Below, piece after piece: positions 1-64,000 of a stretch of 64,000 bases of DNA. Each line of letters begins with the position of its first letter. Position 1 is the first letter of the stretch. The translations under genes were made by a program, and so were the position numbers. The notes beneath the pieces were generated by a model, which did no database searches, was not told the origin of the DNA, and saw only the letters and a list, made by a program, of their open reading frames with translations. This DNA is from Saccharibacillus sacchari DSM 19268 (GTDB lineage: Bacteria > Bacillota > Bacilli > Paenibacillales > Paenibacillaceae), in NCBI RefSeq assembly GCF_000585395.1, contig NZ_KK073875.1, positions 2,852,017 to 2,916,016 on the forward strand. The letters are read 5' to 3'.

Positions 1-250
1 GACCGCCGCCGAGCAGCAAGCGGGTCAGTACGTCGCGTCCCAGATGGTCGGTGCCCAGAGGGTGCAGCATACTCGCGCCGAGCAGGCGTCCGCGCAGGTC
101 GGTCAGCGTCGGATCATGTTTCAGGACTAAAAAGGTATAGGCGGAGGCCGCGATAACGAGCAGCGCAAACAAAGTCGCGACAATCGCTTGAACGCTGTGT
201 TTTTTGGACTTGGATGGACGGGTGCGAACGCGCAAAGGCATGCTTTTCAT
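1..250 (-). CDS. ABC transporter permease, NikC/DppC-like (5' part only)
   Basis: The N-terminal 83 residues of a second permease of a nickel/peptide-type ABC importer; the gene runs off the left edge. A basic N-terminus (RVRTRPSKSKK) is followed by one hydrophobic segment and the motif HPLGTDHLGRDVLTR, which is the hallmark of the NikC/DppC/OppC family. The ATG overlaps the stop of the upstream NikB-like gene in an ATGA arrangement, so the two are translationally coupled. The order substrate-binding protein, permease, permease is that of nikABC, cntABC and opp operons. The substrate cannot be read from this fragment; the Zur-like sites upstream of the operon suggest a metal or metal-chelate. 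Confidence 0.88.
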   Translation of the reverse strand, partial: MKSMPLRVRTRPSKSKKHSVQAIVATLFALLVIAASAYTFLVLKHDPTLTDLRGRLLGASMLHPLGTDHLGRDVLTRLLLGGG

Positions 251-1194
251 CGATGGGCCTCCTTTTCCTTCAGTTTCATTTCGGGATTCAAGTAACGGTA
301 CGACAGATCGACGGCCGTATTCACGATGAACACGACGGCCGCCATGATCAGGATATAGCCTTGGATCAATGGGTAATCGCGCTGGCGGATCGCGTCGACG
401 ACCAGCTTGCCGATCCCCGGATACGCGAACAGCACTTCAATCACGACGACCCCGCCGATCAGGCTGCCGAGGCTGACGCCGAACACCGTAATGACCGGAG
501 GCAGGCTGTGACGCAGCGCATGCAGCCAGAAGATTCGGCCTTCGGACAGCCCTCGTGCCCGCGCCGAACGCACGAATTCCTGACTGAGCGAATCCAGCAG
601 GCTGGAACGGAGCAAGCGTACGTAGACGCTGGAGATCGCAAGCCCCAACGTAACGCACGGCAGAATCAATGAAGCAAAACCGTCGCGTCCCATCGTCGGC
701 AGATTGCCGAAACGCACGCCGAACAGGTCGATCAGGATCAGACCCAGCCAGAAGCTCGGAACCGCCGCGCCGACGATCGACAGCATGCGGCTGATCGTAT
801 CGATCCAGCTCCCGCGATAGACGGCCGATAACGAGCCGAGCGGAACGGCGATCAATAGCATGACCAGCAGTGCGCCGAGCGTCAGTTCCGCCGTAGCAGG
901 CAGCGCGCTCATCAGGGTCTGCATCACGGGTTGTCCGGTGGAGTACGAATTGCCGAAGTCCAGACGAACGAAATCGAGCAGCCATTTGCCGAATTGGACA
1001 AGGAGCGGATCGTTGAAGCCCATCTCTTCCCGCATGGCTTCGACCTGCTCCTGACTGACGGAAAGCTCGTCAACGTTCAAAATCGTCAGCACCGGATCAC
1101 CCGGCGCGAGCCGGATGAACAGGAAACTGACGAACATGATGAACAGCAGGAATATGAAGACTTCCAAAAACTTGCGCAGCAAAATGCGAAACAT
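247..1194 (-). CDS. ABC transporter permease, NikB/DppB-like
   Basis: Inner permease subunit of about 315 residues, the usual length for NikB/DppB/OppB. The N-terminal helix ends in the family motif FIRLAPGDPV. Further hydrophobic segments follow, and the cytoplasmic coupling region reads EFVRSARARGLSEGRIFWLHALRHSLPPVI, shown here as the EAA-type loop around residues 195-225. The start overlaps the stop of the substrate-binding protein gene by one base and the stop overlaps the next permease start, so the three genes form a tight operon. It imports a small ligand delivered by the lipoprotein encoded upstream. Family assignment is secure; nickel, zinc-metallophore or peptide as substrate is not decided by this sequence. 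Confidence 0.9.
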   Translation of the reverse strand: MFRILLRKFLEVFIFLLFIMFVSFLFIRLAPGDPVLTILNVDELSVSQEQVEAMREEMGFNDPLLVQFGKWLLDFVRLDFGNSYSTGQPVMQTLMSALPATAELTLGALLVMLLIAVPLGSLSAVYRGSWIDTISRMLSIVGAAVPSFWLGLILIDLFGVRFGNLPTMGRDGFASLILPCVTLGLAISSVYVRLLRSSLLDSLSQEFVRSARARGLSEGRIFWLHALRHSLPPVITVFGVSLGSLIGGVVVIEVLFAYPGIGKLVVDAIRQRDYPLIQGYILIMAAVVFIVNTAVDLSYRYLNPEMKLKEKEAHR

Positions 1195-2750
1195 TACATC
1201 ACGTCCAGCTTATTGGTAATCATGTAGTATTCGCTGAGCGAGCTGACCCAGTTTTTAACCTTTTTGCCGTTGTAGGCAACAATGGTGGACGGGTGCAGCA
1301 CGAACGAATTCAACACGTTGTCGTGTACATAGTTGGCGGCCTGCTCGGCAAGCTCGGCGCGCTTTTCGGGAGCGACGGTCAGATTCAGCTCGTCGATGAT
1401 CGCCGTCAATTCAGGATCTTCCGAACCGCTAAAGTTGAGGGCGCCCGTCGGGTGGTACGTCGCGTTCAGATAGTAACCGGCGTCGCCGCGCGGCGCGGTC
1501 AGGTTGCTGTAAGTCGCGATGTCCCAATCCCGATTGGAGGCCATGTATTCTTCCGGCGTATCGATCTGGCGGATTTCCACGTCGATGCCGATCTGTTTGG
1601 CGTCCGATTGGAACACCTGCGCGATCAGCGGCAGGTCGGCACGGGCGGAGTAGGTGAGCAGCGTAAGCTTCAGCGGCTTGCCGTCTTTGGCCATGATGCC
1701 GTTTTCCAGTTTGTAGCCTGCGGCTTCCAGATGCTTCACGGCAGCTTCCGAACCGGATTCGGTCGACTTGTTGTCATACTCCGGCGCGAACGGCAGGGAA
1801 GGCAGGAACGGTCCGATCGCGGCTTCGGCGTGGCCGAGCAGGATCGTATCGACGATGCCTTGACGGTCGATCAGCGCGTCGAGCGCTTTGCGCACGTTCA
1901 GGTCTTTGATGCTTTCGCGTTCCATATTCATTGTCAACTGATGCACGCGGAACGTCGAGGCGGATTCCACGACCATGCCGTCGATGGCTTTGAGCGATTC
2001 CAAGCTTTCCACTTCCGGACGGTAGACGATGTCGACCTGCCCGGATTTGAGCGCGAGCGAGCGGGCGTTGGCGTCTTCGTTGAACGAGAACGTCACGGTA
2101 TCGAGCGGCGAAGCGCCGTCCCAATACCCGTCGTAGCGGCTCACTTCAAGCTTGCTGCCCGGCGTAAAAGACGTCAGCGAGAACGGCCCGGTGCCGATCG
2201 GCTTGTTCACGATGTCCGGCTCGCTTACGTCGATGATCGACGTGTTCGGATTCACCAACTCGGAAGCGAATTCCGGAAACGGCTGGGTGGTCGTAATCGA
2301 CAGCTTGTCGCCGTCCGCTTCGATGGTGTCGATTTTGAGCGCGTTTTGGATCGCGACGCTTTCGGTCAGGGCGCGTTCCAGCGAAGCTTTTACGGCGTCT
2401 CCGGTCATCGGCTTGCCGTTCTGGAACGTCACGTCGTCACGCAGGTCGATCGTCCAATGCTGCCCGTCTTCGCTGTCCCAGCTCTCGGCCAGCCACGGCG
2501 CGACGGTCAGGTTTTCTTCGTCGAGACGCACCAGCGTTTCCGTGATGCCCGCACGCAGCGGCACATAGCTGGAATCGACGTGCGGATCGAGCGAACTGGT
2601 GGCAAAGTTATATAGGAAGTGAACGTTTTTGGCAGTTGCGGCGGAATCGGACGATTGCGCGGCGGTTTCCGGGTTGGAAGATCCGCAGGCGCTCAGCAGT
2701 CCGGCTCCAAGAACCAAAGACGCCAATAATGGAAACATTTTTTTATTCAA
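1194..2750 (-). CDS. ABC transporter substrate-binding lipoprotein, NikA/DppA family
   Basis: Lipoprotein of 518 residues. A lysine-bearing N-terminus and hydrophobic stretch end in the lipobox LLSAC, with the lipidated Cys near residue 22. The mature part is a family 5 solute-binding protein (motifs ESWDSEDGQHWTIDLRDDV, GTGPF, LNVRKALDALIDR). Start: the TTG at 2750 lies about nine bases from a GAGAGGGG ribosome-binding site; the next ATG is 12 bases further in. It delivers a metal, metal-chelate or peptide to the two permeases encoded immediately downstream. Two Zur-box-like palindromes lie 20-75 bases upstream, suggesting expression under zinc limitation and a zinc or metallophore role (inference), as for the CntA-type members of this family. 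Confidence 0.9.
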   Translation of the reverse strand: MNKKMFPLLASLVLGAGLLSACGSSNPETAAQSSDSAATAKNVHFLYNFATSSLDPHVDSSYVPLRAGITETLVRLDEENLTVAPWLAESWDSEDGQHWTIDLRDDVTFQNGKPMTGDAVKASLERALTESVAIQNALKIDTIEADGDKLSITTTQPFPEFASELVNPNTSIIDVSEPDIVNKPIGTGPFSLTSFTPGSKLEVSRYDGYWDGASPLDTVTFSFNEDANARSLALKSGQVDIVYRPEVESLESLKAIDGMVVESASTFRVHQLTMNMERESIKDLNVRKALDALIDRQGIVDTILLGHAEAAIGPFLPSLPFAPEYDNKSTESGSEAAVKHLEAAGYKLENGIMAKDGKPLKLTLLTYSARADLPLIAQVFQSDAKQIGIDVEIRQIDTPEEYMASNRDWDIATYSNLTAPRGDAGYYLNATYHPTGALNFSGSEDPELTAIIDELNLTVAPEKRAELAEQAANYVHDNVLNSFVLHPSTIVAYNGKKVKNWVSSLSEYYMITNKLDVM

Positions 2751-2770
2751 AGGTAATACCCCTCTCTAAT

Positions 2771-2823
2771 TCGTAACAATTATCATTAACACAACGAAGT
2801 TTATATTATCGTAATGATTACGT
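2771..2823 (-). promoter_or_regulatory. Two Zur-box-like operators upstream of the metal/peptide ABC operon
   Basis: Two 7-1-7 palindromes 38 bases apart. The distal site, 2809-2823, reads TCGTAAT-G-ATTACGT and matches the B. subtilis Zur consensus TCGTAATnATTACGA at all but the last base. The proximal site, 2771-2785, reads TCGTAAC-A-ATTATCA, a weaker match that could also be seen by another Fur-family repressor. They sit between the lipoprotein gene (minus strand) and a small plus-strand gene. The match is seen directly; Zur as the regulator is inferred. Confidence 0.6.
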
Positions 2824-2920
2824 TTTGACAAGTTGTGTAAGTTGTTTCATATCGAGAAAGGGGGTTCAGACGCCTGCTTGAAAAACGGGTATTAATAATT
2901 AGAAAAGGAGGGCGATAAAC

Positions 2921-3094
2921 ATGTTACCCAGAAATTTAAACGGGGCCGACGAAGAAGCGGCCAAACGAAGAGCCGAGCATCAGGCGCAGAAGCCGAGAAA
3001 TACATCGATTAAACGGACTTTGATCACGATTGCGATTACCGTTGTCGTCGTATTTCTGGCGGTGTATGCAATCGATTATTTCGGAATCTTGTAA
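2921..3094 (+). CDS. Small single-pass membrane protein (57 aa), unknown function
   Basis: The ATG is preceded by a strong ribosome-binding site (AAAAGGAGGGCG, then seven bases). The protein has a polar N-terminal half rich in Asp, Glu, Lys and Arg (MLPRNLNGADEEAAKRRAEH) and a single hydrophobic helix at about residues 32-51, ending in DYFGIL. The stop is followed by two hairpins, the second a good rho-independent terminator at 3211-3242. It is divergent from the metal ABC operon, so it could share control with it through the same intergenic region. I do not recognise the family; the coding call rests on the RBS, the clean helix and the terminator. Confidence 0.6.
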   Translation: MLPRNLNGADEEAAKRRAEHQAQKPRNTSIKRTLITIAITVVVVFLAVYAIDYFGIL

Positions 3095-3167
3095 AAAAGG
3101 GTCCGTGCTTGGGTTGAAACGCGAAGAAGGCAAGCGAACATAAAGATGGAAAAGGCGAAAGGCGAAA

Positions 3168-3242
3168 AGACGAACCTTGGGAGGTTCGTCTCGGAATTCG
3201 GAATTTCGGGAAACCCGGCTCTCCAAGGAGAGCCGGGTTTTG
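3168..3242 (+). terminator. Two hairpins after the small membrane-protein gene
   Basis: First hairpin: AGACGAACCT (3168-3177), loop TGGG, AGGTTCGTCT. Second: a perfect 14-bp stem AAACCCGGCTCTCC (3211-3224), two-base loop, then its complement, ending in TTTT. The second is a typical rho-independent terminator. The first has the same GACGAAC stem that recurs in the hairpins at 4207 and 4420. Confidence 0.75.
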
Positions 3243-3338
3243 TGAGGATCAGATCTTTTCGAGGAGATCCGAACGGCGAGAAAGTCTCGAATCGAAGCAT
3301 GCTCGACTTTTATTGTGCGTGCCGAATCGCGTGGCGGA

Positions 3339-3534
3339 TTTTAACGGAACGAGGCGGCGCTTAGCGAGCGTTTTGATGGGTTTTGAAATCTTAACGGATT
3401 CAGCCGACGCTTAGAATAAAATCGGACTATTTTTGGGTCTGAAAAAAGGCGAATCATGCGTCTAAAAGATATGAGATCCGTTAAAATTGCGCCAATAGTT
3501 ATTTCATGCCTCTAAAGGACATGCGATCCGTTAG
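3339..3534. repeat. Intergenic direct and inverted repeats with 50-base spacing
   Basis: Fills most of the gene-free stretch 3095-3610. Unit A, TTAACGGA followed by CGCTTAG, occurs at 3341-3364 and 3391-3414. Unit B, TCATGCNTCTAAA followed by GATCCGTTA, occurs at 3454-3484 and 3504-3534. Both pairs are exactly 50 bases apart. TTAACGGA in A and TCCGTTAA in B are complementary, so the region can fold on itself. No coding potential is apparent. It is probably an eroded intergenic repeat; function unknown. Confidence 0.5.
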
Positions 3535-3610
3535 CCTTGAATTCTACACTTTTATTCCAGTGCTTTGCCCCGGATATCGTGAAGATCTCCATACTGTTAA
3601 AAAGCGAAAT

Positions 3611-4078
3611 TCACGCGACGCTCGAAGGTTGCGAAAGCGCGGAACGCTCCGAAGCGGCGGCAGCCAATTCGGCGTCTCCATCGCGAGCGGCGAGCAGACT
3701 GTCCACGCCTACGCCGATCTCTTTGGAAGCGATAAAGTAGGCAGCCAGCGCCATCAGGGCCAGATCCAATTCATAGCCCGGGGAACCGTTGCTTCCGAGC
3801 AGTCCGGCAGGCAGCTTAACGGTGATGATGGCACCAATCATTACCGCGATGAAGCCGACGGCAGACAAGCGGGTTAGCAAACCGAGAATCATCATCGTGC
3901 CGCAGACTAATTCCAGCATCGCAATCATATAAGCGAGAAACCCCGGCAGTCCTAGCGCGACAAACCAATCCGCCGTATTCCCGATTCCTCCAGTCAGTTT
4001 CGAAATCCCGTGCCCCAAAAAGATGATGCCCAACACAAGCCGCATCCCGGTCGCCGTCCACTTCATCGTCATCTTCAA
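3611..4078 (-). CDS. DoxX family membrane protein
   Basis: A 155-residue membrane protein with four predicted hydrophobic helices and the DoxX/SURF4 pattern near the N-terminus (RLVLGIIFLGHGISKLTGG), followed by GLPGFLAYMIAMLELVCG. DoxX relatives are linked to redox, quinone or thiol stress, but the molecular role is generally unknown. The C-terminal tail of about 35 residues is hydrophilic. The start is the ATG at 4078 with GAGGAGCG upstream. The gene stands alone, behind a good sigma-A promoter whose -10 is buried in a 27-bp palindrome, so a dedicated repressor is likely; MarR-type regulators often control such genes (inference). Confidence 0.85.
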   Translation of the reverse strand: MKMTMKWTATGMRLVLGIIFLGHGISKLTGGIGNTADWFVALGLPGFLAYMIAMLELVCGTMMILGLLTRLSAVGFIAVMIGAIITVKLPAGLLGSNGSPGYELDLALMALAAYFIASKEIGVGVDSLLAARDGDAELAAAASERSALSQPSSVA

Positions 4079-4113
4079 TCGCTCCTCGCAAGGTTCTATG
4101 TAAAGGTAAGTTG

Positions 4114-4154
4114 TTAACTAATTATAATATAACTAGTTAACTTAAGTTCGTCAA
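4114..4154 (-). promoter_or_regulatory. Promoter and palindromic operator of the doxX-like gene
   Basis: Read on the minus strand: -35 TTGACG (4149-4154), 17-base spacer, -10 TATATT (4126-4131). A 27-bp near-perfect palindrome (4114-4140), with arms TTAACTAGTTATA and TATAATTAGTTAA around one central base, covers the -10 element. This geometry fits a dimeric repressor that blocks RNA polymerase. The regulator is not encoded next door. Confidence 0.65.
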
Positions 4155-4206
4155 TTACTTTTTGTAATTTGTTGAGTGATACACAAAATCCTACCCAATA
4201 CAAAAA

Positions 4207-4230
4207 AGACGAACCGATAAAGGTTCGTCT
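4207..4230 (-). terminator. Terminator hairpin left of palindromic repeat copy 1
   Basis: Stem AGACGAACC (4207-4215), loop GATAAA, GGTTCGTCT (4222-4230), with an A-tract on its left that becomes a T-tract on the minus strand. A nearly identical hairpin lies at 4420-4447 on the other side of the 172-bp palindromic element. Confidence 0.7.
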
Positions 4231-4239
4231 CAACATGTC

Positions 4240-4411
4240 GAGAAAGCCTAACGTAGCTGGAAGCGAGAAGACGGAGAGAGAAATTCAGTGAAAGACGCCT
4301 TTGAACTCGGAAAATTCCTTATTTAAATCTAATCCCTTTTCCGAGTGAGACAGCGAATTGAACGAATTTCTCTCGCAGTCTTCTCGCTTCCCGCGCCCAA
4401 GTGGCTTTCTC
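4240..4411. repeat. Long palindromic intergenic repeat, copy 1 (type A)
   Basis: Imperfect inverted repeat downstream of rluF. The outer arms are GAGAAAGCC (4240) and GGCTTTCTC (4411). The middle arms are GGAAGCGAGAAGAC and GTCTTCTCGCTTCC. The inner stem is CTCGGAAAA/TTTTCCGAG, closed by an AT-rich loop. Inside lies the conserved asymmetric pair CGCCTTTGAACT opposite AGTGAGACAGCG. Five other copies occur in this window. No ORF with an RBS is present. Confidence 0.85.
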
Positions 4412-4419
4412 GCCAGCCC

Positions 4420-4447
4420 AGACGAACCGATAAAAAGTTCGTCTTTC
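4420..4447 (+). terminator. Terminator hairpin right of palindromic repeat copy 1
   Basis: Stem AGACGAAC (4420-4427), loop CGATAAAAA, GTTCGTCT (4437-4444), then TT. It shares stem and loop sequence with 4207-4230. It lies just past the rluF stop on the minus strand, so it may act as the rluF terminator even though its T-tract faces the other way. Confidence 0.55.
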
Positions 4448-4459
4448 CGTTTAAATCAT

Positions 4460-5173
4460 TTAGCTGTTGCGCGGCGTATAGTCCAGATCTTTGAACAACC
4501 GATCCAGTTCCTTCGCCGTCAGATCGCGCCATTTGCCGACCGGAAGGCTGTTCAGGTGGATGTTCATGATACGAATACGCTTGAGCGCGCGCACGTTATA
4601 CCCCAGCGCTTCGCACATGCGGCGAATCTGGCGGTTCAAGCCTTGCGTCAGCGTAATTTGGAAAATAAACTTGGACAACTGCTCCACTTCGCACGGCAGC
4701 GTCGTCGTATCCAGAATTTCGACGCCCGCCGCCATCTTTTTCAAAAACTCGGGGGTAATCGGACGGTCGACCGTGACGATGTATTCCTTCTCGTGACGGT
4801 TCTCCGCGCGAAGAATCTCGTTCACGATGTCGCCGTCGTTCGTCAGCAGGATCAGACCTTCGGAGTCTTTGTCCAGCCGTCCGACGTGGAAGATCCGCTG
4901 CGAATGGCCGACGAAATCCACGATATTGCCTTTGACGCTTTTTTCCGTGGTGCTGGTGATGCCGACCGGTTTGTTAAGCACCAGGTAAACATTCTCCTGC
5001 GCGGCCTTTTCCTTGATCTGCTTGCCGCTTACCCGAACGTCGTCGCCCGCCTCGACCTGGCTGCCCAGATCGGCCTTTTCGCCGTTGATCGTGACTTTGC
5101 CTTCCGCAATGATCTTGTCCGCCCCGCGTCGCGACGTGAAGCCGGACTCGGCGATATATTTATTGATTCGCAC
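4460..5173 (-). CDS. rluF: 23S rRNA pseudouridine synthase RluF-like
   Basis: A 237-residue member of the RsuA/RluB/RluE/RluF family, which isomerises uridine in 23S rRNA. An N-terminal S4 RNA-binding domain ([19 protein letters not shown]) is followed by the catalytic domain with the motif [10 protein letters not shown], whose first Asp is the nucleophile, and by [16 protein letters not shown]. The sequence tracks E. coli RluF more closely than RluB along its length (for example [31 protein letters not shown]). It lacks the long basic C-terminal tail of E. coli RluF. The start is the ATG at 5173. It is divergent from the RhuM-family gene, with about 80 bases between them. Confidence 0.88.
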
Positions 5174-5254
5174 TGGTTACGCACACCTTTCTGATTGGGG
5201 AAAATACTCTGTTTACCATATCGCAAAAGGGGCCGGGTGTACAGGTTATGGTGA

Positions 5255-6235
5255 TTGAGAAAGCCCATATACGGTCATACCCGAATCGATGTGAAACTGG
5301 AGAATGGAACCGTTTGGATGACGCAAAAGGCAATCGCGGAGCTGTATCAAACAACTTCGCAGAATATCACTCTACATATACGCAATATTTATCAGGAAAA
5401 TGAACTGGAGGAAGAGTCAACTTGTAAGGATTACTTACAAGTTCAAAAAGAAGGCACGCGGCAGGTGAATCGAAACGTAAAGCATTACAATCTCGAACTG
5501 ATCATCGCGATCGGTTACCGTGTCCGTTCCCATCGCGGCACTCAGTTCAGGCGTTGGGCGACGGAACGGTTGAACGAATATATGGTCAAAGGCTTTACGA
5601 TGGATGACGAACGGCTTAAAGAAATGCGAACGTTCGGTCAAGATTATTTTGATGAATTGCTCAAGCGCATTCGTGATATTCGCGCATCCGAGAAAAGATT
5701 TTATCGGAAGATTACGGATATTTACGCCACGGCGATTGATTACGATCCCAAGTCGGAACCAGCTACCCTGTTTTTTGCCACGGTTCAGAACAAACTCCAT
5801 TTTGCCATACATGGACAGACGGCCGCAGAATTGATAGCGAATCGCGCCGATGCCGGGCAGCAAAATATGGGTTTGACGACATGGAAAGGCGACAAAATTC
5901 GAAAATCCGATATTATCGTCGCCAAAAATTATTTGACCGAAAAAGAGCTGGGATCATTGAATCGAATCGTCACTATGTATCTCGATTATGCGGAAGATCA
6001 GGCAGAGCGCCGCTCACCGATGTATATGAAAGATTGGACTGATAAATTGGATGCCTTTTTGAAATTCAATGATCGGGAGATTTTGCAGAACGCAGGCAAA
6101 ATATCGCAGGAAGTGGCGGAGAAGTTAGCTTCCGAACAATACGATAAATTCAAAAGCCACAGACTAAGCGAAGAAGTGAACGTATCCGGCGATTTCGAAG
6201 AATTCATCAAAGAAAACCGTTTGGATCGCAAATGA
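5255..6235 (+). CDS. RhuM family protein (possibly N-terminally shortened)
   Basis: A 326-residue RhuM-type protein, named after a gene of Salmonella pathogenicity island 3; the biochemical function is unknown. Family motifs: TRIDVKLENGTVWMTQKAIAEL, an N-terminal DNA-binding-like segment, then HYNLELIIAIGYRVRSHRGTQFRRWAT, written here as landmarks at about residues 75-105. The reading frame is closed by a TGA directly before the TTG at 5255, and no good RBS lies upstream. Relatives usually have 10-15 more residues ahead of the TRIDV motif, so the start may be eroded or a GTG (5292) may be used. The coding sequence is AT-richer than its neighbours, which suggests acquisition. Confidence 0.75.
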   Translation: MRKPIYGHTRIDVKLENGTVWMTQKAIAELYQTTSQNITLHIRNIYQENELEEESTCKDYLQVQKEGTRQVNRNVKHYNLELIIAIGYRVRSHRGTQFRRWATERLNEYMVKGFTMDDERLKEMRTFGQDYFDELLKRIRDIRASEKRFYRKITDIYATAIDYDPKSEPATLFFATVQNKLHFAIHGQTAAELIANRADAGQQNMGLTTWKGDKIRKSDIIVAKNYLTEKELGSLNRIVTMYLDYAEDQAERRSPMYMKDWTDKLDAFLKFNDREILQNAGKISQEVAEKLASEQYDKFKSHRLSEEVNVSGDFEEFIKENRLDRK

Positions 6236-6247
6236 AAAAAAGCCGGT

Positions 6248-6850
6248 TCACTTGAACCAGCCTTTCTCCTTGAACCTCGTTATGGCTTCGATCCGGTTGC
6301 CCGCGCCGAGCTTGTCGAGGATGACCGATACATAGTTGCGAACCGTGCCGTTGGTCAGCGACAGCGTGCTTGCGATCTCCTTCGTGTTTTTCCCTTCGGA
6401 GATCAAGTGAAGCACTTCTTTCTCCCGATCGGTCAGCGGATTGGCTTCGGCATAAGGCGCGTCGTCGACCAGTTCGGGCGCGTAGATGCGCCGGCCGGAC
6501 ATGACGCTGCGGATCGCCTCGGCCAGTTCTTCGCTCGGGCTGTCTTTGAGCAGATAGCCGTGCGCGCCTGCTTTGATCGCTCGTTCGAAATAACCGGAGC
6601 GGGCGAATGTCGTCAGAATCAGCACGCGGCAGCCGGAACCTTTTAACTCCTCGGCGGCTTCAAGTCCGGTTTTCTTCGGCATCTCGATATCCATCACGCA
6701 AATATCCGGTTTGTGCAGCAGCACGAGCCGAACCGCTTCTTCACCATCGCCTGCGCGTCCGACCACTTCCATATCGTCCTCCAGATCCAGCAGTGAAGCC
6801 AGTGCGCCAAGGAGCATCCGCTGGTCTTCCGCAATGACGATTCTGATCAT
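6248..6850 (-). CDS. desR: NarL/LuxR-type response regulator DesR
   Basis: A 200-residue regulator: receiver domain with phosphoacceptor Asp54 (ICVMDIEMP), then a LuxR-type helix-turn-helix (NPLTDREKEVLHLISEG). It lies three bases after the desK stop with a strong AAGGAGG inside the end of desK, and the desaturase gene precedes desK. This is the B. subtilis des-desK-desR arrangement, in which phosphorylated DesR activates des when the membrane stiffens in the cold. The Asp is at the same residue number as in B. subtilis DesR. Confidence 0.92.
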   Translation of the reverse strand: MIRIVIAEDQRMLLGALASLLDLEDDMEVVGRAGDGEEAVRLVLLHKPDICVMDIEMPKKTGLEAAEELKGSGCRVLILTTFARSGYFERAIKAGAHGYLLKDSPSEELAEAIRSVMSGRRIYAPELVDDAPYAEANPLTDREKEVLHLISEGKNTKEIASTLSLTNGTVRNYVSVILDKLGAGNRIEAITRFKEKGWFK

Positions 6851-6853
6851 TCG

Positions 6854-8029
6854 TTATCCCTCCTTATTTGCTCCTTCGGTTGACGGAGCGTTACTATCCG
6901 GTTCCCGCTGCGCCAACACGTTCGGAATACGCAGCGTCAGCATCGTACCGCGTCCTTCCGGGGGAGCCGAAGAGATGTCCAGGCTTCCGTTGACGAACTC
7001 CAACCGTTCCCGCATGCCCCGAAGCCCGCTGCCCCGAACATTACCGCCGTCTTTTAGTCCATTGCCGTTGTCGGCGACCCGAACGACCAACTCGGCGGGA
7101 AGCGGCTCGATCTCGATCAGGCAGGAGGTCGCTCCGCTATGCTTCACGATATTCGTGACCGCTTCTTTTAGGCACATGCTGACCACGTTCTCGTTGAGCA
7201 GCGACGTGCGCGTCTCTGCCGGATCGCCGATCAACGTGAACTCGATCTCCGCTGCTTTCAAAATCTGCCGCAGCCGATGAATCTCGTCCTCCACATGCGT
7301 GCCGCGCATCTGGGTGACCAGCTCGCGCAGTTCTTTTAATACAACGCGCGCAGTTTGCTGAACGTCACGAATTTCTTCTTCCGCCCTGTTGGGGTCTTTC
7401 GTCACCAGCTTTGCCGCCAGGTCGCTTTTGAGTCCGATCAGCGCCAGCTTTTGTCCCAGCGTATCGTGCAGGTCGCGCGCGATGCGTTGGCGTTCTTCCA
7501 TCACGACCAGTTCGGAGATGCGCTTGTTCGCGTCTTCGAGTTGGCCTTCGAGCCGCTCGCTGCGATTGCGGTTATACGTGGTGACCGGCAGCAAAATGAC
7601 GGCGATGATGGTCAGCGCGACAAACGGCCATTGCGTGATCAGCAGCGGATTCAGATGGATGTAGCCGACGTAAGCCGAAGCGAGCACCGCGGCGAGCTGG
7701 ATCGAATACAAAGTGAAAAATCCGCTTTTGCTGCGAATATTTCCGACGAAATACGCCAGGAATACCGCAAAGTAAATATAGCCGAACATCAAAGTCATCG
7801 AGACCGAGAATAACATCTGCATGCTCGTCCAAAAATATCGCAGCCGTCCTTTAAAAGCGAAAGCGAGCAAATAACATACGAAAAATCCGATAACCATAAA
7901 AATGCCGGTAGCGGCTTGAATCGCGGAAGACGAACGGAAAATGAAGTAAAACGGCAGGATATAAAAGACGACCCATACATAAGGATTAAGTCCGGTACTG
8001 CGTTGAAAAATCTGATACCACTTCTGCAT
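6854..8029 (-). CDS. desK: Membrane-fluidity sensor histidine kinase DesK
   Basis: A 391-residue HPK7-type kinase. The N-terminal 150 residues form several membrane helices starting at TGLNPYVWVVFYILPFYFI, very like B. subtilis DesK. Then come a short coiled coil, the HisKA_3 box ERQRIARDLHDTLGQKLALI with phospho-His188 (the same number as in B. subtilis), and an HATPase domain (NGNGLKDGG, GLRGMRERL). I chose the ATG at 8029 because it has GGAGGGC upstream and gives the canonical N-terminus; the open frame reaches back to 8161. DesK acts as a phosphatase or kinase on DesR according to membrane order. Confidence 0.92.
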   Translation of the reverse strand: MQKWYQIFQRSTGLNPYVWVVFYILPFYFIFRSSSAIQAATGIFMVIGFFVCYLLAFAFKGRLRYFWTSMQMLFSVSMTLMFGYIYFAVFLAYFVGNIRSKSGFFTLYSIQLAAVLASAYVGYIHLNPLLITQWPFVALTIIAVILLPVTTYNRNRSERLEGQLEDANKRISELVVMEERQRIARDLHDTLGQKLALIGLKSDLAAKLVTKDPNRAEEEIRDVQQTARVVLKELRELVTQMRGTHVEDEIHRLRQILKAAEIEFTLIGDPAETRTSLLNENVVSMCLKEAVTNIVKHSGATSCLIEIEPLPAELVVRVADNGNGLKDGGNVRGSGLRGMRERLEFVNGSLDISSAPPEGRGTMLTLRIPNVLAQREPDSNAPSTEGANKEG

Positions 8030-8164
8030 GACGGTCTGCCCTCCACGGATTTTTGCCGGAATCGACACAAGCCTTCCCGGTGCGTGCGCCGCCTGATTTT
8101 TTGAGACCATTATAACCCGCGCCCTCCTTTTTCCCAAATCGTATCTGTATTCAGCCTGCACGCC

Positions 8165-8196
8165 AAAAACCCCGGAATACGGGAAACCGGGGTTTT
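8165..8196 (-). terminator. Terminator between des and desK
   Basis: Stem AAAACCCCGG on the plus strand paired with CCGGGGTTTT (8187-8196), followed on the minus strand by a T-run. It lies between the desaturase stop (8210) and the desK start (8029), so desKR may be transcribed by partial read-through or from an internal promoter. Confidence 0.75.
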
Positions 8197-8209
8197 CGAA
8201 AACAGCATA

Positions 8210-9295
8210 TCAGTCTTTCGGCAGTGCAGGCGCTTTCGGCTTCAGCTCGCGCGCGACGGCTTGCACCGCATTGCCGGGCAGGCCGCTGCGTACTTTTCGA
8301 CCATAGCCGGTAAATGTCTTCGTTTCTTCGTCCCACAGACGGAACTTCAACGATTGCAGGCTGGTGCGCAGCGTGATCGTTGTCGCTTTTTGCAAAGGAA
8401 CGGAAGAGTCATGCGCTTTTGCCAGATTATAATTTGGTACTTTCGGACTCAGATGGTGCACGTGGTGGAAGCCGATATTGCCCGTGATCCATTGCAGCGG
8501 CTTCGGCAGTTTGTAGTACGAGCTGCCTTCGACGGCCGCGTTCACGTAGCTCCACTCTTCCTCATGCTCAAAGTACGAGTCTTCGAATTGATGCTGCACG
8601 TAGAACAACCAGATGCCGAACAGTCCCGAGAAGAAGAAGACCGGAACCTGCACCAGCAGGAACGCCTGCCAGCCGATCGCCCAGATCAGCGCCGCGTACA
8701 GCAGCACGATCAGCACGGTGGTCAGGTGGGTGTTGATGCGTTCTTGGCGCTTGGCGCCTTTGCGGTTGAAGCGGGACTCGATCAGGAACACGAAGATCGG
8801 GCCGAGACCGAACATGACGAGCGGGTTGCGGTAAAAGCGGTATGCCAATCGTGTCCAGAACGAAGCTTCGGCATACTCTTCAACCGTCAGCAGCCACATA
8901 TCGCCTTCGCCGCGTTTGTCGAGGTTGCTGCTTGTCGCATGATGGCGGGTGTGGCTGTATTTCCATTTGCGGTACGGCATCATGGTGATGACTCCGGTGA
9001 TCGTACCGACAATATCGTTAGCTTTTTTGTTTTTGAAAAACGATCCGTGCGTGCAGTCGTGGAAAATGATGAACGTTCGGATCACGAAGCCCGAGGCCAC
9101 GAGCAGAAGCGGCAGCGCGAGCCAGTAGGAGACGGACAAACTCAGGTAACCGCCGACCCACAGCAGAATCAGCGGAACCAGCGTGTTGACCATTTGAAGA
9201 ATGCTGGCCTTGGAATCGGTTTTTTCGTAAGGCTTCATATGCTTTTTCAATTCCGCAATCGGGTTGGCGGATGTCGTATTCGTGGACGGGTTCAT
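8210..9295 (-). CDS. des: Membrane acyl-lipid fatty acid desaturase Des
   Basis: A 361-residue integral membrane di-iron desaturase that introduces a double bond into phospholipid acyl chains. The three histidine boxes are visible: HDCTH (about residue 87), HTRHH (about 123) and HHVHH (about 287). Hydrophobic pairs flank them. The chosen start is the ATG at 9295, nine bases from an AGGGG; the frame extends to 9331 without a better RBS. The first gene of des-desK-desR. Its upstream region has a good -10 but a poor -35, and TGACA/TGTCA repeats where an activator would bind. Confidence 0.92.
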   Translation of the reverse strand: MNPSTNTTSANPIAELKKHMKPYEKTDSKASILQMVNTLVPLILLWVGGYLSLSVSYWLALPLLLVASGFVIRTFIIFHDCTHGSFFKNKKANDIVGTITGVITMMPYRKWKYSHTRHHATSSNLDKRGEGDMWLLTVEEYAEASFWTRLAYRFYRNPLVMFGLGPIFVFLIESRFNRKGAKRQERINTHLTTVLIVLLYAALIWAIGWQAFLLVQVPVFFFSGLFGIWLFYVQHQFEDSYFEHEEEWSYVNAAVEGSSYYKLPKPLQWITGNIGFHHVHHLSPKVPNYNLAKAHDSSVPLQKATTITLRTSLQSLKFRLWDEETKTFTGYGRKVRSGLPGNAVQAVARELKPKAPALPKD

Positions 9296-9343
9296 CAATG
9301 TAATCCCCTTTCGCGGACGCCGCTCGGGCATCTCAATAATCTT

Positions 9344-9409
9344 AGTATAGAAAAAAGCGCTTGCGCCGCGTAGTCATAAACGTCAGATGACAGGGGTGAC
9401 AAATGTCAT
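9344..9409 (-). promoter_or_regulatory. Candidate activator-dependent des promoter with DesR-like sites
   Basis: On the minus strand the -10 is TATACT (9344-9349). The hexamer 17 bases upstream (TACGCG) is a poor -35, as expected where an activator is needed. Just upstream are the palindrome TGACAAATGTCA (9397-9408) and two further half-sites (ATGACA at 9388, GTCAT at 9373). The repeats are seen directly; binding by DesR is inferred from position and operon. Confidence 0.5.
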
Positions 9410-9477
9410 ACAGCAGATTGTCTTATTTAAATTTATGAATATACAAAATGCGAACACAGGAGTAGAATAGGGACGGT

Positions 9478-9513
9478 TGAATAAGATTGTGAACGAATGA
9501 ACAATCTTATTCA
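9478..9513 (+). promoter_or_regulatory. Perfect 13-bp inverted repeat ahead of the SsuABC/NMT1-type operon
   Basis: Arms TGAATAAGATTGT (9478-9490) and its exact complement (9501-9513), with a 10-base spacer. It sits 40 bases before the start of the substrate-binding protein gene. There is no T-tract, so it is not a standard terminator. It could be an operator for a dimeric regulator or an mRNA leader hairpin. No known riboswitch pattern was recognised. Confidence 0.5.
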
Positions 9514-9553
9514 TAGAAACTGAATGATAAAAAGAATAGGGGCTGGAAAAGAA

Positions 9554-10564
9554 ATGAAGAACACTCGCCAAACCAAACGGATTTTTCACGGGAAACGTCC
9601 CGTTATGTGGATGATGCTAACCGCTGCTTTCGGCGTGGCGTTGGCAGGCTGCGGGAATGCGGCAGAATCCAATACAACTGTGGCTGCCAACGCACAGACC
9701 GAGACAACCGCAGCCAGCGAAACGATCACACTGGGACTTCTTCCATCAATCGACGCGATTCCGTTCATCGTGGCGCATGAGCAGGGCTTCGATGCCGAGC
9801 AAGGCGTCAATCTGGATATCCAGACGTTCAAAAGCGCGAAAGATCGCGACGTCGTATTCCAAGCGGGTAAAGTCGAAGGCTTGAGTGCCGATCTGGTTGC
9901 GATTTCGATTTATAACGAAGCCGGGCAAGACGTGAAAATCACCAGCACGACCTTCGGCGAATTCGATCTGTTGACGGGCAATCCGGACGTGAAGAGCGTA
10001 GCCGATTTGAAAGGCAAAACCGTGATTTTGTCCAAAAACACCTCGACTCAATACACGATGGCGATGATGCTGGAGCAAGCCGGCCTCACCGAAGACGACA
10101 TTACCGTAACGGAAGTCCCGCAAATCCCGACCCGTCTGGAATTGCTCAAAAACAACCAAGCGGATGCCGCCGTTCTGCCGCAGCCTTTCGTAACGATGGG
10201 CAAGGAAGCGGGATTGAACATCCTGGGCTCCACGCATACCGCAGAAATCAATCCGTTCGTGCTAGCTTTCCCGCAAAGCGTCATTGACGAAAAAGCCGAC
10301 GCGATCCGCGATATGTATGCGGCGTACGATCAGGCTGTCGAATATATGCAAACGCACGATCAATCCGAATACATCGACCTGATTATCAAGGAAGTCGGAT
10401 ACCCGGAAACCTTGAAAGATCAAATCGACGTTCCGGACTATCTGTCTGCCAACCAGGCCGATCCGGCACAGGTCGATTCGGCTTTGGACTGGGCGCGCGA
10501 AAAAGGACTGTTGACTAAAGATTTGCATGCGGCGGATGTCATCTCTGACGTGCAATTCAAATAA
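9554..10564 (+). CDS. ABC transporter substrate-binding lipoprotein, NMT1/SsuA-like
   Basis: A 336-residue lipoprotein with a twin-basic N-terminus, a hydrophobic stretch and the lipobox ALAGC (Cys at about residue 35). The mature part starts with a TITLGLLPSIDAIPF strand and continues as an NMT1/THI5-like, type 2 periplasmic fold (SVADLKGKTVILSKNTSTQY, LLKNNQADAAVLPQPF). Such proteins bind sulfonates, nitrate, bicarbonate or pyrimidine precursors; the ligand here cannot be told. The ATG at 9554 was preferred over 9524 because GGGG and GGAAAAG lie just upstream of it. It heads an operon with an ATPase and a permease. Confidence 0.85.
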   Translation: MKNTRQTKRIFHGKRPVMWMMLTAAFGVALAGCGNAAESNTTVAANAQTETTAASETITLGLLPSIDAIPFIVAHEQGFDAEQGVNLDIQTFKSAKDRDVVFQAGKVEGLSADLVAISIYNEAGQDVKITSTTFGEFDLLTGNPDVKSVADLKGKTVILSKNTSTQYTMAMMLEQAGLTEDDITVTEVPQIPTRLELLKNNQADAAVLPQPFVTMGKEAGLNILGSTHTAEINPFVLAFPQSVIDEKADAIRDMYAAYDQAVEYMQTHDQSEYIDLIIKEVGYPETLKDQIDVPDYLSANQADPAQVDSALDWAREKGLLTKDLHAADVISDVQFK

Positions 10565-10607
10565 GATCAGTACAAGTAAGGCATGAGACCAGCAAAGGAG
10601 GGGAAGA

Positions 10608-11432
10608 ATGGAAAAAGGTTCTGTGATCGATGCCCGATATGTCGCTGAAAAGGAAGAGCAAGGTCTTGTGGCTCGCGCGCTGACCGTCGACTACGGAGAA
10701 GGCCCCGTGCTGGGACCGCTTGATCTTGACCTGCCTGCAAAAGGCATCTATACCGTACTCGGCCCTTCCGGTAGCGGGAAATCGACCTTGCTGAGAGCGG
10801 CAGCAGGCTTACTGACCGGCTTCGGCGGAAGTCTGAGTTATAGCGGCCGCTCAATGGGTCGTGCAAAGGCAGCTGGCGCAGATATCCGCGTCGGCCTTGT
10901 CCCGCAGAATTACGGACTGCTGCCTTGGCAGACCGCTATCGCGAATATTCGAACGGCGCTGAAAATTTCCAGACCGGAGGAAGATCGCGCCCAGCGCGAA
11001 GCGAATTCACTTCGTTGGCTGGAGCTGATGGGGCTGTCCGGCCTGGAAAGACGCTACCCGCGTGCTTTGAGCGGCGGCCAGCAGCAGCGCGTGGCGATTG
11101 CCCGGGCTTTTGCCATCAGACCCGATTTGCTTCTGCTGGATGAACCGTTCTCCGCGCTCGATGCGGTTACGCGAGAAGGCTTGCAGCGTCTGTTAATGGA
11201 AAGTTGGCGTCAGCAGCCATCTACCATGTTGTTCGTCACGCATGACGTCGAAGAAGCGATATTGCTGGGACGCAAGATCGTGATGCTGACGGCTTCCGCT
11301 GGTCATCCGATTCTGATCGATAACGAAATGGTCTTTTCCCTCGCGGACGAAGACAAGCGCGATCATGATGCTTTTCACGAGCAGACCCGTTATATTCGCC
11401 GAATCATGCGGGAAGGGCGGGGATCGAAATGA
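10608..11432 (+). CDS. ABC transporter ATPase, SsuB/TauB-like
   Basis: A 274-residue nucleotide-binding subunit. Walker A GPSGSGKST (about residue 54), Q-loop PQNYGLLPW, signature LSGGQQQR, Walker B LLLLDEPFSALD and the H-loop THDVEEAILLG are all intact. The N-terminal 20 residues precede the first strand and are not typical. The start has AAAGGAGGGGAAGA directly upstream. The gene overlaps the permease by four bases (ATGA), so ATPase and permease are co-translated. It powers uptake of the ligand bound by the lipoprotein encoded upstream. Confidence 0.92.
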   Translation: MEKGSVIDARYVAEKEEQGLVARALTVDYGEGPVLGPLDLDLPAKGIYTVLGPSGSGKSTLLRAAAGLLTGFGGSLSYSGRSMGRAKAAGADIRVGLVPQNYGLLPWQTAIANIRTALKISRPEEDRAQREANSLRWLELMGLSGLERRYPRALSGGQQQRVAIARAFAIRPDLLLLDEPFSALDAVTREGLQRLLMESWRQQPSTMLFVTHDVEEAILLGRKIVMLTASAGHPILIDNEMVFSLADEDKRDHDAFHEQTRYIRRIMREGRGSK

Positions 11433-12223
11433 AAGCTGAGAAAAAGACAGGGCAAAATAGCATAAATGGCAAACCCAAAGGCAGTCTAGGTGCGATGCTG
11501 CTTCGTTTACTATCGGTATTCGTCGTTCTGCATATCCTATGGGGACTGATTGCTGCACTATTGAAGCGCGACATGCTGCCTTCTCCGCTGGTCGTCTATC
11601 GAGCGTTATTCAAGTTGGACGGCGGAGAAATGCTGCTGAATATCGGCACCAGCATGGGCCGGGTCTTGGCCGGAATCGCGCTGGCTTTAATCATCGGCTT
11701 GCTGTTGGGCCTGCTGATGGGACGTTCCCCGCGTTGGAACAAACTTCTCGATCCGGTCGTCTACCTGACCTATCCTATCCCGAAGATCGCCTTGCTTCCG
11801 GTTGCCATGCTGTTTTTGGGGCTCGGAGAAGCCTCGAAGATTGTCATGATTGCCCTGATTCTGGTTTTCCAGGTCATTATCTCCGTCCGCGACGGTGTCA
11901 AAGCCATTCCGGCCAACACGTATGATGTCCTGACCAGCCTGGGCGCGGGGCGCATGGCGAAGTTCACCCAAATCACTTTGCCCGGCGCATTATCTTCCAT
12001 ATTGAGTACCATCCGAATCTCCCTCGGCACCGCCTTCTCGGTCTTGTTCTTCACCGAAATCTACGGTACCGAACACGGCATGGGCTATTTCATCATGGAC
12101 GCTTGGCTTAGGCTCGACTATCCCGGCATGTACGCCGGAATCCTCCTGTTCAGCGGCGTGGGCTTTCTGCTCTTCGTGTTGGTCGACCTGTTTGAACACC
12201 GCTTCATGAAGTGGCGGGCGTAG
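11429..12223 (+). CDS. ABC transporter permease, SsuC/TauC-like
   Basis: A 264-residue permease with a basic N-terminus and about six membrane helices. The cytoplasmic EAA-type coupling loop is at about residues 165-190 (TYDVLTSLGAGRMAKFTQITLPGAL). The motif PKIALLPVAMLFLGLGEASKI is typical of the nitrate/sulfonate/taurine permease family. It is the last gene of the three-gene operon. Palindromic repeat copy 2 begins exactly at its stop codon, so that element would lie in the mRNA 3' end. Confidence 0.9.
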   Translation: MKAEKKTGQNSINGKPKGSLGAMLLRLLSVFVVLHILWGLIAALLKRDMLPSPLVVYRALFKLDGGEMLLNIGTSMGRVLAGIALALIIGLLLGLLMGRSPRWNKLLDPVVYLTYPIPKIALLPVAMLFLGLGEASKIVMIALILVFQVIISVRDGVKAIPANTYDVLTSLGAGRMAKFTQITLPGALSSILSTIRISLGTAFSVLFFTEIYGTEHGMGYFIMDAWLRLDYPGMYAGILLFSGVGFLLFVLVDLFEHRFMKWRA

Positions 12224-12396
12224 AGAAAGTCACTTTAGCGGTGGGAAGCGAGAAGACTGCGAGAAAAATTCGTTCAATTCGCTGTCTCACTTGGAAAATT
12301 GGATTTAAATTTGAGTGGAAGTTTTCCAAGTTCAAAGGCGTCTTGAACTGAATTTCTCTCTCCGTCTTCTCGCTTCCAGCTACATTGAGCTTTCTC
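12223..12396. repeat. Long palindromic intergenic repeat, copy 2 (type A, reverse orientation)
   Basis: Outer arms GAGAAAG (12223) and CTTTCTC (12396); middle arms GGGAAGCGAGAAGAC and GTCTTCTCGCTTCC. The inner stem is TTGGAAAAT/AAGTTTTCCAAG rather than the CTCGG/CCGAG of other copies, so both sides changed together. The conserved loop pair appears reversed: CGCTGTCTCACTT on the left, AAGTTCAAAGGCG on the right. It starts at the stop codon of the ABC permease. Confidence 0.85.
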
Positions 12397-12421
12397 GGCA
12401 TGTTAAGGGATAACTACATCC

Positions 12422-12450
12422 TTGTCGGCTTCCTAACAAGAAGCCGACAA
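12422..12450 (+). terminator. Hairpin after the ABC operon
   Basis: Perfect 11-bp stem TTGTCGGCTTC / GAAGCCGACAA with a 7-base loop. The T-tract is absent, so as a terminator it would be weak. It follows repeat copy 2. Confidence 0.5.
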
Positions 12451-12496
12451 CTTACCCCGCCCCAAAGCGATGACTCCTTTAGTTTCTCAAAAGTAG

Positions 12497-12526
12497 AAGC
12501 GTCCCACTTTTAGCAAGGACGCTTTT
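12497..12526 (+). terminator. Rho-independent terminator
   Basis: Stem AAGCGTCC (12497-12504) and GGACGCTT (12517-12524), 12-base loop, followed by TTT. It is placed between repeat copies 2 and 3 and reads in the direction of the ABC operon. Confidence 0.6.
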
Positions 12527-12529
12527 AAG

Positions 12530-12706
12530 CTCCTATTTGAAGGCGAAGCCATAGCGGAGGGAGGAATTCAGTGTAGGAGCGTTAGCGGTCGCCTTTGTAT
12601 TTGGGAAGCTTCCTTTATAAAATCCAATTCAGCTTCCCAAATGCAACACGCGACCGGAACGAATTCCTCCCGCAGCGCCCCGCGAAGCCAATCAACGAAT
12701 AGGAAC
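12530..12706. repeat. Long palindromic intergenic repeat, copy 3 (type B, divergent core)
   Basis: Ends resemble copies 4 and 6: TCCTATT on the left, ACGAATAGGAA on the right, with GGAGGGAGGAATTCAG and GAATTCCTCCCGCAGCG as middle arms. The inner stem is unrelated in sequence (TTTGGGAAGC / GCTTCCCAAA) but pairs perfectly. The shared internal loop of the other five copies is missing here. Together with copy 2 it fills the convergent intergenic region 12224-12775. Confidence 0.75.
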
Positions 12707-12710
12707 TACA

Positions 12711-12746
12711 AAAAGAAGCGAAGGCTCATGCCCTCGCTTCTTCTTT
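12711..12746 (-). terminator. Bidirectional terminator
   Basis: Stem AAGAAGCGAAGG (12713-12724) and CCCTCGCTTCTT (12731-12742) with A-rich and T-rich flanks. It ends the minus-strand SLH-protein gene (stop at 12776). Confidence 0.75.
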
Positions 12747-12775
12747 ATGTCAATCAGCTAAGTTGATCAAAGTCT

Positions 12776-14332
12776 CTACTTCGTGGAGACGTCGCCCAAT
12801 CCTGTACTGTGTAACAGGTTTACCAACAAAGCCGCCGCTTCTCCGGCCGTGCCTTGCCGCTGCGCTACGATCTGTCCGCGGTCGCCCTGGAATAATCCTG
12901 CGGCGTAGGCTGCTTCGACATAAGAGCTAGCCCAATCGGAGATGCTTCCGGAATCCGGGAAGGCATCCTGCGCGCTTGTGCCGCTCGGTGTACTCAGCGT
13001 GCCCATCGGCAGGTCGAATTGCCGGCTGGCGTTGACCAGAATCGCGATCATTTCTTCGCGGGTGATGGCTCCGCCTGTCTGCGCGTTGTCCGGCAGTCCG
13101 TCCAGCAATCCGGCGCTGCGCAGCGCCGCAAGCGAAGAGGCGTCTGCGCCGTAGGCTTCAAGACCGAGCGCTCTTACTGTCATGCGGGCAAAAGATTCGC
13201 GGTCCAGTGCCGAAGAAGGCTCGCGATCTTCAAGAATGCCTTTGACGGAAGCTTCGCCCAGGGCGCTATCGAACCATTTGCCCGACGCGGCCGGCAATTC
13301 ATATCGAACCAACAAAACAGGATTGCCGCCTGTCGTATGCAGAACGGCTTGACCGTCTTTGAACGTAACCGGAATCGGCACATATTTGCCGTCGACCAAC
13401 ATAACCGCTCCGAGCCTGCCGGTGTCCGAGCCTTCCGGAACCGGAATCATTTGTTGCCCGTAGCGCTTGTCGTAGCCGGTGATTTCGGCGGCTTTCGTGC
13501 CGCTGCTTGCCAACATCCGGAACGTGTAGGCATCGCCTACCGGAACGGCTCCGGCAATTTTTCTCCATGCGCTTTCACTCGTTATTGCTGCCGACTTTTC
13601 GATCTGGATGCGAATCTGTACCTGATCGGAAGAGACGCCTAGCCGTTCGGCCGCTTGGCTCAGGCGCAACCGATCGACCGGGAATACGATGCCGACGTCG
13701 GCGGTGCTGACGGAAAGCTTATTCGTATTGTTGGCCAATGGCGCCAGCGTTTTGCCGTCGAACACGATTTGCATATCGGTGGCTTTCAGCTGAGGCAGGC
13801 GGTATGCTAAAGTTTCTCCGCGCTTGGCTTGTTGCGAAGCCAGAGTAAGGCCTTCCGCGTTCAGTCGCAACTCCGCCCTTGGCGTACCGCTTTGTCCGGT
13901 CGAGCGGATCAGGCTGGCCGATCTTCCGGTCAGATCGCCCGCGGATACGGCGAGGACTTGAATCGATTCTTCTGTCGAATTTGTTGTTGAGGCAGTAGGC
14001 GTATCAACAGGTGTATACACATAAGAAGGCTCGGGAGTTGGGAGTACAGTTCCGCCACCCGTATTTCCGCCCGGGCTACCTCCTCCCGACTCGCCTTCCG
14101 TCAGGTCCAGCTGCGCATTCGGATGGTCTGTCGGTTCGGCATATGCCGCGCCGATGCCCAGATACTGGCTCAAATAAGTGAAGGAATCGCCGTCGTAGGC
14201 TGCCGGGTCGGCATTGGAAATAGCCGGAGCGCTGGACAGGAGCTGTGCAGTAAGGCCGGTGGTCAATACGGCTGAGCGAAGGATGACTTTCTTCTTGCTG
14301 TTTTTGCGGGCTGCATTTTTCTGTTTGCTCAT
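12776..14332 (-). CDS. Secreted S-layer-homology domain protein
   Basis: A 518-residue exported protein. A strongly basic N-terminus (MSKQKNAARKNSKKK) and hydrophobic core form a signal peptide. A Gly/Ser/Pro/Thr-rich linker follows at about residues 80-120. The middle domain is unrecognised. The C-terminal 180 residues contain degenerate SLH repeats (GILEDREPSSALDRESFARM, GGAITREEMIAILVNA, SDWASSYVEAAYAAGLFQGD), which in this group bind pyruvylated secondary wall polymer and hold proteins on the surface. It lies 27 bases after the tandem ATP-grasp gene with AGGAG upstream, so it is probably in the same operon. Confidence 0.82.
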   Translation of the reverse strand: MSKQKNAARKNSKKKVILRSAVLTTGLTAQLLSSAPAISNADPAAYDGDSFTYLSQYLGIGAAYAEPTDHPNAQLDLTEGESGGGSPGGNTGGGTVLPTPEPSYVYTPVDTPTASTTNSTEESIQVLAVSAGDLTGRSASLIRSTGQSGTPRAELRLNAEGLTLASQQAKRGETLAYRLPQLKATDMQIVFDGKTLAPLANNTNKLSVSTADVGIVFPVDRLRLSQAAERLGVSSDQVQIRIQIEKSAAITSESAWRKIAGAVPVGDAYTFRMLASSGTKAAEITGYDKRYGQQMIPVPEGSDTGRLGAVMLVDGKYVPIPVTFKDGQAVLHTTGGNPVLLVRYELPAASGKWFDSALGEASVKGILEDREPSSALDRESFARMTVRALGLEAYGADASSLAALRSAGLLDGLPDNAQTGGAITREEMIAILVNASRQFDLPMGTLSTPSGTSAQDAFPDSGSISDWASSYVEAAYAAGLFQGDRGQIVAQRQGTAGEAAALLVNLLHSTGLGDVSTK

Positions 14333-14359
14333 AAGGCACGCTCCTGATCTTGAAGTGGG

Positions 14360-16417
14360 TTAGGGAGTGAATTTCATCAGACGGATGCAGGAAGGAACCA
14401 GTAAAGCGGAGGCTTCCAGTTCCCGATTGATGACGCCGACCTTGTTCATGTTTGCTTCGTACAACCAGATGGAACCGTCCTGTTCGATCCCGAGATCGAG
14501 TCCGATTTCCCACAGGCGGTGCTCCAGACGCTCTTCGATCCGGGCGGCTACGGCATAGGCAAAGCTATCGATCTTCGCGTCCATCTCTTCTTCGCGTCCG
14601 GGGAACTGGTAGGGCAAGAACCAGTACCACTGCGTGAAGGCGCGCAGGTTGGAATGATGATTCACGACTTTATGCCGCTGCTGCGTCGAGATGTACGGCA
14701 TATGACCGATAATCCGGAAGACTCCTTCCGCGTCCCGAATCAGATGGACGCGTATATGGAACGGCAAGCCTTCCGGGGTGACGCTGTCGATGAATTTTTG
14801 CAGAACCATGTCTTTGCTGGCCGCCAAGCCTTCAAGCAGGGCGGACAATTGCTCGGCGCCGAGCAGGTGGCTGTACACCGGATCGTCGACTCGGTAATGC
14901 TCGCCTTCCCTTTGCACCACGATGATGGCGGAGCCTTTCGTCCCGCCGCTCGGCTTGATCACCGTTTGACCGTGCGCCGCAATAAACTCCAACGCGCGTT
15001 CCGCCGAGTCCAGCGCCATATACGGAATCAAGTGCGGTTCTACCGCCGGATCGCCTGCCAGCATCTCGTACGCTTTCACTTTGTTGAAACTTCCGGCAGG
15101 TCGCGAGTGCGTGTTGGGAATGCTTTGCAGTCGGGCATACGCTTTTTCCGAACGTCGCAACCCGCGCTCTTTGAGGCGATCGTACACGACGTCAGGCAGG
15201 CGGCGGTACTGTGCTGCCCAACTCCCGCCTTGAAATACCATGGCTTTCAGCAATGGAGAATCGTAAGCCGCGTCGACGGGACGGAACCAAAAGAAGTCGG
15301 TTTCGTGGGCGGCGCTGGCAAAAGCCATGGCGTCGTGCAGACGGAAATCTTCGTCTTTTTCGGCAACGAGCATTCCGATCGAGCGACGGTTGCGGACAAG
15401 ACCGCTTCGGACCTCGTGCAGATGACGGCAGAAATGGAAAAGCCTCACGGCGCGCAAGTCCTCGTGATCGCGGGTTTCCGGCGAAGCGTTGGCTTCAAGA
15501 AAATAAATGCGGCCTTGCTCGTTCATCAACAAATCAATTCCCAACTCGTTGCATAAAAACGGATACGGACGGTTGACGGCTTCCGCCAGCCGAAGAGCCG
15601 TTTGTTCCAGCTTGATCCGCATAGCGTCAGCTTCGTTTCCGTACAAAGATCGAAGCGTTTCTTCCAAATCGGGGCTTCGGCCGCCTGCGCTGAGGTTGCT
15701 GACGAATCCGCCCGGACGCCCGACGCGTGCATACGTACGCGTAACCTGGAAGTCGCCGTTGCCGTCGCGCTGAACATGCACCCGATAATCAACAGGCTCG
15801 TTTTGAGCGGTCAGTGTCGGCAGGTAAGGCTGAACGAGATAGGTTTGCTTGGCGATCAAACTGCGAAGCGATTTGCGCAGCTCGCGCAAATCCTTCCAAC
15901 GGGAAGCACCGCTGCTTTCTTCGAACCGATAACGGCTGCCCGCTTCATTTTTGACGCGGACGATTCCGCCGCCCCGCCGTCCATCTGACGGCTTCAAGAT
16001 AATGTCGCCGTACAACTTCAGCATCGTCTCGGCCGCGGCCGGAGACTCAAGCTTTTCCGTAGGGAGCAAGAACTCGGCGTAGTCGGTTTGCAGATATGTG
16101 GTAACGCTCTCTTTGTTGCCGATCAAATGAACGGCGAACGGGACCTCAGTACGGAGAATTTTTTCCTGTTCGGGACGCATGGCGGAAAGTTCGGGCGATT
16201 CGTTTAGCACAACGTCCGGATACGGCGTCTCGCGTTGATGGAATTGGCCGTTACGCGGATGCAGTGCCGTAACGGTTCCGCGTTCCGTATCGATTCCGTT
16301 GACGCTGAAAAAGCACAATTCGATGCCTTGCAGCTCCGCCTCCGCGATGAGCGCATCGATACGGCTGCGGCCGACGGATTCGAACGGATCGCTGCGATGG
16401 TAGACGCCGATTAACAT
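14360..16417 (-). CDS. Tandem YheC/YheD-type ATP-grasp protein
   Basis: A 685-residue protein made of two YheC/YheD-like ATP-grasp units. Unit 1 (about 1-345) has KPSDGRRGGGIVRV as the nucleotide loop and ELGIDLLMNEQGRIYFLEAN at its end. Unit 2 (about 350-685) starts with GMLVAEKDEDF, has KPSGGTKGSAIIVV and ends with EIGLDLGIEQDGSIWLYEAN. B. subtilis YheC and YheD are separate spore coat-associated proteins of about 360-450 residues; here two are fused. ATP-grasp enzymes join a carboxylate to an amine or thiol; the substrate is unknown. Strong RBS (AGGAGG) before the ATG. Upstream partner of the SLH gene. Confidence 0.85.
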   Translation of the reverse strand: MLIGVYHRSDPFESVGRSRIDALIAEAELQGIELCFFSVNGIDTERGTVTALHPRNGQFHQRETPYPDVVLNESPELSAMRPEQEKILRTEVPFAVHLIGNKESVTTYLQTDYAEFLLPTEKLESPAAAETMLKLYGDIILKPSDGRRGGGIVRVKNEAGSRYRFEESSGASRWKDLRELRKSLRSLIAKQTYLVQPYLPTLTAQNEPVDYRVHVQRDGNGDFQVTRTYARVGRPGGFVSNLSAGGRSPDLEETLRSLYGNEADAMRIKLEQTALRLAEAVNRPYPFLCNELGIDLLMNEQGRIYFLEANASPETRDHEDLRAVRLFHFCRHLHEVRSGLVRNRRSIGMLVAEKDEDFRLHDAMAFASAAHETDFFWFRPVDAAYDSPLLKAMVFQGGSWAAQYRRLPDVVYDRLKERGLRRSEKAYARLQSIPNTHSRPAGSFNKVKAYEMLAGDPAVEPHLIPYMALDSAERALEFIAAHGQTVIKPSGGTKGSAIIVVQREGEHYRVDDPVYSHLLGAEQLSALLEGLAASKDMVLQKFIDSVTPEGLPFHIRVHLIRDAEGVFRIIGHMPYISTQQRHKVVNHHSNLRAFTQWYWFLPYQFPGREEEMDAKIDSFAYAVAARIEERLEHRLWEIGLDLGIEQDGSIWLYEANMNKVGVINRELEASALLVPSCIRLMKFTP

Positions 16418-16508
16418 GAAAACCTCCTGTTCGAGTAAAGAAACAAATTTAAGTTATACTTCGGTCGAAACTGGATTTTTTTGAAGGTTTTCAAGGTCTG
16501 ATTCCAAT

Positions 16509-16551
16509 AAAAAATCACTTTGGAGGTTCAAACCTTCAAAGTGATTTTTTT
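16509..16551. terminator. Bidirectional terminator
   Basis: AAAAAATCACTTTG paired with CAAAGTGATTTTTT, with a short inner AGGTT/AACCT stem. It ends the AraC-family gene (minus strand) and separates it from the ATP-grasp operon downstream. Confidence 0.85.
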
Positions 16552-16606
16552 AGAATATGTCAAAGCTTCCTAAGAATACGAATTTCGACGGATGGCGGCC
16601 TTTAGG

Positions 16607-17482
16607 TTAGAGCCTTTTCGACACCGGAATCCAAATCTCGCTCCGATAATCGGGCGCGTTCTGATCCCGCATCTCATTCCATAACATCTCCGGTCCTTCA
16701 GCCTGCTGATAAGCAGACGACGGGAACCATTCCGAATAGATGCGTCCCCAAATATCCTGCAAAGTATCCGGGAATTTGCCGACTGATTCGAATACCGCCC
16801 AGGTGGACGCCGGAATTTCAAGCGAAGTCCATCCGTCGGGGGCCGAAAGGGTGGTGGCAGCTCCGATGTAATGATCCAACCCGCCTTTTTCCTCCATGCG
16901 CTCCTCGGAGAAATTCGTCGATGCGCTGACGAGGCCGATCGGATCGGTGTTCGACAACTCCTTCATGATCCCGATCTTCTCCATATCGAGACTCTGCCAC
17001 ATTGCGGCAATCTCCGGGTTCACCCCGTTGAACACGATCGGAACCCGTTTCATAATCCCCACAACCCGAAAAGCTTCTTTTTCCGCAATGCGATAATTCA
17101 TTTGATTTCCTCCTTCTATCGTTAACCGGAAAGTCATAGGCGGATAGGCTTTCAGCAGATGTCCCCCGCGGCGCGCTTCGGAAGGCGTGACATCATGCAA
17201 CTGCCGGAAAGCCCGCGTGAACGCGTCGGCCGAATCATATCCGTACTTGAGCGCCAGATCGAGCACGCGCTCCTCTCCGCTTTGCAGCTCGAATGCCGCC
17301 AACGTCAGCCTTCTGCGCCGAATGTATTCGGACAGCGTCACGCCCGCCAGAAACGAGAACATTCGCTTGAAATGATGCTCCGAACAAACGGCGATCCGCG
17401 CTGCGTGTTTCAAGTCGATTTCACGATCCAAATGTTCTTCGATATAAGTCATCGCTTCATTCATCTTTTTCAAAAAATCCAC
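16607..17482 (-). CDS. AraC-family regulator with GyrI-like ligand domain
   Basis: A 291-residue regulator. Residues 1-100 form an AraC-type double helix-turn-helix ([58 protein letters not shown]). Residues 130-290 are a GyrI/BmrR-like effector-binding domain. This architecture (Rob/MarA relatives) senses small hydrophobic or cationic compounds. The GTG at 17482 was chosen because AAGGAGG lies eight bases before it; the open frame extends further upstream without support. It is divergent from the giant SLH gene and may or may not control it. Confidence 0.85.
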
Positions 17483-17740
17483 GGCATGTCCCTCCTTGTT
17501 TCTTAAGTTATCAAAAATCGACGACACCGATCCGACCTTTTGCGTTCTGATTTAAACGGGTTGGCGCAAGGGGCTTGCGATCATGTTTCAAGATCATGTA
17601 CGGTGCAGCGCATCGAGGGTTTGTAGCGGAAAAGCGACTTGTATATTTTTTGTAGATGCGGCTTTGATATGCTTGCGCAAGGTTGCCGATAAGGCACGCT
17701 GGAGAAGAATGCAGATCATTTTATCGGGAGGGGTAATGAA

Positions 17741-20700
17741 TTGTTCAAGATGAAAAAAGAAGCGGGTTTGCACAAGGGGTTCAAACTCGCGATGGCGGCA
17801 ATGCTGGTCCTCGGAAGTTTGACGGGGCTCGGCACGCAAGCAACGGAAGCGGCACCGCCGCAGCCTGTTCCGGGCGGGGTCGGAACAGGGCTGATTTCGT
17901 GGGTCGACGTCGGAAGAAGCACGGATAAGCAGGAAGGCGAGAAAATCGCGGCACTGACGGATTTGGCGCCGAACGTTACGCGAACTTGGACGTCCAACTC
18001 TAAAGGAACCGCCGCCGCTTATAAAGCTGCTTCTTTAAATTTCAATGCCGCTTACACCGGTTATGATTATTTCAGAACACTTGTATCGGGAGAGTTTGCG
18101 GCAAGCGGCGTTGATGAACGGGAAGTATTTTCGGTTCAATCGACGCCTTCCGCTTCTACCGGTTATCCATGGGAGCTGGGAGGCGGGTATACGGCTGCAA
18201 GCAGATATCTTTCTTCGGGCAGCATTACTTCTTACTTCGGTTCCAAAACGCATCGCACGATTACGAATTCTTCAAGCGAGCTTGATATGACCCAAGTAGA
18301 TTTGACGAAAGCGAACATATTGAACGTATCCAGCATTCCCGACGAGTGGACATTGAATGTAAGCGGGGGACAGGCGCTGCGTTCGACAACAAATGAAGTG
18401 GACTTTTCGAGTCCGGTTACCTCGCCGAGCACATACTACTTTGGCGCGGCGCATAATTCCGTGAATCGAGGGCCGGTATCCGAGATGATCGTATTTGATC
18501 ATAAGCTTTCGGATACGGAGCGTCAGCAGGTCAATAGTTACTTGGCTTTTAAATACGGCATCACGTTGAAAAACAACAGTGAAGCCAATGTCGATTATCT
18601 CGCCAGCGACTTGGGTCTAATCTGGGATGCAAGCGATAACCTGGGCTATGGCTACCGGATTACCGGAATCGGCAGAGACGACGCTAGCGGTTTGGAACAG
18701 AAGCAATCCAAAGCCCAAGATGCCCAAGGGATCGTCACTTTGGCGCTGGGGACGGCGATTGCGGGTTCCAATGAAGCCAATGTCGCGGCATTCGCTGCCG
18801 ACCAATCATTTTACAGCTTCAGCGACAACGGGGGCAGCACCGGTTACACCGTTGATCTCAGCAGCGGAAGCGGCTCTTCCTTGCTTGAGTTGAAGCATAT
18901 GCCGCGCATCCATAAGGTAGAAGCAACCGGCGATTGGACCAATGAACCGATCACGTTAAAAGCGGACGGCGCGGTTCAGCAGTCGGGAAGACAGTATTAT
19001 TTGATTTCTTCCGCGGCGGCGAATATGAGCAACGCGCAGTTGCATCCGTTGAACGCGAACGGAGAGGTTACACTCAGTAGCGGCAGCCTGCCGGACGGAA
19101 CGTTCTTCACCTTTGCCTACGTGGATACGGCTAATCTGGTTCCGGGCGATCCGGGAGGCGTCGCTTCGCCGGTACTGTGGATGAGATCCGACCGGGGCAT
19201 TCAGCAAAACAGCGGCGGCGCAGTAGCGGAGTGGAAAGATCAGAGCCCGTCCGGCAACGACGCTTCTCAGCCGACGTCGGCTGCGCAGCCGACGTACTGG
19301 GACGACGCGTCTCATAATATCAATTTCAATCCGGTATTGGACTTTGCCAACGATTATCTGACTTTGGACGTGAATAAGCTTCCGCTCGGCAAAAAAGCCC
19401 GAACGATCGTTGCTGTCGCGAAGTCGGACACCGTGGGAAACTCGATCGGTTATGTGATTGGATGGGGAACGGCTAACGGTTCGAATACTGCTGTCGGTAT
19501 GCTTAGAAACGAAAGCAGAGTCGGATTGACGCCCATGAACTCTTCGACGGACCGCTCCCAAACGATGTACTCGGTTCTGAATCTGATGAACGACGACTTT
19601 CCTCATGAACAATTTTTGACATGGACGGGCGGAGAGAACGGAGACGCCGCGAACCAAGCCAGATTGTACAGCAAAATGAAAAGAGTCGAAGATGATCAGC
19701 CCAATGGACTCGGACAAGACGTTCCGAAAAAATGGGATACCGGAACGCTTGACGGAGCCGTGATCGGCAAAGTCATCCCGGCTTCTGTTTCCAACTACTA
19801 TTGGGACGGAACCATTCTGGACATCATCGTCTATGACCGCGTGCTCACCGATCTTGAACGCCAACAAGTCAGCACTTATCTGGCGATCAAGCACGGATAC
19901 ACGATCGCTCCGGGCAATCCGGACGATACGTCGTACCTTGATTCGCAAGGCAACAAAATTTGGAACTCATTAGCCGCCGTCAACGGCGCATACACGAATC
20001 GGATTACAAGCATCGGCAGAGACGATGCCAGCGATTTGAAGCAAAAGCAATCCAAAGCCCAAGAAAGCGGCGCCCTTGTGACGCTGGCGTTGGGCAATGA
20101 AATCAAAGCAACCAACTCGGCTAATTTGAATGAGTTTGCTACCGATCTTGCCTTCTTTACATTTGGCGACAACGGAGCAAGCGCGGATTACACGCAAAGC
20201 ATCCAACAAGCTCAGGACGTGTCGCTCAAACGAATGGAACGCCTCCATAAAGTCGACACGAGCGGCTGGACCAATCAAGACGTAACGCTTCAGGCGGATA
20301 TCGCGCAGCGGGACGCTTCGCAGCCGGAGCAATATTATCTGGTGGTCAGCAGTCAGGAAGATCTCGGCAATGCGAGCTTCTTCCCGCTGGATGAAAACGG
20401 CCGGATCACGTTAAGCGGCAATCAGCTGTCCGAAGGGAACTTCTTCACCTTCGCGCATGCGGACAAAACAGCGCTGGGCACAAAAGTCTCTTCGGTCGAC
20501 AACCACCTGGGAACGCTGAAACAAGAGGATTATACGCCTGAAAGTTGGACGGCTCTGCAAACCAAATTGACGGCGGCAAAAAATCAATTGGATAATCCTC
20601 AAGCTTCGCAGGCGCAGATTGATCAGGCGCTCAAGGAACTATCCGAGACTTATGAAGGCCTGGAGCCGCTGGGAGCTACCTTCGATAATGCCGTGTTAGA

Positions 20701-22939
20701 AAAAGATGCTTCTGGCTCTCGCATCGCGATTACTTTAGATCGTAGCGTGACTTTCGACGGACAGACGCCGGCAGGCTTTACGGTTCGAGTGGGCAACACG
20801 GACGTTCCGATCGATCCGGCAAACATCATCGTCGATCCGCTTGAACCGACTCGGGTCTTAATCGAACTTCCGGCGGAACTCGATCTAACGAATGTCGATC
20901 AGGTCGGCGTATCTTACGATTCGGCATCGGGCAATCTGGAAGGATTGAACGGACAAAGCGTAGGAAGCTTCAGCGATACGGCTTATAACGGATTCGGCGC
21001 CGAACTTACAATCACGCGTCCGAGCCCGATCACCGGCAAACCGGCCTTCACGGGTACGGCCGATTTGGTCACAGAATCGCTTACCGTCGTGATCCGCGAC
21101 GCGCAAGGTCATATCATTACAGGAGCGGGCGGTCTTGCTGGGGTCGACCCGATCACAGGGGAATGGAGTTTTGATTCTGAAGAGTTGCTTCCTCCGGGAA
21201 CGTATACGGTCGAAGCGACAGCCGTCAGCAATAATCAAACCGCTGTGAAGATCCGAACCTTTACGGTTCTCGCAAGTACTGACAAAACGGCTTTGCAACA
21301 GCGATATAACCAGATCGTCGGCGAAAATCTTAACGGCGCATCTTACACGCCTGCGACCTGGAATGAATTGCAGCAAGCTTTGAACGAAGCTGCGCAAGTC
21401 TTGAATGACAAAACGGCTACCCAAGCTCAGGTTGACGCGGCATTGAGTCGCCTGAACGCGGCCCGCTCGGGACTTGCCCTTGTACCGACGGAACCGTCGA
21501 ACCCGACGACGCCTGTCGTTACGCCTTCCCAGCCGTCTGTTCCTCCGGTCGTCTCGGCACCTCCGGTATCGACGACGGCGCCGACCAAGCAGATTATTTC
21601 CGTGGACGTGGCTTCGGGCTCCGCGGACCTGAGCGACATCACGAAGGTCGAGTTGGAACGCACCACCAATGCCGACGGTTCGCTAAGCGACCTTGTTGCT
21701 TTCACGCCGACTAAGGCGCAGGAAGCGATCGACAAGGCGTTGGCCAAAAACGATCCGACGGCCCGGATTTTGATTCCGGACCCGAGCGATGCGGTATCCG
21801 AAGTGAATGTGAATATTCCGAAAGAAACCGTGGCGCTGCTGCAAAAGAACGCGATCGATTTGGAGATTCATAATCCGAACGGTACCGTGATCGTGCCTGC
21901 TTCTTCGCTGCAAGGTTGGACGGACGATCTGTACTTCCGCCTCGTGCCGATCAAGCAGCAACAAGAGCGTCAGCAAGTCGAGAATCGCGCCGTCACCGAA
22001 CAAGTGGTACGCGAACTGAGCGGCAATGAAGCGGCGAGAGTCGTTTCCAGACCGATGACGATCGAGACTAATATTTCGAGCCGTCCGGTTACGTTGGTTC
22101 TGCCTTTGGACGGAACCAAGCTGCCGGCAAACGCGACGGAACGCGAGAGTTTCCTGCGCGAACTGGGCGTCTATATCGAGCATAGCGACGGAACCAAGGA
22201 AGTCGTGCGCGGCGAAGTCGTGACGATGGATGAGGCCGCGGCGGGCAGCAACAAACTCGGCCTGCGCTTCGGGATTCAAAAGTTCAGCAACTTCACGATC
22301 GTGCATTTGGGCGAATCGCAGCATCACGAGGCTTATATCCAAGGGTATACGGACGGCACGCTGCGTCCCGACAATAAGGTGATTCGTGCCGAAATGGCGG
22401 CCATGCTGACGCGTCTGGGCGTGCTTGCATCGCCGACGGCATCTGCGAAAGCTTCGGCCTTCAGCGATTCGCGCAGCCGTTATTGGGCACACGATTACAT
22501 CGGGCAAGTCGTCGAAGCCGGCTGGATGAAAGGCTATATCGACGAAAGCTTCAAGCCTGACGGCGCAATTACGCGCGAAGAAATGGCTTCGATCGCGTTC
22601 AACTATCTGGGCCTGAGCAAAGGCGATGCGTCCGGTTCGTTCCCGGACGTGCGTGCTAACGGCTGGTCCGGCGGAATCATTGCCGCCGTTCAAAGCAAGG
22701 GCATCATGACCGGCTACCCGGACGGAACTTTCCGCCCGCAGCAGGAGTTGACTCGTAGTGAAGCCGTTACGATTCTGAACCGTCTGTTCGAACGCGGGCC
22801 GCTGCACGGCGCGCCGACATCGAACTGGCCGGATGTGCAGCCCGGACATTGGGCTTACGCCGATCTGATGGAAGCGGCATTGGATCATGCTTACGCAGAC
22901 CGCGACAATGGCGGAGAAGAATGGACATCCGCAAATTAA
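17741..22939 (+). CDS. Giant secreted surface protein with duplicated module, FIVAR and SLH domains
   Basis: A 1732-residue exported protein. Signal peptide at residues 1-40. A module is repeated twice, at about 247-462 and 692-905; the copies share GRDDAS, QKQSKAQ, RIHKV/RLHKV and FFTFA motifs. A LamG-like segment precedes the second copy. Two FIVAR-type three-helix repeats lie at about 915-977 and 1180-1247, with a beta-sandwich between them. A Pro-rich linker follows, then three SLH repeats at about 1530-1730 (TDGTLRPDNKVIRAEMAAML and relatives). It is probably anchored to wall polymer and may bind carbohydrate (inference). Start: TTG at 17741, seven bases after GGGAGGGG; the ATG at 17750 is too far. 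Confidence 0.88.
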   Translation: MFKMKKEAGLHKGFKLAMAAMLVLGSLTGLGTQATEAAPPQPVPGGVGTGLISWVDVGRSTDKQEGEKIAALTDLAPNVTRTWTSNSKGTAAAYKAASLNFNAAYTGYDYFRTLVSGEFAASGVDEREVFSVQSTPSASTGYPWELGGGYTAASRYLSSGSITSYFGSKTHRTITNSSSELDMTQVDLTKANILNVSSIPDEWTLNVSGGQALRSTTNEVDFSSPVTSPSTYYFGAAHNSVNRGPVSEMIVFDHKLSDTERQQVNSYLAFKYGITLKNNSEANVDYLASDLGLIWDASDNLGYGYRITGIGRDDASGLEQKQSKAQDAQGIVTLALGTAIAGSNEANVAAFAADQSFYSFSDNGGSTGYTVDLSSGSGSSLLELKHMPRIHKVEATGDWTNEPITLKADGAVQQSGRQYYLISSAAANMSNAQLHPLNANGEVTLSSGSLPDGTFFTFAYVDTANLVPGDPGGVASPVLWMRSDRGIQQNSGGAVAEWKDQSPSGNDASQPTSAAQPTYWDDASHNINFNPVLDFANDYLTLDVNKLPLGKKARTIVAVAKSDTVGNSIGYVIGWGTANGSNTAVGMLRNESRVGLTPMNSSTDRSQTMYSVLNLMNDDFPHEQFLTWTGGENGDAANQARLYSKMKRVEDDQPNGLGQDVPKKWDTGTLDGAVIGKVIPASVSNYYWDGTILDIIVYDRVLTDLERQQVSTYLAIKHGYTIAPGNPDDTSYLDSQGNKIWNSLAAVNGAYTNRITSIGRDDASDLKQKQSKAQESGALVTLALGNEIKATNSANLNEFATDLAFFTFGDNGASADYTQSIQQAQDVSLKRMERLHKVDTSGWTNQDVTLQADIAQRDASQPEQYYLVVSSQEDLGNASFFPLDENGRITLSGNQLSEGNFFTFAHADKTALGTKVSSVDNHLGTLKQEDYTPESWTALQTKLTAAKNQLDNPQASQAQIDQALKELSETYEGLEPLGATFDNAVLEKDASGSRIAITLDRSVTFDGQTPAGFTVRVGNTDVPIDPANIIVDPLEPTRVLIELPAELDLTNVDQVGVSYDSASGNLEGLNGQSVGSFSDTAYNGFGAELTITRPSPITGKPAFTGTADLVTESLTVVIRDAQGHIITGAGGLAGVDPITGEWSFDSEELLPPGTYTVEATAVSNNQTAVKIRTFTVLASTDKTALQQRYNQIVGENLNGASYTPATWNELQQALNEAAQVLNDKTATQAQVDAALSRLNAARSGLALVPTEPSNPTTPVVTPSQPSVPPVVSAPPVSTTAPTKQIISVDVASGSADLSDITKVELERTTNADGSLSDLVAFTPTKAQEAIDKALAKNDPTARILIPDPSDAVSEVNVNIPKETVALLQKNAIDLEIHNPNGTVIVPASSLQGWTDDLYFRLVPIKQQQERQQVENRAVTEQVVRELSGNEAARVVSRPMTIETNISSRPVTLVLPLDGTKLPANATERESFLRELGVYIEHSDGTKEVVRGEVVTMDEAAAGSNKLGLRFGIQKFSNFTIVHLGESQHHEAYIQGYTDGTLRPDNKVIRAEMAAMLTRLGVLASPTASAKASAFSDSRSRYWAHDYIGQVVEAGWMKGYIDESFKPDGAITREEMASIAFNYLGLSKGDASGSFPDVRANGWSGGIIAAVQSKGIMTGYPDGTFRPQQELTRSEAVTILNRLFERGPLHGAPTSNWPDVQPGHWAYADLMEAALDHAYADRDNGGEEWTSAN

Positions 22940-22949
22940 ACAGCGGCGC

Positions 22950-22984
22950 AAATCCCCGTTTCGGCAAAGCCGGGCGGGGTTTTT
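22950..22984 (+). terminator. Terminator after the giant surface-protein gene
   Basis: AAATCCCCG pairs with CGGGGTTTTT around a GC-rich inner stem; it follows the SLH protein stop by 11 bases and overlaps the leader of the next gene. Confidence 0.75.
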
Positions 22985-23023
22985 GCTACACCGACTTACA
23001 CCTTCGGGAAAGGGGAATGAAAG

Positions 23024-24037
23024 ATGAGGGCGCTGCTGGTAGAAGAAGAACGTACGGAGCTGCTGCGTTTAAAAGCAATGCTGGAACAAGAGGACGGCAT
23101 TCAGGTTGTGGGCATGTCGGAAAAAGGCGCCCGGCTCGAAGAACGATTGAAAGAATTGGCACCGGATATCGTGTTCCTCGATCTGGACGCGCAAGCAAAC
23201 GGCAGATTGGAGCTGGCGGCCCGAATCCGTGCGGCCGATCCCGTAGTCGATATCGTATTCACCGCGTGCTCCGATCGCCATGCGCTTGAAGCTTACGCGG
23301 TATATCCTCTGGACTATATGCGTAAGCCCGTCGATCATATCCGTCTTGCGCGGACGATCGGCATGGCCCGCCGAAGATCCGAGCACGGCGCGCAGGCGAT
23401 ATCGGACGGAACTGCCGATTCGCGGCTTGTTTGTCTCGGCTCGCTCACGATTCGGCGCCCGAACTCGGAAACGGCTTATCCGAGATGGAGAACGACCAAA
23501 GCGCAGGAATTGTTCGCCTACTTGCTGCATCATCGGGGACATATGGTCAGCCGGGAAAGCTTGTTCCGCTTGCTGTGGCCGGAATTCGATGCCGAGCGCG
23601 CAGCCGCGCAGCTTTATAACACGATTTATACCATTAGGGCGGTGTTGAAAAGCGAAGGACTGCATATCACAATCGCCAAAGGAGGTCCGGCGGCGGGATA
23701 TCGATTGGATCTCGGAACGGTTCGGCTTGACGTCGATCTATGGGAGCAATCGCTCCTTGCATTACCGTCGCTCGGCCGGGATACCGCGAGTCGTTACGAG
23801 ACCGTGTTGAACGCGTATACCGGAGATTACTTGCAGGAATCGGATTATAGCTGGGCGTTGGAAGAGCGTCTGAGACTGAGGGAACTGTGGCTGGATAACG
23901 CCTGTCGCTTGGCCGGATTCTACCATTCGCACGGAATGGACGAAGAGGCAAACTCCATGCTGCACCGGCTTCACTTGACGAACGTTTTGCCAAGCTTGGT
24001 GCCGATCGAACATGCGTCGGCATCTGAACGTCCTTAA
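23024..24037 (+). CDS. Response regulator with winged helix and BTAD domain
   Basis: A 337-residue regulator of SARP-like architecture. The receiver (1-115) has phosphoacceptor Asp in VFLDLDA and Lys in YMRKPVDH, but the acidic pocket reads VEEERTE instead of the usual DD. A winged-helix DNA-binding domain follows (WRTTKAQELFAYLLHHRG, SRESLFRLLWPEFD), then a bacterial transcriptional activation domain. It starts 84 bases after the giant surface-protein gene, beyond a terminator, with AAAGGGGAATGAAAG upstream. No kinase is adjacent in the same operon; the sensor at 24173 is paired with another regulator. Similar to the regulator at 32839. Confidence 0.85.
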   Translation: MRALLVEEERTELLRLKAMLEQEDGIQVVGMSEKGARLEERLKELAPDIVFLDLDAQANGRLELAARIRAADPVVDIVFTACSDRHALEAYAVYPLDYMRKPVDHIRLARTIGMARRRSEHGAQAISDGTADSRLVCLGSLTIRRPNSETAYPRWRTTKAQELFAYLLHHRGHMVSRESLFRLLWPEFDAERAAAQLYNTIYTIRAVLKSEGLHITIAKGGPAAGYRLDLGTVRLDVDLWEQSLLALPSLGRDTASRYETVLNAYTGDYLQESDYSWALEERLRLRELWLDNACRLAGFYHSHGMDEEANSMLHRLHLTNVLPSLVPIEHASASERP

Positions 24038-24062
24038 TCCGAACCTGTTCCTCTTCAAGCCC

Positions 24063-24096
24063 GAAGCCTTCCGATTCGATCGGAGGGCTTCTTTTT
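24063..24096 (+). terminator. Rho-independent terminator
   Basis: GAAGCCTTCCGAT pairs with ATCGGAGGGCTTC (one mismatch), followed by TTTTT. It ends the REC-BTAD regulator gene. Confidence 0.85.
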
Positions 24097-24172
24097 GCGC
24101 CGATGTATCTTTGTTCATCGCGAGCGACGGGGGCTTGCCGTACAATGCGTAAGAATCGCGAAGAAGGCAGGG

Positions 24173-25780
24173 ATGCGGATGAAGATCGGAAGATTCAGGA
24201 TAGGCCTGCAAATAACGATTACATTTATGGTGTTAACCGTGGTAGCCGTGGCCCTATTGGCTTTGTACGCCATGATCAGCATTCAAATTTCGAATTATAC
24301 GAGAAACGGATTGGAGCAGCGGGCAGCCGGTATTGCCCGTACCGTTTCTTGCTCGCCGACGATCCGGTCGGCGCTCTCCCCGGGCGGAAATCCGGCTATC
24401 GCGCAGCCTTATGCCGAAGACGTCAGGCAGGCCAATGATATTCAGTTCGTTGTCGTGATCGATATGAAAGGCATTCGATTGTCGCATCCCGATCCTTCGA
24501 GGATCGGCGAGCGTTTTATCGGCGGAGACGAACAACCCGTGCTGCGCGGGGAAGAGACGATCTCGACGGCGACGGGTTCTTTGGGCAGGTCCGTACGGGC
24601 ATTTTCCCCGATCTACGGAGAAGACGGTCAGCAAATCGGCGCCGTAGCCGTAGGTTTACCGATCGGCAGCATTCAGGACGCGATCGGGCAAAACATGGGA
24701 TTGTTGTACGGGGCTATTCTAATCGGCGGATTATCGGGAGCGATCGGAGCAGTTTTGTTGGCTCGTCGTTTCAAACAAATGATGTTCGGCATGGAACCGC
24801 ATGAAATCGCGCGCGTGTTGGAAGAACGCAGCGCCATGCTTCAATCGGCCAAAGAAGGAATTCTTGCGGTAGACCGAGAACTGCATATTACGTTGATGAA
24901 TGCCGAGGCCAAGCGCATGATCGGCGAGACGGCAAACTCTCCGGAGTCGGATTTTCGCTCGTTGATCCGAATGGACCGGGTCGTGTCGGCCGGTGAACCG
25001 ATTTGCGATCTGGAGGTGGAGACGGGAGGCGCGGCGCTGCTCGTCAATGTCGTGCCGATTCATATCGAGGGACGAATCGAAGGCGCGATGGCTACCTTCC
25101 GCGACAAGACGGAAATCGTTCTGCTGTCGGAGCGTCTGTCGGGCATTTCGCTCTATGCCGAAGCTTTGCGGGCCCAGACTCATGAATTCATGAACAAGCT
25201 GCATATCATCATGGGCTTGAACCATATGAAGCGTTATGATCGCCTGAGCAGTTATTTGCAAGAAGTCGTTCCGAGCCTCCAGATCGAAGCCGGCGTTGTG
25301 ACCAACCAGGTTAAGGACCCGGTCATGACCGGATTTTTGCTGGGGAAACTCAGTCGCTTAAGAGAAACGGGCGTTCGACTGACGGTGGATGAACAAGGAA
25401 TTCTGCCTGAAGCGGCCCAACCGTCGATTTCGCGGGAACTTGTGACCATCGTAGGCAATCTGTTGGAAAATGCGATCGAAGCTCCCCGCCGCGAAGGTGT
25501 ATCGAAAGAAGTTTATCTCGGTTTCAGGCATCAAGACGATCGTCTGGTGATCCAAGTGCGAGATAACGGAACCGGAATCTCCGTCGAGTCGTTGGACAAT
25601 ATGTATGAACAAGGCTATTCCACGAAAGGAGACGATCGGGGCATCGGATTGTATCTCGTTCGCCGCAGCACGGAACGCTTGGGCGGTTCGGTATGGTTTC
25701 ATCGCGAAACAGGGGAATTTCACGGGGCCCGGTTCACGGTGGAACTTCCTTATCGAACAGAAAAGGAGGAAGAGCCATGA
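24173..25780 (+). CDS. Sensor histidine kinase, CitA/DcuS family
   Basis: A 535-residue kinase. A membrane helix at about 15-37, an extracytoplasmic PAS-like (sCACHE) sensor domain to about 180 (IQFVVVIDMKGIRLSHPDPS), a second helix, a cytoplasmic PAS domain, then a SPOB-type dimerisation helix with phospho-His337 (QTHEFMNKLHIIMGL) and an HATPase domain (NLLENAIEA, RDNGTGI, STKGDDRGIGLYL). The family senses C4-dicarboxylates or citrate. The ATG at 24173 is five bases after AGAAGG; 24179 is equally possible. It overlaps its regulator by four bases. No dicarboxylate transporter is adjacent, so the input is open. Confidence 0.88.
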   Translation: MRMKIGRFRIGLQITITFMVLTVVAVALLALYAMISIQISNYTRNGLEQRAAGIARTVSCSPTIRSALSPGGNPAIAQPYAEDVRQANDIQFVVVIDMKGIRLSHPDPSRIGERFIGGDEQPVLRGEETISTATGSLGRSVRAFSPIYGEDGQQIGAVAVGLPIGSIQDAIGQNMGLLYGAILIGGLSGAIGAVLLARRFKQMMFGMEPHEIARVLEERSAMLQSAKEGILAVDRELHITLMNAEAKRMIGETANSPESDFRSLIRMDRVVSAGEPICDLEVETGGAALLVNVVPIHIEGRIEGAMATFRDKTEIVLLSERLSGISLYAEALRAQTHEFMNKLHIIMGLNHMKRYDRLSSYLQEVVPSLQIEAGVVTNQVKDPVMTGFLLGKLSRLRETGVRLTVDEQGILPEAAQPSISRELVTIVGNLLENAIEAPRREGVSKEVYLGFRHQDDRLVIQVRDNGTGISVESLDNMYEQGYSTKGDDRGIGLYLVRRSTERLGGSVWFHRETGEFHGARFTVELPYRTEKEEEP

Positions 25781-26499
25781 TTCGGGTGCTTATCGTGGAA
25801 GACGACCCCATGGTCGCAGAGATGAATCGCTTTTACTTGGAGCAGGTCGAAGGATTTGGTTGCATGGGCTGGGCATCTTCGCCGGATGAGGCGTTGACGC
25901 TGCTTGAAGCCGAGGAGATCGATCTGGTTCTGCTTGACCTGTACATGAAGGCGGAAAGCGGTCTGGCTTTGCTGGCCGAGATCCGTCGTCGGGGTCGTCC
26001 GCTGGATGTGATCGTGATCTCGGCGGCCAGCGATAAAGGCAGTATTCAGCAGGCTTTGCAGAACGGAGTCGTTGACTACCTCATTAAGCCCTTCGAATTT
26101 GCGCGCTTTCGGGAGGCTCTTGACGGTTATCGGGAACGGAATCGAATGTTGCGCGATCGCTCCAACCTCGATCAGGCACAGCTTGACGCGCTCACGCGTC
26201 CCAATGCGAGCACTTTGAACGAAGCAGGAGTTCGCGGAGCCACATTGCCGAAAGGCTGCACGAAGCCGACGCTGCGCCTGGTGTGGAAAGCTGTCGAGGC
26301 AGCGCCGGAAGCTGCTTTTTCAGCGGAGGAGATTGCGAACGCCGCCGGGCTGTCGCGGGTATCGGCCGGGAAGTATCTGACGCTGCTGCATGAATTGAAC
26401 GTGCTGGAGATGGAAGCGAAGTACGGCGGAATGGGGCGTCCGGTACAGCGGTATCGGATACTGCCGGAAGCCCGAAGTTTGATTTCCGCTTACGTGTGA
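25777..26499 (+). CDS. Response regulator, CitB/DcuR family
   Basis: A 240-residue partner of the kinase encoded immediately upstream (ATGA overlap; AAAGGAGGAAGAG upstream). The receiver carries the acidic pair VEDDPMV, phosphoacceptor Asp in LVLLDLYMK and Lys in DYLIKPFEF. The C-terminal 70 residues contain the winged helix typical of this family (FSAEEIANAAGLSRVSAGKYL). Kinase and regulator are the standard DcuS/DcuR or CitS/CitT pairing. The target genes are not in the window. Confidence 0.88.
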   Translation: MIRVLIVEDDPMVAEMNRFYLEQVEGFGCMGWASSPDEALTLLEAEEIDLVLLDLYMKAESGLALLAEIRRRGRPLDVIVISAASDKGSIQQALQNGVVDYLIKPFEFARFREALDGYRERNRMLRDRSNLDQAQLDALTRPNASTLNEAGVRGATLPKGCTKPTLRLVWKAVEAAPEAAFSAEEIANAAGLSRVSAGKYLTLLHELNVLEMEAKYGGMGRPVQRYRILPEARSLISAYV

Positions 26500-26533
26500 A
26501 TCCGAATCGACTAACAGAAAAGGAGAAGGCCTT

Positions 26534-27379
26534 ATGGAACGGAATGAAAAGCTGTATGATTTTGAGCCGGGAGATTCGGTGCTGAACCAGGCTCCGTTTA
26601 CGGATGACGAGGCCCGATATGATCTCGTGCACGGGATTGCTTCCGATCCTTCGTCGCTTCGTTTGAAGGCCGGGGATCATCGGCTGCTCTTCGTGCGCAC
26701 GCCGGGGCGGAACGGCTGGCTATGGATGGATTCAAGCCTGAGTCAAGAAGAGCGCGAAGGGCGGATGCTGGCGCTTATGGAGGAGACGGATCGCCGGGGA
26801 ATCGAACTCGGCGGCGTGCACGGCAAGCCGGAGACGGTCGTTTTTTTCGCTGAACGCTATGCGCAGTCGCATGGTTTGGACCATCGATCGAATATGCAAT
26901 TGGAATCCTACGTCTGCCGGGAGGTACATCCGCCGTCGGGAGTTGAAGGTAAAGCGCGCGTTGTTTTGCCGGATGACGCCGACGTTGTTGCCGAATACTT
27001 GTCCGGATTTATGCGCGATGCGTTCGGTACGGAGCAAAGCAGCGAGTCGTTGGCCGAGGCAGCGGCGGATCTGGCTTCTTCGGGCAATCTGTACTTCTGG
27101 GAAGCGAACGGAGAACCTGTCGCGATGGCCAACATGGCTCCGGCTTCTCCGAGGTATCGCCGAATCAATGAGGTCTATACGCCGCGCGAGTTCAGGAAGA
27201 AAGGCTACGCGAGCGCTTTGGTATCCGAGATCTGCCTTCGTCTGAACGCGGAGGGGATTACGCCCGTATTATATGCCGACTGCGACAATCCGGATTCGAA
27301 CGGGGTTTACCGCAAGATTGGTTTTAAAGAAAACGGTCGGTTGTTGGATACTCGGTTCGTAGAGCGAACAGCGGAATAA
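26534..27379 (+). CDS. GNAT family N-acetyltransferase
   Basis: A 281-residue protein; the C-terminal 140 residues form a GNAT fold with the acetyl-CoA signature VYTPREFRKKGYASALV and a final NGVYRKIGF motif. The N-terminal half is the variable region often seen in large Gram-positive GNATs. The substrate is unknown. The ATG is preceded by AAAAGGAGAAGG. It is followed after 32 bases by a WYL-domain regulator, and the two may be co-transcribed. Confidence 0.85.
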   Translation: MERNEKLYDFEPGDSVLNQAPFTDDEARYDLVHGIASDPSSLRLKAGDHRLLFVRTPGRNGWLWMDSSLSQEEREGRMLALMEETDRRGIELGGVHGKPETVVFFAERYAQSHGLDHRSNMQLESYVCREVHPPSGVEGKARVVLPDDADVVAEYLSGFMRDAFGTEQSSESLAEAAADLASSGNLYFWEANGEPVAMANMAPASPRYRRINEVYTPREFRKKGYASALVSEICLRLNAEGITPVLYADCDNPDSNGVYRKIGFKENGRLLDTRFVERTAE

Positions 27380-27411
27380 AAATAAAGACGCGGTCCGAAG
27401 GGGGAAAGCCA

Positions 27412-28368
27412 TTGAACAAGACCGATCGAATGTTGGCTATTTTGCTCCGCCTCCAGCGGGAACGGACGGTTCGGGCAGAAGATCTGGCCGAGACGTTCGA
27501 GACGAGCATTCGGACGATTTATCGGGATATGCAGGCTTTGAGCGAAGCAGGCGTTCCGCTGCTCGGTACGCCGGGCACCGGATATTCGCTGGTAGAAGGA
27601 TATTTTCTGCCTCCTGTCATGCTGACCGAAGACGAAGCGCTGGCGGCATTGATCGGAGCGGATCTGACGAAGCGGTATTTTGCGGGGAAAGTGCGTAGAG
27701 GAGCGGAGACGTTTGGGGAAAAGCTGGAGCATATTCTGCCGCCCAATCTGCGCGAGGAAGTCCGACACTTGCGCGAGACGGCCAGACTGGCACCTGATCG
27801 GGCAGCAGAGCAAGATGAAGCCGAGCTGGAACGCGCCGAGCTTTTACGGGAAGCCGTGATGCAGAAAAGAAAAGTCGAATTTGCCTATGCGAAAGCGGGC
27901 GAGGAAGATTCGATCGCCGCGCCGGAGCTGCGACGTACGGCCGACCCCTATGGAATTGCGCTGGTACGCGGCGTCTGGATGCTGATTGCGTACTGCGACC
28001 GTCGCCGCGAAATTCGTCATTTCCGCGTTTCCCGTATCGCTGATTTGCAGCTCAAGCCGGAACGTTTTCTTCTGCCGGATGGTTTTCGGTTGTCCGACTA
28101 TCGGGGCAAGGACGATCGGACGCTGCAGGCGGTTATACGCGCCGACCGGTCCGCTGCGGAGCGGGTGAAGGAACTGCGCTCTTACTATCTGGAACGGATC
28201 GAACCTGCGGACGAAGGGTATTTGCTGCATTTTCGGATGCGACAAATCAAGGATCTGCTTCCGCTATTGCTCGGCTTGGGTGATACGTTTGACGTAGTCG
28301 AACCCGAGGAACTGCGCGTGCTGCTTCGGAACGAACTGCAAAATATGTTAAGGCGATGCGAGCCGTAG
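27412..28368 (+). CDS. HTH/WYL-domain transcriptional regulator (YafY-like)
   Basis: A 318-residue regulator. N-terminal winged helix (RMLAILLRLQRERTVRAEDL, TSIRTIYRDMQALSEAGVP), then a WYL domain (from about residue 140: RKVEFAYAKAGE) and a C-terminal WCX extension. WYL regulators respond to nucleotides or DNA damage and repress or activate nearby genes. The TTG at 27412 lies nine bases after AAGGGGG and no ATG fits. It ends at a bidirectional terminator shared with the TetR gene. Confidence 0.87.
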   Translation: MNKTDRMLAILLRLQRERTVRAEDLAETFETSIRTIYRDMQALSEAGVPLLGTPGTGYSLVEGYFLPPVMLTEDEALAALIGADLTKRYFAGKVRRGAETFGEKLEHILPPNLREEVRHLRETARLAPDRAAEQDEAELERAELLREAVMQKRKVEFAYAKAGEEDSIAAPELRRTADPYGIALVRGVWMLIAYCDRRREIRHFRVSRIADLQLKPERFLLPDGFRLSDYRGKDDRTLQAVIRADRSAAERVKELRSYYLERIEPADEGYLLHFRMRQIKDLLPLLLGLGDTFDVVEPEELRVLLRNELQNMLRRCEP

Positions 28369-28389
28369 AAAAATTTCGGTAGTCGCCGC

Positions 28390-28435
28390 AAAAAAAGCGA
28401 ACGAATGCGGCATCTCGCGGTTGTTCGCTTTTTCG
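28390..28435. terminator. Bidirectional terminator
   Basis: AAAAGCGAAC (28393-28402) pairs with GTTCGCTTTT (28423-28432) across a 20-base region with further pairing. It lies between the convergent WYL and TetR genes. Confidence 0.8.
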
Positions 28436-28468
28436 TAAGAGCAAGCCTGTTTTTTCTTCCGAGAAACG

Positions 28469-29047
28469 CTACTCCGCTGCCGGAAACCGATCCAGGATCA
28501 TCGTTTCCAGCAGCGCATAGGTCTTCTCCAGATCCAATTCGGGATAAAGCAGCTTCTGAAGCGCAAGGCCGTCGAAGCAGGCAAGAAGAATGGCAGATAG
28601 AGATTCGCGCTCCTGATCGCCGAGGCCAAGCAGCGCGGAATCCAGCACGCCGGCGATGCCTCCGCGTCCGACCTCCAGCAGTTGGGAGACGTCGTTCGCA
28701 AGCGCCGTATCCCGCAATCCTTGGGCGAAGAACTCGTACCGAAGTTTGTACCATTCCGGGCCGTGCTCGTCAGAGGTTTTGCGGGGCGCGCCTTCCTCGG
28801 CTCCGAATAGCTCGGATGAACGTCCGGGCATCGTATCGCCGAACTCCTTCTCGTACCGTTCGCGGCTCTGCTTGACGACCTCGCGCAAAATTTCTTCTTT
28901 GGTTTTGAAGTAGTAATGAATCAGGCCGGGAGCGGGGAGTCCGGCCTCTGCCGCGATCTCCTTGATCGACGAACTTTCGTAGCCTTTTTCTGCAATCGTT
29001 CGCGCTGCCGCCTCAACGATTTGCCTTTTGCGAGGATTCTTTTTCAT
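28469..29047 (-). CDS. TetR family regulator
   Basis: A 192-residue repressor. Helix-turn-helix at residues 10-50 (RQIVEAAARTIAEKGY, SSIKEIAAEAG, LIHYYFKTKEEIL). The C-terminal domain (SLSAILLACFDGLALQKLL) is like that of the BetI/YcdC_C group. The start has AGAAGGG upstream. Its target is not obvious; the divergent gene is the hybrid sensor kinase at 29292, 245 bases away. Confidence 0.87.
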   Translation of the reverse strand: MKKNPRKRQIVEAAARTIAEKGYESSSIKEIAAEAGLPAPGLIHYYFKTKEEILREVVKQSRERYEKEFGDTMPGRSSELFGAEEGAPRKTSDEHGPEWYKLRYEFFAQGLRDTALANDVSQLLEVGRGGIAGVLDSALLGLGDQERESLSAILLACFDGLALQKLLYPELDLEKTYALLETMILDRFPAAE

Positions 29048-29291
29048 GCGGCACCCTTCTTTCCTATAGCCTTGACAAGGTACTGGCGGTTCTTTCCATT
29101 TAGCGTAGCAGGTCGCCCGAACAGCCGCAATCGCGTTTTGCGCAAGCCGTTATGCGAATCGGAACTTTTGAATGGAAAAACCGTGTATAATCTTCAGTGA
29201 AAATCCATTTTTCGAATGGTGCAAATAAGCGATTACAACGCGTGCAGAGCCTTATGGCCTTGTCCGAATGAACAGGAATGAGAGCGATACG

Positions 29292-32200
29292 ATGCTGAAA
29301 AAGTGGCTGATTCTCCTATTGGCTTTCTGTTTGATCATTATTGTGCCTGCGGTCGGGCTAATGGATATAATGACGTCGCAGCGCGGCTTGCCCCGTGCGG
29401 AGGACGGCAAAGTCGATTTGAGCGGCTGGGATTATGCGCAGCGGGGCGCGGCGACGCTAAACGGAGAGTGGACCTTTTACCCCGGACGATTGGTTGACCC
29501 TGCCGAGCTGACGGAAAAAGCATCGGGAGGAACCAAGCTTCAGGTGCCGGGCGCGTGGAACGACGCAATGCCGGACGGTCCGCTCGGCTACGGAACTTAT
29601 CGGTTGGAGATTGATTTGGGTCGGTCCTTCGATGAAGATTTCGGACTGCGTGTCGCCAATGTTCGCATGGCAAGCCGGGTCTATCTGAATGGCGAAGAAG
29701 TCGGAGGAAGCGGCGTGCCTTCGGAAGACCGGACTTTGGATGTACAGAAAAACGTACCGTACACCGGCTTCATTCACCTGAGCGGGACCAAAGCGGTACT
29801 GGTGGTGCAGGCCTCGAATTTCAGTTACGCCTCGGGCGGGATCTTCGATTCGATTGTCATCGGGCCGGAAAGCGTCATTTTGCTGGATAAACAGGGCGAC
29901 TGGATTCGGGACTTTGCTTCGCTCTGCGGATTCTTTTTGCCGGGTATGCTGTTTTTATTATTGTATGTGCTGCACAAGCGCGAGCTTCCGCAGCTTTATC
30001 TGGGTCTGTTTTGCATGCTCGGGGTCATCTACGTTTTGACGCATGGGGAAAAGCTGCTCGATTATTTCCTTCCGGACATGCCGTATATGGCGATGTTGAA
30101 ACTCCAAGCCGTGTCTTCGAACCTGATCTATCTGTTCCTGATCGCCTATATGGATGCACTGATTCCGGGGATCATTCACAAGCGGGTGCTGCAAGGATAC
30201 GCTTCGCTTGCTGTATTGGGGGCAGTATTGGGTTTGGTGCTGCCGATGCCGATCTTTTCGACGATGGAAAGTATTTTACTCTCCGTGGCCTTCCTCAGTC
30301 TGGCCTATACGGGCTGGGTGATGATTCGCTGGGTGAAAAGAAGCGCGGAGGATTGGTATCTGGTCACGCTGGGACTGATGAGTATTTCCGCATTCATCTT
30401 GTTGAATCTGATCTATCTAATCGCTCAAGTGGATACGCGGTGGTTGGCGATCTACGAGCTGGTTCTGTTCGTGCTGGCGCAGACCGTGCTCTTGATCCGC
30501 CGCTTTGTCCGGGCATTTGCGGATGTGGAGCGATTGTCGGGCCGATTGCTGACCTTGGATGGATTGAAGGACGAATTCATGGCGAACACGTCTCACGAAC
30601 TGCGGACGCCGCTGCACGGCATTATTAATATTGCCCGCTCCATGTTGGAAGGGGCCGCAGGGCCGGCTTCGGCCAAGCAGCGCGAGAACCTGGCCATGAT
30701 CATGACGACGGGTCAGCGGCTGTCTCTGTTGGTCGGCGATATTCTTGATTTCTCGAATTTGAAGGAGGGACGTCTTCGTCTGGACGTGCGCACCTTGCAC
30801 CTGCCTTCTGTCGTCCGTTCGGTGATCGAGGTTATGACGTATACGCTGGGGGATAAGCCGATTCGGATCGTGCAGGAGTGTTCCGAAGATCTGCCCGGCG
30901 TACGAATGGACGAAGACCGGTTACGGCAAATTCTCTATAATCTATTAGGCAATGCTGTAAAATATACGGAGCAGGGCGAGATTCGAATCGGCGCATCCGT
31001 CGACGGCGATCAGGTGAAAGTCGAAGTCGCGGATACCGGAATCGGAATCGAGCGAGAACGCTGGCCTGATATTTTCCGACGCTTCGAGCGTACGGACGAA
31101 GCGTCGGGCATGGAAGGAACGGGGCTCGGACTTAGCATTACCCGGCAGCTTGTCGAGTTGGGAGGCGGCCGGATCTGGTTGGATTCGACACCGGGCGAAG
31201 GTACAAGTTTCTTTTTCACCCTGCCTGTATCTTCATCCGCACCGGAAGCTTCCCAGACTGGCGTGTTGGCGTTCGCTGAAGAGCCGCACTCCAGAGGCAC
31301 GGTTCCCGAAGCTCCGGGATTTGCGGTTGCCGATGCCGGGCGCGTGCTCATTGTCGATGACGATCCGGTCAATCGGCGGGTGCTGCTGAATCTGCTGGCG
31401 ACTGCCGGTTACGAGGCAGAGGCCGTATCAGGCGGAGCCGAAGCGATCATATTGATGGAGGAAAAGCCCGGCTTCGAGCTGGTGGTGACCGACTGGATGA
31501 TGCCGGGCATGTCGGGTCTTGAGTTGTGCCGCCGATTGCGCGAGCGTCATGCGCTGGCCGTATTGCCGATTCTGCTGCTCACCGCGCGAGGGCTGCCGGA
31601 GGATATCCGGGCAGGCTTCGAGGCGGGCGCCAGCGATTTTCTGAGTAAGCCTGTCGATGCCGGCGAATTGAGGGCGCGCGTGCGTACCCTGATCGGAATG
31701 CGCCGTTCGGCGGAAGAAGCGATTCGTACGGAGATGGCGTTTCTTCAAGCCCAGATCAAGCCCCACTTTTTGTACAACGCGCTGAACGTGATCATTTCCG
31801 CATGCAGCACCGATCCCGATAAGGCGATTGATTTGTTGATCGAACTGAGTCACTATTTGCGAGGGAGCTTTGACTTCCATAACCGGGATCGTCTTGTACC
31901 GCTGCAAAAAGAGCTGGAGCTGGTCGAGGCTTATGTGGCATTGGAGCAAGCGAGGTTCGATGATCGACTGGTCTTTGAATATGAAGCGGATGATCTGGTG
32001 GGCGTGTTCGTCCCTCCGCTCAGCATTCAGCCGCTGGTCGAAAATGCGGTTCGTCACGGCGTGATGCAGCGTTCGGCCGGAGGCGTGGTCCGATTGGAGA
32101 TTCGGGATACTGGTTCGACGGTGTCCGTACGGGTTAGAGACAATGGAGTGGGTCTTGCCCCGGAGGATTTCGACGAGATTATGGCCGGTCGAACGGGCGG

Positions 32201-32336
32201 CGTAGGCCTGCGCAATATTCATCGTCGCCTCTCTGCTTTGCACGGCGCGGCGTTACGGCTTGAATCAGCTTCTTCCGAGAACGAGAGCGGTACGGAGATC
32301 GGATTCGACCTTCCCAAGAATGCAGTGTTGAAGTAA
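29292..32336 (+). CDS. Hybrid sensor kinase with two kinase cores (7TMR-DISM, HisKA, REC, LytS-type)
   Basis: A protein of about 1014 residues. N-terminal helix, extracytoplasmic jelly-roll sensor (7TMR-DISM type, to about 190), seven membrane helices to about 400. Then a HisKA dimerisation domain with His435 (TSHELRTPLHG), HATPase (NAVKYTEQG, GTGLGLSI), a receiver with Asp734 (VVTDWMMPGMSG), and a second, LytS-type kinase with His825 (QIKPHFLYNAL) and its own HATPase (QPLVENAVRHG). Two complete kinase cores flank one receiver. Likely partners are the two receivers encoded just downstream. The ATG at 29292 follows AGGAATGAGAG; 29268 is the alternative start. Confidence 0.88.
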   Translation: MLKKWLILLLAFCLIIIVPAVGLMDIMTSQRGLPRAEDGKVDLSGWDYAQRGAATLNGEWTFYPGRLVDPAELTEKASGGTKLQVPGAWNDAMPDGPLGYGTYRLEIDLGRSFDEDFGLRVANVRMASRVYLNGEEVGGSGVPSEDRTLDVQKNVPYTGFIHLSGTKAVLVVQASNFSYASGGIFDSIVIGPESVILLDKQGDWIRDFASLCGFFLPGMLFLLLYVLHKRELPQLYLGLFCMLGVIYVLTHGEKLLDYFLPDMPYMAMLKLQAVSSNLIYLFLIAYMDALIPGIIHKRVLQGYASLAVLGAVLGLVLPMPIFSTMESILLSVAFLSLAYTGWVMIRWVKRSAEDWYLVTLGLMSISAFILLNLIYLIAQVDTRWLAIYELVLFVLAQTVLLIRRFVRAFADVERLSGRLLTLDGLKDEFMANTSHELRTPLHGIINIARSMLEGAAGPASAKQRENLAMIMTTGQRLSLLVGDILDFSNLKEGRLRLDVRTLHLPSVVRSVIEVMTYTLGDKPIRIVQECSEDLPGVRMDEDRLRQILYNLLGNAVKYTEQGEIRIGASVDGDQVKVEVADTGIGIERERWPDIFRRFERTDEASGMEGTGLGLSITRQLVELGGGRIWLDSTPGEGTSFFFTLPVSSSAPEASQTGVLAFAEEPHSRGTVPEAPGFAVADAGRVLIVDDDPVNRRVLLNLLATAGYEAEAVSGGAEAIILMEEKPGFELVVTDWMMPGMSGLELCRRLRERHALAVLPILLLTARGLPEDIRAGFEAGASDFLSKPVDAGELRARVRTLIGMRRSAEEAIRTEMAFLQAQIKPHFLYNALNVIISACSTDPDKAIDLLIELSHYLRGSFDFHNRDRLVPLQKELELVEAYVALEQARFDDRLVFEYEADDLVGVFVPPLSIQPLVENAVRHGVMQRSAGGVVRLEIRDTGSTVSVRVRDNGVGLAPEDFDEIMAGRTGGVGLRNIHRRLSALHGAALRLESASSENESGTEIGFDLPKNAVLK

Positions 32337-32428
32337 GAAATTCCCAGTTTTCTTGTTCAGAAAATGTTCAGCCCTTTCCGGTATGATAAGTACGAGTACC
32401 CGCGTTTTCCGGGAAAGGGATGAGAATC

Positions 32429-32833
32429 ATGCGGATTTATCTATTGGATGGCGATCGGGAATCGCTGGCACGGACAGCCCGCATGTTGGGCGGTTATCCC
32501 GACGTCGAATTGATTGGCAGCTCCTATGAACCTGAAGCGGCATTAAGCGAAGCACGGGGTCTTGAACCCGACGCTTTATTTATAGAAACGCGTCTCGGCT
32601 GTATTTCCGGACTTGCGGCTTCCGAGCGCCTGCTGCGCGAATTGCCGGACTTGCGTGTTGTCTACGTGACGGCAAGCCGCGAATATGCGGTTGAAGCTTT
32701 TGAACAACGGGCATTCGATTACCTGCTTAAACCGCTGACGCTGGAGCGACTGGAGCGGACGATTCTCCGTCTGCGGCGTTCCTGCGGAAGCATTGTTCAT
32801 ACGCGGCAAGAAAGACTAGATAAAGTGGAGTGA
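32429..32833 (+). CDS. Stand-alone receiver domain lacking the phosphoacceptor Asp
   Basis: A 134-residue single-domain receiver. The acidic pocket (LLDGDRE, Asp7 and Asp9) and the lysine in DYLLKPLT are present, but the phosphorylation site reads LFIETRLG, placing Glu53 where Asp is expected. Glu mimics phospho-Asp in many receivers, so this may be a constitutively active or phosphorylation-independent adaptor (inference). The frame extends to an ATG at 32420, but 32429 fits the AAAGGGATGAG spacing. It follows the hybrid kinase by about 90 bases and overlaps the next regulator's leader. Confidence 0.8.
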   Translation: MRIYLLDGDRESLARTARMLGGYPDVELIGSSYEPEAALSEARGLEPDALFIETRLGCISGLAASERLLRELPDLRVVYVTASREYAVEAFEQRAFDYLLKPLTLERLERTILRLRRSCGSIVHTRQERLDKVE

Positions 32834-32838
32834 TACGG

Positions 32839-33984
32839 ATGCGAGCAATGCTGATCGACGATGAAAAGCCCGCACTGGCACATCTGGAGCGGCTGATTCG
32901 TGCCGATGGGCGATTGGAGCCCGTAGCGCTATGCACATCGGCACGCGAAGGCATCGAATGGTTGGACAAGGAACGGATCGATGCCGTATTTCTGGACATC
33001 GGAATGCCGGAGATGAACGGGTTGGAAGCAGCGGAGCATATCCAGCAGCGCTATCCCGGCATTGCGATCGTCTTCGTCACGGCGTATTCCGATTATGCCG
33101 TGGAGGCATTCGACTTGCAGGCGATCGATTACCTGCTCAAGCCGATCGGTCCTGCGCGCTTGCAAAAGGCGATAGCCCGAATCGTTCCGGACTCTTCGGA
33201 AGCGGAGGCGGCTGCTGCGGGGGGGATCGATGCTGCTTCACAAACATCAGAAATGCCCGGCGTTCTGATGTTTCGTCGGCTGGAACTCTATGATTCCGCA
33301 GCCCGCAAGGTTCGTCCGGTCAAGTGGCGCACCGCCAAGTCGCAGGAACTCTTCGCCTATCTTCTGCATCAGGGCGAGCAATGGGTACCGCGAGGCGAGC
33401 TGACCGATCTGCTCTGGCCGAGCATGCCGGGCGACAAGGCCGCTACGCACCTGCATACCTCCGTCTACCAGATTCGCAAGCTGCTGAAGGAGAGCAAACC
33501 GGAGATGGCCCTGGAGTATCGCCAAGAGAGCTATCGCCTGCTGCGCGGCGGCGTAGAGACGGATGTTGAACGTTTTGAACGCGAATATGAAGAACTGATC
33601 GGTTCGGTAAAAGGAAAAATAGATCCGGCCGAGGCCCTGTTGGCATTATGCCAAGGCGGCTACCTGGAACACCACGACTACCTATGGGCCGAATCCCGAG
33701 CCGAAAAGCTAAACCGCCAACGGTTCCGCCTGGCCCTTGAACTGGCCCAAGAAGAAAAGGCCGCAGGCCGAACCGACGAGGCGATTCGCCTTCTAACCTC
33801 TCTTCAAGAGGAAGAACCCTACGCCGAAGAAATCTGCCGCCAACTCATGTCTGCCCACCAATTCGCCGGCAACAAACGTCTGGCGCGCGAATGCTACCGG
33901 GCATTTGAAATGCGCCTCGAAGAAGAACTGGGCGCAGAACCGGAGCCTTTGACTCGCCAGGTGTATGAACGATTGGAAGAGTGA
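32839..33984 (+). CDS. Response regulator with winged helix and BTAD domain
   Basis: A 381-residue regulator. The receiver is complete: acidic IDDEKPA, phosphoacceptor Asp in AVFLDIGMPEMNG, Thr in FVTAYSD and Lys in YLLKPIGP. Then come a winged helix (WRTAKSQELFAYLLHQGE, RGELTDLLWPSMP) and a BTAD helical domain to the end. The ATG at 32839 is eight bases after GTGGAG; a GTG in the same frame at 32830 overlaps the upstream stop. With the hybrid kinase and the Glu53 receiver it forms a three-gene signalling unit. Relative of the 23024 regulator. Confidence 0.88.
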   Translation: MRAMLIDDEKPALAHLERLIRADGRLEPVALCTSAREGIEWLDKERIDAVFLDIGMPEMNGLEAAEHIQQRYPGIAIVFVTAYSDYAVEAFDLQAIDYLLKPIGPARLQKAIARIVPDSSEAEAAAAGGIDAASQTSEMPGVLMFRRLELYDSAARKVRPVKWRTAKSQELFAYLLHQGEQWVPRGELTDLLWPSMPGDKAATHLHTSVYQIRKLLKESKPEMALEYRQESYRLLRGGVETDVERFEREYEELIGSVKGKIDPAEALLALCQGGYLEHHDYLWAESRAEKLNRQRFRLALELAQEEKAAGRTDEAIRLLTSLQEEEPYAEEICRQLMSAHQFAGNKRLARECYRAFEMRLEEELGAEPEPLTRQVYERLEE

Positions 33985-34103
33985 AAAACGCCACCGAGCG
34001 CATTGGATTCGCGCAACTTGAAGACGGCACGCATAACTCGGTTAAGCCAAAAGAGCCATGAGCAGCTATGCTTGGGGGAATCTCGGCGAACAGCCTATCC
34101 AAA

Positions 34104-34325
34104 TGTGTGCAAAGCGTCAACAATTTCACTAGTTTTACGACTTTTCTTTTGAGATGCTGACTTTTGATCAACATTTTGCTTCATTTTGGCTCAAATTCGA
34201 GTCAAAATCCGAAAAATGTTGATATTCCGTCAGCATTTTCAAAATCCAGTGCCGAAACACGCTAAAATGTGCGCAAAAGGTCAACATTGCAACGCATAAC
34301 GCATAACGCATAACGCATAACGCAT
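34104..34325. repeat. Palindrome, flanking direct repeat and five tandem heptamers
   Basis: Part of the gene-free stretch 33985-34607. TGTGNGCAAA followed by GTCAACA occurs at 34104-34122 and 34268-34286. Between them is a long imperfect inverted repeat, with ATGCTGAC and GATCAACATTTT on one side and AAAATGTTGAT and GTCAGCAT on the other (34154-34236). Next come five exact tandem copies of AACGCAT (34291-34325). No coding sequence is seen. The heptamer may vary by slippage. Confidence 0.6.
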
Positions 34326-34342
34326 CCTACAGCTGTGCACAT

Positions 34343-34382
34343 AAAAATAGCGTTCCGGAATCTTTCCCGGAACGCTATTTTT
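34343..34382. terminator. Bidirectional terminator
   Basis: Perfect 16-bp stem AAAAATAGCGTTCCGG with an 8-base loop and its complement ending in TTTTT. It separates the convergent REC-BTAD and DsbA-like genes. Confidence 0.9.
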
Positions 34383-34428
34383 ATGTTTTTATCCCTACCT
34401 AACACCGCGAAGCCAGTGTTAAGCTTGG

Positions 34429-34598
34429 AGAATTCCGATTCGTGACGCGCGCCAAACGGAGGGAGAAATTCAGCGAGAGACGCCTTTGAACTCGGAAAAT
34501 TTCCACTAAAATTTCATTCCAGTTTTCCGAGTGAGACAGCGTCTCGACCGAATTTCTCCCGCAGCGCCCCAGCGCGGCCTTCCACGAATAGGAATTCC
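34429..34598. repeat. Long palindromic intergenic repeat, copy 4 (type B)
   Basis: Right end ACGAATAGGAATTCC; middle arms GGAGGGAGAAATTCAG and GAATTTCTCCCGCAGCG; inner stem CTCGGAAAA/TTTTCCGAG. The conserved loop pair CGCCTTTGAACT and AGTGAGACAGCG is intact. It ends ten bases from the stop of the DsbA-like gene, in a convergent intergenic region. Confidence 0.85.
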
Positions 34599-34607
34599 GA
34601 AGAAGCC

Positions 34608-35333
34608 TTACTCAGGCTTCCCGCCCCCCGGCACCGCACACGAGCCGTCCGAACATCCGTCCAGATCCGCCGAATCGTCGCCGAGCACCGTCAATGCGGG
34701 ACGCTCGCCCCACGCGCGTTCCAACGCTTGATCGAACACGCTGTCGGGCTGCGCGCCGGAAACCGCGAACTTGCCGTCCAATACGAAGAACGGCACGCCG
34801 CGCACGCCGAGCTGCATCGCTTCGTCTTCGTCGGCCCGAACCTTATCGCCGTAAGTATCGGATTTCAATACGGCCAGCACTTCGTCCTTGTCGAGTCCCG
34901 CTTCCGCAGCCAGCTTCGCCAGCTCTTCATGATCGCCCAGGAATGCGCCTTCCGTGAAGTAGGCTTGCATCAGACGCTCGGTCAAAGCCGGCGACAGTCC
35001 TTTTTCGGCCGCGAAGTGAGCCAAGCGATGCGCATCGAACGTGTTCGTGTAACGCATATTGTCGAAATCGTAATTCAGGCCGACGCCGCGTGCCGCTTCG
35101 CTGACGCTGCGGTTGGAAGCCATGGCCTGCTCGCGGCTCATGCCGTACTTGCCGGCGAGCAGATCGTGAATATCGCCGTTATGCTGCACCGGAGAGTTCG
35201 GATCGAGTTCGAAGCTTTTATAGACGACTTCAACCTGATCTTTGTTCGGGAAACGTTCTAGAGCGTGTTCGAGGCGGCGTTTGCCGATATAACAGAACGG
35301 GCAGACATAGTCCGACCAGACTTCGATTTTCAT
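34608..35333 (-). CDS. DsbA family oxidoreductase (FrnE-like)
   Basis: A 241-residue cytosolic thioredoxin-fold protein with the active-site motif DYVCPFCYIGKRRL at the N-terminus (CPFC) and the cis-Pro region GVRGVPFFVLDGKFAVSGAQ near residue 185. It lacks a signal peptide. The 40-residue C-terminal tail holds two more Cys (DGCSDGSCAVPGG). FrnE/YwbO relatives are dithiol isomerases or 2-hydroxychromene-2-carboxylate-isomerase-like proteins; the physiological substrate is unknown. AAAGGAG precedes the ATG. It stands alone. Confidence 0.87.
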   Translation of the reverse strand: MKIEVWSDYVCPFCYIGKRRLEHALERFPNKDQVEVVYKSFELDPNSPVQHNGDIHDLLAGKYGMSREQAMASNRSVSEAARGVGLNYDFDNMRYTNTFDAHRLAHFAAEKGLSPALTERLMQAYFTEGAFLGDHEELAKLAAEAGLDKDEVLAVLKSDTYGDKVRADEDEAMQLGVRGVPFFVLDGKFAVSGAQPDSVFDQALERAWGERPALTVLGDDSADLDGCSDGSCAVPGGGKPE

Positions 35334-35439
35334 GGGAAAAGACTCCTTTTGGCGACGGATGCTTTTTCGATCGCACCCGAATCGCTGAATGATAGATGTT
35401 ACTTTACAATCCTTCGTTACATTATAACACTAAATGATA

Positions 35440-36336
35440 TTATAATACCAACTGAACTTTGAACATGGCGCGGTTTTGTTCGTAGTACGACAGAATAAAG
35501 TCGCGAAAATTTTCGGCCGAAGAAGACAGTGTCCGATGTTTGCTCCAAGACAAACCTACGGGATACGTGGCCGAGTCGTCCGCGATTTCGATATGATTCA
35601 GTCCCAATGCCCGGCAAATCGAGATCGGAAGCAGCGCTACGCCTTGATCGAGCTTGATGATCTCGACCAGCAAATGCGAGTCGACCTGGAAAGCGATATT
35701 CGGCACGAAGCCGGCTTTCCCGCAAAGCAACGTCGTAAAATCCCGATATTCCGCATTGTTGGCCAACGTAACGAACGGTTCGTCGGCAGCGCGGTTTAAC
35801 GGGATTTTGGTCGTGCCCGTTAGCTTATGGTTCGAAGGCAGCGCCAACACGATGTCTTCGTCCACCAAAACGCGGCTTTCGATTTCTTCGTCTTCGATCG
35901 GATGGCCCGTTATTCCCAGATCGATGTCTCCCTTTTTCAAACTCGTGCATATGTCGCTTTTGACTCCCAACGCTTGGATGATTTTCGATTCGGGAAAAAG
36001 GTTGATATAGTCGCTGATCAGTCCCGTCAGGAATCTCGGATTCGTGATCGCGATGTTCAAGGTTCCGGAGATCAGCTGCTCTTCCGAATGAATTTCCCGT
36101 TTCGCGTTTTCGATCTCGGTAAAAATTCGGTTGACATGCTTCAAAAGAATTTTTCCCGAAGGACTCAATCGAATGTTTCTTCCCGTCCTTTCGAAAAGGG
36201 CCGTGCCCAATTCGTCTTCGAGTCTTTTGATGGTAAGGCTCAAAGAAGGCTGCGCGATATTCAGCTGTTTGGCTGCTTTGGAAACGTGCTCCGTATAGGC
36301 GACCGTCTGAAAATATTTGAGCTGAAGCAGTTCCAT
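35440..36336 (-). CDS. LysR family regulator
   Basis: A 298-residue regulator. N-terminal winged HTH (LKYFQTVAYTEHVSKAAKQL, AQPSLSLTIKRLEDELGTAL), then a substrate-binding-like effector domain. It is divergent from the acetoacetate-decarboxylase-like gene across 129 bases that contain a CTAAT-TATAT-ATTAG palindrome, the usual layout for a LysR regulator and its target. The ATG at 36336 or six bases earlier is possible. The effector is unknown. Confidence 0.87.
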   Translation of the reverse strand: MELLQLKYFQTVAYTEHVSKAAKQLNIAQPSLSLTIKRLEDELGTALFERTGRNIRLSPSGKILLKHVNRIFTEIENAKREIHSEEQLISGTLNIAITNPRFLTGLISDYINLFPESKIIQALGVKSDICTSLKKGDIDLGITGHPIEDEEIESRVLVDEDIVLALPSNHKLTGTTKIPLNRAADEPFVTLANNAEYRDFTTLLCGKAGFVPNIAFQVDSHLLVEIIKLDQGVALLPISICRALGLNHIEIADDSATYPVGLSWSKHRTLSSSAENFRDFILSYYEQNRAMFKVQLVL

Positions 36337-36376
36337 TCGCATCCCTACCTATTGATTAGAATAAATGTGTACATAA

Positions 36377-36391
36377 CTAATTATATATTAG
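36377..36391. promoter_or_regulatory. Candidate LysR operator in the divergent intergenic region
   Basis: Perfect palindrome CTAAT-TATAT-ATTAG inside an AT-rich block. It contains a T-N11-A arrangement, typical of LysR sites, and overlaps TATAAT-like sequences on both strands. It lies between the LysR gene and the decarboxylase gene. Confidence 0.5.
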
Positions 36392-36465
36392 ATTAAATTT
36401 AAAACCAGAGGTACGATGAATGAACAGTATAAAACTTCAAGCGACGATAAGGAGGACATGATTCC

Positions 36466-37209
36466 ATGAAAATCGATGTAACCAACATAGCGAAAAATCT
36501 CAATACGCCGCTGACGGCGCCCGCTTACCCTTTACCGCCTTATCAATTCGTTAACCGGGAATATCTGAACATCGTTTACCGCACGGATATCGAAGCGCTG
36601 CGGGCAGCGGTGCCGGAACCTCTCGAGATCGTCGACCCTTTGGTCCGATTCGAAGTGATGTGGATGCCCGACGTTTCTGGTTTGGGCGCTTATACCGAAG
36701 CCGGGCAGGTCATTCCCGTCCGATTCGACGGCGAGGACGGCGATTACGTGCATTCGATGTACGTGGACAATTTTCCGGCGATCGCAAGCGGTCGGGAGCT
36801 TACGGCTTATCCCAAAAAGTTGGGCGCGCCCAAGCTTTACGTGGACTCGGACACTTTGGTGGGCACGCTGGACTACGGTTCGCTACGCATAGCCAATGCC
36901 ACCATGGGCTACAAGCATTTCGAGATGGACAAGGAAGCAGCCAAAAGCGAAATTTGCCGACCTAATTTTATGGTGAAGATCGCGACGGATTACCAAGGAA
37001 ATTTACGGATTTGCGATTTGGTGCGAACGCAAATCACGGATATTGAGGTCAAAGGGGCTTGGAGCGGTCCGGCACGGCTTCAATTGTTCGAACATGCCCT
37101 GGCGCCTCTTGCGGATCTGCCCGTATTGGAAGTCGTATCGGCATCCCATATCCTGACGGATTTAACCTTGAATGCCGCGCAGCCCGTGTACAACTACTTA
37201 ATGGCTTGA
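36466..37209 (+). CDS. adc: Acetoacetate decarboxylase family protein
   Basis: A 247-residue protein of the acetoacetate decarboxylase superfamily. Family landmarks: YRTDIEALRAAVPEPLE, ASGRELTAYPKKLGAPKL, with the Schiff-base lysine expected in the YPKKLG motif (about residue 122), and the final HILTDLTL. True Adc makes acetone from acetoacetate, but many superfamily members have other activities such as aldolase-dehydratase. AAGGAGG lies upstream of the ATG. The next gene is a ketopantoate-reductase-like enzyme, and both are divergent from a LysR regulator, suggesting a small catabolic unit. Confidence 0.85.
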   Translation: MKIDVTNIAKNLNTPLTAPAYPLPPYQFVNREYLNIVYRTDIEALRAAVPEPLEIVDPLVRFEVMWMPDVSGLGAYTEAGQVIPVRFDGEDGDYVHSMYVDNFPAIASGRELTAYPKKLGAPKLYVDSDTLVGTLDYGSLRIANATMGYKHFEMDKEAAKSEICRPNFMVKIATDYQGNLRICDLVRTQITDIEVKGAWSGPARLQLFEHALAPLADLPVLEVVSASHILTDLTLNAAQPVYNYLMA

Positions 37210-37299
37210 CCAAATTAAAAGTAAGGTTACGCCAACCTGAAACGCACCTAAAGCGTGTGCGTTTCAGGTTAACGTAAGCCTCCGATCAAGGTTGGTCAA
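37206..37299. repeat. Second palindrome family, copy 1
   Basis: Outer arms TTGACCAA (37206) and TTGGTCAA (37299); middle AAGGTTACG and CGTAAGCCT; inner CTGAAACGCAC and GTGCGTTTCAG around a 9-base loop. It overlaps the stop codon of adc and lies before the next gene. A related element lies at 57993-58094. Confidence 0.75.
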
Positions 37300-37332
37300 G
37301 CTACCTAGAGAAACGATAAGGGGGATTTTAGG

Positions 37333-38364
37333 ATGAGAATCGCGGTTTTGGGAGCAGGTTCGTTGGGAACCATAGTCGGAGCCTATCTGGCTTCGGGAGG
37401 CATGGACGTCGAGTTGATCGATGCGTATCGGGAACATGTGGACGCCTTGAATCAATCCGGTGCAAAAGTAACGGGGACGACGGAATTTCATGCCGAGGTC
37501 AAAGCCGTCACGCCTGAAAACAAGTCGGGAAAATACGATCTGGTCCTGCTGTTGACCAAGCAGTTGTACAACGACTCCGTTCTTGCGGAACTGCTTCCTT
37601 TTTTGAACGAAGACAGCGTGGTATGTTCCTTGCAAAACGGGATACCCGAACAAAAAGTAGCTTCGATCGTCGGGGAAAAACGCGTCATTGCAGGTTCCGT
37701 CGAATTCGGCGCGACTTTCATCGAGCCGGGCGTCTCCGCGCTTACGACCGAATACAATCAATTCAAGCAGTACGCTTTTCAAATCGGAGAACTGAACGGC
37801 GAAACGACCGAACGGATCGAGCGCATCCGATCGGTGTTGGAGCTGGTGGGCGGCACGCACGTTTCCGACAACTTGGTCGGAACGAAGTGGTCGAAACTGC
37901 TGATCAATAACGCGTTCAGCGGCTTATCGGCAGCGTTGAACGGGATGTACGGGGATATTCTCGACCATGAAACCGGCATCGAGAGCGCGGTTCATATCGC
38001 GGACGAGACGATCAAGGTCGGTCACGCGAACGGCATTACCTTTGCCAAAATGGGCGGATTCGACGTGGAGTCTTTGGAATTGAACAGCGAAAGCGATATT
38101 CCCGAACGCATTCTGACTCTTCGGACAACCATGGAGCCTTCCCGGCTGCTGAGAGCCAGCATGCTTCAGGATCTGGAAAAGAAACGCAAGACCGAGATCG
38201 ATTATATCAACGGCGTCGTTCCGGCAATGGCCGAAGGAACCGGCATCCCGACGCCTTTCAACGACTTGGTCGTCGAGCAAATCCAGGCAGCCGAACAATC
38301 CGGAACCGTGCCTGATTTCGATATCAATATAAAGGCATTCAAGCAATTGCTCAACCTGAAATAA
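37333..38364 (+). CDS. Ketopantoate reductase (PanE/ApbA) family oxidoreductase
   Basis: A 343-residue NADPH-binding reductase: Rossmann motif RIAVLGAGSLGTIVGAYLASGG at the N-terminus, LLLTKQ and SLQNGIPE in the cofactor domain, and the C-terminal helical domain with KWSKLLINNAFSGLSAALNG. It resembles ketopantoate reductase, which makes pantoate for CoA, but its place after an acetoacetate-decarboxylase-like gene and a LysR regulator, rather than with panB/panC, suggests another 2-oxoacid substrate. GGGGGATTTTAGG precedes the ATG. A strong terminator follows. Confidence 0.85.
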   Translation: MRIAVLGAGSLGTIVGAYLASGGMDVELIDAYREHVDALNQSGAKVTGTTEFHAEVKAVTPENKSGKYDLVLLLTKQLYNDSVLAELLPFLNEDSVVCSLQNGIPEQKVASIVGEKRVIAGSVEFGATFIEPGVSALTTEYNQFKQYAFQIGELNGETTERIERIRSVLELVGGTHVSDNLVGTKWSKLLINNAFSGLSAALNGMYGDILDHETGIESAVHIADETIKVGHANGITFAKMGGFDVESLELNSESDIPERILTLRTTMEPSRLLRASMLQDLEKKRKTEIDYINGVVPAMAEGTGIPTPFNDLVVEQIQAAEQSGTVPDFDINIKAFKQLLNLK

Positions 38365-38405
38365 AAGGCGGATTTACGGTCATTGGAGCCGTACCCCCGC
38401 AAAAA

Positions 38406-38457
38406 AAAAAGACAGCCTACGAAAGTCGCGGTTACGACTTTCATAGGCTGTCTTTTT
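38406..38457. terminator. Strong bidirectional terminator
   Basis: A 23-bp stem with one mismatch (AAAAAGACAGCCTA and TAGGCTGTCTTTTT at its base, CGACTTTC near the loop) and a 6-base loop. It separates the PanE-like gene from the convergent satP-like gene. Confidence 0.92.
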
Positions 38458-38539
38458 CGTGGAAACGATCCGCGTCGATCATGCGGAACCGTTCAATATC
38501 CAGCTTCGGCAAGAGCGCTTGCCGGGATGAATTCCCGAC

Positions 38540-39160
38540 TTACGCGCGCGGTTTGAAGATGCCGAAGGCTTTGCCGATCGGCAGGAACTCGCGTCCGAAG
38601 TGGACGTTCAGCACATTGGCTCCGCAGCCGTACAGCGATACGATGCCGATTGCCAGTTCAGCATAAGCCGCCAAGGTGTGGAAGAATTCCGGCGCGCCGA
38701 ATGCGTCAAACGTCAGGCCGAGGAACAAGACGTCGATCAGGCAGAAGATGATGAACAAGACTTTGTTTGTCTCCATCGCGCCGATCGTCATGAACAAGGT
38801 GAAGACCAGGTATCCGGCAAAAGCAAAACCAAGCTGTTTGCCGTCGACGGCGCCGGCAAGCTCGGGACCGAACGTGCCCATTTTCATCAACCAGTTGGTC
38901 GCCATGGCGAACCAGAAGAAGGCGTAGGCGGCGAAAGCGGTCATGCCGAACGTGTTATTGTGCTTCGCATCCTGGATGCTGGCGAAGAGCTGAGCGAAAG
39001 CGCCCAGGAAAACGGCCCAGGAAGCGGCGTAGCTGAGGCCTTCCGTCAATCCGAGCTTCTGCGACGAAGCAACGAGCGTAACGATGGCCAGACCGAACAA
39101 GCCGATTGCGCCGGGATCGGCGGTAACGACTTTGACGGTAGAAGGTGACGGGTGATTCAT
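38540..39160 (-). CDS. satP: Acetate/succinate transporter, GPR1/FUN34/YaaH (SatP) family
   Basis: A 206-residue protein with six predicted helices. The GPR1/FUN34/YaaH family pattern is clear: ADPGAIGLFGLAIVTLVAS, SWAVFLGAFAQLFASI and the NTFGMTAFAAYAFFW segment. These proteins form proton-coupled or channel-like carriers for acetate and other small monocarboxylates. GGAGG lies 13 bases from the ATG, which is long but the only candidate. It is monocistronic. The 263 bases upstream (39161-39423) hold a GAACGG-type palindrome near 39208 and the terminator at 39371; I saw no gene there. Confidence 0.88.
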   Translation of the reverse strand: MNHPSPSTVKVVTADPGAIGLFGLAIVTLVASSQKLGLTEGLSYAASWAVFLGAFAQLFASIQDAKHNNTFGMTAFAAYAFFWFAMATNWLMKMGTFGPELAGAVDGKQLGFAFAGYLVFTLFMTIGAMETNKVLFIIFCLIDVLFLGLTFDAFGAPEFFHTLAAYAELAIGIVSLYGCGANVLNVHFGREFLPIGKAFGIFKPRA

Positions 39161-39370
39161 AGCTTTAATTATTCCTCCAACAATGCAAGATAGAAAGCAA
39201 GTGATTTCCGAACGGTTCCGTTCTTTGTGGAACTCAACTGACCTATTGTACTCGAAAAGAAAGACGAAATGAATATGGAATTTCGTGTTTTAGCGAAAAT
39301 TTTCCGAAAAAATATGCAGGATCGAGACTGGATACGCTTACGAAAAGGGATATGTATGAAAAAACATAAA

Positions 39371-39408
39371 AAAAGCCCCGAAGGCAGCCTATGGCTGTCT
39401 GGGACTTT
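39371..39408 (-). terminator. Terminator of the aldo/keto reductase gene
   Basis: On the minus strand, AAAGTCCCAGACAGCC pairs imperfectly with GGCTGCCTTCGGGGCTTT and is followed by a T-run. Confidence 0.75.
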
Positions 39409-39423
39409 AGAAGATATCTACAC

Positions 39424-40371
39424 TTAGTCGCGGAACAGGAAATCGATCTGTTCGATTTGCTCGGGCGTCAGTTTGACGTCGAGCGTTTTGAGGTTGGCCG
39501 CGACCTGCTTGTCGTTTTTGGCGCCCGGGATGACGGAATCGATCGCGTCTTGGGTCAGGTACCAAGCGAGGACGACGTTAGAGATGTCGGCGCCTTGAGC
39601 GTTGGCGATTTCGCGCAGGCGGTTTACTTTTTCCACGTTGCGTTTGAAGTTGTCGCCTTGGAACATCGGGTTTTTGAGCTTGCTCTCGTCGAGCTTGTCT
39701 TCCACGCCGTATTTGCCGGTCAGGAGACCGGAAGCGAGCGGGAAGTAAGGGACGAACGAGATATTGTTTGCTTTGGCGTAAGGCAGAAGCTCGGCTTCGG
39801 CGCCGCGTTTGAACAGGTTGTATTCGCCCTGGAACACGTCGACGTGACCGTCCTTGTTGGCTTCGCGCAGTTGCTCGATCGAGAAGTTGGAGACGCCGAT
39901 CGAGCGGATTTTGCCTTCCTGCTTCAGCTTCGCGAGCTCGCCTACCGCTTCGTCTTTCGGCGTATGTTCATCCGGGAAATGGATATAGTACAAATCGATG
40001 TAGTCGGTACCGAGACGCTTCAAGCTGGCCTCGACCGATTCTCTCAGAAACGCCGGGGAGTTATCAAGCTCGACGCCGCCGTCGACGATTTTATGCGCGC
40101 CTTTGGTGGCGATGACGATCTCGTCGCGATGCCCGTAAGCTTTCAATACTTCGCCGATCAGCTCTTCCGAACGTCCGGGTCCGTAGATGAACGCCGTATC
40201 CAGGAAGTTAATGCCGCTTTCCAAAGCCGAGCGAACCGACGCTTTGCCGGCTTCTTCATCCAGGTTAGGGAAAAGGTTATGCCCGCCGACGGCATTGGTG
40301 CCGAGGCCGATCGGGTTCACTTTCAAACCGCTTTTACCCAAAGTTACTTTCTCGTTCACTGCTTTCGTCAT
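39424..40371 (-). CDS. Aldo/keto reductase
   Basis: A 315-residue NADPH-dependent reductase with a TIM-barrel fold. Catalytic Asp and Tyr lie in [20 protein letters not shown], Lys in VIATKGAHK, His in [11 protein letters not shown]. The C-terminal cofactor motif [15 protein letters not shown] is present. Physiological substrate unknown; the group acts on aldehydes such as methylglyoxal. The ATG at 40371 lies eight bases after GAGGG; the open frame continues to 40404. Stand-alone gene. Confidence 0.9.
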
Positions 40372-40564
40372 TGCAAAACCCTCGCTTTCCGTAAATGAAT
40401 GCAAAAATAAATTCGAACCGCATCTATATATTTTACCCGCAAAAAGAACCGACGTAACTCTCTAAGCTTAAAATCCGATTAAAAAAGTCGGGAAATGAAA
40501 AAACGGTGAACGGAAGCTTCCCGTCCACCGTATGTTTGAATCCTATCATCCGTTTATCGCGGGA

Positions 40565-41170
40565 TCAGTCGACTTTCGCCCCGTAAGAACGCATAAACAA
40601 AACAGCTTGCTCCCGATCCATGCGTACGTTTTTCACGTCCAGTGCCTTGAAATCGACTCCGTCCAGTACGGCATCCCGCAGATCCGCGCCTTGCAGCTTG
40701 GCATTCCCGAGCATGCAGCGCGTTAGGTCCGCCCCGCGCAGATCGGCTTTTTGCAGACTGGTTTCGGACAAGTCGGCTTCGAAAAAGCGCGCCCCGCGCA
40801 GATCCTGCCGGTCCAAGCGCGCATGGCGCAGATTCGTATACGACCAATCGCCCCGTACCACCGTGAATCCGTCCAGCTTGGAGCCTGCAAAGTCCGACCC
40901 GGTCATTTTGCAATTATCGAACTTGGCCGCAAATAGATTCGCTTCAGTAAACTTGCAGTTCTCGAACGCCGATTCGATATGAATCGAGCCGTTCATCGCG
41001 GCACCGCGGAAATCGCATTCGGTGAAGCGGCAGCCTCGCGTCAAGATTTCCTCCAGCGAACCGTGCGTAAAGCGGCAGCGGACAAACGTGCAGTTGGTCA
41101 GCTCGCCGTCCCGCAGTTCCTGCGCGCCGAAATCGACGTCCTCGTAGCTGCGGTTTTCATATTCGAACAT
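40565..41170 (-). CDS. Pentapeptide repeat protein (Qnr-like fold)
   Basis: A 201-residue protein made of A(D/N)LXX repeats (ADLSETSLQKADLRGADLTR is typical). It is predicted to form a right-handed quadrilateral beta-helix, with a short non-repeat C-terminus (RMDREQAVLFMRSYGAKVD). Qnr and MfpA use this fold to mimic DNA and bind gyrase; many other members have no known role, so resistance cannot be assumed. GGGAGG precedes the start. It lies 18 bases after pepT and is probably co-transcribed with it. Confidence 0.87.
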   Translation of the reverse strand: MFEYENRSYEDVDFGAQELRDGELTNCTFVRCRFTHGSLEEILTRGCRFTECDFRGAAMNGSIHIESAFENCKFTEANLFAAKFDNCKMTGSDFAGSKLDGFTVVRGDWSYTNLRHARLDRQDLRGARFFEADLSETSLQKADLRGADLTRCMLGNAKLQGADLRDAVLDGVDFKALDVKNVRMDREQAVLFMRSYGAKVD

Positions 41171-41188
41171 GGTTAAGTCGCCTCCCGT

Positions 41189-42424
41189 TTAGGCCTGACG
41201 CTCGAACGCCTGCACCACTTCCAAAATGACTTCCGTTGCTTTGACCATGTTGTCGGCGGACACGTATTCGTAACGGCCGTGATAGTTCTCGCCGCCCGTG
41301 AAAATATTCGGTGTCGGCAGTCCCATGTAAGACAGCTGCGAACCGTCGGTGCCGCCGCGGATCGGACGGATGTCCGGCGTGATATTCAGCTTTTTCATCG
41401 CGTCGCTCACCAGATCCACGATCTCGATCACCGGCTCGATTTTTTCGCGCATATTGTAGTATTGATCGCGCACTTCAAGCAGCACGTTCTCGTCGCCGTA
41501 CGTCTGACGGAATTCGCCCGCGATGGTTTCCATCAGCTTTTTGCGATTCTCGAAGCTGTCACGGTCGAAATCGCGGATGATGTACGACAGCGTCGTCTGA
41601 TCCGTCCCGCCGTTGATATCGAGCAGATGGAAAAAGCCTTCGTAGCCTTCCGTGAATTCCGGCGACTCCTGCTCCGGCAGACGACGGTGGAACTCCATCG
41701 CGATCTTGGCCGCGTTGATCATTTTGCCTTTGGCGGTGCCGGGGTGAACGCTGACGCCTTTGATCGTGACTTTGGCGGCAGCGGCATTGAAGCTTTCGTA
41801 TTCCAGCTCGCCGAGCGGCCCGCCGTCCATCGTGTACGCGTATTTCGCGCCGAACGCTTGCACGTCGAAACGCTGCGGTCCGCGTCCGATCTCTTCATCC
41901 GGCGTAAACGCGACGCGCAGTTTGCCGTGCTTCAGCTCCGGATGCGCGATCAGATGGTTCAGCGCCGTCATGATTTCCGCCATGCCGGCTTTATCGTCGG
42001 CGCCGAGCAGCGTCGTGCCGTCGGTCGTCATCAGCGTATGGCCCACGTAATGCGACAGTTCGGGGAACTCGCGCGGGGACAAGACGATGCCGAGTTCTTT
42101 GTTCAGCACGATATCTCCGCCGTCGTAGTTGTCCACGATCTGCGGATTGACGTTCGCGCCGCTCAGCTCGGTTGCCGTGTCCAAATGGGCGAGGAAGCCG
42201 ATCACCGGAACGTTATCTTTATCCGTATTGGCCTCGAGCGAAGCCATGACATAGCCGTTCTCGTCGAGCGTGATTTCCGTAAGGCCCATCTCCGTCAGCT
42301 CGCGCACGAGCTGCTCGGCCAGCTTCATTTGTCCGGGCGTGGAAGGGCAGGTCTCGCTGTCTTCATTGGACTGGGTATCGAAACGGGCATAGCGGTCGAG
42401 ACGTTCGATCAGCTCTTTTTTCAC
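41189..42424 (-). CDS. pepT: Peptidase T (tripeptide aminopeptidase)
   Basis: A 411-residue M20B zinc aminopeptidase that removes the N-terminal residue from tripeptides. Metal ligands and catalytic residues are in [27 protein letters not shown] and [30 protein letters not shown] is close to the C-terminus. The GTG at 42424 is eight bases after AAGGA and gives the usual length; the frame continues 85 codons upstream without homology. First gene of a likely pair with the pentapeptide protein. Confidence 0.93.
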
Positions 42425-42745
42425 GGGTAAATTCCTTCTTTCCGTTGGGCCGATTCCGGCGCAATTAGGCACGAACCCCCTTCGCCTTACAAGTGAGGGA
42501 AGGGGGTTGCGATGCCAGCGGGCAGTCCGGATCGGCGTTCGATTTGGCGCTCTTGTTCGAAAGGACAGAGGCGCGCATACCCTTATTTTAGCATGAAAAA
42601 GGGTTTCGAAAAAAGCCTGCGGCTTACGGTTCGATCGGTTCAAAGCTGGCGCATTTCGCGCGAACATGCGAAAATACACGTTGCATCTTATCAGGCCGGA
42701 TCAGGAAAAAGAACTCCTGCGATTCGGCATTCGGAGGTTGGACAT

Positions 42746-43294
42746 ATGAACATATCGCTGGTTGTTTTTCAAGGGCCGAGCGCTTCGGGCAAAACGACGC
42801 TTCAAGCCGTATTGGGACTTCCTCGCATCGTGACCTGGACATCGAGAGCGCCGCGCGAAGGCGAAATCGACGGCGTCGACTACCACTTTACGAAGCGCGA
42901 GACGCTGGAGCGGATGATGGATGAAGGCAAAATGCTGGAAACCAGCGAGTACCGCGGCCATCTATACGGCACCTCATTGGCTTCGATCGAAGACGCCGCA
43001 GGCGGTGCCGGACTTCGCTCCATCGTGCTCGACCCGAGCGGTGCCCGCGTAGCCAAGGCCCTGCTCGGCGACCGCGCCTTGATGCTCGGCGTCTCCGCAG
43101 CACGCTCCGAATGCGAAGCCCGCCTGCTGGCACGCGGCTCCGACACGCAGCAGATCACGGCGCGGCTCGCCGGCTACGACGAAGAGATCGCCGCCCTCGA
43201 AGGATGCGATCTCATCATCCGAAGCGGCGAAGGCGCTTTGGAACGCGCAGGCGAGATCGTCCGCTCCCTGCGCCCCATGTTGGGCATCAAATAG
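42746..43294 (+). CDS. Guanylate-kinase-like P-loop protein
   Basis: A 182-residue nucleotide-binding protein: P-loop FQGPSASGKTTLQ at residues 8-20, then TWTSRAPREGEIDGVDYHF and ETSEYRGHLYGTS, which match the GMP-binding region of guanylate kinase. It is a little shorter than canonical Gmk, and the helical end differs, so a diverged kinase of another small substrate is possible. The ATG at 42746 has CGGAGGTTGGACAT directly upstream; the upstream open frame (from 42512) is not supported. Confidence 0.78.
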   Translation: MNISLVVFQGPSASGKTTLQAVLGLPRIVTWTSRAPREGEIDGVDYHFTKRETLERMMDEGKMLETSEYRGHLYGTSLASIEDAAGGAGLRSIVLDPSGARVAKALLGDRALMLGVSAARSECEARLLARGSDTQQITARLAGYDEEIAALEGCDLIIRSGEGALERAGEIVRSLRPMLGIK

Positions 43295-43297
43295 AAA

Positions 43298-43326
43298 GAG
43301 CCGCTTCCAAGTTACGGAAGCGGCTC
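43298..43326 (-). terminator. Terminator hairpin left of palindromic repeat copy 5
   Basis: GAGCCGCTTCC, loop AAGTTAC, GGAAGCGGCTC, with AAA on the left. A nearly identical hairpin lies at 43519 on the other side of repeat copy 5. Confidence 0.75.
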
Positions 43327-43333
43327 AGGCTGC

Positions 43334-43510
43334 GCTCGAAAGTTACTTCGGCGGGGGAAGCGAGAAGACTCCGAGAAAAATTCGTTCAAAACGCTGTCTC
43401 ACTCTAAAAGCTGCTGGAAGTGAATTCAAGGAGAAGCTTTTGGAGTTCAAAGGCGTTTTGAACTGAATTTTCTCTCCGTCTTCTCGCTTCCAGCTACGTT
43501 GAACTCTCTC
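43334..43510. repeat. Long palindromic intergenic repeat, copy 5 (type A, reverse orientation)
   Basis: Middle arms GGGAAGCGAGAAGACT and GTCTTCTCGCTTCC. Loop pair reversed: CGCTGTCTCACT on the left, AGTTCAAAGGCG on the right. The inner stem is changed to CTAAAAGCT / GAAGCTTTTGGAG, again with both sides altered. It is flanked by the duplicated GAGCCGCTTCC terminator hairpins. Confidence 0.85.
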
Positions 43511-43518
43511 AATACGCC

Positions 43519-43550
43519 GAGCCGCTTCCAACTCCGGAAGCGGCTCTTTC
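43519..43550 (+). terminator. Terminator hairpin right of palindromic repeat copy 5
   Basis: GAGCCGCTTCC, loop AACTCC, GGAAGCGGCTC, then TTTC and a T-rich tail. It is identical to the 43298 hairpin except for the loop, with the T-tract on the outer side. Confidence 0.8.
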
Positions 43551-43590
43551 TATTTTCTTGGTTTTAAAATTACTTTCTACCGACACCTTC

Positions 43591-43766
43591 AAATTCCTGC
43601 TCGTCAGGGAAAGCGAGAGCGGAGGGAGAAGTTCAGTGAAAGACGCCTTTGAACTCGGAAAACTCCCTTATTTAAATCCAATCCAGTTTTCCGAGTGAGA
43701 CAGCGTCTTGAACGAACTTCTCCCGCAGCGCCTCCCAGCTTTCCGCCCCCAAACGAATAGGAATTT
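43591..43766. repeat. Long palindromic intergenic repeat, copy 6 (type B)
   Basis: Ends AAATTCCT (43591) and AATAGGAATTT (43766); middle arms GGAGGGAGAAGTTCAG and GAACTTCTCCCGCAGCG (note G/C change on both sides relative to copy 4); inner stem CTCGGAAAA / TTTTCCGAG; conserved loop pair intact. It ends four bases before the efeB stop codon. With copy 5 it fills the convergent gap 43295-43770. Confidence 0.87.
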
Positions 43767-43770
43767 ATCC

Positions 43771-45153
43771 TCATCCTTCCATTAGGCGTTGTCCGATATA
43801 CTCCCCGGGCTTCCACCCGCCCGGACAAGCAAACATCCCGCTCGCGATATGCGACGTGTACTCGTTCAACTTGTCCATCTGGCTCATCAAGCGCAGCATC
43901 GGGATAAACTGTTCCTGCGGATTGCGCTGATAGCTGAGAAACAGCAGGCCCGCTTCGACGTTTCCGGTACGGGCGTCGATCCCGCCCGTGTACGAATAAG
44001 CGCGGCGGTGCATCTGCGCGCCGTTATCTTTCGCCAGGCGCACATGCGAATCCACAGGCAGCTCGCCGGGCGACACGGTGTCGAATTCGCCGCTTTTCCC
44101 ATAGGCAGCCCCCGAATCCTTGTGCCGACCGAACGTATCCTCCTGATCTTTGAGCGAGGAGCGGTCCCAGACTTCCAGCAGCATGCGGATCTTGCGATAA
44201 GCGAGATAACTGCCGCCTTGCATCCAGCTAGGCTCGTCTTTCCCGCACCATACGACATCCTGATAGCCCGAGTTCGAATCGTGCAGCGAATTGGCCGTAC
44301 CGTCCTTAAATCCGAACAAGTTGCGCGGCGTATTGCCCGGAGGCGAGCTGATAAAGCCTTCCTGCATCCACAGCACGGAAGCCGTAAATGCCGACAGCCG
44401 GATCAAATTGCGTACCGCGTGAAAAGCGACCTGCTGGTCTTCCGCGCACACCTGAACGCAAATATCGCCGCCGGACAGCGTTTCGTCGATCCGGTCTTTG
44501 GGCATTCGGGGGATATCGCCGAGATACTTGGGCGCTTGCGCAGCCACTCCGAACCGATCTTGGCCATCCCGGGAAAAGAAGGAAGGGCCGAAGCCGAAGG
44601 TGAGACTCAGCCGCGCCGCCGGAAGATCGACGCTTTCGCCGCTGTCGCTCGGCGGCAGCAATCGCCCGTTACCTTCCACGGCGGAAGAACCGCCCGTACT
44701 GAGATCGCAAAAACGCGTCCAGTCCCGCAGCAGCTGGATCAAGGTATCGCGGTCGGAAGCCGTCACCTTGAAGCTTACCAAATACATGTAAGTCTGCTGC
44801 GGCGTCACGATTCCCGTCTGATGCTCTCCGTAAAAGTCCAACCTTTCATTCGTGACCGAGGACGTTTCGCCGCTCGGCCGGGTTGGCGCTTCGGTCGCTC
44901 CGAACATTTTCATGATCGCGCCCAGACCGCTAGCCCCGAGCGCGAGCCCTCCTCCTGCTACCGCGGACATTTTCAGCATTTCGCGCCGGGTATAGCCTTT
45001 TTTCGGCATTCCGGCGTCGTCGGATGTGCTTGCTGTTTCGTGCGAGGAGACGCCGCTCGATTGCGCTAGGTGCGCTCCTTTTTCCGCTTCGATATCGGCT
45101 TCTCCGAGCTTGCGATCTTCGTCCCCGTGATTCATGCCGTTTCCCTTCTTCAT
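43771..45153 (-). CDS. efeB: Deferrochelatase/DyP-type peroxidase EfeB
   Basis: A 460-residue heme peroxidase, third gene of efeUOB. A twin-arginine signal (GYTRREMLKMSAVAGGG) is present but starts only at about residue 53, after an acidic, hydrophilic leader that is much longer than normal. DyP landmarks: GFKDGTANS (the GxxDG motif, about residue 284) and the proximal His in AQMHRRAYSY. It oxidises ferrous iron or extracts iron from heme for EfeO/EfeU. Divergent tatAC probably supplies its exporter. It lies 26 bases after efeO. Confidence 0.93.
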   Translation of the reverse strand: MKKGNGMNHGDEDRKLGEADIEAEKGAHLAQSSGVSSHETASTSDDAGMPKKGYTRREMLKMSAVAGGGLALGASGLGAIMKMFGATEAPTRPSGETSSVTNERLDFYGEHQTGIVTPQQTYMYLVSFKVTASDRDTLIQLLRDWTRFCDLSTGGSSAVEGNGRLLPPSDSGESVDLPAARLSLTFGFGPSFFSRDGQDRFGVAAQAPKYLGDIPRMPKDRIDETLSGGDICVQVCAEDQQVAFHAVRNLIRLSAFTASVLWMQEGFISSPPGNTPRNLFGFKDGTANSLHDSNSGYQDVVWCGKDEPSWMQGGSYLAYRKIRMLLEVWDRSSLKDQEDTFGRHKDSGAAYGKSGEFDTVSPGELPVDSHVRLAKDNGAQMHRRAYSYTGGIDARTGNVEAGLLFLSYQRNPQEQFIPMLRLMSQMDKLNEYTSHIASGMFACPGGWKPGEYIGQRLMEG

Positions 45154-45179
45154 CCCGTTCTCCCCCGAATCCGTTGCAT

Positions 45180-46466
45180 TTACAGAATTTTCGCCGTTTG
45201 CGACATCAGTTCCGACAATTGGGACAGTTGATCGCTCAGCTCCCGAATTTGCTCCGTTTTAAGGTCCGTGTAGAGCGCGTATTGTCCGTCCTTGTTATAC
45301 TGCGACAATGTTTTTTCCATCGTCTGGAACTGTTGGTCGAGCTGATCCGCCAGCTCCTGATGCCCGTCGTTCAGCGCCGGAATAATCGCGAAGTATACGG
45401 CTTTGGAGCCTTCCACGTTGGCAGCCAGATCGACCAGGTCGGTATGCGAATACGTTTCTTCCTCGCCCGTGATTTTCGACGTCGCCGCTTCGTTCAGCAG
45501 TTCCATCGCGCCCGCGACCATCGCTTCCGGTTCCAGTTTCAGCTCGGATACTTTGGCTTGCAGCGCTTTGACGTCCGTCATCAGCAGGTCGGCGTATTTG
45601 TCTTGACCTTCGAGCGAACCGTCTTCCCACAGCGCGCGTTCGATCCGATGAAAGCCGGTCCATTGCTCTTCGCTCTCGACGTCCGGCAGACGCGCGTCGA
45701 TCTTCGGATCGAGGTCGCCCAGGCTTTCCGCGATCGGCTCAATGTTTTCGTAATAAGCGCGGGAGGTTGCGTAGGCGGCTTTGGCTTTGTCGATATCGCC
45801 TGCTTTGACGGCATCGGCGAACACTTGCGTTTCCTCGACGAAGCGATCCGTTTGCTCGCGCACATACGTCTCGTATCCCGTAACGGCCTGCGCCAACACT
45901 TCGGAAGCGGCCGCGGAAGTCTTTTTAGCCGTCAAAAGGTTATCGAGCGCGCCTTGCAGTTTCTCTGCGCTATCCGTCAGCGAAGGGTAGTCCATTTTGT
46001 CGTAAGCGGATGCGGAAAAGATCGGCATTTCGTATTTCTCGACTTCCGTATACAGCAGTGGGAATTGGTCGCGCACCGTGTTTTCGTAGGACAGCCATAC
46101 ATCGTTGATCGAGCCGCTGAGCGCTTTGACCTGGGCATCGTCGTTGGCGGCGAGCGCTTCTTGGAACTTAGCCGTTTCGTCTTTCATTTTTTGCGCGCCT
46201 TCGCGTACGGCAGCAGTTGCTTCATCGACTTCGCCGGCAGCCGCCGCGTCGCCCGTTGTTGCCGGTTCCGTCGTAGCGGCCGCTGTCTCGACAGCGGTGT
46301 CGGTACCCGGATCAGCGGCAGCGGTTTGGGTGGTTGCTGCTGTATCTTTGGCTTCCGTGCCGCAAGCGCTCAGCGCGAGCATCGCAGCCAGCGCCGCCGA
46401 AGAAAGGATCGCGTACGGCAGCTTGCGGCGCGTCGTTGTGCTCTTTTTTGTCAGGAAATGAGTCAT
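45180..46466 (-). CDS. efeO: Iron uptake lipoprotein EfeO (imelysin/M75 domain)
   Basis: A 428-residue lipoprotein. The lipobox ALSAC is at about residues 30-34, followed by an Ala/Thr-rich linker. A short N-terminal helical segment replaces the cupredoxin domain of E. coli EfeO, as in Bacillus YwbM. The M75 domain carries the HxxE metal motif in GFHRIERALWEDG. It hands ferric or ferrous iron to EfeU. GGAGG lies upstream of the ATG; the gene starts 38 bases after the efeU stop. Confidence 0.92.
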   Translation of the reverse strand: MTHFLTKKSTTTRRKLPYAILSSAALAAMLALSACGTEAKDTAATTQTAAADPGTDTAVETAAATTEPATTGDAAAAGEVDEATAAVREGAQKMKDETAKFQEALAANDDAQVKALSGSINDVWLSYENTVRDQFPLLYTEVEKYEMPIFSASAYDKMDYPSLTDSAEKLQGALDNLLTAKKTSAAASEVLAQAVTGYETYVREQTDRFVEETQVFADAVKAGDIDKAKAAYATSRAYYENIEPIAESLGDLDPKIDARLPDVESEEQWTGFHRIERALWEDGSLEGQDKYADLLMTDVKALQAKVSELKLEPEAMVAGAMELLNEAATSKITGEEETYSHTDLVDLAANVEGSKAVYFAIIPALNDGHQELADQLDQQFQTMEKTLSQYNKDGQYALYTDLKTEQIRELSDQLSQLSELMSQTAKIL

Positions 46467-46504
46467 GGTGAGTACCTCCGTAAAGTTGAATTTGGAAAAG
46501 CGGG

Positions 46505-47968
46505 TTATACGATCTGCTGTTTCTTACGGCGCATGAACGGACCGAGATATGTAGCCAGAGCGGCCAGCAACAGAAGCAGTTGAGGCAGCGTGCTGTACCA
46601 GGACGAATACAGACTGATCGAAGCGACGGACGGCAGATAAGGTTCGGTTGTGGACGGGATAAGCCCCGCCATCTGCAAGCTGTGAATGCCCGAACCGAGG
46701 AATTTGAAGCCCAGGTAGAACACGACAAGGCTGGATACGAGGAAAAAAGGTTTCAACGGCAGTCGATCGCCCAGCTTGAGGATCACGACGGCGACGAGCG
46801 CCAGCACGCCGAATCCGGCTGCGATACCGAGCAGCAGCTCACGCCCGGGCATCCGTCCGGCAAGGCCGATCAGGAAAATGACCGTCTCCAGTCCTTCGCG
46901 CACGATCGCCAGAAAAGCCAACAGCGCCAGCGAAAACATCCGCCCGCCCGATAACGCCTGGCGACTGTCATTGCGCAGCTTAGCGTTCCAGCGCTGAATA
47001 TCGGAGCTTCTATGCAGCCAGTAGCCGACGTACAGCAGCATGGCCGCCGCCGCGACTCCTGTCCATCCGTTAAGGAGCGAGTTGCTTGCGCCGAATACGG
47101 AAGCGGAGAGCAGCAGCGAGACACCCGCCCCGGCCGCGATCGAGAAGACCAGGCCCGCGGCCGAACCGCCGACGATCCAGCGCTGGCCGCGCGGCGAGCC
47201 GGATTTGCGGACGAAAGCGAGCAGGGAGCCGACGACGAGCAAAGCTTCCAATCCTTCGCGAATCGGAATAAGCGCCGCGTCGATCCAGCTGTATCCGGCA
47301 TCGGCGAGCGGCGTCAGCGAAGCGATCATGTTTTCCAGCAAAGGAAGTACCTGATCTTGCTGATTCGGATCGGACAGATAAGCGGGCAGCAGCACCAGGT
47401 CGCGTTCGGTGTCGGCATACACGGAAGCGGAGCGGCCCACGACTTCGCCTTCGACGGCCAGCCATTGGTTTTGCAGCTCTTTGGCTCCGCTTTGCGCGGC
47501 CTCCAGGTCGCCGGACTTCACGGATGCTTTAAGGCTGTCCAACTTGCCGATATACACGCTGAGCGTCATGCGCGTGCGTCCTTCATTATCGGTATACGCG
47601 CCTTGATCGTAGTTGGTCAGGGACAGGCGCAGAGCTTTCAGCTCCGTACCGATCTCTTCCGGTTCGCCGCCGATATAAGCGAGCGATACTCCGGCGATGC
47701 CGCGATCCACTTCGGCGGCGAGTGCGGCGGAGTCGCTTTTGACGGTCTGTTTGCTGCGCGTCCACCATGATTTGACCGGAGCAAAAGCTTCTTTCGAACC
47801 GTCGGTATCGCTGCTGCCGAGCCGGAGCAGGGCTGCATCGATTGCCGTGATCGCATCCTTCGCCTCCGGTAACGGACCCGAAGCGAGCGCTTGGGTTCCC
47901 AGAGTGCCGAATAGCAGCGATAGCATAAGCAAAATACCTAAAATCCGAAGCGGGAAGGCGCGTCGCAT
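46505..47968 (-). CDS. efeU: FTR1-type iron permease EfeU with extracytoplasmic N-terminal domain
   Basis: A 487-residue permease. Signal-like helix, a 200-residue extracytoplasmic helical domain, then the FTR1 membrane domain with seven helices. Two REGLE iron motifs are seen: PIREGLEALL at about 240 and VREGLETVIF at about 360. First gene of efeUOB. I chose the ATG at 47968, ten bases after AAAGGA; the longer frame (48004) would start next to the Fur box without an RBS. The Fur box at 48008 indicates repression by iron. Confidence 0.92.
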   Translation of the reverse strand: MRRAFPLRILGILLMLSLLFGTLGTQALASGPLPEAKDAITAIDAALLRLGSSDTDGSKEAFAPVKSWWTRSKQTVKSDSAALAAEVDRGIAGVSLAYIGGEPEEIGTELKALRLSLTNYDQGAYTDNEGRTRMTLSVYIGKLDSLKASVKSGDLEAAQSGAKELQNQWLAVEGEVVGRSASVYADTERDLVLLPAYLSDPNQQDQVLPLLENMIASLTPLADAGYSWIDAALIPIREGLEALLVVGSLLAFVRKSGSPRGQRWIVGGSAAGLVFSIAAGAGVSLLLSASVFGASNSLLNGWTGVAAAAMLLYVGYWLHRSSDIQRWNAKLRNDSRQALSGGRMFSLALLAFLAIVREGLETVIFLIGLAGRMPGRELLLGIAAGFGVLALVAVVILKLGDRLPLKPFFLVSSLVVFYLGFKFLGSGIHSLQMAGLIPSTTEPYLPSVASISLYSSWYSTLPQLLLLLAALATYLGPFMRRKKQQIV

Positions 47969-48007
47969 GGGGAATCGTCCTTTCTTCTTTGCACAGTCTT
48001 TCATAAC

Positions 48008-48022
48008 TGATAATGATTATCA
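48008..48022 (-). promoter_or_regulatory. Fur box of efeUOB
   Basis: Perfect 7-1-7 palindrome TGATAAT-G-ATTATCA, 40 bases upstream of the efeU start and just downstream of a minus-strand TTGACC that could be the -35. It matches the Bacillus Fur consensus exactly, so efeUOB should be repressed when iron is plentiful. Confidence 0.88.
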
Positions 48023-48187
48023 TTTCGGTCAAAAGTATCTCGATTATAGGAGCGCGGGAGATTATTGTCAATGTAAAAATTTTAATAATCAAACTTGTGA
48101 AGACATGTAGGTAAATTCCTCAACCATGCGGGTTCATTCGAAAACAGTTTCTAAAACATGTAGGAAAATATATGTAAATATTTTCTG

Positions 48188-48250
48188 TTGACAACAAGCG
48201 GATCGCGCTCTATACTGACTTTATTTCAAATTAAATGATAATCATTATCA
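48188..48250 (+). promoter_or_regulatory. tatAC promoter with Fur box
   Basis: -35 TTGACA (48188-48193), 17-base spacer, -10 TATACT (48211-48216): a near-consensus sigma-A promoter. A perfect 7-1-7 Fur box TGATAAT-C-ATTATCA (48236-48250) lies about 20 bases after the -10. The exporter would thus be induced together with its iron-system cargo. Confidence 0.88.
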
Positions 48251-48275
48251 ATATATGGATGCGGAGGCATTATAG

Positions 48276-48536
48276 ATGGCTTTTGGACCGGGAAGCATTG
48301 CGGTAGTGGTGGGCGTGGCTTTGCTTGTATTTGGACCGAAGAAGCTGCCGGAACTTGGACGCGCGGCTGGAGAGACCTTGAAAGAATTCCGTAGTGCGAC
48401 CCGCGGGCTGGGAGATGATTCCGCGCGGGAATCCCATGCTGCTGCTCGTAAAGCGGCGGAAAACACAGCGACTGCGCCTAATTTGGCAAAAGAAGCAACG
48501 GAAGACGAGGGAGGCCGACCCGACTCTCCCCGATGA
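48276..48536 (+). CDS. tatA: Twin-arginine translocase subunit TatA
   Basis: An 86-residue TatA/E protein: an N-terminal membrane helix ([15 protein letters not shown]), the hinge and amphipathic helix with [15 protein letters not shown], and a charged C-terminus. It forms the Tat pore with TatC, encoded seven bases downstream. It is divergent from efeUOB, whose EfeB carries a Tat signal, so this is probably the dedicated exporter of EfeB, as known for TatAyCy/YwbN in B. subtilis and tatAC/fep in staphylococci. Confidence 0.93.
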
Positions 48537-48543
48537 GGTTCGG

Positions 48544-49263
48544 ATGGGTTTGTTGGCACATATCGGAGAGCTGCGTCGCCGGCTGTTGATCTGCGTCGGC
48601 GTCTTTTTGGTGCTGTTTATTGGGGGATTTTGGGCGGCGCCTCCGGTCATTGGCGGTTTGGAGCAGTCGGGTGAAGCGCTTGGAATGTCGTTGCATGTGT
48701 TCCGAGTAACGGACGCGCTCAGTATTATGGTTCAATCCGCTTTCTGGTTGGCGATGATTTTGATCTTTCCGCTGGTGCTGTTCCAGATCTGGCAGTTTGT
48801 TAAGCCGGGGTTGCACGAGTCGGAACGCCGCGCGACCTTGCTTTATATTCCGGCAACGTTGATGTTGTTTCTTATCGGAGCGACGTTTGCCTATGCGATT
48901 GTGTTTCCGACCGTGCTGCGGTTTATGTTCGGACTGTCGGCAGACCTGGGGCTTGCGCCGGTAATCGGCATTCGGGAGTATTTCGACTTTATGATGCGGC
49001 TGGTAGTGCCGTTCGGCATTCTGTTTGAGCTTCCTCTTCTAATCATGTTGTTGACGAAGCTCGGCATCGTGACGCCGGTCTTGCTGCGCAAAATTCGCAA
49101 GTACGCTTATTTTGCGCTATTGGTCTCGGCAGGGTTCATTGCTCCTCCGGATGCCTTCTCGCTGCTTATCGTGACTTTTCCGTTAATCCTGCTTTATGAG
49201 ATCGGGATCGGTATTAGTTCACTGTCTCAACCCAAGCGGCAAGCAGTCCGATATATGGAATAA
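48544..49263 (+). CDS. tatC: Twin-arginine translocase subunit TatC
   Basis: A 239-residue Tat receptor with six predicted helices. N-terminal HIGELRRRLL is the TatC signature; PLVLFQIWQFVKPGLHESERR and the Pro-rich APPDAFSLLIV region are also present. It recognises the RR motif of cargo. The ATG at 48544 is six bases after GAGG and follows tatA by seven bases. The open frame starts earlier but overlaps tatA without homology. Confidence 0.92.
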   Translation: MGLLAHIGELRRRLLICVGVFLVLFIGGFWAAPPVIGGLEQSGEALGMSLHVFRVTDALSIMVQSAFWLAMILIFPLVLFQIWQFVKPGLHESERRATLLYIPATLMLFLIGATFAYAIVFPTVLRFMFGLSADLGLAPVIGIREYFDFMMRLVVPFGILFELPLLIMLLTKLGIVTPVLLRKIRKYAYFALLVSAGFIAPPDAFSLLIVTFPLILLYEIGIGISSLSQPKRQAVRYME

Positions 49264-49368
49264 ACGGGTCTGACGGAAGGGTTATATCGAAGCCGTTTAG
49301 CGAGCTGAGGTCGCGCCGCAGCTCGCTTGCTTAATTAGAAAAGAAGCATTATGCGAAGAAGGAAACGT

Positions 49369-49397
49369 TTGCTTTTGAATCGTTGCTGTGTTAAGAT
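49369..49397 (+). promoter_or_regulatory. Candidate cspA promoter and long leader
   Basis: TTGCTT (49369), 17 bases, TAAGAT (49392-49397). Transcription from here would give a leader of about 170 bases before cspA, as expected for cold-shock mRNAs. The 316-base gap between tatC and cspA holds this and no gene. Confidence 0.45.
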
Positions 49398-49579
49398 ATT
49401 AAGCAATAGGCGGTTGGGCAGTCCAGAATTATGTATTGGAAAGGGTTGTCATGTTTGGGGTATGGTACCTTTTCCAATATGTGATTTTTTTATATCCCCA
49501 CGGAGCATAAAAAATGCATGTTGCCGGAACTTGGATATCCACCAAAGTTTCGGAAATAACTTTTTGGAGGTTTTCTTTC

Positions 49580-49780
49580 ATGGAAACAGGAACAGTAAAA
49601 TGGTTTAACGCAGAAAAAGGTTACGGCTTTATCGAAGTTGAAGGCGGAAGCGACGTATTCGTTCACTTCTCCGCTATTCAAGGCGACGGTTTCAAAACCC
49701 TCGACGAAGGCCAACGCGTAGAATTCAACATCGTTGAAGGCAACCGTGGACCACAAGCAGAAAACGTAACTAAGCTGTAA
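49580..49780 (+). CDS. Cold-shock protein, CspA family
   Basis: A 66-residue single cold-shock domain with both RNA-binding motifs, KGYGFIEV (RNP1) and VFVHFSAI (RNP2). It is an RNA chaperone for growth at low temperature and stationary phase. The ATG at 49580 lies ten bases after TTGGAGG, and a long untranslated leader precedes it. A rho-independent terminator follows at once. Its neighbour is ydjO, another cold-inducible gene. Confidence 0.95.
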
Positions 49781-49793
49781 GAATACAAAGAAC

Positions 49794-49832
49794 GGACTGC
49801 TCTTAACCATGAGTTGAGAGTGGTCCTTTTTT
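49794..49832 (+). terminator. cspA terminator
   Basis: GGACTGCTCT pairs with AGAGTGGTCC (one mismatch) and is followed by TTTTTT. Confidence 0.85.
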
Positions 49833-49915
49833 CAGTTTAATCATTGTCATTTTTTCATCTATGTAAAATTCGGGACCGGCTGCGGCCCCTATCCAATAAC
49901 GGGGAGGCATCGAGC

Positions 49916-50131
49916 ATGTATTTTCGTAAAAAGCAGGACGAGGAACTTGTGAAAGAAAGCACCGCGGTATGGAGTTGCGAGAAGGAAGACTGCAAAGGCT
50001 GGATGAGAGACAACTTTTCGTTCGAAGACGAACCGACTTGTCCGATCTGCTCGTCCCCGATGAAACGGGACACCAAAATGCTTCCGGTATTGGCTAATCC
50101 GACAGGAGAACCTAAACCGGAAAACAAGTAG
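49916..50131 (+). CDS. ydjO: YdjO family cold-inducible protein
   Basis: A 71-residue protein with a four-Cys zinc-ribbon-like core: WSCEKEDCKGWMRDNF then EPTCPICSSPM. This is the YdjO family of Bacillales; B. subtilis YdjO is cold-inducible, with no biochemical function known. The ATG at 49916 follows GGGGAGG by eight bases; the upstream open frame is spurious. Placed right after cspA. Confidence 0.82.
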   Translation: MYFRKKQDEELVKESTAVWSCEKEDCKGWMRDNFSFEDEPTCPICSSPMKRDTKMLPVLANPTGEPKPENK

Positions 50132-50192
50132 ACCGTGACGCTCGCCTTCGCAATGAAGGCGGGGACGTTCGGCCTTGCATGGAAATGAGACG

Positions 50193-50250
50193 AAAAATCG
50201 TCTTCGGTACGAATCGCCCGGTGACGGGCGGCGAACCGAAGACGATTTTT
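50193..50250 (+). terminator. Strong terminator after ydjO
   Basis: A 16-bp stem AAAAATCGTCTTCGGT with its complement ending in TTTTTT, plus an inner CGCCCG/CGGGCG stem. It separates ydjO from the biosynthetic cluster. Confidence 0.88.
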
Positions 50251-50364
50251 TGCGTTTTCCGAAGCGTGAGAAACCGCATCAACAGTCCGGCGTATGACGT
50301 ATAATGAGGTCAAAAGATAAAAGGACATCGTTCGCGAGTCCAACATCCTGTAGGGGGAATGTTC

Positions 50365-51363
50365 ATGGAAACGCGTCATGTCAAGATCACGGGAACGGGA
50401 AGATACTTACCGGGGACAGGCATTTCGGCAGAAACAATCGATCTTCGGCTCGGTACCGAGCCTGGCTGGGTGATGCGTAAAACCAGTGTCGCCAATCGGC
50501 ATTTTGTTGGAGAAGAGACCGCTTCGCAGATGGGCGCCCATGCCGCCCGAGACGCGTTGCGAGCAGCAGGGCTGACCTTTGCGGACATCGATTGCCTGGT
50601 ATGCGCCAGCGGCACGATGGAGCAGCCGATTCCGTGTACGGCGGCCTTGATCCAACGAGCCCTTGGCGAAGAAGAATCGGGCGTGCCTTGTTTCGATATT
50701 AATTCGACCTGCTTGAGCTTTGTGACGGCGCTGGACACGATGTCGTACTTGATCGAAGCCGGACGCTACCGCCGTATTCTGATCGTTTCTTCCGAGATTG
50801 CATCGAAAGGGCTGAACTGGACGGATAAAGAAAGCGCGGCGTTATTCGGAGACGGTGCAGCCGCCGCTGTCGTGGAGCGCTCCGCGGAAGGCGAATCGGC
50901 GCGGATCTTGAACGCCCGGATGACCACGCATAGCGGGGGAGCGAAGCACTCCGAGATTCGGGGCGGCGGAAGCGGGATTCCGGCTGGATCGTATCGCGAG
51001 GAAACAGCCGCCGATTATCTGTTTTCGATGGACGGAGAAGCGATCTTCCGCCAGGCCTCTCGTCTGCTGCCTGACTTTATGGACGGGCTGCTCGGCCATG
51101 CAGGGCTGACCATGGCAGACTTTAAGCTTGTCGTGCCGCACCAAGGCAGCGTGATGGCGATGAAGCTTTTGCAACGCAAGCTCGGAATCTCGCAGGAGCA
51201 GATGCTGTATATCGCGCCGCATTACGGCAACGTGATCGCGGCTTCGATCCCGCTCGGACTGGATATGGCGGTGCGCGAAGGACGCCTGGAGCGAGGCGAC
51301 AACGTCCTGTTGGTCGGGACTTCCGCAGGCTTGTCGCTGGGCGGCGTTGTACTGGTTTACTAA
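50365..51363 (+). CDS. 3-oxoacyl-ACP synthase III-like (OleA-like) thiolase
   Basis: A 332-residue FabH/OleA-type condensing enzyme. The triad is complete: Cys116 (INSTCLSF), His259 (VVPHQGS) and Asn289 (HYGNVIAAS). The chain is probably not the housekeeping FabH, because it heads a cluster with an OleD-like dehydrogenase and an AMP-dependent ligase, as in olefin or beta-lactone pathways, where OleA joins two acyl-CoAs head to head. Condensation with malonyl-ACP remains possible. The ATG at 50365 is seven bases after TAGGGGG; the ATG at 50359 is too close. The next gene starts 21 bases downstream. Confidence 0.85.
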   Translation: METRHVKITGTGRYLPGTGISAETIDLRLGTEPGWVMRKTSVANRHFVGEETASQMGAHAARDALRAAGLTFADIDCLVCASGTMEQPIPCTAALIQRALGEEESGVPCFDINSTCLSFVTALDTMSYLIEAGRYRRILIVSSEIASKGLNWTDKESAALFGDGAAAAVVERSAEGESARILNARMTTHSGGAKHSEIRGGGSGIPAGSYREETAADYLFSMDGEAIFRQASRLLPDFMDGLLGHAGLTMADFKLVVPHQGSVMAMKLLQRKLGISQEQMLYIAPHYGNVIAASIPLGLDMAVREGRLERGDNVLLVGTSAGLSLGGVVLVY

Positions 51364-51384
51364 GCGGCAAAAAGGAGGTCCCGC

Positions 51385-52758
51385 ATGAACGGATTACGTG
51401 TGCTGATTACGGGCGGCCGCGCGCCGTGCGCGCTGGATTTGGCGCGCGGCTTTGCGGCGAGAGGGGCGGAAGTCTATACCGCCGAGAGCCTGGAGTACCC
51501 GCTGTGCGCGGCGTCGCGCGCGGTGAAGCGGAACTTCCGCGTGCCGGCGCCGGCGCAGGACCCGGCAGGCTACGCTGCCGCGCTGCGCGAGATCGTGCGC
51601 GGCGAGGGCATACGTCTGCTGCTGCCGACGTGCGAGGAAATTTTTTATATTTCCGCGTATCGGGGCAGCTTCGGCCCGGACTGCCGCGTTGTCGCGCCAT
51701 CGCTTGAGACGCTGCGCGAACTGCACAGCAAGTGGGCGTTTATCGCGTTGTGCGCGCGGCTGGGGTTTGCCGTGCCGGAGACGTTCCGGTTGGGCGAAGG
51801 GATTGAAGAAGCGACGATTGCGGGCGAAGCGCCGCCGCTGCGATCCGGGGAACCGGCTTATTTGTTGAAGCCGGAGTTTTCGCGGTTTTCGGCCCGGCTG
51901 TCGAGGCACGTGGCGCTGGACGAAGCCCGCGCGCAGGCACGGCGCGAGGGCGGGGTGTGGGTAGCGCAGCGATACGCCGGAAGCGAGCTGCTGTGCACGT
52001 ACGCGGTCGCGCACGAAGGGCGGCTGCTGGCGCACGCGGCGTACAGGGCGCCGCAGACGGCAAGCGGAGCGTCCGTCTGCTTTCGGTCGGACGACGACCC
52101 GCAGGCGAGGGAATGGGTGGAGCTGTTCGTGCAGCGGACCGGCTTCAGCGGTCAGATCGCATTCGATTTTATCCGTACGCAAGACGGAAACCTGCTGCCG
52201 ATCGAGTGCAATCCGCGCGCGACGAGCGGCGTGCATCTGCTGCTGGCTCCGCAAGTTCCGCAGATGCGGAGCGGAAACGGCTTTTCTTATCCGTCGGAGC
52301 GGGAAGACGACCTTATCCGGCGCGGAGGGGGGAGAAGCGGTGCAACCGACCGACCGATATCTGAGCGGTCCGCAACGGGACCTAATGCTCCCGTCAACGA
52401 ATCCATTCATGAACCGGATCTGCTTGAAGCGCTTGCTGATCCGGCCTGTATTGCCGAACCGTTGATCGCGAATCCCGTACATACCCCCATGCTGCTGCTT
52501 CCGATGTTGGGCAGCGGATTGGGTCAGCTGCATTCGCCCGCGCGCGCCGCGCGCTGGTTAAGCGATTTTCGCGGTTCGCGAGACGTGCTGCTGCGCCGCG
52601 GCGATTCCGCCGTGCTGCCTCAAGCGCTGCGCATGATGCTGGAGCTGCGTCGCACGGCACGTTCACTCGGGCAAACGACATCGGAAGCTTCCGTGTTCGA
52701 TATCGGCTGGAACGGCCAGCCGATCGGGGAAAGCGAAGCTTTCGAACTTGCTCCATGA
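51385..52758 (+). CDS. ATP-grasp ligase
   Basis: A 457-residue ATP-grasp protein related to carbamoyl-phosphate-synthase-like ligases. N-terminal Rossmann-like domain (LRVLITGGRAPCALDLARGF), nucleotide-binding strand AYLLKPEFSRFS and the metal-binding end IECNPRATSGVHLLL. A 140-residue C-terminal extension is unrecognised. It should couple a carboxylate to an amine, thiol or hydroxyl; the substrate is unknown. The first 900 bases are visibly GC-richer than the flanking genes. AAGGAGG lies directly upstream. Second gene of the cluster. Confidence 0.83.
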   Translation: MNGLRVLITGGRAPCALDLARGFAARGAEVYTAESLEYPLCAASRAVKRNFRVPAPAQDPAGYAAALREIVRGEGIRLLLPTCEEIFYISAYRGSFGPDCRVVAPSLETLRELHSKWAFIALCARLGFAVPETFRLGEGIEEATIAGEAPPLRSGEPAYLLKPEFSRFSARLSRHVALDEARAQARREGGVWVAQRYAGSELLCTYAVAHEGRLLAHAAYRAPQTASGASVCFRSDDDPQAREWVELFVQRTGFSGQIAFDFIRTQDGNLLPIECNPRATSGVHLLLAPQVPQMRSGNGFSYPSEREDDLIRRGGGRSGATDRPISERSATGPNAPVNESIHEPDLLEALADPACIAEPLIANPVHTPMLLLPMLGSGLGQLHSPARAARWLSDFRGSRDVLLRRGDSAVLPQALRMMLELRRTARSLGQTTSEASVFDIGWNGQPIGESEAFELAP

Positions 52759-53107
52759 ATCGTTTGGTCTATGGATCGTGCGTGTGCGGTAAAGGATCGC
52801 ATGTCCGTTAAAAATCGCAATCCCTATATTCCGGGCTCTAAGCGTCATATCGATCCGTTACGCGTCACCGCCGTCCGAAAGGCACTTCACCCCTGCGCGT
52901 TTCGGGCGAACGCAAACCTGAAAACCGGTCCAAACCAGCTGCCGGCACGACGAACGCATTAAATCTGATTGAATACTCTAAAAAGCAAGTGTGCGTTCGA
53001 ATCGAATCCTGCGCAAATTCAATCTGCTCAACGCGCCGGACAACGCTTTTGGCGCTGCGGCTTCCGTAAAAGTCCAGTCTATCCGTGCCAAAAGGAACCA
53101 CGTCCTG

Positions 53108-53157
53108 CATGTGGATAAGCTAGGGATAGTACTGCGCGAAAAAACGTTATCCACATG
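53108..53157 (+). promoter_or_regulatory. Inverted pair of perfect DnaA boxes
   Basis: TGTGGATAA (53110-53118) and TTATCCACA (53147-53155) are perfect DnaA boxes in opposite orientation, within 11-bp inverted arms (CATGTGGATAA at 53108). GGGGATAA-type weaker boxes follow near 53219-53235. They lie in the 570-base gap 52759-53328, which holds no gene I can support, and about 170 bases before the OleD-like gene. They may be a DnaA-controlled promoter site or a titration site; the pairing could also form a hairpin. Confidence 0.5.
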
Positions 53158-53328
53158 TGGAAAAGTGATTTCAAATCGTCTTTGGGAGCACTTTTACACC
53201 AAAACCGGGGATATCCGGGGGATAACGGGGATAAGCTTGCTCGGTTTCTGCGGATTTCGGCGTTCAGAAAAAGTTGTTCACAGCGGCGAACGCCGCAATC
53301 GGGATACGCCGACTCGGGAGGGAAAAAG

Positions 53329-54339
53329 ATGAAAATGCTGGTGACCGGGGCAACCGGGTTTCTGGGCAAAAGGCTTGCGTGCCGTCTGCTCAAAGACGGC
53401 CATGACGTGGTGGGATTGGGGCGCAACAAGCAGATTGGCCGATTGCTGGAGCAAGACGGCATCCCTTTTGTTCAAGCCGAACTCAGCGACAAAGAAGCAA
53501 TTCGCTCCGCCATATCCCGCGATTTCGACGTCGTGGTGCATTGCGGGGCATTATCCGCGTCGTGGGGAACAGATGAAGCTTTCGAAGCGGCCAATATCCG
53601 GGGAACGGCCAATGTAGCGGAAGCCTGCATGCTTGGCGAGGTGTCGCGGCTTATCCATGTCTCAACGCCAAGCCTTTATTTCGGCATGCGCGAGCGTGTG
53701 AATGTACGAGAGAAAGATCCGCTGCCGACTAGGCAGATCAGCGCGTATGCCCGAACGAAGCTGGCTGCCGAACATGAGGTTCGACGCGTTAGCGAATTGG
53801 GGCTGGGGACGATTATTTTGCGGCCGCGGGCGTTATACGGACCGGGAGATCGGACGATTCTGCCCCGTCTGATCGAAGCGAACGAGAAGACCGGCGTACC
53901 GTTTATCGGCGGGGGCGAGGCTTTGATCGATCTGACTTACGTCGACGATGCGGTGCGGGCCATCCAGCTTGCGGCGATCGCTTCGGCTCAAGCACTCGGT
54001 GGGATCTACAATATTAGCGGAGGACAACCTATTCGTTTCGCCGAAGCAGCAGAGCTGCTGTTCGCCAAGCTCGGCAAGCCGCTGCGTCCCAAAAAAATTC
54101 CTTTTGCCGTGGCTTGTGCGGCGGCAACGGTCTTGGAGACGGCCGCAAGATTGCGACCGTCCGGCGGAGAGCCTTTGTTAACGCGTTCGTTGGTCGGTAT
54201 GCTGGGAAGCAGTCAGACGTTGGACATCCAGGCGGCGCGTACGGCGCTTGGCTACGAGCCGTCAGTCGGGATCGACGAAGGATTGGACCAGTTCGTGAAG
54301 TGGTGGCAAGAACAGGAACGAAAGGACGGACCATCGTGA
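53329..54339 (+). CDS. NAD(P)-dependent dehydrogenase, OleD/3-beta-HSD-like
   Basis: A 336-residue extended short-chain dehydrogenase. Rossmann motif MLVTGATGFLGKRLACRLL, ALSASWGTDEAF, active-site SAYARTKLAAE (Tyr and Lys with Ser/Thr upstream in VSTPSLYFG) and LRPRALYGPGDRTILPRLIE. The WG and STPSLYFG features resemble OleD, which reduces the 2-alkyl-3-ketoacyl product of OleA. The start codon is preceded by GGGAGGG. It lies downstream of the DnaA-box pair. Overlaps the next gene by GTGA. Confidence 0.85.
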   Translation: MKMLVTGATGFLGKRLACRLLKDGHDVVGLGRNKQIGRLLEQDGIPFVQAELSDKEAIRSAISRDFDVVVHCGALSASWGTDEAFEAANIRGTANVAEACMLGEVSRLIHVSTPSLYFGMRERVNVREKDPLPTRQISAYARTKLAAEHEVRRVSELGLGTIILRPRALYGPGDRTILPRLIEANEKTGVPFIGGGEALIDLTYVDDAVRAIQLAAIASAQALGGIYNISGGQPIRFAEAAELLFAKLGKPLRPKKIPFAVACAAATVLETAARLRPSGGEPLLTRSLVGMLGSSQTLDIQAARTALGYEPSVGIDEGLDQFVKWWQEQERKDGPS

Positions 54340-55340
54340 AGGAACGGGATAAACAGCGGCATGCGAACGATCCAACCAATCTGGCAGGAAGTTCGCTTGC
54401 TTCTTCGACGTCGACGCATCGCTTTTTGCGCCAACCAACTCAATCAAGATGGGATCGGCTATGGGAAGTGGTTAGCCCTTCTTCGCCAAAGGTCTCGCTG
54501 AAGATATTTTCTACCGGCAGCTGCCGTCATCCGGAGTGGGTGACGATTCGCGGCGGAAGCTTGCGCAGCATCCGTATCCCTGCTTTGTTTGCCTGCATCG
54601 AACATCCCGAAGCGGGCGCCGTGTTATTCGATACGGGGTATGCGGAACGCTTCTTTCGGGAGACCGATCCTTTTCCGGAGAAGCTTTATCGCATGGTGAC
54701 TCCGGTCGATTTTGAACAGGGACAAAGCGCGGCGGAACGGTTGATAGCGGTTGGCGTTAATCCGTCCGATATTCGGCATATTATCGTCTCCCATTTCCAT
54801 GCGGATCACGTGGCGGGGCTGCGGGATTTTCCGAATGCGCAATTTTTCTATGAACGCGAAGCGCTGGATTCCATGCGTCGGTTAAAAGGAATCGGTGCGG
54901 TCAAACGCGGCTTCTTGCCGGGTTTGCTGCCGGATGACTTTGATCAACGTGCCAGACCCTTTTCGCCGGAGTCGCGCATCGAAGTTCCTCATGATCTGCT
55001 GCCCGGATTTCCTTTCCGCCGGATCACGGATGTGCTCGGCGACGGCAGTCTGCTTGCGGTCGATCTGCCGGGTCATGCTTACGGGCAGATCGGTTTGCTG
55101 TTGCGCACGGAACAAGGCCCGGTTCTGTTATGCGCCGACGCCGCCTGGTCAGCCGTCGCTTACCGCGAGAATCGCCCGCCTAGCGGTCTTGCGGGCATCA
55201 TCATGCCGGATCGCAAAGCGTATGCTGCGAGCTTCCGGGCATTGCGGCAGCTTCATGAAGCGTTCCCGGAGCTTACGATTATCGCTTCGCACTGCCCGGA
55301 AGCGGAGCGTCTATATACGACAGGCAGCGAAGAGGTTTGA
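54336..55340 (+). CDS. Metallo-beta-lactamase-fold hydrolase
   Basis: A 334-residue MBL-fold protein. Metal-binding motif HFHADH with His153, His155, Asp157 and His158; a further His in LPGHAYGQIG and Asp in VLLCADAAW complete the two-metal site. The closest general type is the AHL-lactonase/RNase Z-like hydrolases that cleave esters, lactones or thioesters. Within this cluster it could release or open an acyl intermediate (inference). GTG start overlapping the upstream stop, with AAAGGACGG ahead. The 50 N-terminal residues are unusual and low in hydrophobicity. Confidence 0.83.
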   Translation: MKERDKQRHANDPTNLAGSSLASSTSTHRFLRQPTQSRWDRLWEVVSPSSPKVSLKIFSTGSCRHPEWVTIRGGSLRSIRIPALFACIEHPEAGAVLFDTGYAERFFRETDPFPEKLYRMVTPVDFEQGQSAAERLIAVGVNPSDIRHIIVSHFHADHVAGLRDFPNAQFFYEREALDSMRRLKGIGAVKRGFLPGLLPDDFDQRARPFSPESRIEVPHDLLPGFPFRRITDVLGDGSLLAVDLPGHAYGQIGLLLRTEQGPVLLCADAAWSAVAYRENRPPSGLAGIIMPDRKAYAASFRALRQLHEAFPELTIIASHCPEAERLYTTGSEEV

Positions 55341-55388
55341 TAGCTTTACGCTCTATATAAGCATCATCCGAAAGGAGGAACCGATACG

Positions 55389-56732
55389 ATGAACACCGAT
55401 CCGCTTCATATCGTGATGCAGTACGCGGCGGCGCGCAGGCGCGCGGCCATTCGGGATCGCGCGCGTCTGGAGCGTTGGCAAGAATCGCGTATTTTGCGCC
55501 ACGCGGAACGCGTGCGCGAAGCGTCTCCTTTTTACCGGGAGCTATGGCAAGGAATCGACAGTGCGGATTGGCGTCGTTTTCCGGAGATCGACAAACGCGC
55601 GATGATGGAGCATTTCGATACGTTGAATACGGCCGGCATACGGCGCGAAGACGCGATGAACCTGGCGCTGCAAGCCGAACGCACGCGAGATTTTACGCCG
55701 GAGATCGGGGGATTGACCATCGGGATGTCGTCCGGAACGTCCGGCAATCGGGGGTTGTTCCTGGTCAGTCGTCAGGAGAGACTTGCCTGGACCGGCACGA
55801 TTCTGGAGCGGGTACTGCCGGGATCGCTGCTGAATCGGCATAACATAGCCTTTTTCCTGCGAGCGGACAGCAATCTGTATGGTTCGGTGCGCAGCAAAAG
55901 AGTGGCGTTCGTATTTTACGACCTGCTGCATCCTTTACGGCAACATATCGCTGCGCTGAATGCTCAACAACCGACGATACTCGCTGCGCCGCCGTCCATG
56001 CTGCGGCTGTTGGCGGGAGAACGCCGAGCGGGCAGATTGAAGATCGAACCCGCGCATCTGGTGTCGATGGCCGAGGTGCTGGACCCGCTGGATCGTCAGG
56101 TGATCGAGGAGACGTTCGGGCTCAAGATCCATCAGGTGTATCAGTGTACGGAAGGCTTTCTGGGGGCGTCGTGTAGTCACGGAACCCTTCATCTCAACGA
56201 AGACGTGGTGCATATTGAAAAAGACTACATCGACGCCGAACGCGGAGTGTTTATCCCGATTGTCACGGACTTCGTGCGTTTCGCACAGCCTATTATCCGC
56301 TACCGGTTGGGGGATTTGCTTACCGAGCGGAAGACGTCTTGTCCATGCGGTTCGCCTTTTACGGCGATTGAACGCATTGAAGGACGCAGCGACGATCTTT
56401 TTGTTCTGCCAGCCCGGACGGGCGGGGGCTTCGTCACGCTCTTTCCCGATTTTGTGTCGCGGGCGATCATCGCGGCTTCGGAACAGGTCGAAGCGTATCG
56501 CGCCGTACTGAACACGCCGCAGAGTTTGAGCGTGGAATTGGACGTGCGCGGGGACGCTGACCGGGCGGAAGCAGAACGCCATGTGCGACAGGCTTTGGCG
56601 GACTTATGCAGCCGGATCGGCGCGCAACTGCCGGAAATTGCGTTCGAACCCTACACGTTCGTTCCCGGCGCGATCAAGCTGAGGCGGGTGCAGAGGAGGT
56701 TTGCGGTGAATGAACGAATGGAGCCTGTATGA
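55389..56732 (+). CDS. AMP-dependent ligase, CapK/F390-synthetase-like
   Basis: A 447-residue adenylate-forming enzyme of the phenylacetate-CoA ligase/CapK/coenzyme F390 synthetase group. P-loop MSSGTSGNRGLF (about residue 118), YQCTEGFLG, and YRLGDLLTERKTSCPCG with a Cys pair typical of the F390 group, then EGRSDDLF. It activates a carboxylate as acyl-AMP and transfers it to a thiol, hydroxyl or amine. It overlaps the next gene by 23 bases and follows the MBL gene by 48 bases with AAAGGAGGAACCG. Confidence 0.83.
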   Translation: MNTDPLHIVMQYAAARRRAAIRDRARLERWQESRILRHAERVREASPFYRELWQGIDSADWRRFPEIDKRAMMEHFDTLNTAGIRREDAMNLALQAERTRDFTPEIGGLTIGMSSGTSGNRGLFLVSRQERLAWTGTILERVLPGSLLNRHNIAFFLRADSNLYGSVRSKRVAFVFYDLLHPLRQHIAALNAQQPTILAAPPSMLRLLAGERRAGRLKIEPAHLVSMAEVLDPLDRQVIEETFGLKIHQVYQCTEGFLGASCSHGTLHLNEDVVHIEKDYIDAERGVFIPIVTDFVRFAQPIIRYRLGDLLTERKTSCPCGSPFTAIERIEGRSDDLFVLPARTGGGFVTLFPDFVSRAIIAASEQVEAYRAVLNTPQSLSVELDVRGDADRAEAERHVRQALADLCSRIGAQLPEIAFEPYTFVPGAIKLRRVQRRFAVNERMEPV

Positions 56733-57951
56733 AGGCAAATCGTTGCAACGATGGCTTTTTGAAAAAACGTCGGCGATCGAGGCTGCGACGCATGATCCCG
56801 ATTCGTCCGGCAGGGTGACCGTTCCCGGATCGGGCATCGCTTCCGCCTCGGCGTCGGATGATATCTCCACGCTGCGCTGGCTCTCCGCCATGCAAACGGA
56901 AGGCGTATCCGCGTTGATTGCCAACGTCGGTACGCATTTGCGCGCCGTCCATCACGAATCGTTAGGCGTTACGCTGCCGATCAGCGTGGGCGACCGGGAG
57001 TACGGCGCTTCGTACGTTTTTTCGCCGTATACGCATTACGTCAGTTACGCCCGGGAGGAGCTGTCGATGCTGCAATCGCGTGCTGCCCGAGCTGCATTGA
57101 GCGCATTGCTTACGCCTGTCGGCTGGCTGTTCAAAGTCTCGCGCTTCAACAAAGCCGTACAGGTGAACAATCGTCTGCTGTCGACCAACTTGTATCCGCC
57201 TATGGGAGCGGCTGAGATCACTTCGCTGGTGGAACTGCTGCTGCGCGGGTACCCGGACCGTACGCTTATTTTCCGCTCGCTCAATGCACGCACTACGCCT
57301 GTTTATCTGAAGACGTTGCAAGAGCTGGGTTTCCGCCTCGTTCCGAGCCGTCAGGTGTATCTATACGATTCCCCGGATCAAATTCCGTCGAAAGCACGCT
57401 GGCTGCAAAAGCGCGATTATGCTCTGTTGGACAAGCACGGGTATGACATCTGCGGCCCGGAGGAGCTGTCGGGTACCGATTCATCGCGTCTGTCCGAGCT
57501 GTATCGGTTGCTGTACATCGACAAGTATTCGGCGCATAATCCGGTGTTCACGCCGTTGTTTTTCGAGCAGGCGCTGCAAAAGGGGCTGCTCAAGCTATAT
57601 GCGCTGCGCGCTCGCGACACCGGCAGGCTGGACGCGGTGCTGGGCTATTATATGCAGGACGGGATCATGACGACGCCGGTGTTCGGCTACGATACGACGG
57701 TGCCGCGGGAAGTCGGCTTGTATCGGATGTTGTCGGCCGTGCTGCTGCGGCAAGCGGCCGAGGAAGGCTGCCTGCTGCACGAAAGCGCCGGCGCTGCCCA
57801 GTTCAAGCGCAACCGCGGGGCGACGGCCGAGATCGAATACAGCGCGGTCTATGATCGGCATCTTCCGCTTTACCGCCGTATGGGCTGGGCAATGTTATCC
57901 CCGCTGCTGAACCGGGTCGGCGTGCCGATTATGCAAAAGTACAAGTTTTAA
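56710..57951 (+). CDS. GNAT-fold-like protein of the biosynthetic cluster
   Basis: A 413-residue protein. The middle and C-terminal parts look like an acyltransferase of the GNAT/FemAB superfamily (TLIFRSLNARTTPVYLKTL, RLDAVLGYYMQDGIMTTPVFGYD, LLHESAGAAQFKRNRGATAEIEYSAVYD). I did not recognise a precise family. Such proteins attach acyl or aminoacyl groups to small acceptors. Last gene of the cluster; it begins inside the ligase gene, so the two are co-translated. The stop is followed by the second palindrome family. Confidence 0.68.
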   Translation: MNEWSLYEGKSLQRWLFEKTSAIEAATHDPDSSGRVTVPGSGIASASASDDISTLRWLSAMQTEGVSALIANVGTHLRAVHHESLGVTLPISVGDREYGASYVFSPYTHYVSYAREELSMLQSRAARAALSALLTPVGWLFKVSRFNKAVQVNNRLLSTNLYPPMGAAEITSLVELLLRGYPDRTLIFRSLNARTTPVYLKTLQELGFRLVPSRQVYLYDSPDQIPSKARWLQKRDYALLDKHGYDICGPEELSGTDSSRLSELYRLLYIDKYSAHNPVFTPLFFEQALQKGLLKLYALRARDTGRLDAVLGYYMQDGIMTTPVFGYDTTVPREVGLYRMLSAVLLRQAAEEGCLLHESAGAAQFKRNRGATAEIEYSAVYDRHLPLYRRMGWAMLSPLLNRVGVPIMQKYKF

Positions 57952-57992
57952 GCGGAGTTTCTATCGGATTTTAATCAACAAAGCGACTTACT

Positions 57993-58094
57993 ACTTTGTC
58001 CCACTTCAAAACAGTAGGTTTACGTTTGGCTGAAACTCACACGGTTTAAGTGAGTTTCAGATGAGCGTAACCTTACATTCATTTAGGACAGAGT
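57993..58094. repeat. Second palindrome family, copy 2
   Basis: Outer ACTTTGTCC and GGACAGAGT; middle GTAGGTTTACG and CGTAACCTTAC; inner CTGAAACTCAC and GTGAGTTTCAG. Related to 37206-37299, with stem changes on both sides (CGCAC/GTGCG versus CTCAC/GTGAG). It fills the 290-base gap 57952-58241 between the biosynthetic cluster and potABCD. Confidence 0.75.
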
Positions 58095-58241
58095 ACTCCG
58101 TATACATAGAAATGTAGCGTCTATCTGTTTTTTTCTATAGAATAGCGGTTAGAAACAGGTTAACCATCAACAACCATAACGAGAGACGCGCCGGAGCCGA
58201 TCGGGGTCCGGGTCTCTTGTTGCCAAAGGAGGAGTTTCGCC

Positions 58242-59366
58242 ATCGCAGAGCCACATATTATTCGTTTCGAATCCATTATGAAGCGATACGACGACGGATT
58301 GACCGTATTGAAAAATATCGATTTCGAAATCGAGCGGGGCAAATTTTATACGCTGCTCGGTCCTTCGGGCTGCGGCAAAACGACCATCTTGCGCATGATC
58401 GCAGGATTCATGGAACCGACGGCGGGCTCGATCTACTTGGACGGCAAAGTGATCAATAAAGTGCCGCCGGAGAAAAGACAGGTGAACACCGTTTTCCAGG
58501 ATTACGCGTTGTTCCCTCATTTGAACGTATTCGAGAACGTCGCTTTCGGGCTGCGGATCAAAAAGCTGAAAAAAGACGTGATCGCCTCCAAAGTGACCGA
58601 AGCGCTCAAAATGGTCAATCTGGACGGCTACGAAAACCGCGGCATCACCGAGATGTCCGGCGGTCAGCGGCAGCGCGTCGCTATCGCACGGGCGATCGTG
58701 AACGAGCCGGAAGTGCTGCTGCTCGACGAACCGCTGTCCGCGCTCGACCTGAAGCTGCGTACCGAAATGCAGTACGTGCTGCGCGAGCTGCAACAGCGTC
58801 TGGGCATCACGTTCATTTTCGTCACGCACGACCAGGAAGAAGCTTTGGCGATGTCGGATTATATTTTTGTCATGAACGAAGGCCGGATCGAGCAAAGCGG
58901 CACGCCGAACGATATTTACGACGAGCCGATCAACCGCTTCGTGGCGGACTTTATCGGAGAATCCAATATCGTGCCGGGCGTGATGATCGAGGATTATCTG
59001 GTCGAGTTCAACGGGAAACGATTTGAATGCGTCGATGCCGGACTGCGCGCAAGCGAGCCGATCGAGATCGTCATTCGTCCGGAGGACCTGGAGATTACGA
59101 CGCAGGAAGCCGGCAAGCTGAAGGTGCGCGTCGATACGCAACTGTTCCGCGGCGTGCATTACGAAATTAGCTGCTATGACGAATCCGGCCAGGAATGGTT
59201 GGTGCATTCGACCAAGCGGGCCGACGTCGGCGCGCAGATCGGACTGACGTTCGACCCGGAAGCGATCCACGTCATGCGCTTCGGGGAAACGGAAGAAGAG
59301 TTCGACCGTCGTCTGGAAGCGTACGAGGAGGACGAAGAAGTCGAGGTTGGCAGTCATGAACGGTAA
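58242..59366 (+). CDS. potA: Spermidine/putrescine ABC transporter ATPase PotA
   Basis: Polyamine importer ATPase. Walker [11 protein letters not shown]-loop [10 protein letters not shown], signature MSGGQRQR, Walker [13 protein letters not shown]-loop THDQEEA, and a C-terminal TOBE-like domain. The first strand ([18 protein letters not shown]) lies upstream of the first ATG (58278). It is reached from an ATC at 58242 that stands nine bases after a perfect AAAGGAGG, so I infer an ATC start, unless a base error hides an ATG; the ATG-start protein would lack part of the first strand. The next gene overlaps by 11 bases. Confidence 0.87.
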
Positions 59367-60174
59367 GAGCAGCGTAAACGCGCGTTCGCTCGCCTACATT
59401 CCGTATTACTTGTGGGTGGTGCTGTTCGTCATCGCGCCTGTCGTGCTGGTCGTTTACTATTCGCTTTTCGACGTGGAAGGCAATTTTACGTTCGCCAATT
59501 ACGCCGACTTTTTCACCCCGGTGTATTTGAAAATGACGCTGAGTTCGTTCTGGTACGCGTTTCTGATCACGCTGTTTTCGCTGCTGATCGCGTATCCGGC
59601 GGCTTACTTGCTCACGCGAACCAAGCATAAACAATTGTGGCTGCTGCTGATTATTTTGCCCACGTGGATGAATCTGCTGCTGAAAACGTACGCGTTCATC
59701 GGTATCTTCGGCACGTACGGTCCGATCAACTCGTTGCTCGGAGCGATCGGCTTCGGCGAGCAGCAGCTGCTGTTCACCAGCGGAAGTTTCGTGTTCGTAT
59801 CGATCTACATCTTCGTGCCGTTCATGATCATGCCGATCTACAACGCGCTTGAAGAATTGAATGTATCGTTGACCGACGCCGCACGCGATCTGGGCGCATC
59901 AAGCTGGATTACGTTCCGTCGGGTCATTTTCCCATTAACGCTGTCGGGCGTGAAGTCGGGCTGCATCTCGGTGTTTATTCCGGCGCTGTCGCTGTTCATG
60001 ATTACGCGCCTGATCGCGGGCAACAAGGTCATCACGCTCGGCACCGCGATTGAGCAGCACTTCCTGGTGACGCAGGACTGGGGCATGGGCTCGACCGTCG
60101 CCGTGTTCCTGATCGTGGCGATGGCCGTGATCATGTTCGTAACCGGCGGAAGCAAGAAGGGGGTGCGGAGATGA
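59356..60174 (+). CDS. potB: Spermidine/putrescine permease PotB
   Basis: A 272-residue permease with six predicted helices: [22 protein letters not shown] at the N-terminus and the EAA coupling loop [25 protein letters not shown] at about residue 170. With PotC it forms the polyamine channel. The ATG at 59356 lies nine bases after GAGG within the end of potA; a TTG nine bases upstream is less likely. Overlaps potC by ATGA. Confidence 0.9.
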
Positions 60175-60992
60175 GAAAGAAGAACGGAATCTCCAATCTG
60201 TACCTGGTACTCGTGTTTGCCGTGCTGTACGCGCCGATTCTGTATCTGATGTACTATTCGTTCAACAGCGGCGGCACCATGCATGATTTTGAAGGCTTTA
60301 CGTTTGATTGGTATAAAGAGGTCTTTGCGGATACGCGTCTGATTATCATCGTGATCAACACGCTGATTATCGCGCTGTTGTCGTCGACGATCGCCACGAT
60401 CATCGCGATATTCGGGTCGCTGGCGATCGAGAACATCCGGCGTGCCCGTTTCAAAAATACGCTGTTGTCGCTCAACAATGTGTTGATCGTCAGCCCGGAC
60501 GTCATTATCGGCGCTTCGTTCCTGATCCTGTTCACGATGGTCGGCGTAAAGCTGGGCTTCGCCTCCGTCCTGATCTCGCACGTGGCGTTCAGTATCCCGA
60601 TTGCGGTGCTAATGATCTTGCCGAGACTTCAGGAAATGAGTCCGACGCTGATCGACGCGGCCCGGGATCTCGGAGCCAGCAAAAGGGATGTGCTGACGAA
60701 GGTCATCCTGCCGTTTATACGCCCGGGTATCTTCAGCGGATTCTTCATGGCGTTGACGTATTCGCTGGATGATTTCGCGGTGACGTTCTTCGTGACCGGC
60801 AGCGGCTATTCCACGCTGGCGGTCGAAATCTACTCGCGGGCGCGGCAGGGCGTATCGCTGTCGATCAATGCGTTGTCCACGCTGATCTTCTTGTTCACCT
60901 TGTTCCTCGTCGTGGCTTATTACATCTCGACGCGGCGCAGTGAAAAGCGCAAAGTGGCCGAAGCCGCTTCGCGAGTGGGGGTGCCGGAATGA
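60171..60992 (+). CDS. potC: Spermidine/putrescine permease PotC
   Basis: A 273-residue permease with six helices. N-terminal LYLVLVFAVLYAPILYLMYYSFN, then DWYKEVF, and the EAA loop [24 protein letters not shown]. The end is RRSEKRKVAEAAS. It overlaps both neighbours by four bases, so potABCD is translationally coupled throughout. Confidence 0.9.
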   Translation: MRKKNGISNLYLVLVFAVLYAPILYLMYYSFNSGGTMHDFEGFTFDWYKEVFADTRLIIIVINTLIIALLSSTIATIIAIFGSLAIENIRRARFKNTLLSLNNVLIVSPDVIIGASFLILFTMVGVKLGFASVLISHVAFSIPIAVLMILPRLQEMSPTLIDAARDLGASKRDVLTKVILPFIRPGIFSGFFMALTYSLDDFAVTFFVTGSGYSTLAVEIYSRARQGVSLSINALSTLIFLFTLFLVVAYYISTRRSEKRKVAEAASRVGVPE

Positions 60993-62059
60993 AGTCGATG
61001 ACGCGTACGTTGATCCTGATTCTGGTCGTCGCTTTTGCGCTGATTCTTGTCGCGAACCGCTTGAACTCCAGCCAGGGCTACAGCAGCGGCAACACGTTGA
61101 CGATCTACAACTGGGGCGATTATATCGACCCGGAATTGCTTGACCGTTTCCAAGAAGAGACAGGGATTACGGTGATTTATCAGACCTTCGATTCGAACGA
61201 AGCGATGCTGACCAAGATCGAGCAGGGCGGCACGACGTTCGATATCGCGGTTCCGTCCGATTACGCGATCGAGAAGATGCGGGAAGAAAAGCTGCTGATT
61301 CCGCTCGATCACGACAAGATTCCGAATATGAAGCATATCGATCCGAAGTTCTTGGATTTGTCGTTCGATCCGGGCAACGAGTATTCGATGCCGTACTTCT
61401 GGGGCACGCTCGGGGTGGTCTACAACCCGAACCTGACGGATTTGACGTTCGAGAGCTGGGAAGACCTGTGGGACCCTTCGCTTCGCAACGATATTTTGCT
61501 GACGGACGGCGCGCGCGAAGTGATCGGGACCGGGCTTGTTAGCCAAGGCTATTCGCTCAACGATACGAACGAAGAGCATTTGCAGCAGGCGCTGGATCAT
61601 CTGATGCAGCTGTCGCCGAACGTCAAAGCGATCGTGGGCGACGAAATCAAACTGCTGCTCGCGAACGGCGAAGCGGCGGCGGGACTCGTCTTCTCGGGCG
61701 ATGCTTCGGAGATCATGAGCGAGAACGAGGAACTGGATTACGTGGTTCCGGAAGAAGGCTCAAACCTGTATTTCGATAACATGGTCGTGCCGAAAACGGC
61801 GCAAAACGTGGACGGGGCGATGCAGTTTATCAACTTTATGCTCGATCCGGAAGTGAACGCGCAGAATACGGAGTATGTCGGCTATTCGACGCCTAACGAC
61901 GCCGCGCTCGCATTGCTGCCGGAAGATATTTCGGGCGACGAGCGATTCTACCCGCCGGACGAGCTGACCGAGCGGTTGGAAGTATACGAGAACCTGGGGA
62001 AAAAGATGCTGGTTCGTTACAATGAATTGTTCCTGCAATTCAAGATGAACGGGTCGTAA
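60989..62059 (+). CDS. potD: Spermidine/putrescine-binding protein PotD, membrane anchored
   Basis: A 356-residue polyamine-binding protein: LTIYNWGDYIDPELLDRFQE and YSMPYFWGTLGVVYNP are PotD hallmarks, with FDNMVVPKTAQNVDGAMQFINFML in the C-terminal lobe. The N-terminus is one hydrophobic helix (MTRTLILILVVAFALILVA) with no lipobox Cys, so it should remain as a membrane anchor or be cleaved, unlike most Gram-positive binding lipoproteins. Last gene of the operon, followed by a terminator. Confidence 0.9.
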   Translation: MKSMTRTLILILVVAFALILVANRLNSSQGYSSGNTLTIYNWGDYIDPELLDRFQEETGITVIYQTFDSNEAMLTKIEQGGTTFDIAVPSDYAIEKMREEKLLIPLDHDKIPNMKHIDPKFLDLSFDPGNEYSMPYFWGTLGVVYNPNLTDLTFESWEDLWDPSLRNDILLTDGAREVIGTGLVSQGYSLNDTNEEHLQQALDHLMQLSPNVKAIVGDEIKLLLANGEAAAGLVFSGDASEIMSENEELDYVVPEEGSNLYFDNMVVPKTAQNVDGAMQFINFMLDPEVNAQNTEYVGYSTPNDAALALLPEDISGDERFYPPDELTERLEVYENLGKKMLVRYNELFLQFKMNGS

Positions 62060-62110
62060 ACTGCGAGAGAAATTGCCAGCGTATGCTGGATGGGACATTC
62101 TCGACACATT

Positions 62111-62143
62111 GGCCGTTTCCGGTTTCGGAAACGGTCTTTTTGT
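62111..62143 (+). terminator. potABCD terminator
   Basis: GGCCGTTTCC pairs with GGAAACGGTC around GGTTTC, followed by TTTTTGTTTT. Confidence 0.9.
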
Positions 62144-62173
62144 TTTGACGAAAGGTTTGTTTGCGAACGCGGC

Positions 62174-62755
62174 CTAATCGATGTTCACGATCTCCCACTC
62201 GTTTGTTTCGTTTTGCATGAAAAAGTAAGTGATGCCTTGATTGACGATGCTGTCATCGGCTTGCTTGCGCGCGAAAAGAACGCCGATTCTGATTTGCCCG
62301 AGATCCTCGTGCTGTTCGACCAGATCCAAATCGTAAAACATGAACTGTTTGTCGCCGGCGCTGAAAAAGTAGCTTAATCCTCTGTTTTGGGCGGGATCGT
62401 CCTGCAGAATTTCTTTGAACCTTTCACGGTCCCGGTCTGCGATGGCTTTAAGGTTGGTTTTCATCTTGGAGATGATCTCTTCGTTCAAAAAGCTTTCTTC
62501 GCGCGCATCGAAATCAATAAAAACGCCGGGTTCGAAATCGGACTCGCCGATCTCCTCCGTATTTTCGTTTGCCGTCGAATCCGCGTCTGCTTCCGCCTGC
62601 GCAGGGTCGGCCAGCGCGCTTACCGGACTTTCCGCGGCGGGAGGATCTTTCCGATCGTCTGCTGATTGAAGCGAAGAATCCGAATGTCCGCATGCTGACA
62701 GAAGCAAAGTGCCGACCAAGCTTAAAATCAGCGTTTTGCGTGAGAAAGTATTCAT
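62174..62755 (-). CDS. Lipoprotein of unknown function
   Basis: A 193-residue lipoprotein. Signal with lipobox LLSAC (Cys at about 22), then a Ser/Asp/Glu-rich disordered linker to about residue 70, and a C-terminal alpha/beta domain of about 110 residues rich in acidic residues (LSYFFSAGDKQFMFYDLD, GITYFFMQNETNEWEIV). The domain resembles small NTF2-like or similar extracellular domains only in its length and pattern; I do not recognise it. The ATG is preceded by AAGGAGG. Convergent with potD; monocistronic. Confidence 0.75.
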   Translation of the reverse strand: MNTFSRKTLILSLVGTLLLSACGHSDSSLQSADDRKDPPAAESPVSALADPAQAEADADSTANENTEEIGESDFEPGVFIDFDAREESFLNEEIISKMKTNLKAIADRDRERFKEILQDDPAQNRGLSYFFSAGDKQFMFYDLDLVEQHEDLGQIRIGVLFARKQADDSIVNQGITYFFMQNETNEWEIVNID

Positions 62756-62859
62756 GAATTCAAAGCCTCCTTGATGTTTTTAGCTCATACTCTATAAGAA
62801 GCTTCGAATAAGGAAAAAGTTGCATCCGAATTCCGTTCTGGAAAAAAACGGTCTCATTC

Positions 62860-62888
62860 TGGATATAAACGCGCGACCTGCTTATAAT
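62860..62888 (+). promoter_or_regulatory. Promoter of the acyltransferase gene
   Basis: TGGATA (62860), 17-base spacer, perfect TATAAT (62883-62888), 81 bases upstream of the start codon. The spacing and -10 are ideal; the -35 matches at four of six bases. Confidence 0.6.
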
Positions 62889-62968
62889 AGGGGTTAGCAT
62901 ATTCACAGTCGTAGGTTCGAACCCGACAAGGTCCTACATAAATCCGAATCACCGAAAGGGCAGAGGCC

Positions 62969-64000
62969 ATGATTAACGGACAACACGCAGGCAATGAAGC
63001 GAAAAGTGAAAATAGGCGGTACGGTAGGGAAGACTCCCGACCGTCCGGCCGAAGAAATCCGGCGTCCGAACAGCCCAAGCCCAGCGCCGGACGTTATATG
63101 CCGGGGCTTGACGGATTGCGCGCGCTCGCCGTGTTGGCCGTCATTGCCTATCATCTTCATACGGAATGGGCACCCGGCGGTCTGCTGGGCGTCACGATGT
63201 TCTTTGTGTTATCCGGCTACTTGATCACGGACATTTTGTTGGCGCAATGGGACCGGACCGGAAAGTTCGATATGAAGGATTTTTGGATTCGTCGGGCGAA
63301 AAGGTTGCTGCCCGCCATGTTGGCGGTCGTGCTGGTGACGATTCTATGGTCGTTGGTCGTCGACCGTACAAGGCTGCCCGCCATGATCGGGGACGTGCCC
63401 GCCGCGCTGCTCTACTACAGTAACTGGTGGTCGATCTTCCATGAAGTTTCGTACTTCCAAAGCTTCGGCCCGCTCTCGCCGCTCGGGCATTTATGGTCGC
63501 TTGCCGTCGAAGAGCAATTCTATATCTTCTGGCCGATCCTGCTTGGAATCGGCTTGATTCTGGCTCAAAAGAACCGGGGCAAGCTTGCGCTGGTGTTGGC
63601 GGGACTTGCATTGGCTTCGGCACTGGCGATGGCGATCATGTACCGCCCGGGCGAAGATCCGAGCCGGGTTTATTACGGCACGGATACGCGTCTGTTTTCG
63701 CTGTTGATCGGGGCGGCGCTGGCGGTCGTATGGCCGAGCCGCAAGCTCAAAACGAACATCTCGAAGTCGGCCACGAAGACGCTGGATATTACGGCGACGA
63801 TCTGCTTGATCGTCATTGCGGTGTTGATTTTCAAATCCAACGATTACGGCACGTTCCTGTATCGCGGCGGCATGGTTCTGTTGTCGCTGGCAACGACGAT
63901 TCTTGTTGCCGCTCTGGCGCACCCGGCATGCCGGCTCGGCCGCGTATTGGGAACGAGGACGCTGCGTTGGATCGGCGCCCGTTCGTACGGACTGTACCTC
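62969..64000 (+). CDS. Membrane acyltransferase, OafA/YrhL family (truncated by the window)
   Basis: The first 344 codons of an acyltransferase-3 protein; it remains open at the right edge. A polar N-terminus of 40 residues precedes the hallmark YMPGLDGLRALAVLAVIAYHL, where the catalytic His follows AVIAY. FFVLSGYLITD, FWIRRAKRLLPAMLA and SLAVEEQFYIFWP are also present. About ten helices are expected in the full length, usually followed by an SGNH domain. Such enzymes O-acetylate cell-wall polysaccharide or peptidoglycan. The start ATG follows AGAGG. Confidence 0.9.
   Translation, partial: MINGQHAGNEAKSENRRYGREDSRPSGRRNPASEQPKPSAGRYMPGLDGLRALAVLAVIAYHLHTEWAPGGLLGVTMFFVLSGYLITDILLAQWDRTGKFDMKDFWIRRAKRLLPAMLAVVLVTILWSLVVDRTRLPAMIGDVPAALLYYSNWWSIFHEVSYFQSFGPLSPLGHLWSLAVEEQFYIFWPILLGIGLILAQKNRGKLALVLAGLALASALAMAIMYRPGEDPSRVYYGTDTRLFSLLIGAALAVVWPSRKLKTNISKSATKTLDITATICLIVIAVLIFKSNDYGTFLYRGGMVLLSLATTILVAALAHPACRLGRVLGTRTLRWIGARSYGLYL

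Follow-up and report, generated by a model that had tools for sequence, protein, structure and literature searches.

Dispersed palindromic elements with a covarying folded core beside duplicated terminator hairpins in Saccharibacillus sacchari and its relatives

Relation to described repeats and insertion sequences

REP/BIME and ERIC sequences of enterobacteria are dispersed extragenic palindromes, many of which lie close to gene ends. The elements described here come from a window of 64,000 nucleotides of Saccharibacillus sacchari DSM 19268 (the window being the whole stretch of DNA that was analysed), and they differ from REP/BIME and ERIC in that no Y1 transposase was found and in that the whole target hairpin is duplicated.

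A likeness to the stem-loop-directed transposition of the IS1272/IS1182 family is also seen, the transposase family (NF033551) being the same. In the available part of the IS1272 report (PMC5678879), the targets are, as here, inverted repeats whose length varies, and four IS1272 copies lie directly downstream of genes. According to the same part, IS1272 replaces its target stem-loop without duplication, whereas the stem-loop here is duplicated whole; we did not find replacement of the IS1272 type, since the hairpin flanks both sides of the elements and of three insertion sequence (IS) copies. Duplication of the whole stem-loop is nevertheless drawn there as a possible pathway for IS1272 (Fig. 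13, b), and neither a folded core nor a non-autonomous partner is described in that part of the report. Bacterial MITEs, as outlined in the accessible portion of PMC10969869, are likewise short, non-coding and intergenic, with IS-like ends, target duplication and a stem-loop fold, but the inside of the present element is a family-wide folded module with covarying stems and contains no recognisable IS piece. BOX, RUP and SPRITE of Streptococcus pneumoniae are also dispersed repeats with predicted RNA folds; the excerpted text of PMC3049150 describes BOX as modular with IS-like ends and mentions an enrichment of the repeats near the 3' ends of convergently transcribed genes. Their module order and host differ from those seen here, in a comparison made by description and not by sequence, and duplication of a target terminator hairpin is not mentioned in that excerpt.

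Copies in the window and their folded core

All six copies listed by a first-pass annotation are present, and they are the only full copies that a covariance model detects in the window (E <= 1e-6, not counting matches to the opposite strand at these places). The copies and the hairpins beside them are as follows.

4207..4230: left duplicated terminator hairpin of copy 1, AGACGAACCGATAAAGGTTCGTCT, with an A-run before it; a single copy at the S. endophyticus site
4231..4419, plus strand: copy 1, type A, core 4272-4378; empty site in S. endophyticus
4230-4248 and 4403-4420: ends of copy 1, TCAACATGTCGAGAAAGCC and GGCTTTCTCGCCAGCCCA
4420..4444: right duplicated terminator hairpin of copy 1, AGACGAACCGATAAAAAGTTCGTCT, with TT after it
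12223..12396, minus strand: copy 2, type A, core 12257-12364; ortholog in S. endophyticus
12424..12448: hairpin resembling a terminator, 5' of copy 2 (by eye)
12497..12526: hairpin resembling a terminator, 5' of copy 3 (by eye)
12530..12706, plus strand: copy 3, type B, core 12555-12675, extra mini-hairpin 12576-12593
34347..34378: hairpin resembling a terminator, 5' of copy 4, T-run after it (by eye)
34429..34598, plus strand: copy 4, type A, core 34457-34564; ortholog in S. endophyticus
43298..43326: terminator hairpin beside copy 5, first copy, GAGCCGCTTCC..GGAAGCGGCTC
43327..43518, minus strand: copy 5, type A, core 43369-43478; flanked by two same-stem hairpins
43519..43546: terminator hairpin beside copy 5, second copy, GAGCCGCTTCC..GGAAGCGGCTC, same stem and other loop, T-rich run after it
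43591..43766, plus strand: copy 6, type A, core 43620-43728

In S. endophyticus, the ortholog of copy 3 contains an additional 37-nt hairpin module within its 3' arm, and the place of copy 5 holds a different, shorter core. Genomes G002 and G003 are without copies 5 and 6, the unaligned gap there being 20 and 83 bp, respectively.

The core reads AGCGNNAGCGNUCGCCUUUG ... CAACAGCGA with freely changing stems, and the outer ends are far more variable than this 110-bp core. The loop words reported to be the same in five copies match exactly, as CGCCTTTGAACT and AGTGAGACAGCG in copies 1, 4 and 6 (plus strand) and as their reverse complements in copies 2 and 5. The loop had been described as unpaired, which need not hold for all of it, since the plus strand can form tandem G.A/A.G, U.G and U-A. 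Among the stem changes cited as compensating, CTCGG/CCGAG, CTTGG/CCAAG and those between copies 6 and 4 are real; the third example, CTCCAAAAG/CTTTTAGAG in copy 5, contains one C.A mismatch on the element plus strand, which is G.U on the other. Copy 3, whose core had been called wholly different, belongs to a second type: it shares the CGCCTTTG word, has GCAACACGCGACC opposite and carries an additional mini-hairpin, GGAGCGTTAGCGGTCGCC. In this type B, the columns of those possible loop pairs are Watson-Crick.

In 49 non-redundant copies, both sides changed at 24 of the 36 pairs with few one-sided intermediates, and the both-side-change cells numbered 169 against a shuffle mean of 46.8 (0/500 shuffles as high). 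In 67 distinct divergent copies, aligned by fitting to the model, both-side changes were seen at 29 of the 34 pairs (727 cells versus 230 shuffled), and the covariation score was 0.811, compared to 0.220 for shuffled and at most 0.139 for slid alignments. These results show that the core is a family-wide folded module composed of a mini-hairpin, a CUUUG/CAACAG loop and covarying stems. The covariation and conserved loop proposed from the window are strongly supported, far beyond the S. sacchari genome, and in other genera the core occurs also without the Saccharibacillus element ends.

Distribution, gene context and target hairpins

The S. sacchari genome holds at least 150 copies (150/150 scored matched; 2638 candidates); the statistics on 140 and 136 copies given below describe a sample of them, in which window copies 3 and 5 are not included. 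Four further elements were found beside end words. Of 398 genomes of the class searched with the covariance model, 38 contained the core, and 37 of these 38 belong to Paenibacillaceae; copy number within the genus ranged from 1 to at least 65 (model R1). Rfam gave no match in the window at the gathering threshold, and no family reached threshold in E-value scans of 5, 10 and 15 loci, where the scan of 15 omitted L372 (short, at a contig end), L377 and L379. The sole Rfam match on an element was IRES_VEGF_A on L151 (22.6 bits versus a gathering threshold of 160, E = 0.3), and the other matches in the loci (FMN and c-di-AMP riboswitches, a sub-gathering T-box and weak sRNA matches) lie off the elements. 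Neither the plasmids searched with copy 6 nor the phages searched with one same-family copy yielded a match, pattern searches of viral contigs returned 0, 1 and 0 stretches (the one being L380), and no description of the element was found among the literature matches listed. The family, spread through Paenibacillus-like bacteria, is apparently undescribed.

The first-pass annotation had placed the window copies only at gene 3' ends and five of them in convergent gaps. The convergent gaps were borne out, copy 1 lying behind the gene at 4460-5173 in a tandem gap by home-made gene calls, whereas the restriction to 3' ends did not survive the genome-wide survey, in which the copies are intergenic but lie in tandem and divergent gaps as well. 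Judged by home-made codon scores, the gaps that hold the 140 strong copies are convergent for 52, tandem for 78 and divergent for 6; a further 3 copies sit at a locus edge and 1 has no flank. A location mostly inside genes or upstream, named beforehand as evidence against the annotation, was not found, with 0/140 inside called genes. Antisense orientation to the neighbouring gene was seen for 47 of the 52 convergent-gap and 31 of the 78 tandem-gap copies. In the divergent set, for which longest-ORF calls were used, 23/70 rows are sense in tandem gaps, many of them nearer the next gene's start, and 10/70 overlap a long ORF.

A strong hairpin was present on the 5' side only in 49 copies and on the 3' side only in 9, and the 3' side was closer to a gene in 107 of 136 copies; this polarity of the element is not explained by insertion into a palindrome that is symmetric. 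The A- and T-runs, where seen, are part of hairpins adjoining the element, and T-runs in the flanks lie mostly past the flanking hairpins (both by eye, the latter uncounted). Because the runs belong to the adjoining hairpins and many copies are antisense, the termination or 3'-end-processing role that had been suggested is unsupported as the main explanation.

Three copies have empty sites in S. endophyticus, each with a single terminator hairpin, whereas here the hairpin stands on both sides of the same three elements, one of the six hairpins being decayed; these are three among 36 comparable copies, at loci mostly chosen for carrying elements. Presence of copies also differs among species. 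Direct repeats in the flanks with a score >= 13 were detected in 21 of 136 copies but in none of 271 control pairings of mismatched flanks. Of these 21 duplications, 17 are palindromic (by eye), and the other 115 copies lack a clear duplication. For divergent copies, the same score was reached in 7/65 versus 0/129, with six cases in G051, which belongs to a family other than Paenibacillaceae, and one in G022.

Recognisable ends fitting the loose pattern AACGTGTCGAGAAAGT..ACTTTCTCGACAGCCTGA were found in 26 of 136 copies, with at most 5 and 6 mismatches and no control run, and were absent in 110. In these 26 copies the ends, TCAACGTGTCGAGAAAGT / ACTTTCTCGACAGCCTGA, resemble the ends TCAGAATGTCGAGAAAC / GTTTCTCGACAGCCTGA of an IS of 1569 bp, whose ORFs match IS1182 transposase models; the element itself, at 110-190 bp, is too short for a transposase gene. 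The IS is flanked by identical hairpins, 19 bp long at L311 and 18 bp at L315 in the S. sacchari genome and 29 bp in G003 (L340), while 2 of the 5 IS copies with both ends found lie between unequal hairpins (L339 and L350, in G002 and G012), the G012 copy being decayed (953 bp). IS1182 matches do not track element copy number: at E <= 1e-20 there were none in G015, G014 and G051, all with many element copies, whereas 10 matches in G018 and 12 in G019 go with 0 and 1 element copies, respectively.

Folding strand and proposed mode of spread

In the stems, G-U exceeded A-C on the plus strand by 43:18 in the S. sacchari genome, 52:11 in the genus, 24:5 in divergent copies and 35:6 in A7, overlapping or identical rows having been dropped before counting (A3, drawn from 100 of 131 sources of the S. 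sacchari genome, from 150 to 134; A4 from 150 to 115; A5 from 40 to 34). The excess was equal in antisense and sense copies, in a comparison that includes one G-U-rich pair column and three duplicate rows (L152/L379). By distinct column-and-pair types, the S. sacchari genome has 17 G-U versus 14 A-C, and G-U/G-T pairs are scarce in absolute terms, at about 1-2% of stem cells, double changes being common. Folding energy favoured the plus strand in 49 of the 67 divergent copies and neither strand in the genus sample (57 versus 56); the minus strand was more stable in 94 of 136 copies of the S. sacchari genome, a result of the MFE test that speaks against the plus strand, and control hairpins also lean towards minus (56/94). 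The covariance model matches the opposite strand of the element as well, at a lower score. We infer that the plus strand folds, as RNA or as single-stranded DNA.

A non-autonomous mobile element, one option offered by the first-pass annotation, is supported by the empty sites, the hairpin duplication and the IS with similar ends, and transposition of the element is the probable event, judging from sequence comparison. We favour, at a probability of about 0.7, a MITE-like element that depends on an IS1182-type transposase duplicating its target stem-loop, with the conserved folded core inside; the value is no higher because IS1182 matches fail to track copy number, as in G018 and G019, and because the hairpins are unequal at two of the five IS copies. 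A transposase of this type would act in trans on the element, recognising its target as a stem-loop (cruciform), and would attach the element to one foot of the stem-loop on one strand and to the opposite foot on the other; repair would thereby copy the whole hairpin, whatever its length. The occupied site would retain an A-run hairpin on one side and a T-run hairpin on the other, so that termination could go on both ways; terminators would then be safe sites, hence the intergenic location. The core may have been carried inside IS1182-type elements at least twice, in Saccharibacillus and in G051.

What maintains the fold may be read in several ways. It is quite possible, though we do not lean to it, that a DNA structure is selected, the plus strand adopting a single-stranded DNA fold or a cruciform while the element transposes, with no RNA role: the entire elements are palindromic, G-U/G-T pairs are few beside the double changes, and the strand bias is the same in antisense copies, but the stems stay paired in copies from other genera without a detected duplication. 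That the element is a host RNA, a processing, termination or regulatory structure whose spread is incidental, appears unlikely. The strong family-wide covariation, the loop conservation and the one-strand G-U excess would agree with it, as would sense copies upstream of genes elsewhere (for example, one that precedes an annotated gene of Paenibacillus cellulosilyticus by 86 nt), whereas both orientations relative to genes, the location of the A- and T-runs in adjoining hairpins, the variable presence among species and the range of copy counts (model R1) argue against it.

Arm-templated correction of quasi-palindromes, which would make compensating changes with no selection on folding, is very unlikely. 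The near-perfect palindromes, the few one-sided intermediates and the nearly equal numbers of G-U and A-C types in the S. sacchari genome agree with it, but such correction ought to remove the mismatched loop, which is conserved, and gives no reason to expect the one-strand preference for G-U over A-C among divergent copies. Group IIC introns insert beside terminators, and their targeting resembles the terminator association and mostly one-sided hairpin seen here, so movement by a reverse-transcriptase retroelement of that kind, or by a REP/RAYT-type (Y1) system, was also considered. At E <= 1e-6, Y1_Tnp was absent from the S. sacchari genome (G000), G003, G010, G014 and G015, with 4 of 35 genomes positive overall, and RVT_1 from G000, G003, G010 and G014, with one match in G015 (53 bits). 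Unless a diverged enzyme of either kind is present, both movers are largely refuted by the lack of their enzymes in the copy-rich genomes examined, bar that one RVT_1, and are highly improbable. Ideas of an attC-like site or a bridge RNA were considered only in general terms.

Within the favoured reading of a MITE-like element, the function of the core is unproven. A bolder and distinctly doubtful version holds that the core is a new Paenibacillaceae RNA class in mobility, its folded plus-strand RNA, with the mini-hairpin and the CUUUG/CAACAG loop, either helping IS1182-type transposases to find stem-loops or recruiting them in trans; if true, this would be an RNA-carrying element that spreads through terminators. 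The finding brings together two things unlinked in the literature matches listed, a folded element that occurs across a family and matches no Rfam family, and a transposition in which whole hairpins are copied. The hairpin duplication is sequence evidence for a pathway drawn only as a possibility for IS1272 and shows a way for a repeat to use terminators as safe sites, and the element offers a tractable case for asking whether the inside of a MITE is a working RNA.

Copies of the element in the window and covariation of the core

The six palindromic copies reported in the first-pass annotation are real, and when aligned in one orientation they all share one long rod fold. A covariance model search (E ≤ 1e-6) detected no other full copies in the window.

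4231–4419, plus strand: copy 1, type A
12223–12396, minus strand: copy 2, type A
12530–12706, plus strand: copy 3, type B
34429–34598, plus strand: copy 4, type A
43327–43518, minus strand: copy 5, type A
43591–43766, plus strand: copy 6, type A

The 12-base loop words described in the annotation are common to five copies, with copies 2 and 5 reversed for alignment. The remaining copy, copy 3, does differ from these five, as had been noted; rather than having a wholly different core, it represents a second type with an additional mini-hairpin. In Saccharibacillus, the loop takes two forms, a tandem G.A plus U.G in type A and Watson-Crick pairs at the same columns in type B. The conserved part of the element spans about 110 bases, CGGAGRGAGAAATTC ... 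GAATTTCTCYCGCAG, and the outer arms are far more variable. Additional hairpin modules occur in some copies, placed in either arm (5' or 3') or in the loop; one of these, absent from this genome, is found in copy 3's ortholog in S. endophyticus.

The proposed covariation of the stems was borne out. Among 49 non-redundant copies, 24 of the 36 pairs showed changes on both sides, with 169 row-by-pair entries changed on both sides versus 46.8 in shuffles, and a covariation score of 0.292 versus at most 0.110 with slid partners. A7, an alignment of divergent copies, has 70 rows (67 distinct), 59 of them from genomes other than Saccharibacillus. Here, both sides had changed in 29 of the 34 pairs (727 entries versus 230 shuffled), and the covariation score was 0.811 versus 0.220 shuffled. 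The A7 consensus keeps AGCGNNAGCGNUCGCCUUUG 5' and CAACAGCGA 3' of the upper stem.

The plus strand, which is the element's own orientation, is likely the folding strand, as RNA or DNA. At clearly Watson-Crick columns of this strand, G-U was more frequent than A-C throughout: the ratio was 43:18 for the copies of this genome, 52:11 for named loci of the genus, 24:5 among divergent copies and 35:6 in A7. Sorted by orientation to the neighbouring gene, the ratios were 18:3 for antisense copies, 28:1 for sense copies and 17:3 for the rest, counts that include one G-U-rich column and three duplicate rows; the G-U bias therefore does not track the neighbouring gene. Two results count against plus-strand folding: by distinct column-and-pair types, the numbers in this genome were only 17 versus 14, and for 94 of the 136 own copies it was the minus strand that had the more favourable folding energy. 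The flanking control hairpins likewise leaned toward minus (56 of 94). Among the divergent copies, the energy favoured plus in 49 of 67; in the genus sample it favoured neither strand (57 versus 56).

Two further window repeats lie apart from the element: a 65-bp direct repeat (86%) at 18656–18720 and 20000–20064, within one 1732-aa ORF, and, at 37207–37281 and 58016–58090, two 75-nt inverted repeats with 79% complementarity.

Distribution and polarity

This genome holds at least 150 matches (150 scored of 2638 candidates, all matching; worst E = 1.1e-12). The copy number exceeds 150, because copies 3 and 5 of the window, scoring 103.5 and 88.8 bits, are absent from those 150. Scanning named genomes for the pattern gave at least 86 stretches, and 80 of 80 among the matches listed were Saccharibacillus; the copies per genome of the genus ranged from 1 to at least 65 (covariance model R1).

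Relatives with very different stems and retained pairing occur elsewhere in the order, both in other genera and in other families. At E ≤ 1e-7, and with at most nine candidates scored per genome, a second covariance model, R2, had matches in 38 of the 398 genomes searched in the class: 5 belong to the genus, another 32 to the rest of the family and 1 to a different family within the order. The remaining 360 gave no R2 match under stricter filters. The named relatives were two records of Paenibacillus cellulosilyticus (72.9% and 71.2% identity). Five stretches of this species (249,901 bases) contained four matches, all four in the two stretches selected for holding hits. Two of the four bracket the gap that separates annotated glyS from the gene annotated as pyruvate, water dikinase regulatory protein, with their 3' sides facing the genes.

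By eye, elements in four same-family genomes (L369, L376, L377 and L379, about 1160–1970; L379 reversed) lie upstream of a gene beginning MIKATVYVTIKQS, which resembles purS, each with a second element nearby on the opposite strand. At locus L147 (genome G031, flanks of 1501–1618), the element adjoins tandemly repeated copies of its outer arm.

The 3' side of the element was nearer a gene in 107 versus 29 cases in this genome, and in 28 versus 11 of the 39 tandem rows of A7. All nine pairs less than 600 bp apart among the 140 copies listed run minus then plus, with the 5' sides facing each other (for example, 850169/850416 and 2381310/2381526), as do the two window pairs.

Empty sites and hairpin duplication

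At the site of copy 1, S. endophyticus has one terminator hairpin, AGACGAACCGATAAAAGTTCGTCT, and no element, whereas in this genome copies of that hairpin flank copy 1 on both sides. The same pattern was repeated at genome positions 3439754 and 850416, the latter with a decayed right hairpin. These empty sites, all in S. endophyticus, represent 3 of the 36 copies with both flanks aligned to a relative's locus, for loci mostly selected for holding elements; most of the others showed a gap of about element size. The gap corresponding to copies 5 and 6 is 20 bp in genome G002 and 83 bp in G003.

Comparison of left with right flanks gave a score of at least 13 in 21 of 136 copies and in 0 of 271 mismatched pairs. 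By eye, 17 of these 21 duplications are palindromes (aligned over 16–47 bases) and four are not. None of the copies tested at loci L362–L379 reached a flank-repeat score of 11. Of 136 copies, 67 had a strong hairpin close to the 5' side and 27 close to the 3' side, including 18 with both; among the controls, a strong hairpin was present in 26 of 400 windows placed at random and in 21 of 116 placed after genes. Where the ends were recognisable (26 copies), A-runs frequently lay outside the left hairpin and T-runs outside the right.

Upstream of copy 4, the 7-bp tandem repeat AACGCAT (34290–34326) has more units than in S. endophyticus.

A probable IS1182-family partner

A search of this genome for the element's end word found 17 places, versus 2 for the reversed-word control. 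Outside the list of 150, four were additional elements and two were the end of a 1569-bp IS, both ORFs of which match IS1182-family transposase models. Exact hairpin copies flank both IS copies of this genome (19 and 18 bp) and one in G003 (29 bp); one in G002 has unequal flanking hairpins. S. kuerlensis carries a decayed 953-bp IS relative, also with unequal hairpins, at the terminator occupied here by copy 1. Hairpin copies likewise flank elements of G051, a genome from a different family within the order; the ends of these elements are like TTAGGCTGTCGAGAAACCCC.

The IS1182-type transposase at L311 and L315 of this genome is divided between two ORFs, of 190 and 257 aa, that lie in different frames, and the matches in G002, G003, G016 and G018 are split near the same place, which points to a frameshift arrangement that they share.

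The present occurrence of the two did not coincide in every genome: S. endophyticus, G014 and G051, with many element copies, had no present IS1182 match at E ≤ 1e-20, and G018 and G019 had 10 and 12 IS1182 matches but 0 and 1 element copies. At E ≤ 1e-6, neither a Y1 nor an RT enzyme was detected in this genome. A study of IS1272, a member of the same IS family, reports that this IS replaces stem-loops without duplication, in contrast to the hairpin duplicated on both sides of the element here; the authors also draw a possible pathway in which the whole stem-loop would be duplicated (PMC5678879).

Overall, the element is MITE-like with a conserved folded core, and was most likely moved into terminators by IS1182-type transposition, with duplication of the stem-loop.
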